From: Scenedesmus sp. ARA3
Taxonomy: Eukaryota; Chlorophyta; Chlorophyceae; Sphaeropleales; Scenedesmaceae
Length of the DNA stretch: 64,000 nt
NCBI GenBank assembly: GCA_004335835.1
Contig: RWJK01001431.1
Coordinates: 1 to 64,000, forward strand
Reading direction: 5' to 3'
A program made the translations under genes and the position numbers. Below, piece after piece: positions 1 to 64,000 of the stretch. The notes below the pieces were generated by a model. The model was given only the letters and a program-made list of their open reading frames with translations, had not been told where the DNA came from and searched no databases. Numbering within the stretch: the first letter of the stretch is position 1; each line of letters begins with the position of its first letter.

Positions 1-243
1 GGGGGGGTGCTCTTCGTGCTTGATTGTGCTTGTTGTGGACAGAGGGAGTGGGCTCAGTTGCAAGCAGGCTAACAATACCTTTTTGCTAGGTTGTTGCTTG
101 CTGGCATACGTGCTTGCATGCTTGCCGACAGCAGGGTTTTGGACCTGTGGTGTAGAGTTCGTGCAGCTGCCAGCGTGTCAACCCCCGTGTCAAACTAATC
201 GCCTGCTTTGCACCGCCCCTTCCCTCTTCCTCCCGCCCTCCAG
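1..243 (+). other. Intron at the window edge (TPLATE-like gene)
   Basis: Sequence before the first recognisable acceptor (CCCTCCAG ending at 243). No reading frame here matches the gene, so it is taken as the 3' part of an intron whose donor lies outside the window. Confidence 0.55.
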
Positions 244-712
244 GTGCCCACCCGCCTGGCTGTGCTGCAGCGGCTGTGGCCCATGATCGCGCTGCTGCAG
301 AGCCCCACTGACCGCCTCACAGCCTTTGCACACTCATGGAGAGCAGCGCTGGACCTGGCCATCAGCAGCGGCAGCAGTAACGGGAGCTCGCAAGGTGCGG
401 CGCTGGGGCAGCGGCACAGTGTGCTGCGCTGCGGTGTTCTGCAGCCTGTCGCTGTGCTGCAGGCGCTTGCCGTTTGTCTGCCTGCTGGACATTCTGTGAA
501 CATGTTTTGTTGGGTGCTGGCTTAGGCGTCTTTCATTGTGCACCATGTCATGTTGTCATGTTCTGTGTTGCTGCTGCAGGGCAGCCGGAGGGCGCCGCTG
601 CTACGCTGTCAGCCATCCTGTCAGACATGTCGGTCTGCCAGGCATACTGCACTGTCGAATGTAGGATGCTGCCTCAAGCATTCAATAATCAGCACCATGT
701 CACAAGTCACCC

Positions 713-756
<44 letters not shown>

Positions 757-2496
757 AGGGCAGCCGGAGGGCGCAGCCGCCACACTGTCAGCCATCCTGT
801 CAGACCCCTTCCTGGCTGACGTCATCTCTGAGCGTCCAGCAGCAGCAGCAGCAGCAGCAGCTGCAGCCACCAGCGGCAGCGGCAGCGGCGCGCCGCCCGA
901 CAGCATCGACGCTGCAGCAGCAGCAGCAGCAGGTCCCACTGGCGGCAGCACTGTGAGCTCTGCTGCTGGGGGTGTGAGTGCTGCTGAGGTGATGGGCATT
1001 GGGGGCGCAGCAGCGGGGCCGACAGGCGGAAGTGACAGGGAGCGCATCGTGCTGTCAGGTGAGCGCTCAGCTGTATGCCAAAACCCTTAATCTCAACTTT
1101 AGATCCCTGGAGCTGCGCATTGTGCTGTCAGGTGGGTTGGGTTGCGTGGATGTGTGTTGTTTGCCTGGCAGATGCACCAGGTGCTTGACAATGACGGTGC
1201 ACTGGCTGGCTGGCAGTTGGGTGCGTGGCGCTGCTGCTGCTGCTGAAGCCTTCTTGCTGCAGTGCACGCTTAAGCACAGCAGCAAATGCAGTACATGCCT
1301 CTTAATTTTACTGAATTGGTTGTTGGCTATGTTTGCTGTGATCAGCGCAGCAGCAGCATCACTCCCCCTCCCCCACTTCAACACGTGGCTGTCTGCGGTA
1401 TGCTGTCTTGCCTCGTGTGTACGCTGTGCTGCCTGCCGCAGTCTCCTTCAGCGGCAGCAGCAGCAGCGGCCGCGAGCTCAAGCTCACATGCTACGTTCAC
1501 ATGGCTGCTGTGCGCCACTGTATGCTGCGTGTGCATGCGCAGGCTCCTTCAGCGGCAGCAGCAGCAGCCGCAAGCTCAAGCTCATGAAGTCGGCCAAGGG
1601 CATGCTCAGCAGCGGAGCTGCGCTGGCCAGCAACATGGGCGGCGCGATTGCAACAGCAGCCACGACAGGCCTCGCCGCTATACCCCTGCCAAAGTGGATG
1701 GAGGGGCCGGCTCCTGCGCGGTGAGAACGATGTACAGCACACTCAACTTGGGGACATGTTGGCTTCTGGCCTGCATCACGGCCACTGCTGCGCGTACAGT
1801 GTGCATGTTTTTTTTGCGCTGGCCAGCAACATGGGGGCGGGGGGGGCGATTGCAACAGCAGCCACGACAGGCCTGGCCGCAATCCCACTGCCCAAGTGGA
1901 TGGAGGGGCCAGCACCCGCCAGGTAGGAGCAATGTAGGCGTGCTGTGATGTGCTGTGCTATGGTGTGGTCCTGATCAACGTTTGATGCTGCGTGTTGCTG
2001 TGCGCGTGTCCTTGCATTTTGTGTTGGGTTGGTGCTGCTGCTGTGCATGCAACCACAGTTTCCAGCAGCTAGCTGGAACAGCTGCCACGACAGGCCTGGC
2101 CCCCATACCCCTGCCCAAGTGGATGGAGGGGCCGGCGCCCGCCAGGTAGGAGCAATGTGCTAGAATTTGCTGTGCTGCAGGGTTGTCGACTGTGGTGACA
2201 ATGCGTCGACAGTGTATTGATGATGGCATCCTCCTGCTTGAAATATATGGAAGGCATTGCTCCTGCCAGGTGGGAACAGTGCAAAAATATCCTGACAACT
2301 GCATGCAGTCATTCACTTTGCAATGCTGCCCTGTCCTGTGCTGCCTCTGCTGCTGCTGCTGCTGCCCCCCCCAGGGCCCAGCTGCCCGCCACACTGAAGC
2401 AGGAGCTGGTGTGCACGCTGCTGGAGGTGCTGCAGCAGCACCCAGCAGCAGACGCAGCACTGAAGCTGCCGCTGGGCAAGCCGGTGCCGCAGCCGG

Positions 2497-2537
<41 letters not shown>

Positions 2538-3335
2538 GCTGCGGCTGCTACAGCCTCATCGAACGGCCAGATGCAGCAGCAGCAGGATGCGTCTGCTGCA
2601 GCTGATGCAGCAGCAGATGTGCCAGTGTCACCTGCCAGTACTACTGACGGCAACCCAGCAGCAGCCGCTGCGGCAGCCATGGCAGCAGCAGCAGCAGCAG
2701 CGGGCACCTCCCCTGCCTCCCCATCTTCCGCCACACCAGCAGCAGCAGCAACAATACCCGCACCACCACCCAACCCTATACGGCCGCAGTTTGGTCTTGA
2801 GGATGTCTCAGTGTCACCCGTAGTGGCGTCACTACAAGCGCAAGTCGTCACTTGGCTGGGTGCCGCAGTCACTGCGCTGCAGCACAGCCGCGCCTGCCTT
2901 CACTGGGAGCCCCTGGTGCCCCCTCCTATGCCCGGCAACCCGCCCGCGCCGCCGCTGCCGTCGCTGGCGAGTGTGAACTTGACCACGGTGCCTGTTGACG
3001 CGTGGCTGACGCTGCTGCAAGCGGCGTGCCAGGCGGTGCGGGGCGTGCTGCGGCTGCACGGCTACGACAGCCTCAAGGCCATCTACAGGTGAGAGCGTGT
3101 TTGTGGGGCAACCTGGGGCAGGCAGAACACATGTGGGGCATGCAAGCAGGCTACGATAGCTATGACAGCTGACAGCTATGACAGCTATGACAGCCTCAAG
3201 GCCATCTACAGGTGGGGGCTGCTGCTGCTGCTGCTGCTGTGTTGGTTTCCGAAACTACCGCTCTCTGTGCCGTTGGTGCTGTTTGCTGGCCTTGTTGTGG
3301 TGGGGAAGGGGCCTGTGCCAAGCCACCACTCGTGA

Positions 3336-3375
<40 letters not shown>

Positions 3376-6300
3376 ACACTGCGAGACTATGACTTGTCTC
3401 GACGTGTGTTCTGCAGACTTACACAGTCTACTGCAGGCACACGACGCTGCCCAGATTTTCGTGTGTCCTCCCTGCTGTGTGCTGATGCTGCATGCCGTGT
3501 AACAATAACGCCCGCCCGCTGCCGCGCGCCTACGCAGGGCCAACGGCGGCCGCATGCTGCCGCAGCTCAGCCCCTGGGACGCCTCCGGCAGCCTCGCCCG
3601 CACCGCTGAATCCGCAGCAGCAGCGCTGCAGCAGCTGCTGGCCCGCGAGCTCGCCGAGTGGCGGGGGCTTGCGCATGCAGTGCGGCCTCGCGTGCTGTGG
3701 GTTGCCGCGCATTATTTGGAGCTGCCTAATCTGTTTGATGAGAGCTGGGGGCTGCTGCTTGCCTGGCTGGAGGATGCACTGCTGAGGAGTGTCAAGGCGG
3801 AAGGGGATGCAAGGTGTAGGCAGCTGGCGGCGAGTGCACGGGATGGGCTGCTGCTGAAGAAGTGGGCCATGCCGCAGCTGGTGAGGCATAGCAAGTCATG
3901 TTGTTGCATCTGCATGTTGATCATTTTATATTCCTTTGACCGCTTGGCACATGTGCTGATACATATGAAGGGACACTCTGCGTCTTTCAATCAGAATATT
4001 ATGAGGTCACAGGTGTGCTGTTGATTGGTGTCTGTTGTTGCGGGGTGCGGGCTTGGGGTGTGGTTGGCAGGGGGCTGTGAGCCGGGGGCCTGCTGCTGAA
4101 GAAGTGGGCCGTGCCGCAGCTGGTGAGCCTGGCTGGTGATATTTCAGCGTCACATCAGGATTGGTGCCGGGGGGGCATTTATAAGAGGCCCTTGCTCTGT
4201 GCAGCCACCGTCTTAAGGTGGCGCACGTGTGTAGGCGTCCTGCATGGCAGCTGTGTAGCAGCTGCTGGTCCTCGCTGCACAGTCAGGCTGCAGCACAACG
4301 CACAGCCAGCAATGCATGTTCCAATTCTCTTCCGCTGCTGCTGCTGCTGCTGCTGCTGCCGCCACCCTGCAGTCCAACCTGGGGCGCGACAAGTCTGGCG
4401 CGCAGACCACGTTTGACGCGGCGGCAGCCTCCGCGCTGGTGGAGATGCCCGAGTACCGCAGCGACGGCCTACAGGTGAGCGGGGTGCAAGCTTAGTTATG
4501 TCTGCAGGTTCTGATGGCCTGCAGGTGGGCAGCAGGGTAGGGGGTTCTGGTGGTGGGCTTGTAGACATGCCCAAGTACCGCAGCGATTGCCTGCAGCTGC
4601 GCCGGGGCGTGGGTGGGGGGTTGGCTTTCTTAGAGGGTGTGGGCCCCACAAAGGCTTGTGGGCCATGACTCGGCACTGGTAGAGATGCGCGAGTACTGCA
4701 GCGATGGCCTGCAGGTGGGCAGAGGTACTGGCTGCATGCCATCATGGGTGGTGGGCGAGGGATGAGGTGGTGCTGGGGGTGGGAGGCTGTTGATAGTCGA
4801 TGCAAGTGGTGGGTGGAGATGCCAGAGTACCGCAGCGACGGACTGCAGGCGGGGAGATGCATTGTTGACTGGAACACCAATGTTTTGATGTTTTCATTGT
4901 TCTGCAGTTGCGTGGGTGGGCTGGACAGCCATCCAGGGTGGCCACTGATTGGTGTGTGCCGCCAGTGTGTTATGAGCAGAGCCAGCGCACAAACGCAGCA
5001 GACTGCCTATGTGGCTTGACAGTGCTGCGGAATCAACATGTTTCTACCACTGCCTGTTACTGCACACACGCCTGGCGCCAAACCACTGCGCCCGCTGCTG
5101 CTGCTGGCTGCAGGTGGGGCTGACAGTGCTGCAGTATCTGGCCTGGGTGGTGCAGGCCAGCTGCGCAGCAAGCGCAGCAGCAGCAGCAGCAGCAGTGCAG
5201 AGCAGCAGCACTGCAGCCAATGGCGCTGCTGCTGCGGCTGCTGCTGCTGGCCCTGCTGAGGCTGTGCTGGCTCGCAAGCTGCTTGAGCTCGTGAAGGCTG
5301 TGGGGGCGCAAGACGCCGCGGGTGAGTGGGGTTGGTGTATGTTTTTGTGGTTGCTGCTGCTGCTGCTGCTGTTGGTACCTGTTTTGTTTGGAATGGCTGG
5401 GGGTGAGGCTGTGCTTGAGCTGGTCAAGGCTTTGGGGCCACAAGACGCAGCGGGTGAGCGGGGAAGGACTGCATGCTGGGTGGCCTTGTTTTCAAATGGC
5501 TGCTGCTGCTGCTGCTGCTATTATGTTTCTTGCTATGAAAAACTTTTGTGCCCTTTCAGCTGCCCAGCAGTCTGCACGTGCTGGTTCCTCTGCGCACCTG
5601 GCACTGTCTGCTAATGCTGATGCTTGCGTTTCCATACATCATTCACCTGCTGTTGCAGGCGTCGACACTCGAGAGTGGTGCAAGCGCATGGTACGTATGC
5701 TGTCAGCAGCAGCAGACCCAGCAGCAGCAGCAGCAGCAGCCGGCTCAGGTGTGGCAGCAGCACACGCAGGCGGCCCTGCCTTTGCTATGGCACCACCCCC
5801 ACCTAGCAGCGGCCCAGGAGCAGCCAAGGCAGCGCTGCCATCAGGGTATAACGCAGTGGCAGGGTTCAGCGCATTAGGGTTTGGCGGCGGTGACAGCAGT
5901 GACGATGAGGATGAGGGGCCAGCAGGGCTTAGCAGGGAGGAGCGGCTTAAGCGGAGGCTAGGGCTTAGCAAAAGCGGCGGCGGCGGCGGTTCAGGGCGCA
6001 GGAGAGGCGGCGGCAACCGCCGCACAGCAGACTCCTCGAGTGATGATGACAATAATGATGCTGAGTCATCCAGCAGCAGCAGCAGCAGTGATGAGTCCTC
6101 CAAGAGTGGTGGCAGCAGCGGCAGCGATGCTGCTGCAGGCGGCTCGTCCGACAGTGACACCGGTGGCCCTGCGCTGCACAACCCCCTCAGCGGGCTGCAG
6201 CTCGGCGGTCAAACTAACAATGCAGACGGTCAAACTAACGCTTTGACCGGTGGCGGCATTGCTGGCAAGGAGCGGCGCGCGCAGCGGCGGGCGGCCAAGG

Positions 6301-7370
6301 CAGCAAAGAAGGCCCGCAAGGCCCGTGCGGCAGTCGCAACATTCGCTGTTGGCGCGCCAGATGTAGCGAGCGGCGTTTGGGGTTATCCGTTTGGCGGCCC
6401 GCGCAGCGCGACGCTGTTCATCAGCCGCCGCAGCCGCCGGCATAGACTTTTCAAATGGCAGCTGGCCATGGCACTGGCTAATGTGGCAGAGGAGGACAGC
6501 CGCGCTGCAGGAGCAGCAGCAGGTGCTGGAGGACTTGCTGCTGCTGGCAGCGGCAGCAGCAGCGGCAGCAGCAGGCGCAATGCGCAGCTGGGTGGACTAT
6601 TTGGTGCTGGCGGCAGCGGAGGTTCAGGTTTCAGCGGGCTCAGCGGTTCAGCGGCAGGCTCTGTCGGCACTACCATGGCAGTTGCAGGGCTCACTGACGC
6701 CACTGGGCCGGTGTTTAGTGCCGAGTCAGGGTTTAGGCTGGACCAGGCAGGGTTTTGGGACAGCCTGCCAGGTGGTGCCAGTGGCTGGCAGGAGCTGAGT
6801 GGCCCCAATGATCCGCTGGTGCTTGCTGGGCGCTACAGTGCTGCTGCGGGTGCTGGCAGCGCTGCTGGGGAGATCAGTGTCGTGCTGCGCGCCTTCAACA
6901 GGTGCGGTGGTGGCGCATTGTTATAGGAGGCTGTGGTGTTGTGGCTTGCGTTTTGGCCTACCTGCTGCGCCTACTGCCACCAAAGCCTCTGCAGCTGTAC
7001 ACAGCCTGAAGCCGCTGAGCAAGTCCTGACATTTTTTTCTCGCAGTCACAGGAAGGAGAGGGTAGCATCTGCAGATCACTGCACCATGCCTGGAGGCAAG
7101 TGCCCTCAACCTCCCCTGCGCGCTCATGCTCACCCCCTGCTGCTGCTGCTGCTGCCGCTGCTGCGTCAGGCTGCCTGGAGGGCGTGGAGGTGGCGGTGCG
7201 CCTGGTGGGCCAGACACATGCACATACTCACTAGCGCTGCTGCTGCTGCCGCTGCTGCCGCTGCTGCTGCTGCTGTTGCTGCGCCAGGCTGCCTGGAGGG
7301 CGTGGAGGTGGCGGTGCGCCTGGTGGGCCAGACACATGCACATACTCACTAGCGCTGCTGCTGCCGCCGC

Positions 7371-7403
<33 letters not shown>

Positions 7404-10273
7404 GTCAGGCTGCCTGGAGGGCGTGGAGGTGGCGGTGCGCCTAGTGGGCCGCACACATGCGCATACTCACACATTATTGCTGCTGCTGATGATGCTGATG
7501 CTGATGCTGTTGCTGCTGCCGCTGATGCTGCTGCCGCCGCTGCTGCTGCTGCTGCTGCTGCTGCGTCTGCTGCTGCTGCTGCGTCAGGCTGCCTGTTGAC
7601 CTGGAGGGTGTGGAGGTGGCGGTGCGCCTGGTGGGCCCAGCGCGTGCTGAGCGGCGTGAGGCCAGCTGGATGCTGCCACGACTGCTGCCCACAGAGGCGG
7701 CACAGCACAGCTTCAAGTTGCTGCCCACGGGGTGAGCGGGGCTGATGTTTTGTAGTTTGATTCCTGCGCTTCTGCTGCTGCTGATGCCCAAGCTGCTGCC
7801 CACGGAGGCGCACAGCTTCAAGCTGCTGCCCACGGGGTGAGTGGGGTCGGCGTGCTGCTGGTGATGGTGGCGGTGGTGGTGGTGGTTGGGTAGTTGCTGT
7901 CATTGAGGGTGGGCAGCACAGCTTCAAGCTGCTGCCCACGGGGTGAGCGGGGGTGACATCCTTCTGTTGCTGTTGCTAGTGCTATAATAAGATGTGCTGC
8001 AGCACCAAACTCCTGTCGTCTCTGGGGCGGCTCGCCGGGCTGCAGCCAGCCAAGCCCCCTCACCTCAGCTGAGCCACCTCACCCCACCTGACATGCTGCA
8101 TCTGTGTGCCGCTGCGTGTGGCTGCGTGCCGCAGCTACGGCCGCCTGGAGGTGCATGCGCGGCTGCTGCTGCCCGTGCCGCAGCTCGCTTCAGAGGCTGC
8201 GTCTGCGCCTGCCCTGGCCTGCCAGCCGCTGTCCATCAGCATGGCACACCTGCTGTCACCGCCCGCCTGCCCGCCAGCCAGCGCACAGGACATGTTGGCG
8301 CTGTGGGCCAGCCTGCCGGTGCAGGTGCGGATTGTGCAGCGTGTGTGTTTGGTGTGGCGCTGTGCGGCAATGCTGCAGCAAACAAGGTGGCATGTTTGCT
8401 TGTTTGCATGCTGTGTGTTTTGTTTGCAACAATGCAGCGCTGGAACCTTGGTACGTTACGAGCTGTCAAGCGCTGCTGCCTTCCTAGGACATGTTGACTC
8501 TGTGGGCCAGCCTGCCGGTGCAGGTGCGTTGGTGCAACCTCTGCATATGATATTGTGTGTGTAGCGCGGGTGTGGCATGTGTGCTTGCTAGCAAGTGGCT
8601 GTTTGTTTTTGGGTTGGAACAGAGGTCAATATATGACTTTTGAGCTGTCACCACCCGCCTGCCCGCCAGCCAGTGCTCAGGACATGTTTGGCGCTGTGGG
8701 CCAGCCTGCCGGTGCAGGTGCGGTGGTGCGGCCTCTGAATATGAGGTTGTGTGTGTTGCGCGGGTGTGGCATGTGTGCTTGCGAGGAAGTGGCGGTTTGT
8801 TTTTTGGTTGGAACAGAGGTCGATGCATGAAATTTGAGCTGCGAATCAAGTGCCGCCTGCCCGCCAGCCAGTGCTCAGGTCATGCTGGCACTGTGGGCCA
8901 TCCTGCCGGTGCAGGTGCGGTGGTGCGGGCCCTGCATATGAGGTTGTGTGTGTAGTGCGGGTGCGGCAATGCTTGCAGCAGTGTGGCATGTGTGCTTGCT
9001 GGCATGTGGCGGTTTGTTTTGCAGTTGCAACAGTAGTAGATGTATGAAGTTTGAGCTGCCATGTAAGTGCCGCCCGCCTGCCCGCCAGCCAGTGCTCAGG
9101 ACAAGTTGGCGCTGTGGGCCAGCTGCCGGTGCAGGTGCGGGTTGTGCAGCGTGTGTGGTTGTGCAGCATGGGCTTTTGCGCGGCATTTGTGTCTCTGTGC
9201 GGCCTCTGCATCATGTGTGATTGTGTGGTGCTGCGCGGCAATGCTGCAGCAATATGGCATGTTTACTTGCTGAGGATGCGGTGCTGTGTTCTGCAACAAA
9301 AGCAGAGGTGGCGCCTTGCATCTCAGCTGCCAGAGCATTGCATCCCCAGCTGCACATGCCACACCTCTCCACGAGTCTGGTGCATCCTGCTGCCCTGCTG
9401 CTTGCTCACCAGCTGCCAGGTGGAGCGGTCTGGCATTGCTATGCATGCCCAGCTGCATATGCCAGACCTCTCTAGATGGTGCATCACACTGCCTTGACTG
9501 CTCGACCCACCATGCATCACTCTGCCCTGCTTCTTTGCCCCTACCCCCTCCTGCCAGGTGGAGCTGTCTGGCACTGCTGTGTGGCCGGGCCTTGACGGGT
9601 TGCTGCTGCTGCTGTCAGCACTGGCGCGCCAGCCGCTGCACTGCGCCTGGGCACACATGCTGCCCGTGGTGTGTGGCGCACAGGCCGCCTTTGTGGCCTG
9701 CCCCACCACACACACAGCAGACACGCTGGCAATCATGGTGGTGGCTCAGCTCATGCCAGAGCCTGCTGCTGCAGCAGATGGGGCAGCTGCTGCAGATGCA
9801 GCTACGGCTGCTCATGATGCAGCCAAGGAGGATGGCCAGCAGCAGCAGCAAGATGGGCAGCAGAAGCAGCAGCAGGCCGGCGAGCAGCAGCAGCAGCAGC
9901 AGCAGCTGCGTGGTGCGGTGCAGCTGGTGGTGCGTGCCAGCAGCCATGAGGTGCTGCTGGCCATACAGCAGCAGCCGGAGGCGTGGCTGAGAGACATCAG
10001 CCAGGTGGGGGGGTAGCAGCTGCGTTAAGTCAACACCAGAATGCTGACAGCAAACCTGGTGGCGGGCTTCCTGTGGTGCTCGGTCATGCAGACAGTTGCT
10101 CTGTCCTCATGTGTATGTTGCAGCCTTGGGTGAGTGCTTGGCACGCAGGTAGTGATCATGGGGTCAAGTGGGGGGGTGGGGGGGAATACGGGGAGCCAGG
10201 CAGGCTGTTGCAGAGTGCGCAGGCTGAGGTGGCAAGAACAACCTGCTCTGTTTGAAACCTTTGCGCCTCATGC

Positions 10274-10305
<32 letters not shown>

Positions 10306-11116
10306 GCCGCAGGGCACGCTGTCGCTGGGTGTGGTGGCAGGCGCCGCCCCGCCCCGCCCCAGCCGCGGCAAGACCATGCTGCACCCCTGCATCGCACGCC
10401 TGGCGCAGCAGCTGGCGGCAGCAGCAGCAGTCATGCCGCCGCCGGCTGCTGTGCCGCCGCTGCAGCTGCCGCCGCTGCCGACATTTGGCAAGAAGTGAGT
10501 GGGCTGGTACTGCTGCTGCTGCTGCTGCGTGCTGCTGGGTGGGCTGTACTGCTGCTGAGTGCCTGCTGTCAGTTGCAGTTGCTTTCGTCTAAAAAGTGCA
10601 GCTGCTTGCGTGTCCCCAAGAGTCAGCATGCACTGCCCAGCACTTGTGTGTCAACCATGGGACAGCTGCAAGCCCTCTGACTGGCATGTGCAGCTCGCCA
10701 GCTGTACAGCTGGAGTTGAACTGGAACGATCAGGCTGGCCAGCAAGCATCATCCGCACCTGCCGCGCTGATTGTGCTGCGCTGACTCTGCTGCTGCTGCT
10801 GCTGCTGCTGCTGCTACTTGTCCAGGCTGCGCGCCAAGGCAGACGAGGAGGACAGTGACGCGGACGACGAGGAGCTGCCGCCTACTGCCGAGGAGGCGGC
10901 GGCACAGCAAACAGCGCTGGAGAAGCATGCAGCAGACTGCGACAAGGTAGGCGGACGGGGGTGGCCGGCGCACTGAGACGCTCAGGCACCACCACCACTG
11001 CTGCTGCAGCAGCAGCAACTTTTACACCAATGCATGCCATGGTTGCTTGCTGGCGGAGAACCGCTAGGAGTGCTAATCTCACCACTGCGCGCTGCTGCTG
11101 TTGTGCCGTACCCTGC

Positions 11117-11156
<40 letters not shown>

Positions 11157-11260
11157 CGCGAGAGGCGCATGCTGCCGCCAAGGCCAGCCGCGCAGGCTCC
11201 GTGCTGCGGCGAGCTGCACTGGCGGAGTGGAGGCGCGCCGCATGCCCCAGCATGGCCTGA
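244..11260 (+). CDS. TPLATE: TPLATE-like subunit of the TPLATE/TSET endocytic complex (5' partial)
   Basis: Fourteen exons: 244-394, 759-1058, 1543-1720, 2375-3088, 3538-3880, 4373-4474, 5114-5321, 5659-6901, 7588-7731, 8135-8324, 9558-10004, 10313-10494, 10826-10946, 11156-11260. Phases join throughout and give 1475 codons plus stop; earlier exons lie before the window. Similarity to plant TPLATE is collinear. The first exon matches the helical-trunk stretch with LQRLWPMIALL and SPTDRLTAFAHS. The exon at 5659 ends with GPNDPLVLAGRY before an appendage-like segment. The exon at 8135 carries CQPLSISMAHLLSPP, and the one at 9558 carries LSALARQPLHCAW and LVVRASSHEVLLAIQ. The end resembles the acidic TPLATE tail with AALAEWRR. 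In plants TPLATE is a coat/adaptor-like subunit acting in clathrin-mediated endocytosis at the plasma membrane. The protein is inflated relative to land-plant TPLATE (about 1,200 aa in full) by poly-Ala, poly-Gln and Ser/Asp-rich insertions, the largest in exon 5659-6901. Introns are loaded with duplicated exon edges. Confidence 0.8.
569..626 (+). repeat. Decoy copy of the exon 759 acceptor and exon start
   Basis: About 58 bp (CTGCTGCAG, GGCAGCCGGAGGGCG and on to CTGTCAGAC) nearly identical to the real acceptor and first ~50 bases of exon 759-1058. The copy runs out of homology just after the shared CTGTCAGAC, so using it would change the protein. Confidence 0.8.
1625..2290 (+). repeat. Array of decoy copies of the exon 1543-1720 3' end
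   Basis: The real exon end encodes GLAAIPLPKWMEGPAPAR followed by a GTGAGA donor. Copies ending in GTAGGAGCAATGT occur at about 1817-1935 and 2079-2158. A more decayed copy (KYMEGIAPAR) is near 2235-2280. All lie inside the following intron. A short decoy of this exon's acceptor side is at about 1436-1492, in the preceding intron. Confidence 0.85.
3160..3215 (+). repeat. Decoy of exon 2375-3088 donor end
   Basis: The string GACAGCCTCAAGGCCATCTACAG followed by GTGGGG repeats the last bases and donor of the exon ending at 3088. It is preceded by a small tandem of GACAGCTAT units. Confidence 0.8.
4083..4130 (+). repeat. Decoy of exon 3538-3880 donor end
   Basis: CTGCTGCTGAAGAAGTGGGCCGTGCCGCAGCTG followed by GTGAGC copies the final ~33 bases of the exon ending at 3880 together with its donor, with one substitution. 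Confidence 0.8.
4437..4860 (+). repeat. Array of decoys of the exon 4373-4474 donor end
   Basis: The exon end encoding EMPEYRSDGLQ with its GTGAGC donor recurs at about 4506-4530 (short), 4563-4595, 4680-4717 and 4817-4855. The copies are progressively altered (for example MPKYRSDCLQ and MREYCSDGLQ) and are separated by divergent intron sequence at roughly 115-130 bp spacing. Confidence 0.85.
5405..5460 (+). repeat. Decoy of exon 5114-5321 donor end
   Basis: A second copy of the segment encoding LELVKAxGxQDAAG followed by GTGAGCGG lies about 130 bp downstream of the true exon end, inside the intron. Confidence 0.85.
7160..7640 (+). repeat. Array of decoys of the exon 7588-7731 acceptor side
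   Basis: Three near-identical copies of CTGCGTCAGGCTGCCTGGAGGGCG followed by sequence encoding EGVEVAVRLVG start near 7164, 7284 and 7405, each after a (CTG)n run, at ~120 bp spacing. The fourth at 7588 is the one kept in the gene and has extra codons (LPVD) that keep the frame with the upstream exon. Confidence 0.85.
7700..7950 (+). repeat. Decoys of the exon 7588-7731 donor side
   Basis: The segment encoding HSFKLLPTG with its GTGAG donor occurs in the real exon (to 7731) and again at about 7787-7835 and 7912-7948. This exon therefore has decoys on both flanks. Confidence 0.85.
8220..9145 (+). repeat. Array of ~160-215 bp units derived from exon 8135-8324 donor end
   Basis: The real exon end encodes SAQDMLALWASLPVQ and is followed by GTGCGG. 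Four further copies end near 8526, 8723, 8920 and 9140. Copies include both exon-derived sequence and the following intron part (GTGCGG, then a GTTGTGTGTG-type stretch and a GTGGCGGTTTG-type stretch), so the repeated unit spans the splice site. Confidence 0.85.
9413..9450 (+). repeat. Decoy of the exon 9558 acceptor
   Basis: GCTGCCAG followed by GTGGAGCGGTCTGGCATTGCT resembles the real acceptor and start of exon 9558-10004 (GTGGAGCTGTCTGGCACTGCT), about 140 bp upstream. Confidence 0.65.
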
Positions 11261-11520
11261 TGGGAGCGCAGCAGCAGCAGCAGGGCCTGAGAAGGGCTCA
11301 TCAGCAGCATGGCCTGAGAAGGGCGCAGCAGCAGCATGGCCTGTGCAGGCGCAGCAGCAGCATGGCTTGAGGCAGGCGCAGCAGCATGGCTTGAGGCAGG
11401 CGCAGCAGCAGGTGCAGCAGGAGGCCTGCTGCCAGCATGGCCTGAGCCTCAGGCCCTGAGGAGGGCGCAACAGCAGGCACAGCAGCAGGCGCACTGTGCT
11501 GTGACGGCAGCAGGCAGCGC
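11244..11520 (+). repeat. Minisatellite covering the TPLATE stop codon and 3' UTR
   Basis: Degenerate units of about 24-27 bp built on CAGCATGGCCTGAG and GGGCGCAGCAG repeat from the stop codon (TGA at 11258-11260) into the 3' UTR. Several units re-create the same SMA-stop ending, so the array probably arose by duplication of the terminal codons. Confidence 0.75.
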
Positions 11521-11565
11521 CTGAGACAGGCTGCTGGTGCTTCAGCACAGTACTTCGCACGGCTG

Positions 11566-11570
11566 TGTAA
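11566..11570 (+). terminator. Candidate TGTAA polyadenylation signal (TPLATE-like gene)
   Basis: TGTAA is the usual polyadenylation motif in chlorophycean algae. This one lies about 300 bases after the stop codon, just past the 3' UTR minisatellite. Confidence 0.5.
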
Positions 11571-12512
11571 CAGCATGATTGTGAAGTCACAAACCAACAG
11601 GTGTATGACAGCGAACGCGCGCTGCTGTCGCCACTAGAGGCGCCGATTGCTGTCATAGTTTGATGCCCACAGCTGAATTGGATCGTTGGCATGTGTTTTT
11701 TTTCGAACATGCAGACAGTCTGGCTGTGCACAGCTGTTGTAGTCGCGATGTATTGTAAAGGTGACCACAGGTGCTTATGCTGATTGTTGATGGCCGCCAT
11801 TGCCGCGATAAACAGCACATTTTCTCGTTCGAGTTGAACTTGCAAGTGTAATCACCTTTTGGTTACCCAACAATGGCTGTGCACAAGCAGAGTGCATTTC
11901 CAGTAGCCAGAACCTGGAAGGAGCAAACAGTGCCTGCAGTACATCAGGTCACCACATGGATGCATACTTCCATGCAGCATGTTTTTTGGATCGGGTACAC
12001 AGCAACAAAAACTGCATCTAGAGCCTTATAGACTTTATAGATTTAAGCTTTTACCACTGCCAACAGCAATGTCGTTGCCCCAATCATGTGACTGAACCTC
12101 CAAGGTTCGGTCAGCACATGACACCGACAGGACAAGACAGTAGTCGTCATCGCCATCAGGGACATGCCTGGCGCTGCGTTGTGAAGCTTCAGATCAATTT
12201 TCTACATCTCTTCATCACGCTGAACTATATTTAAGTGTTGCTCCGGTCGCTGTGGCATCACAGACAAGCCTTCCTGCCGTGTGCACCATTTGTGATCTGA
12301 TGCCGACTCAGCCGCCAAGTCAACGGCACAATTGGTGAGCGCTTTGATCTCTTTATCATACAACCTTTTTGGCCGCCACGTGTTGAACTGGTGCTGCTAT
12401 TGCTCAAACAGTCGACGCTTGCACAGCTCGAGCTCTGCCAGGGCCTTTTCACATTCATCACGTGCTGGTGCATCCGGCCAGCTTCGTCGCCCTGAAAGCC
12501 ATCCTCTGCGCC
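11571..12512. other. Intergenic stretch
   Basis: No credible coding sequence seen. It holds AT-richer sequence than its surroundings, a TATATTTA-like motif at about 12227 and the presumed leader of the LRR gene. The frame upstream of the next ATG is open back to a stop at 12384. Confidence 0.5.
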
Positions 12513-14659
12513 ATGACTTCTTCTGCAGGCGTCACGCCTGCTTCTCATCAGAGCAACATGCAGGGTGGCCACGCAGGGCAGTGCAGCACTGCACAAGGAC
12601 AGCAGCACATTCCTTTGCTGCAGTGTGACCAGCTGCAGGCAGCGTTGTTGGGCAACAGATCTATCAGCCATGACCAGGATGTGCTGCTGAGGCTGCTGCA
12701 GTCCTGCAAGCAGCTGCGCGCACAGGTGAAATGCCGCTGCGCAGGGCAGATGACAGCAGCACTGCGCACGAACAGCGTAGATCACGCTGTAGCTTTTGCC
12801 AGCTGGCTGCAGCAGCATGCACGCCTCCTGCAAGCGCTGCAGCTGCAGCCTTTGGAAGAGTTTGACCAGCATGATGACTGGCTTTTTGAGCCAGCAGTGA
12901 TAGCGCTTTCAGGGGCCCTGGACCAGCAGCAGCAGCTGCAGGGCCTGCGGCGGTTCACGCTGAACAGCAACTACTGGGCAGCTGGCTATTCAGGCATCTT
13001 GCTGCAGCTGCCAACAAGCCTGCACATGCTAGACCTGTCAGGCGGCCCTGGATGGATGCCTGAGCCAGAATACCAGCACGTGCTGTCGCCAATCACGCGA
13101 TTACAGCAGCTGACAGAGCTGCGTGTAGGCATCGTGCGCCCATCGCACCTGCTAGCTGTGCAGCTGCCGCCTCTGCTGCAGCAGCTGGACGTGACAGTGG
13201 AGCTTGCAGGCAAGCACACAGCTCTGCTGGAGTTGGCAGGCTGGCTGCGGCAGCATGGCCGCATTGTGGGGCACCTTGGACTGGTCAACCTGCTGTCCCA
13301 GGCTTCAAGGTTTTCTGATGATCTCACCCAGGACACGAAGCTCTGGAATGACGCAATAGCAGCTGCAGGAGAAGCGCTCACGGCTGCAGAAGTGCCACTG
13401 GCAGCAGCACCAGCACCAGCAGCAAAAGCAGCAGCAGCAGAGATGGCAGGCTCACACACAGCAAGAACAGCCACAGCAGCGGCAGCAGCAGCGCCGCGCA
13501 GCGTTGGCACAGCACCACGCAGCAGCGGCAAGCTGCAGCTGCAGTCGCTGGGCTGCAGCTGGAGACACAGGTACCCCGAAGAGCATCCTTCAGCATTACC
13601 ACTACCAAGTTGCTTCCTGCGGCATCTGCCAGCGGCCACCCTCACGCAGCTGGTGTGTGCTATGGACTTCAGCGCGCCGCAGCACCTGGCTGCGCTGTGC
13701 AGCCTGACAGCGCTGCGCAGCTGGGAGGTGCTGCCACAGCAGCGGGGTGGGCCCGTGCTCACCCACTGCAGCAGCACCGTGCTGCGCCCCATGTCAGTGC
13801 TGCAGCAGCTGACAGCATTGAAATTTGACCGCGTTAGAAGTGGGCAGTTCGTGTATCTGCAGCTGCCGCAGCTGCAGCGGCTGGTAGTCGACATCAAGAG
13901 AGCTGCTGGTCTGTACAGTGCAAGGCAACGGCAGCAGCAGCAGAAGCTAGGGGAGCCTGTGCAAGCAGCAGCTGAGCAGCTGCAGCTGCAGCTGGCACAC
14001 TTGACGTTACTCACATACCTCGAGTGCAGCGGCAATGAGATGCTGCCTTCAGATGAGCTCCCGGCCAGCCTGCGTGCATTAAAGTGGAGCTGCAACCGCG
14101 ACCACAGCATTGAAGAAGTCGCTGTCAGCGTGCAGCCGCTGCTGCAGCTCTGCCGGCTGCAGCAGCTAGACCTGAGCTTCCCCACCTCACAGCCAGCAGT
14201 AGAGGAGCTGCAGCAGCTGGGGAGCCTGCAGCAGCTGACAGCTGTCAGCATCGCAGCGCACTTGAGGGGCACCATTAGAGGCCTGGAGGGGGCGTGGGCG
14301 GTGCTGCCGCTGACACGGTTGGAGTTGGTCACTCACACACGCAGTGTGGACGACGAACCTTACACGCTGCTGCCAGCAGCAGCACTGCACGCGCTCAGTG
14401 GCTTGACGCGTCTGGAAGCTCTTACCCTGGGACATGACTTGTTTGACGATCGCACGGCAGACTTTGCTGAGCCTTTTTATGGAGACTGCGGCCTAGTTGA
14501 GGCAACCTTTGCTCAGCTGGAAGCAGCGCTGCAGCCCCTGACAGCACTGCAACAGCTGGAGATGCATAATCTGGGCTTGCGGGGGGACGTGCCATCAGAA
14601 CAGCACATAGCGGCAAATCCTGCAGCAGCAGATCAGGCTGCTGGTGGTGGGGTGCCACT

Positions 14660-14691
<32 letters not shown>

Positions 14692-15092
14692 CTGAGGAAG
14701 AAGACGCAGATGGGTCAAGTGACTCATCTTACACGTCAGATGAGTGTGACTCATCTGATGAGTCAGACTCATCGGATGAGTCAGACTTGTCTCGTGAGGA
14801 GGGCCGCGGTATGTTCTGGGAGTGGCTGCAGTCGCAGCCAGAACCCTACCACAGCGCTGCTGGCGTGCTGGCGCTGTCATCAGCCGTGTGCAGCCTACCC
14901 CGTTTGCAGAAGCTGCAGCTGCAGCTGCCCGTGAGCCTGCAGCCAGGGGAGCAGCAGCCAGCGGAGCTGATGCAGCGGCTGAAGCAGCAGCGGCAGCACT
15001 GCCGCTTGCGCAAGATGGAGTGTTCCTTGGCTGCCTGTGAACAGTCATGTGGGCGTGGGCATCTGCTGAAAGTGTTCCTTGGCTGCCTGTGA
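12513..15092 (+). CDS. Leucine-rich-repeat-type protein (single exon)
   Basis: An uninterrupted 859-codon frame from ATG 12513 (MTSSAGVTPASHQ); the same frame is open to 12387 but without an earlier ATG. After an N-terminal helical stretch the sequence shows degenerate leucine-rich units such as LQQLTELRVG, LQQLTALKFD and LQQLEMHNLGL, typical of the large plant/algal LRR and F-box-like LRR families; I do not see a clear F-box. Near codons 290-325 there is an Ala/Lys-rich insertion. Near codons 710-770 there is a Gln run followed by a Ser/Asp/Glu tract with repeated SDESD units, then a final LRR-like segment. LRR proteins usually act as protein-binding scaffolds; the partner cannot be told from sequence. 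The last codons were altered by a 52-bp tandem duplication. Intron-less structure contrasts with its neighbours. Confidence 0.65.
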
Positions 15093-15124
15093 ACAGTCAT
15101 GTGGGCGTGGGCATCTGCTGAAAG
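15021..15124 (+). repeat. 52-bp perfect tandem duplication at the LRR gene 3' end
   Basis: TGTTCCTTGGCTGCCTGTGA and the following 32 bases occur twice in succession (about 15021-15072 and 15073-15124). The period is not a multiple of three, so the second copy is read in another frame and supplies the present stop codon. Confidence 0.9.
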
Positions 15125-15195
15125 TGTCGGGCGGCATGCATGCCTGAGCTTGTGCTGCCTTGCATCACCTTGTGCATGGACCGCAGAAGCGGGTC

Positions 15196-15200
15196 TGTAA
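15196..15200 (+). terminator. Candidate TGTAA polyadenylation signal (LRR gene)
   Basis: TGTAA about 105 bases after the LRR stop codon, a usual spacing for chlorophycean genes. Confidence 0.6.
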
Positions 15201-16773
15201 GATTTGAGGTGTGTGCAGGTGCTGGCCGTTTGCTGTCAGCATGCCGCGTGCACAAGCAGCTGCATGTTGCTCTTTGTTAGGCTGCAGCACGATGGTAGCA
15301 GACTCAATCAGTGCTCAGCGAGCAGTGAGCAGGCACCATACAGGAGGCTGTGATGGAACTTGGCTGTGTAGGTGCGCTGCTGGCTTGCTGGGTCTGACCA
15401 GCAGCAGCAGCAGTTTGGGGCGAGCGGTTGAGGTGCTTGCGCTGAGTATGTAGCGGTGCTGTGGCAGCATATGATGCGTTGGTGCCATGTTGAGGGCTGT
15501 GGCAGCACGACATGTCGTGCGGGGTTCTGTTTGTGTGGCACATCTAGTTGAGGTGGGCACCAGGAAATTGCTGTTGTGCATGCAGAATGTTGTGCAAGGT
15601 GCACCACATGTGGGCTGACCTGAAGGACGTTTGGCAGGAGTGCCATTCACAGATGGTGACACAGACACCATCCGGGCTGCTAGCAGTAGAAGATGCTGGT
15701 GCTGGTGTCTGTGATGTACAGTAGCGTCGTTGAGCTTGTGCTGCTGGTGTTAATCTAGACCTGTATGTCTGGTCAATGCTGCAGCGTGTCGCGGCAATGC
15801 TGGTGTGCTCTGCATTCTGAGCAGGCATGATGGGAGAAGGGATCAGTCATCACCTTCAGTTGATGCTGCAGATTAGCTCAGGCAATCTGTGTTTTTCAAC
15901 ACCAGTGCTCACAGATGGCAGTGGAGCATCATGGTGTGCTGCTCTGGTTGCTTAAACCTCGCGCTCATGAGCTGATGAAACTGTTAACTACTGCAGCACC
16001 TTTCATGGAAGCGCCAGTGGCAGCACCATTTGCAAGTCAGAACAGCTCTCTTTGTTACAACCAGAACATTGCCGTGGCTCTGAAAACCAGCCAAAGCCCT
16101 CATGCAACAAAGCAGCAGACACGGTGCTGCATGTGATTCCACAAGCTGCACCAGCACCAGCTGCAGCTGTCAAACCTGTCAGGTGGACACCGGCTTGAGT
16201 ACTTCTTGCTGCCAAACATGCACAGCCATTCATGAGCTGCTACTTCAGCAGCTTGGTGTGTGGCATGCGGCAGTTCTTGATAAGCTGACCCCCCAAGTGC
16301 AGCTGCCGCCGCGCCTTCCAGATGCACAACTCAAAACTGACTTGTGCACAAGCAGCAGGCAGCTTGCCAAAGCACGAAACAACTGGCCACCACGACACAC
16401 GTGTGAGAAGGAAAAAGGTACATCATACACAACTTGCTTGCAGGAACATTTGTGTGCGGGGCGGCGCACGCTGCAGTGCTTGGCAGCACTTCCAAAGCAT
16501 ACATTGCATGGATTGGAGTTCGAACCCCACTCTGTCAGTGGGCCAGGCAAAAAAGCCAGCTGCAGCAATCAATGCCAGCCAACCGAGGAGCAGCAAAGGT
16601 CCACACCAAAAGCATACCACCACATCCATGCTTGCTCTGCTCACACGGTCAGCACGGCATCTCTGCTGAGCAAGCTCTACACCAATCAATCAGCAGTGCA
16701 GCGGCAGTCACGTCCGTACTGCCAACAAATCAAGCACGCTGGCCTTGCGGCCAGCAGCAAACAGTCAGGCAGC
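15201..16773. other. Convergent intergenic region
   Basis: No supportable gene. It separates the 3' ends of the LRR gene (+) and the secreted protein gene (-) and should contain the long 3' UTR of the latter. A TTACA (TGTAA on the minus strand) lies at 16055-16059. Short frames here, such as one from ATG 15915, have no recognisable features. Confidence 0.5.
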
Positions 16774-18748
16774 TTACATGAACATGCGGCGGCCGCCGTT
16801 GAACAGGCCGCGGAACCAGCCGCTGCCGCTGCCGCTGCTGGCGGCCTTGCTGCTGCTGCTGCTGCTGGCGCTGTCAGCGCCCTTGCCGAAGCGGATGGTG
16901 ATACGGGTGGTGTCACCGCTGCTGCTGGTGGCAGCAGCAGCAGTACCAGAGCTGGCACCAGCGCTGGCTGATCCGCTGGCTGATCCGCTGCTGACGGCAT
17001 CGCTTACTGCCTTGATCAGGCCCTGCATGGTGATGTCCTGCTCAGGGTGGGCACCATTTGCTGCATTTGCATCGTATGCAGCCTTAGTAATGGCGTTGGA
17101 CACTGGCACATATGTGGCCTGGCTCTTCGCCTCAGTCACCTTCTCTGCCACGTTTGTGGAGTACTTGAACATCTCACGGCCGTTGTCCACCATCGTGGAA
17201 ACAGCCTGGCCGTAGGTGGTGTTCGCCAGGTTGGTCTGCTTGGCTGCGAGAGCGGCCAGGGCGTTGTAGAAGGACACGGTCTCCATGTCGGACGCAGTCT
17301 TGTTGTTGAACTGGCACCACGTGCCCAGCGTGGGGATCCAGTTAATTCCGGCCTTACCCATCGCGGTGTACTTGTTGTACAACGTGGGCACGAAGAACTG
17401 CAGGTTGGAAAACTCCTCGATGGCGTGGCGGGTAATAGCGTTAATGCTATCCTGCCAGTCCGGGCTGTCCTTCTGCTTGGCCAGCAGCGGTGCGGTGAGC
17501 ACCTCGTTCATGCCTGCTGCCATCAGGTAACCGTCGGTGGGGTTGCGCTCGTCGTAGCCCTTGGATGGGATGCCTGCAACGACCTCGATGTCCACCACCA
17601 TGCCCTCGGGCGTGTCGTTGAACTCGATGATCATGGTCCAGGTCTGCGGGGCAGGGCAGGGTTCAGCGGCACGGCAGGGGGTTTTGTCAGAAGGATTGGC
17701 AGGGTTTCGCAAGCAAGGTTCAGGGACCAGGGTGGTGTGCGGCACAGCTGACTGTAGTGTACAGCAGACTGCGGCAGAGTGGCTAGGTGCAGGCAGGGTG
17801 CACTGAGGCTGAGATGCTGAGCGGTGAATCACACCACCCCGACCAAAGGGTGACTCATCCACAACAGCAAGCAGGGTACTGCTGCCAGCAAGCCGTAAGC
17901 AACACATACCCTCAATGCCTCTGCCACCACATTCAACAACCCTGCCCACCTAGGCATGCAAACCATCAGCCCATTATGCAGGAGGCAGCCCGCCGCAGCT
18001 TGCCGCTCCCCCTCCCCCCTCAAATCAACAACGCCGATCAAGCTGGCAAACCATCAGCACGCCGATCAAGCTGGCAAACCATCAGCACGCCGATCAAGCT
18101 GGCAAACCATCAGCACGCCGGTCAAGCTGGCAAACCATCAGCGCGCCAGCCAGCTAGCCACCACCCCCCACCCCACTCACCGGCAGGCCCAGCAGCGGCA
18201 TGGTGATCACGTAGCGGTTGCGCGCCAGGTTCATGATGGAGTCGGCCACGTAGAACCAGCCGTTGGTCTCGTAGTGGCGGCTGCCCTTGAAGCCCTCAGG
18301 GTTCCTGCAGGGCGGCAGACAGGGTTGCAGCAGCAGCAGGGCAACATTGGATGTGTGGAGCTCACCCTGATTGCTGCGGGTGGGCCTGGTCTGCCTCAAC
18401 ACGGATGGGCTGAGTCTGGCACTGATGCAGATGTGGAGCCACAGGCGCCGCACAGCAAGCTGCTTACAGCAAATGCACCAGGGCTAGCACAGGCCTGGCG
18501 CGGAGAACCTTCCGCACATTGGCATGTCTGCAGCAAAGCAGCAGCAGGCCCCCTGCCAGTGTTCCAGGCTGTCGGCTCACCTGTAGCGCTCGTGGATGAG
18601 TGTGTAGAGGGGAGGGCCCTTCTGGATGATGGGCACTGCGGGGCCCAGGGACCAGGCAGCCTCCACGTGGTCGAGAGGGTGCCACAGGTGGTAGTAGTAG
18701 TATTTCTGTGGCCGGAGGGAGGCAGGATAGGGCAGAGAGCAGAAGGCA

Positions 18749-18806
<58 letters not shown>

Positions 18807-18969
18807 NNNNNNNNNNNNNNNNNNNNNNNNNNNNNNNNNNNNNNNNNNNNNNNNNNNNNNNNNNNNNNNNNNNNNNNNNNNNNNNNNNNNNNNNNNNNNN
18901 NNNNNNNNNNNNNNNNNNNNNNNNNNNNNNNNNNNNNNNNNNNNNNNNNNNNNNNNNNNNNNNNNNNNN

Positions 18970-19027
<58 letters not shown>

Positions 19028-19779
19028 CAAAGGCGCACTCACGTTGCCCTGGAACTCGACCACTGGCGGCATGAGGCCCAGCACGTGCGTGGTGATGAAC
19101 CAGGTGGCCATGGTGGAGGTCATGTTGGCCTGCGGGCGCAGCGTGATGGAGCGGTGTGCGGCACCGGACTTGTCTGTCCAGCCCTTGACAACGGCGTCCT
19201 TGCCGGGGCACCACATGTGCCAGTTCAGGGGAGGAGGCGCGATTGAGTTGGTGCACTCGAGGTCGACCTGCAGGGCAGGGCAGCAGGGCAGCAGTGCAGC
19301 AGAGCAGCAGGACAGCAGGGCAGCCAGGAAGGATTAGAGACGATGTCGGAAATGCAGTGGTTTGTATTGAAATAGCAATAGGCAACGTGTTTATTCGTTG
19401 TGGTAAGGCAACGCTGCGTGATTTCTCGTTGATGGCGTCGTAGGTGTGTAGCGCGGCAAAGTGCGGCAAAGCGCGGCAAACCGACTTGCACGTCCGCATT
19501 CGCTGCTAGCATACACAATTGATATCATTCCGTGATACTCACCACTTTCTTCTCTGTTGCGGGATCGTTCTTGTGCGCTGTGTAGGTGCCGGTCAACATT
19601 TGCTCTGTCAAGTCGAACGTAGCAGCCATTGCATTGTCGATGACCAGCTGATTGCCGAAAACCAGCGAGTTTTCCGCCCTTTTGCGGCCAGTGTACGTAG
19701 TCATGCCATTATCGCCCAGCGTGGCAAACGCGGAGCCTACCAGCAGGCAGGCTGCCACGGCAAACACGGCAGCCTTCAT
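16774..19779 (-). CDS. Secreted protein, possible DAPG-hydrolase (PhlG)-like fold
   Basis: Five exons (minus): 19543-19779, 19043-19267, 18581-18705, 18181-18304, 16774-17643; 526 codons with consistent phases. The chosen ATG gives a clear signal peptide (MKAAVFAVAACLLVGSAFA). The body has metal-site-looking clusters: WFITTHVLGLMPP, then KYYYYHLWHPLDHVEA, RHYETNGWFYVAD and WTMIIEFNDTPEGM. The pattern of His/Glu clusters around a Tyr-rich strand reminds me of the DAPG hydrolase PhlG domain, a zinc-dependent C-C hydrolase family, but I cannot confirm this without a profile search. A helical region follows (TLGTWCQFNNKTASDME), then a Ser/Ala-rich linker and a basic tail ending GGRRMFM. Intron 2 holds a (CAG)n run with an assembly gap; intron 4 holds a 28-bp minisatellite. 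A TATA-like box and a spliced leader lie upstream. Confidence 0.7.
18033..18146. repeat. 28-bp minisatellite, four copies
   Basis: GCCGATCAAGCTGGCAAACC plus eight more bases repeats four times in the intron between exons 18181-18304 and 16774-17643, with the last copy slightly diverged. Confidence 0.9.
18749..19025. repeat. Long (CAG)n tract interrupted by an assembly gap
   Basis: At least 18 CAG units on each side of 163 Ns (18807-18969), inside an intron of the minus-strand secreted-protein gene, where the sense strand reads CTG. The gap probably marks an unresolved longer triplet expansion. Confidence 0.85.
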
Positions 19780-20180
19780 GGTGAAGCAATATGCCCCAGC
19801 CACTCCTGCAAAGCACAACAGTCAGGATCAGTTCATATGTGGGTGAGCGCGTCAGCATGCACGCCACCTTGCAGCAGCTCAATTGGATCCGCCATATTTC
19901 TGGGTGCAACAAGCCACGCATTTCAAAGCAGAAAATTAGAAGCGTGCAAAGCATGAAAGGATAGACGGAGCAGAATCAAGCTGTAACGAGGTCCTGCGTG
20001 CTGACCGCGCTGTCCTCGTGCTCACCTTGTTGATGTCCAAAGAACTTGATGTCCTCTGCAATGTCCTTCTGAGCTTCCACTGTGCCAAACTTAAGAGCTC
20101 TGAGGCAGCTGTCGAACCACATATAGTCTTGCAAGCCGGGTGCTTGGCAGCCGAGTGTTACTTACAGACATGACGTTCAT
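19780..20180 (-). other. Probable spliced 5' leader with upstream ATGs
   Basis: On the minus strand a CAAG/GTGAGCACG donor at about 20042 and a TTTGCAG acceptor ending near 19806 bracket an intron. Upstream ATGs at 20180 and 20171 start short frames. Depending on the splicing chosen, they end just before or at the main ATG, or read in frame into it to add about 45 residues ahead of the signal peptide. The strong signal peptide favours starting at 19779. Confidence 0.45.
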
Positions 20181-20230
20181 GGCGACGGTGCGTGAACAAA
20201 CACCAAGCATCAAATTGGAGTTGAAACCTG

Positions 20231-20238
20231 TTTATATA
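20231..20238 (-). promoter_or_regulatory. TATA-like box of the secreted-protein gene
   Basis: TATATAAA on the minus strand, about 50 bases upstream of a leader containing ATGAACGTCATG (20180) and GT donors at 20165 and 20042. The leader appears spliced to the acceptor just upstream of the main ATG at 19779. Confidence 0.5.
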
Positions 20239-21753
20239 CTTTTGACAGGATCCACGTGCAGAGCGAAGGCTGCATGCCGAAAGATCACTATTGCGCGCAA
20301 TTGGCGCGGCGCCAACTGAAAGTTGCTCAAGCGCTGAACTGCCGTCGTAGTTGTCTAACGATGTATTAGGCAGATTAACGTTAGATTTCAGAGCCTTCCA
20401 TAGAAAGGCAGCCATCTTCAGATGGGCGATGACGTCTCACGTCTTACGTGGCAGGCTGGGTACACTGGTAGCAGGCAGTGGCTATGGCTGTAGTCAGGTA
20501 CATGCATGCCCATACACACTTCACTTACTGCTGCATTTCAGACCGTCGCGTTTAACACGTATCTGGCACACTTGCATTGTCGCACGCAACATGACGCAGC
20601 AACACAGCTGACACAACTTGGCAGCTTCTTGGACAGTTGTTCACTGCCTACTTACATGGCACACCAGACAGTAGCTTGCACTCACAGCTGCATGTATGTG
20701 CTACACAAGGGTGCATACGATGCACATCTATTTGCAAGCGAGCTCGTATGGCGACCGCACTGATGCAGGCTGAGTGTGGCCTGTGCAGTGCACATAACAC
20801 ATGAACCAATGCCATAACACAAGCCGGGAACATGCACACTGCCAAAGCGCCTGCAAGGTGGCAAATGACATGCAGCAGTACAAAACTGAACACAAGCAAA
20901 GTGACGCCGTTCTTGCAAAACACCAGTATGCATGTACCATAACGGATCAATCGTGGCTGCTGCAGCACACATGCAAAGTCCCAAAAACCTGTGCTGGCAC
21001 TGCAGCAGCTGGCGGGAATTGCTGATGGAAACTGATAAGCCTTTATGCATCTCAATCAAGTGTCTCAACAGGCACATTAAACCCAATGCCACGCAGTTGG
21101 CAGCCACAGCGGCAAAACAGGGCTGGCAATGCTGGCCTGACATGAGCTGGCAGCCTCGCATGAAGCTGCACGGGCAGCTGTCACATGCTCTGCAGTAAAC
21201 AAGCCATCCTACGACGGCACGGCAAACACACAAAAAAAAACACAGCTGCTGCAGCTAACAATCAGCGGTTCAAGACCCAGCTGGACCCTTCTCATGCGGC
21301 GTGGGCAGGACTTGCCTTCCAGTCCCAAAACTCTGGCACATGCAGTCCGCCAGCTACGCGTGACAGCTGCCTTTTTCCCACGCAGTGAGGAGCAACATGC
21401 ACAACACATGGAACAGGGTTGTTCGGAAGCACCCACTGTGGCTCACTGCCAAAAAATCTGAACGCTAGACAACACGAACAAAGCGGTGGCACTCTGCTGA
21501 ATGCGTGCCGCCGCAACTGCAAACACACGAAGGATATGATGGTGCCGATGACTGCAGCGTCACGCACAGCAATTACTGCAGGATAAGATGATGTTCATGC
21601 TGTTGACGAGCTCCTGCTGCTGTTACAACAGCAATAGTCAGCTGCGGCACGCCCTGTTTCTGCTGCTGCTGCTGCTGCTGCAACAGCAGAACGAGCTTGC
21701 TGTTATATGCTGCTGCTGCTGCTGCTGCTGCTACTACACCCAAGCTGCTGCTG
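20239..21753. other. Intergenic stretch
   Basis: Nothing coding seen. It contains the upstream region of the secreted-protein gene and the 3' UTR of the peptidyl-tRNA hydrolase gene, with TTACA (TGTAA on minus) at 21623-21627 and a few CTG runs. Confidence 0.5.
21623..21627 (-). terminator. Candidate TGTAA polyadenylation signal (peptidyl-tRNA hydrolase gene)
   Basis: TGTAA on the minus strand about 130 bases beyond the stop codon at 21754. Confidence 0.6.
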
Positions 21754-21858
21754 CTACAGCAGCACCAGGCCTGCTGTGATGCTGCCCACCACCTCTGCTG
21801 GTGCTGGCCCAATTGCCAGTATGCTGCGCGTGCGGGGGCACTCGGGGTTGCCTGGGAC

Positions 21859-21892
<34 letters not shown>

Positions 21893-22060
21893 GACCAGCA
21901 GCACGTCGGACTCAACAGTCTGTAAGCGCAAGTGCAAGAACCTGTACCTCGCAGATTGTATACATGTAACCACAAGGCTGCTGCTTGTGCACAACACCCT
22001 GCTGCTGCTGCATGCTAGATTTTCAGCTGTGATTTTGCTGCTGTCCTCTAGTGTCCCCCG

Positions 22061-22094
<34 letters not shown>

Positions 22095-22218
22095 GCACCT
22101 GTGGGCTCCGCTATGCTGTGGCAGGGCAGGCCAGCTGCCCGCGCCTTGTCAGCCACTGCCATCAGCGCCGCCTCGTTGTCTGCACGCAGCACCAGCTTGG
22201 GGCCCTTGGCCAGCTCCT

Positions 22219-22271
<53 letters not shown>

Positions 22272-23264
22272 CATGGAACAACCGCTGAAGTGCACACGCA
22301 GTCCAGTCAAGCTTCAGCTGCATTGCACTGCGTTAGCGGCAGGCGACTTTTGATGCAGCGCAGCAGCAGCAGCAGCCGCTCACCCACTGCATCAGCGCCG
22401 GGTGCCGCGCCTTGTACACCTTTTTAAACAGCGCCAGCGCTGCATGCGCCGTCATGACCGCCAGCTTCTGCTTGTGCCAGCCCAGGTCACGCCGCACCAC
22501 AAACACCATGCGCAGCCTGACGAGGAGGAGCATTCAGGGGAGTGCAGATGAGAGGCAGAGTAAAGGGCAGATAGTAGGGCAGGGTGTAGGCCAGGGCATC
22601 GTCATGGGGCAGCAGGTCAGGGTGGTAAGCGCATTGTAGGTATGCAGCAGCTACGCCGACGCTGCTGATGGTGCTTGAAGTGCATGTGGCGCCTACTGTG
22701 CAGCTGCAGTGCGTATAAGGCTGGCTAGGGGTGATGGTGCAGGTGGCAGATGCACATTTGCACAGCACACTGCAGCTTGGAAGCAATGCCACAGCACGAA
22801 TGACATACTGCACGAAAACATGCTTCTTTGGCAGCTGCCAACGAAGAGCGGCTGCCGCTGTTAAGATGCTGCTGGTCTGCTGGTTGCTGCTACTGTTGCT
22901 GCCAGCACACATGCCGATGCTGCTGCTGCTGCTGCTGCTGCTGCTGAGGAACTCACGTTGGATCGCCGCCCACTGCTACACTGGACACACTAGATAAACT
23001 ATCGCTTCTGCTTAGTGACCGGCCATTCAGCGATATCCGAGGCGTCGCTGGCAGGCTGTAGCCAACACTCTGTGCTGGACTTAAGCTGCCACCGGTGCCA
23101 CCGTCTGGCAGTGACTGCCGAAGCGCTGGCACATCGAGTTTTTCATGTTTCAATTGGCTTTCCAGCATCTTTCGTCGCATGAAGTACGCGCCGACTGCTG
23201 CTCCTGCCGCTGCTCCCACTGCGAACGAGGCAGCTGCAATCTGCCAGCCCGTCTCCCGCATCAT
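21754..23264 (-). CDS. Peptidyl-tRNA hydrolase 2 (PTH2/PTRH2-like), membrane-anchored
   Basis: Four exons (minus): 22957-23264, 22384-22516, 22099-22216, 21754-21851; 218 residues with exact phase joins. PTH2 enzymes cleave peptidyl-tRNA released by stalled ribosomes. The catalytic domain begins at RMVFVVRRDLGWHKQK, continues with VMTAHAALALFKK, KGPKLVLRADNEAAL and AAGLPCHSIAEP, and ends at the family-typical ILAIGPAPAEVV. N-terminally a hydrophobic Ala/Gly-rich helix (about residues 7-27, IAAASFAVGAAAGAAVGAYF) followed by basic residues resembles the outer-mitochondrial-membrane anchor of animal PTRH2. A ~50-residue Ser/Gly-rich linker follows. The loop that usually reads DAGRTQ is here AEPTGNPE, so an otherwise conserved Asp is replaced. 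Introns contain only CTG-type repeats on the sense strand, with no decoy exon ends seen. Confidence 0.85.
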
Positions 23265-23391
23265 TGCGCCAATTCAAAGTTAAATACGTAAAAGTGGATA
23301 CGATGCTGCTGAATTAACCAGGTTCCGACAATGGAGCGTCTGAAGCAGATAGCTGGTACAGGATGGTGACAGCAGACTCTGTTTATATGTT

Positions 23392-23398
23392 GAAAGGG
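23392..23398 (-). promoter_or_regulatory. TATA-like box of the peptidyl-tRNA hydrolase gene
   Basis: ATATAAA on the minus strand, about 130 bases upstream of the start codon; it resembles the box upstream of the secreted-protein gene. Confidence 0.4.
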
Positions 23399-23622
23399 AC
23401 ACAGTCCACCAGGTGCAAGGTTCCAAGTGAAGCTAGCATTATGTTGTGCATCCAAGTGTAGCCCAGTGCCGTTACCAACTTGGATGACGCAACTGCCAAA
23501 GCCCTGACACCTGGCATGACGCACTGCTGGTCCCAGCACCGTAGGAACAATGCCGCATGGGTGGCATGTCACCACCTACAGCAAAACTCAAGGTCTTATG
23601 CCGCCAACAGCTTGCTTAGCCA

Positions 23623-23627
23623 TTACA
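23623..23627 (-). terminator. Candidate TGTAA polyadenylation signal (F-box/JmjC gene)
   Basis: TGTAA on the minus strand about 585 bases past the stop at 24211. It is the nearest such motif and lies upstream of the next minus-strand gene's TATA-like box. Confidence 0.4.
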
Positions 23628-24210
23628 CCATGCACTCCCCGCACGCAGAAAGACTGGCTGAAACGCAACGCAAAATAAGGTTGTGACAGTTGCAACGCTG
23701 CTGCACACATGCCATGTGTCAGTGCCTGTCGCTGTGCAGGCTGCGGCCCACTCGTCTGCCCATGCACAAAACGATGCTGACAGCTCGCAGTCAGGCAGCT
23801 TACCACAAGCACCCCAGCACAAGCCTGTGCATGGCTGAGCCACAAGCTGCATCCAACTTGGATTGAATGAGTCAGCTATGAGCCCAACTCATGCACGCTG
23901 TAGCATTCAGGCACGCATTGCAGTGCTTGTCTGCAAAGGCCAGTGCAATGCATGCTTTGTGTTAGCACCTGATCACCTTGTGTTGTGTTGACCGACTGAC
24001 AAAATGAATGAATGAGCTACGCGTGGTGTGTTCACACTTTAACACCCGCGTAAGATAAGGAAGGGGGCGTATGACAATGGGGATACGGCATGCACCTCCA
24101 CGCCTCCTACCATTTGCGTTGAATAAGGATGGCTGCATTCAGCAGTCAGGCACACCTGTCCTGATTCCAGCATCAACAGAAGCGAGCATATAATCAACAC
24201 TGGCTGCTGC
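23628..24210. other. 3' UTR / intergenic stretch
   Basis: No coding sequence supported; likely the 3' UTR of the F-box/JmjC gene. Confidence 0.45.
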
Positions 24211-24586
24211 TCAGTGCCGCCGCTTGCCGCCGGCATGCTTCTGCTTCTTCGCTACCTCACCAGCTGCTGCTGCAGCTGCAGCACATACAGCTTCCTCCTC
24301 TGTCGCTTCTGATTTGTGCTGCCTGCCGCGTTTGCCCTTGCCCTTGCCCTTTCCCCGCTGCTGCTGCTGCTGCTGCTGCTGCTCTGCTTCACTCCCAGCA
24401 GCCTCTGCGGCAGCGCTGTCCTGCTGCCCCTGGCCCTCACCTCCCTCAGCAGCAGCTGGGATGTCAAACCCAAATGAAAACCCACCTCCTGCTGCTGCAG
24501 CTGCGCCAGCCTGCTGCTCCACTGCAGGCTCACTGCCTGCAACCTGGAAGCCAAAGCAGAACCCATTGCTGCCTCCAGCTGCTGCC

Positions 24587-24630
<44 letters not shown>

Positions 24631-27600
24631 GGGCTGGTCAGGCAGTGCCGCAGCGCCCTGCTGCTGCTGCTGGCCTGGCTGCTTGAACAGCTGGCACAGG
24701 CGGTGCTCCGCCTCGCGCTGCTGCGCTGCTGCTGCCTGCTTGACTGCCAGCGCTGCCAGCACCTGGGGCCGCCGCTGCTGCAGCGCTGCCACGAAGCGGT
24801 CATGCAGGCTGGACCTGCAGCAGTAGATTGCAGCAGGATGTTTGTAAAGCACTGCTGGACCTCTGTGTTTGGCACAGCCCACCACTGCAAACACACCTAC
24901 AACTTATGTATGTTCGGGCAGCAGCAGCACATGCCAAACATTCAAGCCCACCTGTCCTGCAGGCAGCAGCCTGACACCAGGCCCTCGCTGCCTTGCTTCA
25001 GGAAGGCCAGCACCGCTGGCAGCCCCACGCTGCTCACGAAGTTCTGCGTGACTGCCACTGCCTCGTCCAGGTTGAGCACCATGTGCCACCAGCCGCGCGG
25101 CACGTACAGCAGCTCGCCCGGGCCAGTGATGGTCTCAAGAGGGTGGTGCTGCATAAAGAAACCACCACACAACAACATGTGTGGCAGCAGCAGCAGCAGC
25201 GGCAGCGGCAGTGCACACGTACTTAGCAGTATGTCAGTCGCAGCAGTAATGGTCTCCAGGGGAGGGTGCTGCAAGCGGGGAGATGTGACACACCAGCAGG
25301 AGAACCCAATAAGCATGCAGATGCACATACGAGATGGCAGCAGCAGCATGCCCGCAGCAGCATGACTCATCAGCGCAGCCACATCATCATCAGCCTGCAC
25401 CCCGTAGCCGCACTCTGCTCTCCTGCGCCCCTTGATGTCTCGTTATGTTTTGACCTGACTAATAAAACACATAAAATGACACAAAAATGACATTCTTTTA
25501 AGCTGAAACAGAAAGTCTCACGCCCTTAGCACTGCCGGCTCACCTTGCTTTCCCGCGCCTCCTCGTAGAAGTTGAGCAGCCACTCAAACAGGCTGATGGG
25601 GGCCGCCACGTCAGCACCATCAGGGCTGGGGTACACGCCAGGAGGCGGCGTGCCTGCACATGAGAAAAGGACACGACAAAGACATGAGGCACAGGACATG
25701 GCATGAGGCACAGGCGGACGGGGGCAGCCACATCAGCACCATCGGGGCTGGGGTACACCCCGGGGGGGCGGCGTGCCTGCACATAACACACCATAGGCAC
25801 GACGCAGACATGAGACAGACACGAGGCACAGGACATGGCATAAGGCACAGACCATGTCAGCACCATCAGGGCTGGGGTACACCCCGGGCGGCGGGGTGCC
25901 TGCACATAACACACAAGCCATGCATACATGAGACACATGATATGGCCTGGGACAGAAACATGAAACCCAGGCACGTCAGCACCATCAGGTACACCCCGGG
26001 AGGGGGGTGCCTGCACATGACACAACACAGGCACGGCACAGATATGACGAGACACTGGCCACGTCAGCACCAGGCAGAAACATGGAACCCAGGTCGCATC
26101 AGCACCGTCAGGGCTGAGGTGCACGACAGTGACACATGGCAGCCTGCACATGCCACAATACAGTGCAGTCAGCACAGCAGGCTCAAATGACGGATGCATG
26201 CGCAAGGATGCAGCCAGTAACTAAACCTTTCGCCGCTTTCAAGAACGCAGCGTCCGGCGGCCACGGCATGAGCATACACAAGGCGATGCCAGCCGTGCGA
26301 GCTGCTGCGAAGTAGCGATGCAAAGCTGTTACGACCACAGGATCCTCACCTGGCGGGAACATGATCCACTTCTTGCGCCCGCTCACGCACGCGTTCCAGG
26401 CGCAGGTGGCATTCGGGTCCACGTGGAAGGAGGAGCCGCTGCGGGCAGGGCCCACGATCAGCCACCTGGCACAGAGACAAAGAATTGCAGCAGAACAGGC
26501 ACATGAGGAGGCACAGTGCTGGCAGAAGGTGATGGCGTCTGCCGCAGCATCATGTGTAAGTGGCAGCAGGGCCCACGATCAGCCACCGGATGCAGCGCAC
26601 ATGCGCCAGCAAACTAACCAGCAAACCAAGGACAATGCAGCTGGTGCGCGTGAACACAGCGGTGGCAGCAGCAGCAGCAGCAGGAGAGTGACAGCGTGAT
26701 GAGCCAGCGGCAGCATCATTGCTATGTGACAGCAGGGACTTGATGCAACATTCAGACACTGTTGCCTCCTCAGCAACTCTTCAGCGATACACAACTTGTT
26801 GCAACATGCCATGTTAAGGCTGCACCAAAAGCAGCAGCACTAGCAAATGTGTGACCCGCGCACCTGTAGTCGGGCCGCCCCTGCTCCCCCAGCACCTCAA
26901 ACAGGTCCTCACTGAAGACAGCCGGCACGCGGTAGTCGCCCGCCAGCTGAGGCGACGCCGCCGCAAACGCCTGCAGGCACGTGTGAGCAGAGAAACAGAG
27001 CACACCAAGCAGCAGAACTGTGAATTACGGCTTCTTGAACCAGCAGAACAGGGAGCTTGCGCAAGTCAAGACACATCGCACTGAAGGGAGGGCAGGGAGC
27101 ATGAGGTTACACAGGTAGTAGGCAGACACCAGTCAGCCACACTCAAAACCCAGACAAACTGACACACACAAGCTCAACATGCAACAAAAGCTGCTGCTGC
27201 CCGCTGCTGGCGCCAGGCCGCCGCACCTTGTCGAAGAGGTACAGCGGCATCTCGTCCTGCGCCGCGCCGCTGTCGCAGTAGGCCATGTAGGCGGAGAAGC
27301 GCCACGGCATGTTGCCCACAATCACCTGAAGCAGCAGCAGCAGCAGCAGCAGCGGCAGCAGCAGGCACGCTACGCTCAGCAGCTTGCTGCTGCTTTCTGG
27401 TAAGCAACACACCGCCACCTGCTGAGACGGTGGCTGCTGTTGAAACCAGTGGCTGCATAAAGCTGCAGGGAACAACAGTAGACACATCCATTCTGCATAA
27501 ACAATCCTTCTACCCTCCTTCCGCTCCTCTGTCACAACATGCAAATCCCCGCCCCGCAGCCTCACCGGGCGCCCCGCCAGTGCTGCAGTGAGGTACTGCC

Positions 27601-29377
27601 TGCTCCACTTGGTCAGCGCGGGCCAGTCGTCCATGGCGTCAGTCAGCACCACGGGCCTGTTGGCAGCCTCGTACTGCGCCCGGAACTGCTCAGGAGTCAG
27701 CCCAGCCCGCCTGCAGCAGCAGCAGCAGCAGACCATTGTCAGCTTGTGATGTGAGGTCATTGGCGTGTTTGCCTGGCGCCTGCGTGCCGTCAGTCTTGGT
27801 GTTTTAGACAACTGCATCCTGGCCTTTCCTGCCAGGCCTGTAGTGACAAGGCTGGCGCGGACATGTATAAGAACAAAATTAGGCACCCACCAAGTCCTGA
27901 GGACTACAGTGATGCGTAGCTACGCATTGCAAGCAAAGCTGGGCCTGAAGACCTCTCGGTGTAAGTCCCCAGACGCTCCGCGTAGGCTGCAGCTGGCATG
28001 TGCTGTGCAGCCGCCTGGACTTTGCAGGTGCAGTGGACTACGGCAGCACGCCGCATCCAGCCACTTGCAGCCACTTGCCAGCCAAAGCACCGCAGCCAAG
28101 CCGCAGAACAGCCAGGCCAGCCCCTGCCCGCACCCTCTCCTGCAAGCCTGGGCCTATCAGGGCCCTCCCTCCCCGCCCCAGCCAGCCAACTGAAAAGCCG
28201 CACCAGCCCCCTCCCCTGCCCTCACCGCTCTATGTTGTCCACCTCCAGCCAGCGCAGCTGAATCTCCACATTCGCGCAGAACCAGGGCTGGTGCAAAAAG
28301 TCGCTGTAGAAGCCCTGCACAGCCAGCGGCCTGTGGCTGCGCGCCACGTAGCCGCGGGCCTTGTGCTGCAGGTACGTCTCACGCCAGCTGCCGCACCACG
28401 CAAAGTCGCCCTCCAGCTCCTGACAGGTGGCAGCAGCAGGAACAGTAGTGGCGGTGGAAGCAGCAGCAGAGGAAATATGGAACGAGGGTTTGTGTGTGTG
28501 TGGCTGGCCGAATGAAAATGTGTTGCGGACACCTTGCCACTGCACACGCATGATGCTGCTGATGAATGCTGCACATGCCTGCTTCAGCGCAGCAGCTGAC
28601 CCCATCCCGCCCACCTGTAAGGCCAGTGCCTTCCACAGCTGTGATGGTGTGAGCAAAGCAATACATTCATGCTGCGCAGAAGCAGCAGTTGCTCTAAACT
28701 GAACTATGCGCCACACCTGTATGGCGAGTGCCTTCCAGAGCTCGCTGGTGTGAGCAAAGCAGTACAGGGCCTTGCTGGCCAGACCCAGGCGCGCCAGGTC
28801 AGCAGCAGGCAGGTTGAACAGCAGGTCCAGCAGCAGCTCGTCAGGCAGCGGCGACAGCAGCCCCAGGCCTGATGCAGCAGCAGCAGCAGCAGCAGTGTCA
28901 GCAGTGGTAGCAGCTCATGGTGGCCGGCAAGGCAGGTGTTTGTCTCTGTTTTGCTGCTACAGCCCATGCACAGCTCAGTACCATGACTGCAAGCGCCTTA
29001 TGGAACACCAGGACAGCAAGCCTGAACCCACGACTGGTTTTGCAGCAGATAGCATTGATCATCATTTCCAGGGGGTTGGCACAGCAAGCAGATGATGTCT
29101 GGCGTCGCTGCAGAACCGGCAGGCAAGGGGGTGCTGCACCACACAGCTGCCCACCTGCCGTGCGTATCTCAGGCACGCCTGTGAAATAGAAATTGCCCCA
29201 AGGCTGCACCCCGTAAGGGTGGCCATGCGGCTGCTCCTGGCCCTGCTGCTCTGGCTGCTGCTCCGACTCCTGCTGCTGCTGCTGCTGCTTCTTGTGCTTC
29301 TTGCCCTTCCTGCTCAGCTTGCCCTGTGGCTCTTCAGCTGGCCGCTCTTGGGCTGCTTGTGAATCCTTCCTCGTCAT
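24211..29377 (-). CDS. F-box and JmjC-domain Fe(II)/2-oxoglutarate oxygenase (JMJD6/JMJ21-22 type)
   Basis: Ten exons (minus): 29155-29377, 28717-28868, 28226-28419, 27566-27710, 27227-27325, 26864-26970, 26350-26465, 25544-25653, 24952-25148, 24211-24814; 648 residues, all phases consistent. ATG 29377 starts a basic, Lys/Gln-rich, nuclear-looking N-terminus. An F-box follows (LSPLPDELLLDLLFNLPAAD), then FAWCGSWRETYL, as in plant F-box/JmjC proteins. The JmjC core carries the metal triad: FHVDPNATCAWNA supplies HxD and PRGWWHMVLNLDE supplies the distal His. RPVVLTDAMDDWPA and FEVLGEQGRPDYR flank it as in JMJD6. The C-terminal exon holds Gln, Ala and Gly-Phe-rich runs and a Lys/Arg-rich tail (GKGKGKGKRGR). 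Family members hydroxylate lysine or demethylate arginine in nuclear proteins; the substrate here is unknown. Several introns carry decoy exon edges. Confidence 0.88.
25125..25275 (-). repeat. Decoy of the JmjC exon 24952-25148 acceptor side
   Basis: On the minus strand, CTTGCAG followed by CACCCTCCCCTGGAGACCATTACTG at about 25275-25240 mirrors the true CAG followed by CACCACCCTCTTGAGACCATCACTG at 25148, about 120 bp away and inside the upstream intron. Confidence 0.8.
25600..26165 (-). repeat. Array of decoys of the JmjC exon 25544-25653 acceptor side
   Basis: The real exon starts TGCAG, GCACGCCGCCTCCTGGCGTG and encodes TPPPGVYPSPDGADVAAP. Copies with acceptor-like TGCAG occur upstream in the same intron, starting near 25780, 25905, 26015 and 26150. 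Each retains PGVYPSPDGAD-type sequence, and together they fill most of the ~700-bp intron with ~115-130 bp units of falling similarity. Confidence 0.85.
26562..26600 (-). repeat. Decoy of the JmjC exon 26350-26465 acceptor side
   Basis: The string GCAGGGCCCACGATCAGCCAC (plus strand) at about 26568 repeats the start of the exon ending at 26465 (encoding WLIVGPA), in the upstream intron. Confidence 0.75.
28610..28665 (-). repeat. Decoy of the F-box exon 28717-28868 donor end
   Basis: Minus-strand GCTCACACCATCACAGCTGTGGAAGGCACTGGCCTTACAG with GTGGGC resembles the true exon end GCTCACACCAGCGAGCTCTGGAAGGCACTCGCCATACAG with GTGTGG. It lies just downstream in the intron. Confidence 0.75.
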
Positions 29378-29870
29378 AGCTGAACGTTTGAGCCGACACA
29401 AAGCGCTTGCCAGCAGAAGTGATCACGAGAGCTGTCGAGTGCGACGTGACACAGCAGTAACCAGTGGCGGCAAGTGCCTTAGGGCGCACGTAAGCAACAC
29501 ATGCAAGAAAGAAAATTATGCAGTAAGCAGTCGACGGCTCGCTGGCATGGTGAAGGTCACTGCAATTGGCTGATACTTGCACCCCAGGTCCCGTCATGTT
29601 ATACTTGCCTCTCCTAGTACACGCCATCTGCTGCTCAAACAAGTGTTTCCCAAACACAAGTACGGCTCGCTGTGCTCGCACCCCCGAAAGTTTGTTTCGA
29701 TGCTTTGCGGGAAGTCTTGGCAGCACAATGAACGCAGCAATATTGCAGCTGTGCAGCGTGTAAGGGTGCAGGTCAGGTTTTGCGCTCGCTGGGCTTTTGC
29801 CTGAGGGAGGTTTCAATCCTCAAAGTATTGTATTGGTAGCGCTGCTGTTACTGCACCCTCCTTCACCCCT
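29378..29870. other. Upstream region of the F-box/JmjC gene
   Basis: No coding sequence or clear TATA element seen. Presumed promoter and leader of the minus-strand gene. Confidence 0.4.
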
Positions 29871-29873
29871 TCG

Positions 29874-30080
29874 CAAGGGAGTACACAGAGGAACACAGAG
29901 GGATGGATGTCGCGGGGGGCGCTGCGCCCCCCCGCACCCCCCCGCTAGGGAGTTGACAGAGGAACACAGAGGGATGGAGGTCGCGGGGGGCGCTGCGCCC
30001 CCCCGCACCCCCCCGCTAGGGTGTTGACAGAGGAACACAGAGGAATGGAGGTGCACAGAGCAACACAGAGGGAGTACATG
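29874..30080. repeat. 71-bp GC-rich minisatellite with palindromic core
   Basis: Units start with ACAGAGGAACACAGAGGGATGG at about 29885, 29956 and 30027 (period 71 bp). Two complete units contain the self-complementary core GCGGGGGGCGCTGCGCCCCC, able to form a strong hairpin. A related G-run/C-run hairpin lies at about 30136-30172. Confidence 0.85.
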
Positions 30081-31641
30081 CTCCGGCCTTTTCGGGCATC
30101 ACAGCCAGTATGATGCTGAGGGCCTGCATGTGCCCCTGAGGGGGGTGCGGGGTGGCGCAGCCCCCCCGCCCCACAACCATCGTGCAATTGCACATACAAT
30201 TGAGCAGCCCACCACTCGGAGTGCCAGGAGACTTTGGCGGGGGTCTTCTGCCTCAGCATTGCTTGAAGGTGCGCAGCTGTGCATGACCAGCGTGCTTGGG
30301 CATCCTGGCTTTGTCTAGAATTCGTCATTTTACAATTGCACAACAGCTTGCTCAGCCTGAGCTTGAATAACCTCCTGCTGGGATCGTCAGGCACGCCTGC
30401 GCTGGGGGTGAGTATTGCTACTAGAGGAGATGCCCTCTACTGCTGCTGGGGCTGCGGTTCTCCGGAAGCGCCCAATCAGTCCGACATAACCACATCCCCG
30501 GGTCCATGGCAGCTGCAGCACAATGTAGGCCGTCAAGGCGTTGATATGTACTGAGACTAACCATGTATAGCTGTCACCGCTGCTCGCCTGCGGATCGCTG
30601 CAGGCACACCTACTGTACACGCAGCTGGACTCACTGCCCGGCCCGGCACAGGCCTTATCAGGACGCCGCTGGCTAGCAAATGTTCCCGTACACCACTGTT
30701 GGTCCCTTTTTAATTGTTTGCTGCTGCACACGCGGCCCTTACGCTGCTCACATCAAGACCGAAGATTGCACAGACTTTGCAGCAGCAGCGATTGCCCTGA
30801 CTACTGCTTTTTAGTAGCACCTGCTGCATCTATACGTTTTCTATATTCTTGATCCTGCGCGTGGCTGAGGCACCTGCGCTTTCTGCCTGCAAGGCCACTC
30901 ACTGGTCCGGACCGCTCTCGTTCGGCTTGTAATCAAGTCATTTACGCTTTACGGTACTTGGTTTTGGTTTTAGCTGCTGTTGATTTCGCATAACTTCGCT
31001 TTGGTTTGTTCTTTCGGTCATTTTTGTCACTAACTCCCCCTGAGTCCCGAATTGTAAGACGGCAGTAGATGTTGAGATGCAGCGGACTGCCATAATCACC
31101 GTGGTGCGTAGGCTAGCTTGCGAATGCCTGCACATGCCCTCAGGGAGGCTCCCTGCAGGGAGCTCAGCTGAGGTCTTCAACATGTGCTGTGCTTCGGCAC
31201 ACCCCTGCTTCGATGTCCATATCTGCAATTGGCCGTGTAGTATTGGTGACACAACTATCGTGTGAATGATCAAATGTGATCACACTGGTGCGCCGCTCAA
31301 CAGATCACTCACGTGACATGCCAAGTTGGCCAGGGGACGCGCCCATCTGCTACTAAAGTCCACCCTTGCAGGGCCGCTTCAACACTGTGTTGTATGATGC
31401 TGCTGATGTGCACTCGTGAAGCAGAGTTCTTAGCAGCCACTGCAAGTGTTGCGCTGTTGTGGGGGCAACACACTCTCACACCATTGGTTGAACAGTCACA
31501 CCTGGTAACCGTAACATTCTCACATGGTCGACCTGCAGCCTCCCGATAGCGTTCAATTGTCTTTGCAGTTATCAGATTGAAGCGAGCACACTCTGCTACA
31601 TCGGTCCACCACACCTCACCTGCAATTCTACCACGCTCGCA
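30081..31641. other. Intergenic stretch between divergent genes
   Basis: No supportable gene. AT-richer than neighbouring coding DNA. It lies between the divergent F-box/JmjC gene and the peroxiredoxin gene. Short frames on either strand show no family features. Confidence 0.5.
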
Positions 31642-33608
31642 ATGCTCCCCGCTAGCCAGCTACCATCCCGATTGGGGCAGCTAGGATGGAGGTGTTCGCA
31701 GCTCCTCCTCAGCCGGGACATGAGCGCTGGCGCAGCATCAACAGCAAAGTCCACATTTGCGGTGCCAGAGGGTCACCACAACTCAGACCTGAGCTCAACC
31801 GCATGCCACATCGGCTTAGGACGCCGGAGGGACTTAACTATGCGTCAGGACCTGCGTTTGTACTCGGGAGATAAGGCACTGACCCTGGCAGAGGTGTTCC
31901 ATGTGAGCGGGCAGCAGCAGCTGCTGCAACTGCAGGCTCTCCCACATGCCAGCAACAGCGAGTGCAAGGCACATTGATGACCACCGCATCAGTGGAAGCA
32001 GCCCTAAGGTTTGCTATAAGCAATGATGTTAGCAGATCAAGCAATGGCAGCAGCATTCAAATCATCATCTAGTCAGCGCCGGTGCTGATGAGTCGCCAGT
32101 ACATGCAGCACCCTCTACATCGCCCTGAACATACCATGTTCCTCAGCATTGCTCGACACAAGGTGAGAAGCTGCAACCCTCATGTGTCACCTGGTGCACC
32201 CTGCTGTGCTGCTGTGCGCGCCTCTGCTGCAGAGCTTCAAGACGCTGCTGGTGGGCTTCCCAGGGGGCAAAATCTGCACGGAGCAACACGTGCCTGGCTA
32301 CGCACAGTCGGTGCGCTCAGCAGGCAGCAACATGCTGCCCTGCAAAGGATCTAGCAATTGCAACAGCAGTGTGCACATGACAAGAGGTTGGGCAGACCCT
32401 GAAAATGGCAGTGCTGCGGATTCAGCAGGAGGAGACCACACAGCAGCGCAAGCGGCTTTGCCGTCAAGGTTGTGGGAAACACAGTAGCAGCAGCAGCAGC
32501 AGCAGCAGTAGCAGCAGCAGGCACGACGCTGCTACCAGCGCAACACAAAAGCAAACTACAGGCCAGCAAGCAAGCTTTAAGCCCCGGCTGGAGACAAGTG
32601 CAGCACACCGCCTATCCTTGCGCGGCAGGTTTACATTTGCTTGAAATGTTGCTTCAAGTTCAATGGTTTGCCCGGTGTGATTCTTTAGAACATATGGCAT
32701 CATAACTTGATGCTCTTCTGCTGGTGATGCTGCTGCTGCTGCTGCTGCCAGGCTGCCGAGCTGAAGGCTGCGGGCATCGACAAGGTGGTGGCGGTCACGG
32801 TGGCGCCACCGCAGGAGGTGGCGGCCTGGGCGGCACAGCACGGCTTCGACAAGGCTGACATGGTGAGGGGGCTGCGATGGATGCTGTGACAAGCAAAGCA
32901 AGGACATCAGCAGCAGGTCCCACTGTTACTGTTGCGGTCTGCGCAATCTTCAGCAACCGCCGGCAGACCTGGGACAATCCGTGTGCTCATTAAATTTTGT
33001 CACAGCGCGTTCGTAAGTGCAATCAAAATGTCAGCTGATGATATCTACTAAAAAGTAGGTTTTATTTGGCTGACAATTCGCCGCGCGCAGGTGCAGGTGC
33101 TGAGCGACCGCAGCGGCGCCTTCACGCGGCTGCTGGGGCTGGAGCAGCCTGCCGGGCCAGGCGGGCCGCCCTGCCAGCGCTTTGCTGCTGTGGTGGACAA
33201 CGGCATCCTGCTGCGCCTGGTGAGGAGAGCGTGGAGATGACGCAGGCAGCGCTGGCTTGGTATTGGATACCTGGTTGTGCGACAATGTTTTTGGAGAAGA
33301 TTCAGCAACAACACACAGTGCATGTCAGCTTAGGCTTATGCAGAAGAATTGCGCTGTTAGCCACTTTGCAGGCCCTGGCTGTCGCGCGGCGCCCAAAGCT
33401 GTAGATTTACCCATGATCTTTATCATTGCACTTGCGCAACGGTTCCTGCTGCCATTGAATGTGACCGCACTGCGCTGCTCCTGCGCCGCCTGCAACTGCC
33501 CTTCATGCTGTGCGTTCACCACAACAGAAAGTGGAGCAGTCGCCAGCAGAGCTCAAGGTGACGGACATCAAGAGCATGCTCAAGACCTTTGCTGACGCGT
33601 ACGCCTGA
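31642..33608 (+). CDS. Type II (Prx5-like) peroxiredoxin with organelle presequence
   Basis: Five exons: 31642-31902, 32233-32310, 32752-32862, 33091-33219, 33528-33608; 219 residues with every junction in phase 0. The first ~55 residues (MLPASQLPSRLGQLGWRCSQ and on) are Arg/Ser/Leu-rich like a mitochondrial or plastid transit peptide. The redoxin fold follows: LTLAEVFHSFKTLLVGFPGG, then CTEQHVPGY, AAELKAAGIDKVVAVTV, VQVLSDRSGAFTRLLGLE, RFAAVVDNGILLRLKVE and a C-terminal helix SMLKTFADAYA. These enzymes reduce peroxides using a peroxidatic Cys normally set in a PGAFTPTC motif. Here the motif reads PGGKIC, two residues shorter and without the usual Thr-Pro, although Cys and the downstream QHVPGY remain. 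The 3' UTR starts within a 30-unit CAG repeat region. Confidence 0.82.
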
Positions 33609-33665
33609 GCAGCAGCAGGCACCTACGGGGAAGTGCATCTGGCGGCGCTGAGGGTGCGCTGCAAG

Positions 33666-33666
<1 letters not shown>

Positions 33667-33756
<90 letters not shown>
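33667..33756. repeat. (CAG)30 tract in the peroxiredoxin 3' UTR
   Basis: Thirty uninterrupted CAG units beginning about 60 bases after the peroxiredoxin stop codon, on the sense strand. Confidence 0.9.
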
Positions 33757-33760
<4 letters not shown>

Positions 33761-33885
33761 CCATGTGGTTGCAGTGCAGCCGCGGCACCAGAGGGGGCCA
33801 GCGAGCACAAAACGCTGTCTGCCAGGTGGCTGCCGGCTGGGGGAGCACATGACACAGCTCCCCAGGTTTCGTACGCAACCCTGAG

Positions 33886-33967
33886 TGAAAATAGGTTGGC
33901 TGGAACACTGGTAATAATAATAATAGTCTTCTTGGACTCGGAAAATAGGTTGGCTGGAACACTGGTA
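33886..33967. repeat. Direct repeat pair of ~27 bp
   Basis: GAAAATAGGTTGGCTGGAAC followed by ACTGGTA occurs at about 33886 and again at about 33941, separated by a short AT-rich stretch containing AATAATAATAATAG. Confidence 0.85.
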
Positions 33968-33980
33968 GTGTAGCACACGT

Positions 33981-34155
33981 CATGCAGGGCTAATGTGCAG
34001 TTGTCTGTGTCGCTGATGTTCCGTAGGATCACTGTACTCTGAGCCGTGCAGCGTGGGCATTGCCACAGGCAATAGCCCCATCACAGCAACAGAGAAGGGT
34101 ACAGTGATTCTACCGAACATCAGTGACACAGACAACTGCACACTAGCCCTGCATG
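33981..34155. mobile_element. Foldback (inverted-repeat) element, MITE-like
   Basis: Arms 33981-34037 and 34099-34155 are each 57 bp and are reverse complements with only a few mismatches (outer end CATGCAGGGCTA, inner end ATCACTGTAC), around a 61-base loop. No coding capacity. The structure suggests a small non-autonomous DNA element or a structured RNA hairpin. No obvious target-site duplication was identified. Confidence 0.75.
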
Positions 34156-34195
34156 AATGAGGCTTATCCTGCTGTTGTTCTACGGATCTGCAGTG

Positions 34196-34232
<37 letters not shown>

Positions 34233-35546
34233 GCTGTTGCATGATCATACCGCATGTTTGACGTGTATCAGACAGCTGTAGTCTGCAGACTTGTTGGTTG
34301 CTACATTGGACGGAGCTGAGGGGTGGAGCGGAATGCACGTTAAGCAAGTCGACATGCTGCTCAGCTCTGTGCCAGTTACGGGCTTTTTTTGTGCATGTCA
34401 GAACCACCACGGGGTTTGAAGCATTGCTGACATCATGGTGGTCAACAGACCAGCATCTCCATGTGCTTGATTTGCACACACGACACTGGCTTGGTGGCAA
34501 TTTGCTGCACTCTTTGTTTGACGACGACAGGTGTGTGTTGTTCATACAGCATCAGCCAGCATGAGAAAGCAGCACATGCGGGGCACACCCTTGCCAGCAG
34601 CAGTTAGGTGTTGGTCTGCCTGCATTGCAGCCTCTGGTAGCTGCTGATGTCTGACTTGAGAGCGAGCGAACCCATGCATCCGTGGGTGTGCTGCCACGTT
34701 GTGTCAATTACTGGGAGACCTGGCACGTCAAATGCCCTACCATTGTGGTGTGGCAATGCTGGTGTTTCCTGCCTCGTTTCAAACAAGGCTGGAAACACCA
34801 TTGCCGAAGTTTGGCACTGCTGATGTTCATCAGCTCGTCTAACAACGGGATGCCGCTACTGCAACAACTAGCTTGCGCATGTGTGGTTGCCATGTTCGTG
34901 TTATGGCAGTCGTGCACTTTGGCAGCCTGTGCACACGGCATTTACAAGCTGTGACCACCAGCACATGTGTGCATGGTGGCTTCCAGTGATTGAATCCAAG
35001 CTTGAGGCACTTGGTCATGGTAACGGCAATCAATTCGCCTGCTGAACATATGAATAATCTTTCATGTTGTTTGATTTTACCCGATGAAGCCACTTTAAGC
35101 CATCTGTCCCCTGAAACGCGCAGGGTGCACCTGTGATCCTGCAAATCGATGAAATTGCTCTGCAGCACTTTGCTGATGGCACTTCGCTGCGCAGCAATGG
35201 TCTTGGGTGCCGAGTTGCCTCCAAACAAACATCAGCAACTTTACACTGAGCGCTGCAGGTGCACCGTTTGGAGCACGTGCGTACCGGCAATCGTATGGGA
35301 TTGGCAGATGAGGTCTGACCTACGTCAATGCTTACACATGCCAGTTTGCAACGATAGATCAACCGGTTGAAAACGCTTTTGGTATAGAGAATAATGCGAT
35401 TCATCTGTGATATAGTGCTCACGCGAACAATCTGTCAGCTAGGGCTTCTGTGTTTACTAGGACAACCTCTGCCTGGTGCCACACATATGCAGTGCACCAC
35501 ATGGGCTGACACGTTGAAAGTCTACTCCACTGCATAATCCAAGACC
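34156..35546. other. Intergenic stretch, possibly containing decayed mobile DNA
   Basis: Starts near a (CTG)11 run. Medium-length frames on both strands (for example minus 34839-35228) are not backed by codon usage or family motifs that I recognise. Low GC relative to genes; I see no confident gene. Confidence 0.4.
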
Positions 35547-38500
35547 ATGCATGAGTCCATTATTCGCAATTCATCAGCACCTGTGAACACCCAGGCGCTG
35601 ACTCTCGTGGACTATACGGTGCTTGGTAGCCATGCTACATTCAAGACTGACTCCAAGGAACCGTACAAGATTCTCAGACGTGAGTTCCCACAGCGTTTGG
35701 TGTGAATTGGTAGCGTGTTCGGAATGCAGAGCTTGCCACGTCCACCCCTCCAGCCACGCAAGCACGTAACCGCGCTGCAATTCATTGCATCTCATACGAT
35801 TATTGTTCAGTTCAGGCATGCCGTAGTACTGTTGCCTCGTCCTCGGCTACGTAGAGCGGTTGTTGAGGTCCAGCACATGCCCGTGCTGTTGGTGGTGGGT
35901 AATGTTAACGCTGAGCCAGACCTGTGCTTGTGCATCCAACCTTGTCGAGAATCGCAGATGAAGACCAGTACACGGCGCCAGCTGCACTAGCAGCGCTGCA
36001 GGAAGTGTTGGTGGGGAAGCATCAGCTGCTGCAGCAGCAGGGCGATGATGCTGACTGGGACACAGTGGCATGGACCACACTGGACTCAAAAGCGCTGCTG
36101 CGGGCAGTTGCAGGTGCAGCAGCTGCAATTGCCGTGGCATCAAACCCAGATGCTGGCCTGGATTTGTCAAAAGACTTCGTGCAGGCAGCAGCAGCAACTA
36201 CCACAGATGCAGCAGAGCCAGGCACTGGCCTGAGCAGCAGCGCAGGCAGCTGGCTTGAGCAGTTGGCTCAAGTGGTGCTCACTGTCAAGGCCTCCTGGGA
36301 GGTCCTGCAAGAGCAGCAGAAGCAGGCCGACTATGCGCCACTAGAGCTGGCATGCACCGCAGGCCTGCTGCTGTCCCGGCTGCACACACACGCAACCGCC
36401 TGCGCATCCTCCTCAGGCACATGCCAGCAGCTTGCGCTGCAGCTGCTGCGCGCGCTGTGCAGCAGCGCCGTGCAGCAGCTCCTGCAGGAGTCGCTTGCAG
36501 GACACCTATTCATCTTCAGGTGGCACGAGCAGCCCAGCGCAGCTGCTGACCTGGACGCTGTTATGCTGCGTAAGCCTCTGCCGGCACACCCTGGCAGCAG
36601 CAGCAGTGAGGCGCCAGGTCAACAGCAGCCTATCAGCTCATCTGATGGCCCCTGCAGTGCCAGCCCTGGTCTGCCAGTACCATCTCCTGCAAGCTCTAGT
36701 GCTGCGCCTCAGCTGCAGCTGCCTCGGCTCCTGCAAGCTGACGCGGTGCCTGCAGCGCACCGGGCGTGGTGCGGGTGCTTCCTGCTGCCGCTGCTGCCTG
36801 CTGCTGGCCACTGGCGGGGAGGCCAGGAGGTGCTGTTGGGCTGGGCTGCCGCCTGCTGCAGCGCAGAGCAGCTGGGCCTGCCAGTGGACATCAAGCCAGG
36901 TGAGGGCTGCAGATGTGTGTGCTCACCATGTGCTGCATGATGACAAACAGTCAAGCAGATAGCTGATGAAATTGCAAGCAACAACAGAAAGCAAACAATT
37001 TAGCAGATAGCTGATGAAACCGCAAACAGGCCTGGCAGTTGATGTGAAGCCAGGTGAGGGCTGCACCAGGGGCAGGAAGTGGAGATAGGTAGTGGCTGGG
37101 ATGTTCGGTACGGTGACAAATATATGAGATGGACAGCTGATGGAGGCGGGACTTCGCAGCGTGTGTGTTTGTTGAACTCTGATGTTGTCACGTGTACTGC
37201 GTGTGCAAAGGTTTCAGTGGCGTGCGCACTCCGCACCCTGCTTGCAGCCCGCAACCTCCGACTGCTCTGCTTTGCTGCCATGTCATGCCACATCAGCTGC
37301 TGCCTTACATTTCCGCTTGCTCTGCTGTGGTTTTGCTGTTCCTGCACACCCTGCCGCCCCCGCAACAGCCTCCTTCGTGTTGGCCCTTGAGGGGCTGTGG
37401 CTGTTTGGCCAGCCGCCAGCCACCTACCTGCAGCAGGCCAGCAGCACAGCACCACCAGCCCCCACCGCCACCACAGCCACAGCCGCTGCTGCTGCTGTTG
37501 AGGCAGGGCAGCAGCAGCTGCAGCGGCTGTGGCCCAGCTTCCTGCTGCGGCTGCTGGCCCGCTTGGAAGCAGCAGTGGGCCCCACAGCAGCACAGCCGGC
37601 AGCTGCAGCATCAACAGACAGCACCACACCCTCACCGAAGCCAGCGCCAGCAGCAAGAGGAGAGAGCGCGGAGTCGATCCAAGCAGGCGTGATTGCCCCT
37701 GCTGCTCCGCTGCTGTTTGGCATGCTAGGAGAGGCACTGCAGCTCCTGGCCCTCGCATGGCAGCAGCATCCAACAGCAGCACGCGCTGCGCTCATCCGCG
37801 CAACGCTTGCTGACTCGCAGCAGCCGCTGGTGGTGCAGCAGCGCCGCAGCGCAGCACTGCTGGGGAAAGGCAAGCCCAAGGCGGGTGAGGCGGTGTGTGG
37901 GCAGCTGCTGGTGATGACGAGGCAGCTGGCGCTGCTGCTGACGGAGCTGCTGCAGCTGGAGCGCAGCACGTGCGGCGGCCCGCAGCGCGACGGCACGGTG
38001 CCGGTGGCGGAGTCAGGTGCGTGGCTGAGGCGTGTGCTGGGTGGCATGATGATGATAGGCCAGCAGGCAGGTGCAGCACCAGTGGCCAGAGCACAGTCTA
38101 CAATATGGACTGTTGGGTTGTTGTAGCAGCAGGAGGCTGGATAAATTGCTGTTGGGAGGTTCTGAGTGAAAAGCTGGCAGCGCCTGCCGCCTAGAGTGCG
38201 TCATCCGGCGGCTGTGCCCATCCTGGCTCACACCTCCTTGCTGCTGCTGCTGCCCGCTACCACTCTGCGCTCCCGCAGGCGCCGAGGCGGTGTGGTTCAG
38301 CAGCCTGTGGCGGTCCTGGCCGCGCGGCTGCTGCGCGGCGCTGGAGCTGCTGCTGCGCTGCCCCGCGCCCGCCTGCGAGCCAGTCACCACCCTGCAGGAG
38401 CTGCTGCTTGATGACATGTGGGAGGCGCTGAAGGTGCTGCCGCTGCTGGACAGCAGGGAGACAGCACGCGCTGTCACTGCTGCTGTGGTGTCTTCACAGA

Positions 38501-40543
38501 AGCTAGTGCGGCTGTGGCAGGAGGCTGCGGCTGCAGTGCTGCTAGGCAGCCCTGCTGCTGCTGCTGCTGCTGCAGCAGTGCAGGGTGTTGGCCAGGGTGA
38601 AGAGAAGAGGAAAGGTGGCAGCAAGGCAGCCGGCAAAGGTGGCAAAGGCAGCAGCAGTAATGGCAAGGCACAGCGGCCGGCGCCAGCAGCGGCAGATGCA
38701 TCAGGCGAGGCAGGCAGCAGCAGGGGTGGCGGCAGTGCAGAGGTGGCGGTGCCTGCCTGGCTGCTTGCTGCTGCTGAGGCTGACCCCCAGGCTGCGCTGC
38801 GGGCAGGGCTGGGGCTGCTGTACAGGCTGCTGGACTGCGCGCAGAAGGCGTACTACTGGTGAGCGCATTTTTGAAATATACTTGCGCTGGCTGCTTGCTG
38901 TGCATTGATTGCAACATGCTGACCTGATGTACAGGAAGGAAGCGCATCAATGATGCTTGTTGCTCTCGAGTAGCCGCCGTAGGAAGTTTAGCAAAATAGT
39001 GGCAGTCGCAGCTGTGCCGCGCGGCTGCAACGCTCTCATACGAATTGGGTGCCCAAGCCTGCCTGCTGCAGCAGGTGCTGACACGCGGCATTGTTTTCCC
39101 TGCTGGCACCATACATTGCCCTGCAGGCGCTGGTACACGTGGTGGCAGCAGCTGCAGCAGCACAATGCCGGCGACAAGGCTGACGACCCTCCAGCCGCCC
39201 TCAGCAGCAGCAGCACTGCAAGCAGCGCTGCAGATGACATGTGTGGCAGCAGCAGCGTGTGGAGCAACTCCAGCAGCTTCCTTAGCAGCAGCAGCGAGGA
39301 CTCACAGGATGAAGATGATGATGATGATGATGCAAATGGTGTCAATGATGACGATGTCAACGCAGCCATTGAGGCAGCAAGCAGCGTGGGCAGCAGCACC
39401 GGCAGCATGAGCAGCTGCTGCGCGCAGCTGGTGGCGCGCCGCGCTGCTGCTGCTGCAGCTGCGGCTGCTGCAGCAGCAGCCGCAGCAGCAGATGAGCCAG
39501 ACGCAACCCTTATGGCTACACCAGCAGCAGCAGCCTCTGGCGATCTGTGGTGTGAGGGTGCAGTGCAGCTGGCGTTTGGGTACAGCGCGCTTGCCGCGCC
39601 ATGCTTCCAGTTTGTGGATGCTGTGGTGAAGCGTGGCTTTGCAGGACTGCCTGAGTCACAGCGGCTGCAGCAGCAGGAGGTGGTGCTAGGCCTGCTGGAC
39701 AACGTGTCAGCAGGCCTGGCCAGCAACAGCCTGATTCTAGTTGAGCTGCAGCGGCTGGGGCTGCTGCCCTGCTTTGGGCCGGGTGCTGCTGCTGCAGTGA
39801 GTCAGCTCAGGAGCTGCCTGACGTCAATGCTAAGCGCTGCCCTCAAGGCAGGGCTCAGCGCAAACAAGGCAGCATGCGCAGCGCCTGTTGGCGGCAAGAC
39901 CAGCAGTGCAAAGAGCGCTGGCAGTGGCAATTCAAATGCAAAGCTGACGCCTCCGGCGCCGGCGGCGCCGCTGGGTGTGTATGACGCCTGGTGGCAGGGC
40001 CTAGGGTTTGAGCCGCTGGCGCAGCTGAGGCTGAGTGCAGCACTGGCAGGGCTGGCGCAGCAGCCTGTGGCTGTGGCTGCTGTGGGCTGCCACAACCCTG
40101 GCTGCAGCAACCTGGCTGGGCTGAGTGAGCGGCGGCTGGCCACGCTGGCCTGCAGGGCCTGCCGCCAGGTGGCGTACTGCTGCAGGTGAGTGCGGCTGTA
40201 GCTTTCTCTACAAAGCAGGTTGTGGCAGTGTATTTGGCAGCAGAGCGACGCATGACCAGGGCAGCATGCATGCGTTGCTGTCATGACGTTGTGCTGGGTC
40301 TTGCCCTCGACACATGACTATACAGCTGTGCAGAACAAGTGCAGAGTTCGGCAATACATAGTGCTGCTGCTGCTGCTGCTGCTGCTGCTGTGTGGCTGCA
40401 GGTCCTGCCAGGCCGCCCACTGGAAGGCTGAGGGCTACTGCCACAGGGCGGAGTGTGCCGACCTGCAGGAGCAGCAGGCGGCGGAGTGGCTGCCCGTGGA
40501 GCCCGAGGAGGGAGAGGAGGGCAGCTGCAAGACTTGTGTCTGA
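35547..40543 (+). CDS. Large MYND-type zinc-finger protein
   Basis: Six exons: 35547-35679, 35958-36899, 37369-38016, 38279-38858, 39127-40185, 40402-40543; 1167 residues. The first exon is short: ATG 35547 lies after an in-frame TAA, and its GTGAGT donor at 35680 joins in phase to the CGCAG acceptor at 35957. The body is a long helical Ala/Leu/Gln-rich region with acidic (SSEDSQDEDDDDDD) and poly-Ala inserts. The C-terminus is a MYND finger split by the last intron: CHNPGCSNLAG, LACRACRQVAYCCR, then SCQAAHWKAEGYCHRAEC, giving the expected Cys/His ligand spacing. MYND fingers bind proline-rich peptides in protein complexes; chlorophytes carry many such proteins of unknown role. An antisense frame (minus 35574-35819) overlaps exon 1, so that exon is the least certain part. 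Confidence 0.78.
37028..37070 (+). repeat. Decoy of MYND exon 35958-36899 donor end
   Basis: CCTGGCAGTTGATGTGAAGCCAG with GTGAGGGCTGCA repeats the true exon end CCTGCCAGTGGACATCAAGCCAG with GTGAGGGCTGCA, ~135 bp into the intron. A flanking AGATAGCTGATGAAA string is also doubled. Confidence 0.8.
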
Positions 40544-40554
40544 TACGGCTTGTG

Positions 40555-40632
40555 CATAGAAGATACGCAACAGCTTGTACCGATGGAGCCGGAAGAAGGA
40601 GGTGATGAGGGCATGGGCTGCTGCGGGCCTAC
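40555..40632 (+). repeat. Diverged copy of the MYND C-terminal codons in the 3' UTR
   Basis: Sequence encoding LVPMEPEEGGDEG after the stop mirrors LPVEPEEGEEGSC before it, about 85 bp apart. Confidence 0.6.
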
Positions 40633-43336
40633 TGAACAGCACAGCAGCTGGTGCACAATCTACGTACTAATTCTCAAGCGTGTTGGTGGTGGGATGGTCT
40701 TAACGCCTTTGAGGCCGACAGGTTGTGCTGGCTATGGTGGAGAGCAGTTCAGTTCAGCATTCATGCATGCAAGGAGGCTCGAGTGCAGGGCATGCAGCGC
40801 TGCACGCGGATGCAAGTGGGAGTTGGCGTGCCCTTCTGCTGCAGGTTTGTGCGTAAGCTCAAGGTGCGCGTTGAGCACTGGGGCTAGGTGACGGTGATGG
40901 GTTTTGTTGCGCACCCGCATGTGATGTTTATGTCTAGAGCTGGTAGGCGTGTTGCCTTGCTGCCGGTGTAGCTGTGTGAGTGTGGGCAGTTCTGTGGCAG
41001 GGGTTGGCTGAGAGGTGCAAGCTGCCCAGTGGCACGCTCACAATGCACACATTGCATGGATGGGTGGAGAGCAAAAGGCGCTGCTGTTGGCAGCAGTAGC
41101 ATGTGAGCCTCCTTGGAAGAGAGGAGCAAGAAGAGAAGCGCAAGGGTAGGGAGTGTGCCGCCAGGCACCATACAAATGCGCTCTGCGGCGCAGTTCTGGT
41201 TTGAAGCAATACCCTCGCTCAAGAGGTTCATACCGAAAACCCACAAAAAGATTTTGTCATTACGCTTATTCTATGCCAATGAAGGCATGCAGCGGGCACT
41301 TTTGGCAGCTGTTGCATTGGTGCATTTGGTGGTACGTGCTGGCACCGCGTTTGCATGGATCTGTACTTATATGCTGATGGTGAGTAGGCGGGGTAGCTGA
41401 TGTGTACCTTTCTGTCATCTGGGTTTTGAGGCTGTTCTGTGTTTGGTGTTGTACAATAGGCATTGCAAGTGCATGCAAGTGCTTCATGTGAAAACAGTGT
41501 ATACATCTGAAAACGGAAAAAAAGTTGGATGGTTTGAGACGTGGTTGCTGTGCCTCCTTTCTGCTGCCTCATTTGGCATGCTCGATTTGAAGGGTTCAGT
41601 GTGGCAGTGGCTGTTGCGTGATGGGCTGTATAACATCTTGTGTTGCGGAAGGAAGTGCTAGCCACAGCCATCCTCTGGAGGTTTGTGGCAACATTGGGTT
41701 TGTGAAATGCCATGTGAGGCACATTGGCGCCTCATGTGTGTGTGTGTGTGCGTGTTGTGTGGGTGGGTGTGTTTTGGTGGGTGTGCGTGTGACGGCGTGT
41801 TGTTTTTCTGTTCGCTGCAAGGCTGCGAGAAGAGCGTATGTCGGCTGAAGGTTTCATAGCGCGTCGCATGCATCAACTGTACAACATCTGCTGTGTGTGT
41901 GTTGGAGTTGTGCCGCCGATACTGGCTTGGCTTGTACAACAGGTGTGAGTCTGTGCAACAAAGGTTCAAGGAGCATGCATAGTGCATCAGTGTGTATGGC
42001 ATGCAGTCTGCAGCGGCTGCATCGGGAGGTGTACACTACCTGACGTGATAGAATGCGGTGTGGCATGGTGCTGCTCGTATAGCCGTGGACATCCACTTGC
42101 ACATTGCGCGCTAAAGCAGCATTTGCTGCTGCTATGTGCGCAATCGCATGGTTTGGAGACTCATCGTAGATCCATCGATGGCCAGAGCTTTCAATGTTGG
42201 GGGCTATGCCATGTCGGTGTTACAGTGCCATTGGTTGGCTGGCTGTGGTGGTTGCAAACGAGCGACGTGCATGTTGATGCTGTTGCACATGTTGATGCGG
42301 CAAGCTGCCTGGCATGCGGCCAGCCCTGGACGCAAGTGCAATCCTTGGAACAAGGGCCGCATTCGGTGTGTCGCGTGAAGCGGTGTGCATGCGGCAATGG
42401 CCAAGGCTTCTGGCTGCTTGCCAACCACCTTTGCCCTTTTGGAGTCCTAGCACTGCTACATATGGGATGCTGAGGTGTGAGTTCGGGAGCAGCATGCACA
42501 ACTGCGGTTCAACAGCCACGGTGGCCATTGGGGGGACCACTTCTAGACATGTGAGTGACGCATTATGCTGCATTGTGCTACTGCAATGTGTGTCACCTGC
42601 AATTCTTTATACGAGCAGCAGGCTCTGGTGCGACCTGCCAGTGCAGGGCTGAGGCGGCTACTGTGGCTGAGCGATGTGAGCGACGCACTATTTTGCATTG
42701 TTCTACTGCAATGTGTGCTACCTGCAACTCTTTACACTGTGCTGATCTTCGGGTATGATGTGGCTGATCACGCACGTGCACGGTATAACCCTTTTATACG
42801 TGGCTGCATCAGCCTTCTTCATGAAGGGCAGGCTGAGGTTTGTCAAGCACGCATGTGACAGCTCTGTGCCCTGCTGTAATGTGGCTGATCACAGGAACTC
42901 CTACACTTTGACAGGAGCTGTGTTTGCCGGTGATGCCGATAGGCCTCGTGTATTGCGCCTTTTTGGGACCCACAAGGTCAGGCCTCACCATGCCCGTGAC
43001 CAGCAGTGGTGGGACATCGGAGTTGCAGACTTGCGAGGAATCTTCAGCTTGGTTTAACCGTTCACCTTTCCTAACACTTTTAAGCAATTGTTGACGACTC
43101 ATGCGATGCACGCAGCGGCCTGTGGCGAGTGTTTAGCCCAGACGTGACGGATTGGATTACACCCCTCTTTGTCAATCCTACCGCGCGCTCCACCTTCATA
43201 GTACGAGTTTCGACAAAATCAATAACGCTTACGTTGTGCTAAAACGAGCTTTGCTGCGATCTGAGAGTACTTTTGTGAATCACCTGCTTTCGACAGGCAT
43301 ACTACACGAGGAGAACTCCAGCTCCCTGCCGCAGAA
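40633..43336. other. Intergenic stretch of 2.7 kb
   Basis: No supportable gene. Contains a TG-rich simple repeat at about 41734-41800. A diverged ~115-bp tandem duplication lies at about 42548-42622 and 42665-42740 (both with CTACTGCAATGTGTG). A TGTAA occurs at about 42875. Frames on either strand lack family motifs. Confidence 0.5.
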
Positions 43337-44732
43337 ATGATGCACCCATTGAACAGCAAGCTTTTGTGCAAGCAGCATCCCGTTGCCTCTGTCCCTCGCA
43401 GCCATGTAGCTAGGCCAGCAGCAGCAAGCAGACGAGGTACGCATGCACCAGCAGCAATGGTGTAGGTGCAGCGGCAATGTAATTCGCTACTCCATCGTCA
43501 TCATGTTCCTGATGCGGCTTGCCAGCTGTGCCAGCTCCATGCAGTGTTCCTGCTGCAGCTGCAGTCCCTGACTCTATTGCCTGACACATGCCCACACACA
43601 AACATGTGCCCTGCAGTCATTGCCAGGACAGCAGACGTGCCGCTGCACCACCCCCACCACGATAGTCTGGGCAGCGCTGATGCTGGTGATGAGAGCAGGT
43701 GCCCCTTCCTGCAAGCGCTGCGCACCCCACCCATGGTGAACATGCCGTGGCTGCAGCGCGTCAAGTACCAGGTGCGACCCAGCAGCCCAGCTCAGCACGG
43801 CATAGCACAGTTTGCCCTTAGCTGTTTACTGTATGTTGGCGGATTTTTGCTGTTACTGGGACAGCATGCGCAGCAGCACTTGCGGCCCAGTAGTCCAGCT
43901 CAGCTCAGCACAGCACGTTCAACACAAACAACGTGTTGTGCTGTTCAGTCTGAATGATGGCTTAGCTCTGCTTGTCATTGGGATAGCATGCGCAGCTACC
44001 ACGACAAAGTCAGCCTGGTTCAAGCATGTCGCTCAGTCTGAAGGGCGCCAGCATCACTGAGCAGGAGCAGCAGCAGCAGCAGCATTCGCGGGCTGGGAAG
44101 CTACGCCTTCATTCGTGGTTGCTCGTTGCCTGTACACTCTGCAAAATGCATTGTGTTAGCAGCTGCGGCCTACTCAAGCCCACACTCACCACACTCTTCA
44201 CACCTGCCTCTTGTGCCCGTGCCCGCAGGTGTTTGCGCCAGCGCAGTACCAGGCTCAGGTGCTCAAGGGCCGCGGCGAGCACACCATCGTGCAGGTGGGC
44301 CGGCAGCAGCAGGCAGCAGCTGCAGCAGGCTCAGCACCCTCACCAGTGTGAGGGCTGCACGGCAGCTGAGTCAGCAAGCACATATCTCAGCAGGGCTGGC
44401 AGGCACTCATTTGTTTCAATCGATACATCAACATCATCAGACGTGCAGCTATTTCAGTCAGTAACATTTCACTCGACACATGTCTGTTGGCGCAACTGCA
44501 GGGCCCGCGCCAGCCCGGCGTTCACAGCTTCATGCCACGTGTGCGACACATGCTCGTCAAATCACCAAACAATTTCTGTTGCGCCACCGCAGGGCCTGCG
44601 CCAGCCCGGCTTCAACAGCTTCTTCATGCCCGCCACCGGGGAGCTGGCCAAGGCCGTGTTTGCTGAGGAGCCGGGCGGCACCATCACGCAGGGCCTGGCG
44701 GAGAAGGGCGGCTTCAGGGCCTTTGGTGAGGC

Positions 44733-44771
<39 letters not shown>

Positions 44772-45013
44772 GTTTGAGCCTCTGTGCAAGCTGCTGTGCT
44801 GTTGGCATGGCTGCATATGGCTGCTCGACTCCTGTAGGGATGCTGCAATTCTCTGTCTGTGCTCCCAGCATGTGTGCTTGGACGTCCAAAGCTGTCACAA
44901 GACGAGGCTGGCATTAGCACCGTCAGCAGTTGAACAGCTGTGCTGTGTGCTGGCACCATGCTCTGCAGGCACGCTGCTGGGTGAGGACAGCTTGCTGGTG
45001 GTGAAGGACGCCA

Positions 45014-45062
<49 letters not shown>

Positions 45063-45162
45063 GTTCATGACCAAACTGAGGGACTGTGCTGTGCGCTGTA
45101 ACCTGCCGCAGGCACGCTGCTGGGTGAGGACAGCTTGCTGGTGGTGAAGGACCCCGCACGCT

Positions 45163-45208
<46 letters not shown>

Positions 45209-45229
45209 TGCTGGTGGTGAAGGACCCCA

Positions 45230-45278
<49 letters not shown>

Positions 45279-48200
45279 GTTCATCACCAAACTGAGGGGC
45301 TGTGCTGTGCGCTGTAACCTGCTGCAGGCACGCTGCTGGGTGAGGACAGCCTGCTGGTGGTGAAGGACCCCGCACGCCACGCCTACCTGCGCGCACTGCT
45401 GCAGCCCGCGTTCGGCCCAGACGCCATCGCCTCCTACCTGCCTGACATTGAGGTGCGGCCAGCCCTACGGCGCTGCTGCCAGCGTGGCATGTGTGCTGTA
45501 GTGTGCGCTTTGCTTGTTCCATGCCTGAAGTTGACACCCCTGAAGTGCGCTATATGCCTCTCTTTGCCTGACATTGAGGTGCGGCTAGCTTGGGCCACCG
45601 TGGCAAGCCCTGGCACAAGGCATGGCGCGTTGCGGGCAGGCTTGCAGGCAGTTGCGGTCGGCTTGTTGTGCTCGCTGTCGGTGCCTGGTGGCATGACGGC
45701 TGCGCCGTGTGGCTGAACAGATTTGCATGCACACAGCAGAGTGTGGTGCACCTGAGCTGAGGCCCTCATGTTGTGCTGCTGCTGCTGCTGCCTGTGTGAC
45801 TGTGTGGTCTGCAGGCGCTGGTGTCGCGCCACCTGGCGACCTGGCAGGCGTCAGGGCAGGCGGGCGTCAAGGCTTATGGTGCGCTGAAGATGCTCACCTT
45901 TGACTTCATCCTGCAGGTGAGCGCTCGGCTAGGCCAGGGAGTGTGGCGGCAGGATTGTGTGCAGGCATGGGGCTTCAGTGGGGAGCTCGGCAAGCATGCT
46001 GCGCAGCGGTAGTGCGGCACCTTGTGTTTGCCATGTCACGAAGCAGGCAGGCAGGTGGTGGCCACAAGCAGGACGTGCTGGTGAATCTCTGCTGCATCAA
46101 TAGGCATGAGCTGTTGCCATGTGCCGTCCTCATGGCACCAAGCATAGCCTGTTGCTGCAAAGGGTAGTTTGTCAGCCGTGTATCTCTCTGATTAACCTCT
46201 GCTGCCTCACTGCCTGCTGCCTGCTGCCTGCTGTGCTGCAGATTGTGATGGGGCGCTCCATTCCCGAGCAGCAGCTGCAGCACCTGGGCGGCCTCTTCTC
46301 CAGCCTGACTGCGGGGCTGGTGGCGTGGCCATACATCGACATCCCCTTCACGCCCTGGCACAAGTGAGGGGGTGGCCTGGCTGTAGCCTGCATCAGGTTT
46401 TGCAATCGTGCAAGGACATGTAGCACTTCAGGCAGCTAACATTTTTTAGCTGTGCACTGTTCTATGGGGTACGGGGCGTGCAAAATTTACAGGAGCTCTG
46501 CTGCTGCTGCTGCTGCTGCTGCTGCAGGGCGCTGGCGGCTCGTGAGGAGCTGTGCGGCTTCTTCCTGGCGGGCTGCGCGCAGGCCAGGGAGGCGCTGGCC
46601 GCGGGGCAGGCTGTGCCGGGCATCTTGGGGCGGCTGGTGGCGGCTGTGGACGAGCAGGGCAACAGGTGGGGCAGACGTGGGGTGTGTGGCTTCATATCAT
46701 CATCATGTCATCATCATGTCATCATCAGATGTGTTAGTGATAGTGATACACATGTTACAGTGCTGGCTTGATACCGGGCATATGCCACCCGCGTGGCAGC
46801 TGTCTCGTCATGTTGATCTGGTTCACAGCTCTTGGTGTGCGGTTGAACAGTTGCTCTGGTGTATGCAGTGTTGCTTCTTAACGCACTTGCTGCTGCTGCT
46901 GCTGCCGCTGCTGCGTCAGGCTGACGGACCAGGAGATCACGCACAACCTGCTGCTGGTGCTGCTGGCGGGCCACGACACCTCCAGCACCACGCTCACGCG
47001 CGCACTGGCCAACCTGCAGGTGCGTGTGCAGTGCGGGGAGGTGTGGGGTGCTGTGTCCGTGGTTGCAGCATGTAGGGGGCAACATGTGCCGCCAGGCAGT
47101 GCGGCATCAAGGAGGAACTTGCTTACCTGTGCGATTTTACAGCACGGGGTGTGCACGGCTGACGCGGAGCAGCAGCTTACAATTGTCCATGTGGCTATTT
47201 GTAGCTTGATTTCGCAAATGCATGTTTCGTGTGCCCGCTGTGTTGCTGCTGCTACTGCCACAGGACCACCCGCGCGTGCTGCAGCGGCTGCGGCAGGAGC
47301 AGCAGCAGGTGGTGGCACGGCATGGCAGGCGCATCAGCAGCGATGCACTGAAGGACATGCGCTACGCTGACGCTGTCGTGCGGTGAGCGGCGATGGTGCA
47401 GCACGTGCGTGGCGGTATCGTGTCAGGGCAGCTGCAGCAGCATTATGGCGCTGTGTGTGGCCTGGCAACATTTTTCATCGCGCCGTCAATGGTATGTGGC
47501 ATAGCTGTTGTGGAAAGCTTCCTTTTGCGTGATCGCTGATGGAATTCCTGTTTGCTGATGCTGTTTGCTGATGCAGGGAGACGCTGCGCCGCGACCCTGT
47601 GGTGGGTGCGGTCATCCGAGTGGCCACGCGTGACTTTGTGCTGGGGGGCTACGGCGTGCCCGCAGGCACCAACGTGCTGCTGCCGCTGCGCACGCTGGCG
47701 GAGACCGATCCGCGCTGGCTGCACAGCACAGGTGAGGGGGCGTGGTGATTGGGGTGCGGCCACAACCCAGCAACAAGAGCTGCTGTATTGTTCACACAGC
47801 TGACACTGAACACTTCCACAGCTGTGTGGTTTCATGGGCGGGGTTCATGGGCGGTTTAATGAATGCTGCTGTTGCTGAGCATGGCTCTGAATGCCTGCTG
47901 CTGCTGCTGCTGCTGGCGCCAGGTGACATGGCCCCTGCCGCGTTCAACCCTGACCGCATGATGACCCCTGAGGGAGCCAAGCCTGGGCAGCTGATGCCCT
48001 TTGGAGGGGGCGCACGGTGAGTGACCGGCTGCGCTGCATGTTGCGAGCTGTCATTGCCACTGCCTGCAAGCTGCAAGGCCGGCTGGGAATTGATCGTGCT
48101 TGCAGCATCATGTCTGCAACTCGCCTGCATTTTGTGTGACGCGCTAGACTCAGTTGGCTAGACACTCTCGCGGTAGGCTCCCTTTCCACCAAGCTCTACC

Positions 48201-48484
48201 TGTTGCACACATGGCTCGCTCCACCTGATGTCTGAGAATGCATCCTTCTTGCGCCTCCTCACCGTTCTCCTTTCCCATGTTAATGCCCCAGGTACTGCCT
48301 GGGTGCTGCGCTGGCCATGGCTGAGATGAAGATCTTCCTGGCGCTGCTGGCGCGGAGCTATGCATTCGAGGCAGACACAGCCACAGAGTGGAAGCCCGCG
48401 CTGGGCTACTACCCTGCCAACGGGCTGCCGCTGGTGCTGAGCCAGCTGCAGCAGCAGCAGCAGCAGCAGCAGGCGGCCGTATGA
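43337..48484 (+). CDS. Cytochrome P450 monooxygenase with plastid-type leader
   Basis: Thirteen exons: 43337-43436, 43617-43771, 44229-44294, 44593-44725, 45328-45452, 45815-45916, 46242-46363, 46528-46665, 46920-47019, 47264-47382, 47577-47731, 47923-48016, 48292-48484; 533 residues, all phases consistent. The start MMHPLNSKLLCKQ leads a basic Ser/Ala-rich segment like a plastid transit peptide. P450 hallmarks appear in order: I-helix AGHDTSSTTLTRAL with the oxygen-activating Thr, K-helix ETLRR (ExxR), the FNPDR region, and heme-binding loop PFGGGARYCLGAALA with the cysteinate ligand. The overall style is closest to CYP85/CYP26/CYP120-type enzymes acting on isoprenoid-like substrates, but the family assignment is tentative. 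The region before HAYLRALLQPAF is poorly conserved, so exons 43617-44725 are less certain. Gln-rich C-terminus. Confidence 0.85.
44490..44545 (+). repeat. Decoy of P450 exon 44593 acceptor side
   Basis: CTGCAGGGCCCGCGCCAGCCCGGC followed by a CAGCTTCATGCC stretch repeats the true CGCAGGGCCTGCGCCAGCCCGGC start about 90 bp downstream. Confidence 0.8.
44960..45327 (+). repeat. Array of decoys of P450 exon 45328 acceptor side with CTG expansions
   Basis: GCAG followed by GCACGCTGCTGGGTGAGGACAG and codons for LLVVKD occurs near 44968 and 45112 before the real copy at 45328. A partial VVKDPK copy lies near 45213. Each decoy runs into a (GCT)12-16 tract, then TTCATGACCAAACTGAGG and an AACCTGC(C/T)GCAG-type acceptor, so exon edge, triplet run and acceptor form one repeating unit. 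Confidence 0.85.
45560..45592 (+). repeat. Decoy of P450 exon 45328-45452 donor end
   Basis: TTGCCTGACATTGAG with GTGCGGCTAGC repeats the exon end CTGCCTGACATTGAG with GTGCGGCCAGC about 120 bp into the intron. Confidence 0.8.
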
Positions 48485-48720
48485 GCAGGCACAGTGGGAG
48501 GGAAGGAATGATCATGCACTCAGCCCTGGGCTACCACCCTGCTGATGATGTGCCGCTGGTGCTGAGCCAGCTGCAGCAGCAGCAGCTGGCGGCGGTGTGA
48601 GCAGCCGCAGTGGTTGGGAAGGAATGCAGGCAATCAGCCCTGGACTATCATCCTGCTGATGGTTTGCCGCTGGAGCTGCGAGAGAGCTGCAGCAGCTGCG
48701 GCGGTGTGAGCAGCTGCAGC
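48392..48720 (+). repeat. Two decayed copies of the P450 terminal codons in the 3' UTR
   Basis: The terminal coding segment for LGYYPANGLPLVLSQL, Gln run and stop is followed by a copy at about 48518-48602 (LGYHPADDVPLVLSQL) and a shorter one at about 48635-48712. Each ends with GCGGCGGTGTGAGCAG, a re-created stop. Confidence 0.85.
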
Positions 48721-50228
48721 CACAGTGAAACAGTAGGATGGGATGCACATGTTCAGCAGAGTGTGGTTTTCGGCGAGTAGTGGATGGTGGTGTCCTGCAA
48801 GTGTGTGTAGCGCATCGCTGCCTGTGGTGTCGCGTGGCATGCTGCGACAGCGGGTGCTTTGGCTAGTCGGGATGATGTGGAGTGATGTTTACGGGTTCTG
48901 TGCGTGGGCGCAGTGTGTTGTGGGAATGTTTGTTGTGTGTGGACCATGTACTCGTGCCATCAACAGCAGGAACTTGCGGTGTCTTGCACAGCCGCGAAGG
49001 CTGCTGCTCCGTTCACAACCAACTCAGGATTGCATCAGCTCTTGGTGCTGCTGCTGTGGCAGCTGGAGTATGTAGTATGATCTTGCTGCTGCATGCTATC
49101 CTGCATGCAGAGAAGCCTCGTGTACAGCGTCGCAGATCCGTGCTTGTCTTGACAATATCTTTACCTGTGACTATCATTCCTGCTGCCGCCGTGCTATGAT
49201 TATTGCGGCTGCCAAAAAGCTGCATGCACACAGCAGCAGCATCACTTGTCTTTTGGGGGGCTGTCAGTCGCATGCTCCGTGCTGCTGTGGTATCATTGTG
49301 TGGGGCAGCAGGCAGCATTGGCGCTTGTCACTTGCATCTGGTGCTCATCTGTTTCCTTCTGCAGTAGGCTGCAGGCTGCTGCTGATTGCTGGCGCTGACA
49401 ACGCGCCAGCTGTGTCGGTGCACACTGCATTTGCTGCTACTGTTGCGCGGTGGCTGCCGAGCATTGTTGATTTTTCTGCGCAGACGGTTATCTGAGGAGG
49501 GTGTAGTCAAGGTGGCGTTTCTGACTTTGAATTGTTGGCGTGAGGGGTGTGGCAAGTTGTGAATGATCTTTGCCGTTGCAACCGGGTTTGTCCAGTTGCA
49601 GCAGTGCTTGTTTTTTTCCGGCTGTGTGGATGTGAGGAACGATGAACCCGCACCCTTAGTTCTGCGGCAACGCAGGGTGGCGATCAGCATGTCAGGCTGG
49701 CATGGCTGTCTGTATGTGTAACGTGTATGTTGATTGATGGTCCGTGCTGGTGAGTGCACTTTTGTTTTGCAGTTGGCTTCGCCGGCAGGCAATTAGGTTG
49801 CCTCAAGCTCAACTAGGGTCACGATGTAACCGCATGTGATGGCATGGCATTTCACAGCAGCAGGGCTCAGGGCATGGTTCGGAGTTGCGGTTCGCTGTGG
49901 CGCCATAGCCAGCTGGATCGCTGAATTCTACACCTTTCAACTCAAGAGTGGGAGAAAAGCTGTTTGTTGACCACTCAAGGCAGGTGCTAGTCTTGCTTGA
50001 ACAGCCAGCCCTGAGCAGCGCATCGACCTGACCACCGTAGCTCATCACCAGCACTGCAACTGCTGATATTGTATAATACTTAGTATATGATGAGTTTAAC
50101 GTCGCACTGGCGCTGATGGGGCTTGAGTGCCACTGCCTGCGAGTTATGTCCGCCCAAAACACGAACTCATTGCGGGTGACGTGCTGAATTGGCTGTAGGT
50201 TGGCCTGATTATTGCTGTATACGGAGCT
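48721..50228. other. Intergenic stretch of 1.5 kb
   Basis: No supportable gene. Contains TGTAA at about 49716 and 49825 and an AT-rich patch near 50065-50095 (GTATAATACTTAGTATATG) that could be core promoter sequence of the aldolase gene. Confidence 0.45.
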
Positions 50229-51569
50229 ATGCAGATGCAGGCTAAGCCTTTTGGGGCCCAGGTACGTGACGCAGCACCAGCGCTAGCACCACCAGCAGCA
50301 GCAGCAGCAGCAGCAGTAGCAGTAGCAGCAGCAACGGGACGAGCAGCACCGCAGGGTGATACAGTTCAAGTAGCTGTTTCTCAAACTCCAGAACTCATAG
50401 GTAGTTGCAGCTAAGGGTTTCTCGCCAGGAGTTGTAGCGTCTTCTGCCAGCGCTGCGGTAGATGGCATGCGCCCACAACCACCTGCTTCCTAATCACTTG
50501 CAGCAGTCATGCCGCAGCAACAACGTAGCCGCCTACCTGCACCACACCAGCAACCTGCAAGCTATAAAGTTCTGCCAAGTTACCACCATTATCAGGACCA
50601 GCAACCCTCACAGCATGTGATGACATGCCTCCCACATGCGCCTACTATATCCAGCACAACACTCGCCCGTACTCTCCATCTTTCCCCTGCAGCGCCCCAG
50701 CGCGGCCGGCCGCACCAGCCGCGCCCGCAGCGTGCGCGTGACGGCCAGCGCCAGCGGCTACTTCCACAGCTGCCACAACGGGTCCCACCTGAGCAAGGCG
50801 CGCAAGGCTGAGCTGGAGGCTGTGTGCGAGCACATCGCACAGCCTGGCAAGGGCATCACGGCGTGTGACGAGGGGCCGGGCACGATCGGGGACCGCTTCG
50901 CCAAGTACGGCATCGAGAACAGCGAGGAGGTGTGCAGCTGTGGTTGAATCACAGGCAGTTGCTGGAGTAGCAATAGGCTGGGGATGTAGCTGTGATGTGA
51001 TGGCAGACAAGCAGGCGAGCAGCATTCTTGGCGGCAGCTGTTTGGGAGTTGATGTGTCAGTCACTGGGCCTTGTCGTGCCTGGCAGGCTGCTGACCTGGA
51101 TGGCAGCGGCAACAGGCGACCGGCAGCGGCAGTGCGGACCACGCCAGCAGCTGCTGTCACAGCCTCAGTAGCTGGGCGAAGCCTGGCCTGCTGAAGAAGC
51201 AGCCAGCAACAGCTGAGATACAGGCTGCCGCACCGCAGCACACAAGTGTGTGGCTTTTTTTGCGCTGACACGCCACGCATGTTGCTGTTGCCGCATGCAT
51301 TGGTGCTGCAGAACCGCCGCGCTTACCGCCAGATGCTCTTTGAGGCGCCAGGCGCCAACCAGGTGAGGCGCCAGCACACAAGGCCTACAGCAACACGCTT
51401 GCAGGCAGTGCAGCAGCTCAGCTACTTGCAGGACTTGCTTGCATCAGCCTCAAACTGCTCTCCATGTGAAGCCGCAGACCCAGCTGCAGCCATGCGTCCA
51501 GTGCTTCAGAGCTTCTATGCGTCATGCAGCCATCTCCCCTTTCCATGCGCGTGCACAGCGCCCTGAAGG

Positions 51570-51612
<43 letters not shown>

Positions 51613-51866
51613 GCCCCCTTGCAGTACCTGTGTGCGGCCATCCTGGACCCTGAGACGCTGTGGCAGCGCTCCACCAGCGAGGGCGCCCCGCTCTTCCCCG
51701 AGCGCCTCAAGCAGCTGGGCATCATGCCAGGTGCGGGGAGGCCTGAGTCAGGCTGCTGTGAGATGGTTATGAAACTTATTGGCAGTGGATACAGGGTGTT
51801 GTTCATACATCGCCTCATGCAGCTGGGCGTCCTGCTAGGTGTGCGTGAACAACAAGCAACCTGGGC

Positions 51867-51898
<32 letters not shown>

Positions 51899-53106
51899 GT
51901 GCTGCAGGCGTGAAGCCCCACCTGAAGGTGTACAACCTGCCTGGGCAGCGCGGCTCAACACACATGCAGGTGACCGCAACAGCAGCAGCTGATGCGCGCT
52001 AGGTTTTTCATCCGCTGCTCCGCAAGCAGCAAACACGTGTGGCACTAAGACTGCCAGCTGCAGCACCATGCGAGCTGGCAGCTGGTCAACTCACAGATAG
52101 TCACCTCTCGCAGATATCTGGCGTTTTTTTGTTATGTGCCAGCAGCTGAGTTCTGCAGTCCCCGCATATCAGGCACAACTGTTCGTGAACATGTAACCTT
52201 TGCCACCCATGCTGTACGTGCCTTCCTCCATGTAGAGCTGTACGCATCACGTGGCGCCGCACCGCTCACACAGGCGCCAGCTTCATACCCACTGCGCACC
52301 TGCTGCTGTGCAACTTGCTGCTGCAGGGCCTGGACTCCCTGGCAGCCTGCAGGAGTACAAGGACGCCGGGGCCGTGTTTGCAAAGTGCCAATCACGCCCA
52401 ATGCTTAACAGCCTGCTGCTGTGCTGCAATGCATGCACAGGGCCCGGATTCTCTGGCAGCGCGGCTGCAGGAGTACAAGGATGCCGGGGCCGTGTTTGCC
52501 AAGTGGCGCAGCCGCTGACTGACACCGGTGTAACTTTCCTGTTAATCCATCCTGCCGCAGGGCCTGGACTCCCTGGCAGCCCGCCTGCAGGAGTACAAGG
52601 ACGCCGGGGCTGTGTTTGCCAAGTGGCGCAGCCCGATGGCCATTGATGAGGCCAACGGCCAGCCCAGCGACTTTGTGATTGAGGCCAACATGCTGGACCT
52701 GGCCCGCTACGCGCTCATCTGCCAGGTGGGTTAGGTTTTATGAGTTGCAGTTGAGGGGGTAATGTTTACGGGTGTGATCGAGGCCAACATGCTGGACCTG
52801 GCCCGCTACGCCCTCATCTGCCAGGTGGGCCGGCATGCTGGTCTGAGGCGGAGAGTTTGTGGATTGCTGGAATTGTGGTTTGGGTTTAGGGTTCAGGACC
52901 AACACCCATATGCTAGAGTTGGCGGGGTATGCACTCATCTGGCAGGTGAGGTGTTGACAGCATAACTGACACACACTTCATACGTGATAAACCTGGCGTG
53001 CTACGCACTTGTCTGCCTGGTGTGCAAGTCTGCAGGGCTGGCAGCGTGACGTCAGCTTGTAGCTGTTCATGGAGGCCATCGCAACTGGCCAAACCTTGTT
53101 CTGAAT

Positions 53107-53146
<40 letters not shown>

Positions 53147-54991
53147 GCAGGACGTGGGCTTGGTGCCCATTGTGGAGCCAGACGTGTCCATGGCTGGCAC
53201 ACACACCCTGGAGTCAGCGCTGGCCATCAACACGAAGATCCAGAGCGTGCTGTACAGGGCACTGCTGGAGCACGGCGTGTTTATGGAGGGAGTCATCCTC
53301 AAGAGCAACATCGTCAACCCAGGCAGGCAGTGCCCCGTGCCCTACAGGTGCGAAGACAGCAGCCGTGGTTGGAAGCAATATTCATGTTTTGATTTAGCCG
53401 CTCATGCCTGCTAACAATACCTGAGGCCAGGCGAAGCCAGTGCGGCCAGCCGCTTGTATCAGCTTGCCTCAAAAACAGTCTCACGCCGCTGCAACGGCAC
53501 ATGATGTGCTGTTTGACTGCAGTAACTATGATTAGCCGCCGCCAGGCAGCACACACAGCACCCCTGCCTTGCCGCCACACCAGCCTCAGCCTGCGGTCCA
53601 TGTGCAAACACCTTTGCGCTGTGTGCCCATGCAGCGCAGACGAGATTACGCACACCAACGTGGACCTGTTCCACTGCTGTGCAAGTAGTCAGTGCCCCCA
53701 CAACAGCACCTTGTCCTGTACATGCACATGCCTGCAGCGTGGATGAGATCGCGCAGGCCAACGTGGACCTGTTCCACTGCAGCGCAACGGTTTCCTGCCA
53801 CACCCGTGCCCCCTACTAATGTATTGCATGTGTTTTGTGCCCATGCAGCGTGGACAAAATTGCGCAGGCCAACGTGGACCTGTTTCATTTCCTTGCCATC
53901 TGCTGACTTTACCATACCCATGTTGTGACGTTTTACACCGTGCCCTCTGCAGTGTGGATGAGATCGCGCAGGCCAACGTGGACCTGTTCCACTGCAGCGA
54001 ATTGATTCCCTGCCACACCTGTGCCCCTGTTTCATGTATTGCATGCGTTTTGTGCCCATGCAGCGTGGACAAGATCGCACAGGCCAACATGGACCTGTTC
54101 TGGGCATCTGCTGTCATGTATGCCTCTGCCTTATGCTGACCTGTATCTCACTGCTGTTTGCTGACTGTACTGTATCCGTGCTGTGCCGTATACGCATGTG
54201 CAGCGTGGACGAGATCGCTCAGGCCAACGTGGACCTGTTCAAGCGCGTGATGCCGATCGCGGTACGCTCCGCCAACTTCCTCAGCGGCGGCCAGTCGCTG
54301 GCTGACGCGGCTGCGCGGCTGAGCGTGATGAACCAGAAGAAGGGCAACCTGCCTGTCAACCTGTCCTTCAGCTGGAGTGCGGCGCTGCAGGTGTGTGGTG
54401 CTGAGGCGTGCACAATGGCTGGCTGTTCACGGTGATCAGCCGTTGCAGCTGTTGCGTACGGTGTGACAGGGGAGCAGGCTGGCTGCTGGTTGGCTGGCAA
54501 ATTTAGCTGCGGCTGATGAGGAATCTTGGGCTGCAAGCCTGGGCCATGATTTGTGCTCAGCAGCAGGAGTCAAGGTGATCGTGTTGAAACAGAAGAACGG
54601 GAACCTGCCGGTCAACCTGTCCTTCTCATGGAGTGCGGCGCTTCAGGTGTGCAGCGCGCTGCCTGTTGAGTGTATCATTGCAGCCGATTGTCTCTGTGAT
54701 GGGGGTAGCAAGCTGTGCAGCTGCAGGAGAAGATGGGCGACTCGCGAGTTGGCATATTCGGCATGATGGACTTGCGGCTGGTGCGAGCAGGCTGTAGCTT
54801 TGCGGTGTACGCAGTGTGTTGTGCTGGCAGGCGCTGCCTATGACACCAGGTGAGTACAGCCGGTGAGTACGGCAGCCGTATGACAGCTGCATGCGGCTGA
54901 TACTGAATGCATGCTGCCTGCTCTGGACCTTGACACACGGCTGTTCTTGTTGCGGCAATTTGTGCTGACCTGCTGCCTACCACGCACCGCT

Positions 54992-55026
<35 letters not shown>

Positions 55027-55553
55027 GCAGATGCCGCAGATGCCGCTGTTTGCGCTGTGCCAGGGCGGGCTCAAGCTTCCTGAGATGGAGGCGCTGTACT
55101 TGCAGGAGTTCTCAAACATGCTGCTACTGCCGCTGCCGCTGCTGCTGCTGCTGCTGCTGCTGCCTCAGATGCCGCTGTTTGCGCTGTGCCAGGGCGGCCT
55201 GAAGCTCCCCGAGATGGAGGCGATGTACCTGCAGAGCTGATGTTGCTGACATGCTGCTGCTGCTGCTGCCGCAGATGCCGCTGTTTGCGCTGTGCCAGGG
55301 CGGCCTGAAGCTCCCCGAGATGGAGGCGCTGTACCTGCAGGAGTGCTCAAACATGCTGCTGCTGCTGCTGCTGCTGCCGGTGCTGCTGCTGCTGCTGCCG
55401 CAGATGCCGCTGTTTGCGCTGTGCCAGGGTGGCCTGAAGCTGCCTGAGATGGAGGCGCTGTACCTGCAGGAGCTGGCTGTGGCGTCAGCAGCAGCCAAGG
55501 GCGAGTACAAGCCCAAGGCGGGAGAGGGAGACCACAAGCCGCCCAAGCAGTGA
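50229..55553 (+). CDS. FBA: Class I fructose-bisphosphate aldolase, plastid-targeted
   Basis: Nine exons: 50229-50261, 50693-50929, 51312-51362, 51625-51730, 51908-51969, 52561-52725, 53151-53347, 54204-54390, 55404-55553; 395 residues with exact phases. The enzyme interconverts fructose-1,6-bisphosphate and triose phosphates in the Calvin cycle and glycolysis. The leader (MQMQAKPFGAQ, then RTSRARSVRVTASAS) is a classic plastid transit peptide. Family motifs appear in order: GKGITACDEGPGTIG with the active-site Asp, ENRRAYRQMLF, FAKWRSP, LVPIVEPDVSMAG, EGVILKSNIVNPG with the Schiff-base Lys, FLSGGQS and NLSFSWSAALQ. The C-terminal exon (MPLFALCQGGLKLPEMEALY) diverges from the usual KTWQG tail and ends GEGDHKPPKQ. 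Almost every intron in the second half contains duplicated exon edges; the correct copies were chosen by frame and completeness. Confidence 0.9.
52320..52515 (+). repeat. Two decoys of aldolase exon 52561 acceptor side
   Basis: CAGGGCCTGGACTCCCTGGCAGCC at 52326 and CAGGGCCCGGATTCTCTGGCAGCGC at 52439 copy the real exon start at 52561, extending to GTGTTTGCAAAGTG and GTGTTTGCCAAGTGGCGCAGCC respectively, at ~115-120 bp spacing. Confidence 0.88.
52765..53030 (+). repeat. Three decoys of aldolase exon 52561-52725 donor end
   Basis: Copies of the segment encoding NMLDLARYALICQ plus a GTGGG/GTGAG donor end near 52825 (nearly perfect), 52946 (HMLELAGYALIWQ) and 53020 (NLACYALVCL). Similarity falls with distance from the exon. 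Confidence 0.85.
53630..54203 (+). repeat. Five decoys of aldolase exon 54204 acceptor side
   Basis: The real exon begins GCAG, CGTGGACGAGATCGCTCAGG and encodes SVDEIAQANVDLF. Copies with their own CATGCAG- or CTGCAG-type acceptors start near 53637, 53740, 53850, 53954 and 54064 at ~100-110 bp spacing, most keeping QANVDLF. Homology stops just after the Phe codon in each. Confidence 0.9.
54575..54655 (+). repeat. Decoy of aldolase exon 54204-54390 donor end
   Basis: Sequence encoding KNGNLPVNLSFSWSAALQ followed by GTGTGCAG repeats the true exon end (KKGNLPVNLSFSWSAALQ, GTGTGTGG) about 260 bp into the intron. Confidence 0.88.
55028..55403 (+). repeat. Three decoys of aldolase exon 55404 acceptor side
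   Basis: CTGCCGCAG or CTGCCTCAG followed by ATGCCGCTGTTTGCGCTGTGCC and on to codons for PEMEALYLQ appears near 55040, 55169 and 55274, each behind a (CTG)n tract, before the last and complete copy at 55404. Confidence 0.9.
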
Positions 55554-55628
55554 GGCGGCGCTAGTGGCGGTTGATGGCAGTTTGGGGGTTAATGGCGGTG
55601 GATGGTCTGTTGGAGAGTGACGGCTTTG

Positions 55629-55633
55629 TGTAA
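55629..55633 (+). terminator. Candidate TGTAA polyadenylation signal (aldolase)
   Basis: TGTAA about 76 bases after the aldolase stop codon. Confidence 0.6.
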
Positions 55634-56708
55634 GCGCGGAGGTGAAGGATCCTGGGCAACAGGTGAAAGCACGCTGCGCACGTCCTTTTACATGCTTGCC
55701 TCATGGCCACGGCACGGAGTACAGTTGTTGGAGGCGTGTTCCATGGCATCTTGCTGCGGCACAATGTAACAGAGTTGATCGAGTTGCTTGTGGGCTGCTG
55801 ACAGCCTGCATGACCACCTGGTGCTTGCTGAGTTGAATAATATACTATCACACGTGCATCCTGGGCTCCAAACATGGCGCCTGATAACCAGTGTGTCCCC
55901 CGCGACAGCAATCCAAAACAGTGACCTACATGCGCGCACCTGACTAATGCACAGATGACGACCAGATCCTCTAGAGGCAGTCCCCGGGCAGTATATAGTA
56001 TATACTGCAGTCACAGTAGGCGTCACGCGGAGGCTCCACACAGTGGCAGGAGACGCAGTAGTGCACCCCAAGACCAGGACCAATCAGACCAATAAGACCA
56101 ATTGGCTGACACTACGTGTGGCAGTGCGATTAATGCTGCGTCCTTGAGCACTATGGCATGCGCGTTCGGACAGGTACACATCACGCCGCAGCTGACTGCC
56201 ATGTGCAGGTCTGGATCTAAATATCGGCACTGCTGGGCAGTGTCTGCCGTTGCTACATGGTGCGTGCAACCTGCCATCATCAGACAGTCACCATACAAGC
56301 CAAAGCAACATCTCCGTGCACCACGCAGTACATACATTGATGTTGTGGCGTCTGCTGCACGGTCAGCACACTGCAGGCACCGTGAGAAAGTTCTCAGCAG
56401 CAACGCAAAGGCTTGAACGACTTGTTAACGTTGACGTTGAACGTCTCCTAGTGAGAAAAAAGTCTCCTAGTAAACAATCACATGCTCATTTGGCATCTTG
56501 GCAGGCCGTAAAAGATCAGTTGGCATCGTGCTGCAGTGTGGCATGTCAAGTGCTTGCGCATTGGCGGGTACACAAGACCACAACAACCTTCTGAACAACA
56601 CAAGTGCAATAGTACAGCAATCTTGTAGTCACCCTATTGATGTCCCTTATACAACTGCAACAAATAATGTCAAAAGGTCCTCGCTGTTGTGCTACACCAC
56701 AACAGCCC
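55634..56708. other. Convergent intergenic region
   Basis: No gene seen between the 3' ends of the aldolase (+) and ankyrin (-) genes. Contains a palindromic GCAGTATATAGTATATACTGC at about 55989-56009. A TTACA (TGTAA on minus) lies at 55688-55692. Confidence 0.45.
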
Positions 56709-59556
56709 TCAGCCGCCGGCCTGACTGCTTAGCAGCCTGCTGCTGTTGCTGCTGCTGCTGCTGTGGCGGCTTNNNNNNNNNNNNNNNNNNNNNNNNNNNN
56801 NNNNNNNNNNNNNNNNNNNNNNNNNNNNNNNNNNNNNNNNNGAGCCACTCTTGAAGTCTGGCAGCACTGCCTGCAGCTGCGCCTCACTACACGCCCCAAT
56901 CTTCACACACTTCTGCGCACTCTGAGGCGTCAAGAAGAAGCTTGTCATCGGGCGCTCCTTACCGAAGGGCAGCAGCTTTGCGCCCGCATCCAACAGCGCC
57001 TGCATTGTGCCGTTCGTGGAGTCTGGCCCAGTGCCGTCATTTGTGCTGCGGCGGAAGTCGCAGTACGCAGCTCTGGTAAGAGGCGTCTGCGGGTCGTTGC
57101 GCTGCTTGTCATCCGCCGCATAGTACACGGCATTGGGGTCAGCGCCGCCCTTGAGCAGCGCCCTCACCAGCCGAGTGAGCCCATGGAAAGCAGCCTTGTG
57201 CAGCAGCGTGTAGCCACTTCCCGGGTACACATCAAGCCTCACATTGGCACCCTTACTGACAAGGAACTCGGCAACGTCAGGCCCGACCTGCGGCCAGCAC
57301 CAAAAGTCTGTCTTGCTGCAGCCCATACCAGCTTGCAGCGGTGTGAGGCCTTTGTCATTCTTGCTGTTCACATCGATTTTGCCAGATGACATGATAGCTT
57401 TGACCGCTGTCAGGTTGTCCGCAGCAACGGCCACGTGCAGCGGGTAGGCGCGCGCATAGCGCTGCTTTTCTGCGGTCTCTTTGCGGCTGGCAAGCTCAGA
57501 TTTGAGGTAATCATCTGCAGACTTGCAGGCATAGCTCTTGCCACGCTTGAACCTGCAGCAGCAACAGCAACAGGGATCAGCAGGGATGAAGCACACAGCA
57601 ACAATGGTGGTGGCACCATCCCACTTCAAAACCACCCCTCTTCTCCAACCCCCAACTAGTATGCAGTGCAGACGCAGCGCGGCAAATATCTGTGCTGACA
57701 GATACTAACAACCGTTGCAGTGTCGGGTGAGGATAGCATAACATGACACCAGCGGCAGCACCCACCAGTCAGCCAGCTCCCGCTTTGTGTTAGGGTCAGC
57801 TTCCGGGTCCAGCAACAATGCTGCCAGAAGCGCCCCCAATAGCTGCGTCACTGCTGCGCTCACATACACACGATCAGCCAAGTAACTGGCAGCACCCACC
57901 AGTCAGCCAGCTCCGGATTCGTGTTAGGGTTAGCTGCCTTGGCCTCCTGGGCCTCCCACAGCGGCCGCCAGTAGCCAATGTTGAAGCCCTCAGGGAACTT
58001 AGCACCACCCTCCCAGCTGGCATCAAAGATGCGCTGCACCTCTGCTGCGCTGCAGGCGCCCAGCTTGTTGCAGCGTGACAGCGGGTGGGGTTTGGGGTAG
58101 GCCAGGGCACTGGGTGGGGTGGCAGATGGGCCAAAGGGAAGGGGGTCCGCGCCTGCAGGAGACATACATGGCATCATGACAGCAACCAGTTGCTCACACT
58201 GCGCTGCAGTATACTGCGTTGCAGCACGTATTATGGGATCCATAGTATTGTGTTGCTTCCATTGTGAACGTCTGCAGCATGGCATTGCAGATGATCGGTT
58301 GCCATGCACAAGGGTGCTGCCTGCCCTGCTTAACAGAAATCAGAACCCATCCTGCTGCGCTATGTGTACAGCACCCGCCCACTGCCTCGCACCTGCACCC
58401 AGCAGCCTCTCAACGCTGAAGCCTGGGTAGCCGTACTCGGTGTTGTTCTTGCCAGCCGCCACACACAGCGCCGCCCAGGTCAGCGGCGTCACCGTGCGGC
58501 CATCAGGCAGGCGATAGCGGGCGTTGGCATCAGTGCCACCTGCCAGCAAGTACTGCGCAACAGCAGCGGCAGCAGCATGTGGTGCACATCAGTGTTTGCA
58601 CGTAGTGGAGTGAGCAGCAGGACTGTATATGCGAGCAGCCGAGCCGCAGTCATGGTGAGCAGACATGGCTTAAACGCTTGATGGTGCTGGCAGCACATGA
58701 TGCAGCCTATGCTGGCAGCAGCGCTGTTGCAGTTGTGTGGTCAATTGCTTCCGCAGCACAGCAACACACGCATGTCATATCTACAAGCTGCCTCCATCAT
58801 TGCTGCTGCTGCTGCCTCCATCATTGCTGCTGCCGCCTCCATTGCTGCTGCTGCTTCTGCTGCTCACATAGAGGTCGTTGGCGCCGCTGCAAGCCGCCAG
58901 GTGCACCAGCTTGTAGCCGGGGCGCTCCTTGGGGAACACGTCAACGTTCACATCAGCGCCGGCACAGATGAGGCTAGCAGAGATGCCATCTGCGGTGCCT
59001 GTGGCGCAGAACTGCAGCTCTCCATTGGGCACCATGCGGGGGAAGCGGCCTGTGTAGTTGCCTGCAGGGAGGGGCACAACAGCGCAACATGACTTGAGTT
59101 GTGGCTGCACACATACATTGTTGCCTCTGCAGCATCCTGCCGGTAAATACACCTTCCAGCACCCCACTTTTGCGCCGCCAGCTGGCACACATCCTGCTAT
59201 GATGTGAGCTGTGGCATAATGGCTGGTGCTGCTTCTCAAGCCTTTGACATGCAGCACATGAATGAATAATTTGTGTAACAGCGGCTTTTTGAGATGCTTC
59301 CTGGTTTTTAGACTACAGGGAACTGCAGGAGACCGCAGGAGAACTTACTGCATGTCGCCAGTGCAGCAGCCAGCGGGGTCCTGCCACTGGCATCCAGCCC
59401 GTTGACGTCATGCTTGCGGCTGTCCAGCAGCTGCTGCAGCAGCACGATGTCCTGGTTGACCGCAGCATCATGCAGGGGGCTGCTGTGGCTGGGTGTGCAG
59501 GCCAGCAGCAGCAGCAAGGCCACTGGCAGCAGCAGGGCTCTGCCGGGCACTGGCAT
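56709..59556 (-). CDS. Secreted ankyrin-repeat protein
   Basis: Five exons (minus): 59349-59556, 58868-59061, 58393-58552, 57900-58152, 56709-57552; phases consistent. ATG 59556 starts a signal peptide (MPVPGRALLLPVALLLLLAC). Ankyrin units follow: SPLHDAAVNQDIVLLQQLLD with VNGLDASGRTPLAAAL, then ADVNVDVFPKERPGYKLVHL, TDANARYRLPDGRTVTPLTW, YPLHVAVAADNLTAVKAIM with VNSKNDKGLTPLQ, and YTLLHKAAFHGLTRLVRALL with GGADPNAVYY. Between units are Cys-containing linkers with a repeated CNKLGACSAAEVQ / CVKIGACSEAQLQ motif, which may be a second, interleaved repeat. Ankyrin repeats normally bind proteins in the cytosol, so a signal peptide is unusual. A 69-base N gap (56773-56841) interrupts the last exon; the frame of the final ~20 residues and the stop therefore remain uncertain. 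Confidence 0.75.
56773..56841. other. Assembly gap (69 N) in the last ankyrin exon
   Basis: Run of Ns beside a CTG-rich segment. If its length is only an estimate, the terminal codons could be read as a poly-Gln tail (KPPQQQQ) instead of the Ser-rich tail used in the model. Confidence 0.95.
57760..57822 (-). repeat. Decoy of ankyrin exon 57900-58152 donor end
   Basis: Minus-strand GACCCTAACACAAAGCGGGAGCTGGCTGACTG with GTGGGTGCTGCC repeats the real end AACCCTAACACGAATCCGGAGCTGGCTGACTG with GTGGGTGCTGCC, about 130 bp into the intron. Confidence 0.85.
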
Positions 59557-60815
59557 CCTGAACCGATTCAATCAAGGATCTATCGCAGGAAAAAAAATTG
59601 GTTAAGACTGTCTGAGGCCTTTACGTGTCCCTGTAGGCAGCTCAGTGGCAGGCAATCGGCACACAAGCACCCGAAGCACAGTTGGGCTGCGAAGTAGAGT
59701 AGCAGGCTTGCAGCATTGATTAGCTACTAACACGCCATAATAGCTTTGAAAATGTGCTCGTCGGGTTCTCCTGAATATGCAGCTGGTGGTTACGGAAGCT
59801 GTTGACCAGCGGAAGGTCACTGCTTTTGGGCTCACCTTCGCCTCAGTGGCAGTCACTGCCACACGACAACACGCGGCTCGGTTTGTATCCCTTAAAAACA
59901 CTGACAGCACCGCGCAATTAAAATCTGGGGAAACTGCTAGGTTGAGTACGCTTCTTTCTTTGTGCATCAGCACCACCAGTGTACAAGGAGCAGGTGCTGC
60001 TGCACTGTCACAGTGCATTGTGTGCCAGTGAAATCAAGCCTCAAGATCGTAAACCCAACTACATTTCAGCCGAATAGGCGTGTGACACGCTCGGCAACGG
60101 TTGCGCTCTGATTAGCAGTCCTGAAGTACAACTTATGCTGGCAGCAACTGCGCAGTCAACCCCAAGGCTGGGCAGCTGTACAACAACTGTCTGGAGCCAA
60201 ACATCTCACAATCGTACACCACGTATCTGTTGAATTGTATAGGCATCAATGTACTGTCTATTCTGGCCCTTCAACCGAAGCTGTTGCTGAAAACCTGGCA
60301 CTGCCATGCATGGCATGCATGCTTCTCTGTTCCACTCAGGCTGAGACGGAGGCTCCAATGCACTGCAGCCGCCAAGCACAGGCTGCTGCCAGCAGTGCAG
60401 CAGCATCCTATGCTTCACCAAAACTGCACCTTGAAAGGCCAACACAAGGACATCCATGCTGCTCCAACGCCACCCACCCGGTGGACACTTCTTGAGGAGT
60501 CTCAGGCTTCGTTGAAGTTCAACACTCAACCCACAGCAACGCTAGCTGCTTACCGCACTTCCACATTGCCAACTGGTGTCGTTGTACATCCTGCGCGGCC
60601 GACAAGCGCAGCCAGCAGCAGCTGCCAGCTGACCTTGCCATGTCAACACTCATGCCCCAGCCATCGAACAATCCTTTCCAACTCCTAACGACAACACATT
60701 AACACCAGCCTCACGCCTGAGATACCCCAGCTGCCAGCACCAACAACATGTTGCTCCCAGCTGGCCGGCTGGCTGCGCTGTGCCAGGAACACCCACACCA
60801 CACCAGCCCCCACTC
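59557..60815. other. Intergenic stretch
   Basis: No supportable gene. Presumed promoter of the ankyrin gene and 3' UTR of the next minus-strand gene. Confidence 0.5.
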
Positions 60816-61399
60816 CTAGCCACCCAGTGCATCCCTCAGCAGCCGCTCCACCCTACCCCACACATCAGCCTTGCCAGCATCCCCGCCCCCAGCTTTCAGC
60901 CACGCAGCCTCATACGCCCGCACCCACTCGAGGCGGGCAGCAAGTCGTTGCCTGGCTGCATGCCCCGGGCCCAGCTCAGCCAGCCGAGCCAATGCAGCCT
61001 CGCACCTATCCAGCTGCTGCAGGGAGGCCCCCAGGCGCGTCAGCAGCCGCGGCAGGTACAGCTCAGCAGCAGCCAGCACATCTGCTGGGGTGCCGGGCCC
61101 TGCGACGTCTGCTGCTGCTGCTGCCGGTGTCCCAGGTGCTGCTGGTTCAGGAGCGGCAGCAGGATCATGTGCCGTCACTGCTGCTGCTGCTGTAGTACGT
61201 TGTGTACCTTGTGTGGACTGGTGCGGCATCTGCGACATCTGCTCTGCCCGCTGCTGCTGCTGCTGCTGCCCCTGCAGATGGGTGTTGGGCTGACGTGGTT
61301 GCCTTGCTTGAAACGGTGTGTCTGGCCCTGCTTCTGCTTTTGCTGCATGGTCTTCTTGAATTGCTGTGCCTACCTTGTGCTCTGCCGCTGTTGCTGCTG

Positions 61400-61454
<55 letters not shown>

Positions 61455-62046
61455 AACACCTGGTGTTGCTTGCAGCCTATCGGCAGCTAGAAGGCAAGGC
61501 AGCGGTAATGGCGGCGGCATGTCAGCAGCAAGCGCCTGGTTCTTCTGCCTCACCCTGGCCTCTGCTGTTGCTGCAGCTGCCTTGGCAACCTTTTTCCGTT
61601 GTGCTGCCTCAGCCACCCTGCTGGCACTGATGAGACCTCTCTGTGCAGTGTACAGCTGCTGCGTCAGGCCGGCCAGCTGAGCGTCACTGATCAGCGAGCC
61701 CACACACTCTATCATATCCAGCACAAAAATGACGCTGTACATGTATTTGACCGCTGTGGCGGGCGCTTTGCCACGCAGCGTCTGCAGCAGCGCCTCTGGC
61801 TGCATCAGCAGCGTCGCCACGTCACTGCTGCTGCACGCATCACTCCAGGCTCTGAAGGCTGTCATGCAGTTGGCTACAGTGACAGCAGCAAACGTGGTCT
61901 GCAGCAGCTGCTGCAGGTCAACCAGGTCCATGGCCCCTTCTGCAGAAGCATGATGCTGGCCCTGCTGCTGCTGCTGCTGCTGTTCCTCCAAGCTGCCGCC
62001 TGCAAGCTGCCTGCTCAGAAGGCTGTCTCCATCAGTTGCCACAGCC

Positions 62047-62140
<94 letters not shown>

Positions 62141-64000
62141 CTGCATGACCAGCATTGCAGGTTTCACTAGGATCTAGCAGGGTTGTGCATGCCCTCCTCC
62201 GTGCTGCAGCTGCAGCTGCTGCTGGCAGGCCAGCCAGCTGTGTATTACCGCCGCCCGGTTGCCGCATCGATGTGGCCCTTGTTGCCTGTGCCCCTGCCAC
62301 CTGGCGCTGCTTTGTCCGCTGAACTTCGGCCTCTGGCATGGCAATGGCTGCTGCTGCTGCCGCCCCTGGTCCTGCTGCTGCTGCTGCTACTCTCGCTGCT
62401 GCTGCTCCTGCTGCTGCTGCCTCCTTGCATGCCTCGTGTGCAGCAGCATACTCCTGCCGTGCATGCCTCAACATGCCCAGCAGCCGCGCCAGCTCATCTG
62501 GCTCTAGCAGCTTGGCAACAGGCGGCAGCTGCACAGCATTGATGATGCCCGCAATCTGCTGCGCTGCTGCTTCTGGTGCCTGCTGCCCTGCTTGCTGCAG
62601 CAGCCTCTCAGGCTGCCGCAGCATGTCTGCCACGACCCTGGCGCCAGTGCAAGACGCCCACCAGGCGTTGAGTGAGGCGATCACAGGCGCCGCACTGCCT
62701 GCAGGGCGCGCAGCGCGCGCCAGATGCTCCTGCAGCTCATGAAAAGGCATGGGCACAGCAATCCCGGTTCTCCTCTGCTGCTGCTGCTGCTGCTGCTGCT
62801 TGGCCTGACTAGCCCGTGGCAAGCTGCTCCTCTGCTGCCCCGCCTTCGGGTGCGGCAGCCGCACTGGCATGCCACCTGTGCGAGGGTCACCAGCAAGCAG
62901 TGCGGACCCCAATGCCACCGGGCCAGAGCCACCCCTACCCTCTGCTGCTGCTGCAGGTGCTGCTACTCCACTCGTGAACTGCTTCTGCCTGTTTAAGAGA
63001 ATGCTGCCATCTGCTGCAACTGCAGCATCCTCAGCTGCACACAGCTGCTGCCTGCGGGGCATCTTCTGCTGCGTGCCTGCTGCTGCTGTGCGTGCAGGTG
63101 CAGACGCCCTGCGCTTGGCACCTGCTGCCTGCTGCTGCGGCATGGCTGCATCTGCACCTGCCGCTGCAGCAGTTGCAGCAGCTGCGGCGGTGTGTCCTGG
63201 GTGCCTGCCTTGCTCAGCAACTGCGCTGCCAGGCTTGGCTGCTGTCAATGCAGCGGCGCCAACGCGCTGCTTTGCTGCGCTGTGCATGTATGACCACAGC
63301 AGCCGCATCGTTGCTGCTGCTCCTGCTGCTGATGGCGGCTCTTGCATCTCCTGCAAGCGGCGGCAAGCAGCAGCACAGCAGGACAAACATGCTATGATGT
63401 CAATTGGGTGTGTGGAACAAGAGCCGAGTGTGGTAAAAAGCCTCTTAGAACAAGGGCCAAGCAAGCGTAGCGTACAGCATGCACCTCTACATCCTTGTTG
63501 TGTGCTGCGTGCCTGTGCATGTGCAAGCTCAAGCCGGGTGTAGGCAAGAGGCATAAGAACTAACCACGATGTAGGCATCTGCATGCTGCATGGTTGCTAC
63601 AGGCATGCGGCTGTCATTTAAACAGTGCGGGCCGTGCAGCCAGCGGCACCTGCCAGCGCTGCCGCTGCCAGCATAATGCATTGCCTGATTAGAGCACAGC
63701 ACAGCATGCTTGCATCAGAATTGCGCACCATTGGTGCACCCAATTATATACGTATCAGCCAAGCCCGCGCACCTGGCATGCTGCTCCTGGCACTGCTGCT
63801 GCTCTCTGCAGCCACGCCAGCAGCGCCGCACCGCTGCCTGCCTGCTGCGCATCAGCTGTTGTGGCCTTGCCTGGCGGCTGAATGGCTTCTTCTTCCTCCT
63901 CCTCATCTTCCTCCTCATCATCATCATCACCACTGGGCGCCTCAGAGGATTGGCTGCCACCCTCGCGCAGCAGGTGCCAGCAGGTTTCTGGGCGCGTGAA
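60816..64000 (-). CDS. Unrecognised protein with a duplicated ~90-residue domain (5' partial)
   Basis: Two exons in the window (minus): 63773-64000 (continuing beyond the edge) and 60816-63350, joined in phase 0 by a GTGCGC donor and GCTTGCAG acceptor; 921 residues are visible. The first exon reads FTRPETCWHLLREGG, then an acidic run (DDDDEEEDEEEEEE) and GSGAALLAWLQRAAAVPGA. The large exon has Lys/Arg-Arg-rich segments (GAKRRASAPART) that could be nuclear signals. Two related domains lie at about 62690-62410 (LNAWWASCTGARVVADMLRQ) and 61875-61590 (MTAFRAWSDACSSSDVATLL), and a helical C-terminal domain is near 61100-60816. Between them are poly-Ala (about 29 residues, 62049-62137), poly-Gln and Pro runs. 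I do not recognise the domain family. The upstream part of the large exon frame (to 63584) is open but replaced by the intron in this model. Confidence 0.6.
62049..62137 (-). repeat. Coding (GCA)n tract, ~29 alanines
   Basis: Uninterrupted CTG/GCT units on the plus strand, read as GCA codons on the minus strand within the large exon of the unrecognised gene. Confidence 0.9.

Follow-up and report, generated by a model that had tools for sequence, protein, structure and literature searches.

Introns in a minority of sampled loci of a scenedesmacean green alga contain direct copies of the adjoining exon edges

Genes and edge copies in the window

The window, by which we mean the whole 64,000-nucleotide stretch analysed here, lies on contig C1058 of a Scenedesmus sp. 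ARA3 genome of 87.27 Mb in 1567 contigs. It encodes an aldolase and an F-box/JmjC protein, each 99% identical to a protein of Tetradesmus obliquus (OEZ85_013406 and OEZ85_013410, respectively, which share a contig of 6,027,792 bases), and judging from these matches the source alga is T. obliquus or a close relative. A first-pass annotation had named further genes in the window. Its P450 and ankyrin assignments were confirmed by Pfam (a P450 domain at 47578-47730 and an ankyrin match in 56868-57551), as its aldolase and F-box/JmjC assignments were by proteins, while the names TPLATE and MYND found no support, the submitted exons of these genes being without a match.

Exon edges were predicted with a simple HMM gene finder (intron minimum 60 bp) trained on the window and the fetched loci (223 kb). 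Homologous proteins confirmed the edges of two genes, P0001 those of aldolase and P0122 those of F-box/JmjC. Compared with the protein-confirmed aldolase edges, most HMM edges of that gene were placed correctly, and intronic copies of edges, hereafter decoys, were sometimes called exons. Copies were counted per locus with 50-bp edge queries (Smith-Waterman score of at least 42, within 600 bp) and, for the side control, with 60-bp edge queries (score of at least 40, within 600 bp).

Copies accompany 6 of the 14 edges of the seven aldolase introns and 4 of 18 edges in the F-box/JmjC gene, one of the latter being weak (30 bp, 83%, under the cut-off; Table 1). The five copies before the aldolase exon start at 54204 take the form gcag/CGTGGACGAGATCGC.CAGGCCAACGTGGACCTGTT (window self-comparison and reading of 50.6-55.8 kb), and protein P0001 contains this segment once, from the outermost copy. 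P0001 likewise holds the outermost copy once for the arrays before 52561 and the last exon and for the donors 51730, 52725 and 54390. The proposal that the outermost copy is kept as exon is thus borne out by the aldolase and JmjC proteins, which hold that copy alone, with the exception of one public isoform model, P0121. By gene models, 22 of the 146 edges in the window have an intron-side copy, 8 a far-side copy and none an inverted one; a second method gives 29 edges with copies. These figures agree with the earlier estimate of more than twenty boundaries, and the one to five copies described per boundary correspond to the window counts, as in the five before 54204.

Table 1. Edge copies in the window, with real edges where given
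Feature	Position	Strand	Basis or identity
Aldolase acceptor array, five copies (near 53630, 53733, 53844, 53948, 54060), then real edge 54204	53627..54240	+	P0001 confirms real edge
Aldolase, two acceptor-edge copies upstream of exon start 52561	52299..52633	+	self-comparison, P0001
Aldolase donor edge (exon end 52725) and copy 52773-52829	52674..53020	+	96%
Aldolase, two weaker donor copies near 52897-52946 and 52985-53020		+	by eye, weak tblastn matches
Aldolase donor edge (exon end 51730) and copy 51811-51841	51703..51841	+	87% over 31 bp
Aldolase donor edge (exon end 54390) and copy 54576-54651	54320..54651	+	87% over 76 bp
Aldolase, three acceptor-edge copies, each preceded by a (CTG)n tract, then last exon (start 55404)	54994..55475	+	P0001
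JmjC acceptor-edge array, edge 25653, period ~122 bp	25588..26152	-	P0122 confirms edge
JmjC short copy of acceptor edge 25148	25238..25268	-	30 bp, 83%
JmjC donor edge 28717 and copy 28608-28665	28608..28766	-	86%
First gene, densest stretch, 15 edges listed with copies; some real and decoy labels may be swapped	566..9581	+	model edges alone
First-gene copies, including 566-626, 1619-1734, 2074-2158, 3181-3214, 4087-4127, 4557-4849, 7137-7329, 7914-7956, 8486-9150		+	
Edge copies in stretch preceding P450-matching exon	44480..45589	+	
Donor edge copy beside ankyrin-repeat exon	57754..57938	-	90% over 51 bp

Orientation, side and spread of the copies

When the window and the sampled contigs are pooled, 67 of 490 predicted exon edges show a direct copy on their intron side at a distance of up to 310 bp, and 15 of 478 show one on the far side of the exon; inverted copies were found at none of the 490 edges within 310 bp and in no distance bin to 3 kb. 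Direct intron-side copies were present at 21/475 edges at 250-560 bp, 5/458 at 500-810 bp and 1/445 at 750-1060 bp, with none from there out to 3 kb. In the side control, 36 of 217 donors had copies on the intron side, 9 on the wrong side and 1 in an unrelated flank; the corresponding numbers for 222 acceptors were 29, 11 and 2, so that an excess over chance is seen at both kinds of edge. Windows placed in intron interiors gave matches in 93/1549 (right) and 84/1549 (left) cases, many of them the decoys themselves, and the frequencies were 15/486 and 18/486 for exon interiors and 4/133 and 5/133 for intergenic windows. We conclude that junction-anchored edge copies in introns are real, that they are direct and regularly spaced and that, as first described, they lie on the intron side of their own edge and are present on both strands.

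Two assembly gaps, at L021 4523-4676 between identical 52-bp flanks and at window 18807-18969 inside a (GCA)n tract, are likely assembly effects. It could be argued from the first of these, from the decoys that the self-trained HMM calls exons, and from the resemblance by eye of L021 to a leucine-rich-repeat gene, by which some L021 pairs may be ordinary exon repeats, that the copies are an artefact of assembly or gene models. However, the copies diverge by 0-25%, the edges of two genes match proteins from another assembly and inverted matches are absent, and we consider such an artefact extremely improbable.

The claim that most genes are affected did not hold. The 18 random loci contain 342 edges, of which 38 have a copy, and 30 of these 38 belong to three loci (L023, 16/27 edges; L014, 8/19; L021, 6/12; gene-model edges). 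The spread over the 18 loci is strongly uneven (chi2 125.6, df 17), with p-values that are optimistic because events in one gene are not independent. Four loci fetched later and annotated by the fixed model have copies at 2 of 80 edges, and within the window the first 8 kb stands out, with copies at 11 of its 23 edges versus 11 of 123 elsewhere. In this sample the copies are confined to a minority of loci. Aldolase (PF00274) occurs at five loci (C955, C459, C1301, C284 and C1058), in between two (C955) and six (C1301) matched pieces; by model edges, copies are present at 6/21 edges on C284 (L027), 1/7 on C459 (L025), 0/10 on C1301 (L026) and 0/4 on C955 (L024). Among the best candidates scored, there was no recent paralogue or allele with which aldolase, L023 or L021 could be compared.

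Triplet tracts were considered as a trigger and rejected, (CTG/CAG)n being about equally frequent at edges with and without copies (donors, 9/43 vs 70/261, p 0.46; acceptors, 13/35 vs 86/280, p 0.44). Tracts of (CTG)n with at least four units, read in gene sense, precede 69 of 315 predicted acceptors by no more than 60 bp, and (CAG)n tracts 10 of 315; after donors the numbers are 15/304 and 12/304. The (CTG)n tracts are present in all fetched loci, in the window for example at 51571-51611, 51868-51905 and 53108-53145, and on the acceptor side may stand in for the pyrimidine tract.

Other repeats were also encountered. A 56-57 bp stretch at L021:1128-1183 has at least 39 other matches in the genome, at least 37 of them at 100%, and is a young short dispersed repeat. 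L023:2022-2102, 2179-2262 and 9106-9311 are short stretches with dozens of genome matches, in both orientations, and may be triplet-rich or a repeat family. Tandem arrays with units of 71-219 bp lie outside predicted exons at L019 1688-2194, L023 1-1020 and window 29851-30052.

Anatomy and origin of the copies

For the anatomy, 107 pairs of at most 130 bp, from 80 edges, were analysed. Their exon part measures 12-102 bp (median 44), the minimum being the cut-off. Of 53 donor pairs, 35 have an intron part of 3-18 bp and 11 have one of 19-60 bp; for the 54 acceptor pairs these numbers are 22 and 25. Donor copies ending before +3 are rare (4/53). For a mismatch profile, 58 of 157 copies were left out because the gene model calls them exon, which leaves 43 donor and 56 acceptor copies. 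Mismatch is 0.05-0.33 over the last 20 exon bases and 0.07-0.21 at +1 to +5; between +5 and +6 its mean jumps from 0.21 to 0.42 (donors) or 0.39 (acceptors), the same place at which the splice PWMs lose information, and by +16 it is about 0.55-0.7. Past the block ends, identity is 0.22-0.33 on both sides versus a background of 0.26, in each of three age classes (22, 27 and 39 pairs).

Neighbouring copies follow one another at roughly 120 bp: of 157 distances, 108 are 91-159 bp and 46 are 170-276 bp, the rest being 73, 89 and 612 bp. The nearest copy was at least 91 bp off for all 88 edges, and one at 75 bp appeared in a later sample. Of 40 pairs from the same array, 23 have exon-side ends that agree to within 3 bp; between arrays the share is 9.8%. 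Plain tandem duplication followed by drift would leave spacers about as similar as edges. When the whole unit was compared, as for a minisatellite, 16 full-period tandem pairs roughly fitted this, with mismatches of 9.9% (edge) and 13.0% (spacer) and gaps of 7 per 1216 and 65 per 2867 sites, respectively. For most copies the spacers are unrelated even at 93-100% edge identity; in 57 adjacent pairs, mostly of this kind, the spacer mean is slightly above the other-loci null (-0.089 vs -0.132, sd 0.011). Decoy-decoy pairs likewise keep the edge better than the spacer, and two young spacers, searched genome-wide, matched only themselves.

The first-pass annotation had also offered a sober alternative, in which random tandem duplication occurs everywhere and is seen only where a junction shields it from selection. 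Intergenic and intron-only tandem arrays do exist, intron-only copies would fade faster because both sides drift, and assemblies may hide full tandem units of recent origin by collapsing them. Nevertheless, plain survivorship would yield many young intron-only copies, and among copies at least 90% identical there are 32 junction events and 2 intron-only events, with 19% expected at junctions if random; the ratio is 19:1 at 93% or above and 46:3 at 86% or above (18-21% expected), in a count that leaves out arrays longer than 130 bp, gap-flanking pairs and decoy-decoy pairs and in which events within a gene are not independent. Since young copies sit on junctions, plain survivorship fails, and the unrelated spacers beside edges at least 93% identical also speak against it. 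We therefore regard this alternative as unlikely.

Our best guess, held tentatively, is that local junction duplications are amplified and that their edge part is re-copied between the real edge and the decoys. The repeated short duplications straddling splice sites, as first proposed, are supported. Short direct duplications across an exon-intron junction would put extra edge copies into the adjacent intron of certain genes, and a founding duplication of ~90-150 bp would be amplified into an array, a step supported by the shared breakpoints, the common period and the full-period pairs. The outermost copy would stay in use and the inner copies would decay without selection. While the intron part of the unit would drift apart, the exon-edge part would stay recognisable because it is occasionally re-copied between the frozen real edge and the decoys, by gene conversion, template switching or unequal exchange. 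Similarity would then stop about where the splice consensus stops.

Re-copying accounts for the step at the consensus and for the shared breakpoints. Duplication followed by re-copying is also consistent with the local, exclusively direct placement of copies (none beyond ~1 kb), their spacing, the similar edge and spacer divergence of the full-period pairs, the better-kept edges of decoy-decoy pairs and the near-neutral third-position mismatches given below. On the other hand, no exchange event was seen directly, and the model would require frequent exchange over blocks of 30-80 bp. Past the block ends identity equals background at all ages, with no sign of an older, longer unit; spacers are on average barely above their null; and the acceptor step is, in single pairs, less sharp than that of donors.

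Sharp ends are better accounted for by block copying, in which a 25-80 bp piece containing the splice junction is pasted in one step nearby in the intron, with no tandem stage. Both ends are sharp in all age classes, spacers are unrelated beside the most similar edges and the two young spacers have no second occurrence in the genome. Block copying leaves unaccounted for the rarity of donor copies that stop short of the splice site, the breakpoints common to decoys of one array and the same period in full-period tandem pairs. Templated insertions would be expected in both orientations, and none of the 490 edges has an inverted copy; we view block copying as possible but doubtful. Very unlikely, in our estimate, is copying coupled to splicing or transcription at exon-intron junctions of certain genes, with a segment ending near the consensus as template, always sense, pasted ~120 bp off in an intron of the same gene, perhaps via pre-mRNA or an R-loop. 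Neither re-copying nor block copying explains the minimum spacing of ~91 bp (exceptions 73, 89 and 75) or the choice of affected genes.

Decay of decoys and relation to intron gain

To follow decay, 155 rows were reduced to 70 real-decoy pairs, belonging to 55 edges, by dropping longer pairs and copies that the model calls exon. Third codon positions hold 161 of 332 mismatches, near the 0.47 expected for a neutral decoy set against an exon under purifying selection (computed from a synonymous fraction of 0.28); in the youngest pairs the count is 17/26. Of 43 decoy donors, 35 still have GT, and of 56 decoy acceptors, 44 still have AG; drift predicts similar values, and 58 of 157 copies called exon were dropped from this set. 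Given this neutral-like pattern and the GT/AG retention, the decoys look unselected. Location, orientation, the copy used in two genes and the pattern of decay are direct observations.

Decoys could instead be under selection if, for instance, they regulate splicing or serve as recursive splice sites or alternative exons. Their regular spacing with its near-minimum of ~91 bp, the GT...AG stretches formed by donor copies and the third-position mismatches of the youngest pairs would be in keeping with this, as would one of the OEZ85 JmjC models: P0122 is without a repeat, while P0121 takes in one copy in frame, with 36 additional residues made up of a 29-residue copy of an exon start and 7 others, which suggests that one copy may be spliced in (the isoform being an annotated model). 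In contrast, the mismatch pattern overall is that of neutral decay, so that upkeep as alternative exons failed its test, and in an alignment of the 120 JmjC homologues listed the other 119 have a single copy of this exon start. We thus find selection on the decoys distinctly unlikely. At the site of the P0121 repeat (edge 25148), the window has only its 30-bp, 83% copy, and copies therefore seem to turn over between close strains. The window decoy start HPPLETIT resembles the real OEZ85 start, and the window real start HHPLETIT resembles the OEZ85 decoy HHPLETIS; this swapped likeness, a matter of one residue, would fit exchange.

Intron creation by AGGT duplication, which had been invoked as context, did not find support here. 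The crossed pattern was absent from 263 introns, both as an upstream exon end at the intron 3' end (0/263) and as a downstream exon start at its 5' start (0/263), while same-edge copies were present in 15/263 and 16/263. Nor did the idea that introns grow in this way gain ground: median lengths are alike with and without copies (293 bp, n=49, vs 255 bp, n=179; p=0.66), as measured on gene models in which introns are broken up at decoys. The spacers gave no sign of a transposon source, 52 of 57 being without a match to another fetched locus and five having short matches of 26-50 bp; the test for introners or transposons, one sequence at many loci, thus failed. Relatives were sought in viral and prokaryote contigs, and none of these encodes one.

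Minisatellites under concerted evolution form local direct arrays with shared breakpoints. The alga shares both features, but in most pairs similarity persists only in the exon-edge part of the unit. The names Rogers and Hellsten are reportedly tied to intron gain by tandem (AGGT) duplication. As described in PMC4974935 and PMC2891723, that process resembles ours in tandem duplication with splice signals and the passage of one copy into an intron, and differs in the crossed pattern, found in none of our 263 introns. In PMC4974935, a tandem duplication over an intron-exon boundary of a potato RdRp gene similarly copied the splice signals; that single case gave a new intron, whereas in the alga many edges have several copies each, with no crossed pattern and with similarity limited to the edge. 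Introner elements (PMC9860276) also add intron sequence in many genes, but among the 57 spacers compared in the alga no element is common to loci. Full-text searches of open-licence PMC turned up no title or abstract about junction-anchored copies in algae. Introns of T. obliquus are longer than those of three other Sphaeropleales (mean 462 vs 230-302 bp; PMC5966456); we claim no tie between this length and the copies.

In summary, the edge copies are junction-anchored and apparently neutral. Should the anchoring hold throughout the genome, then in this lineage some genes would be adding intron sequence through a process linked to splice junctions, and neither random duplication nor transposons would be behind that gain. 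Decoys mislead gene prediction, as our HMM took some for exons and one public T. obliquus model (P0121) contains one. They would also constitute a natural test of the fidelity with which the spliceosome picks the outermost site where up to six are nearly identical.
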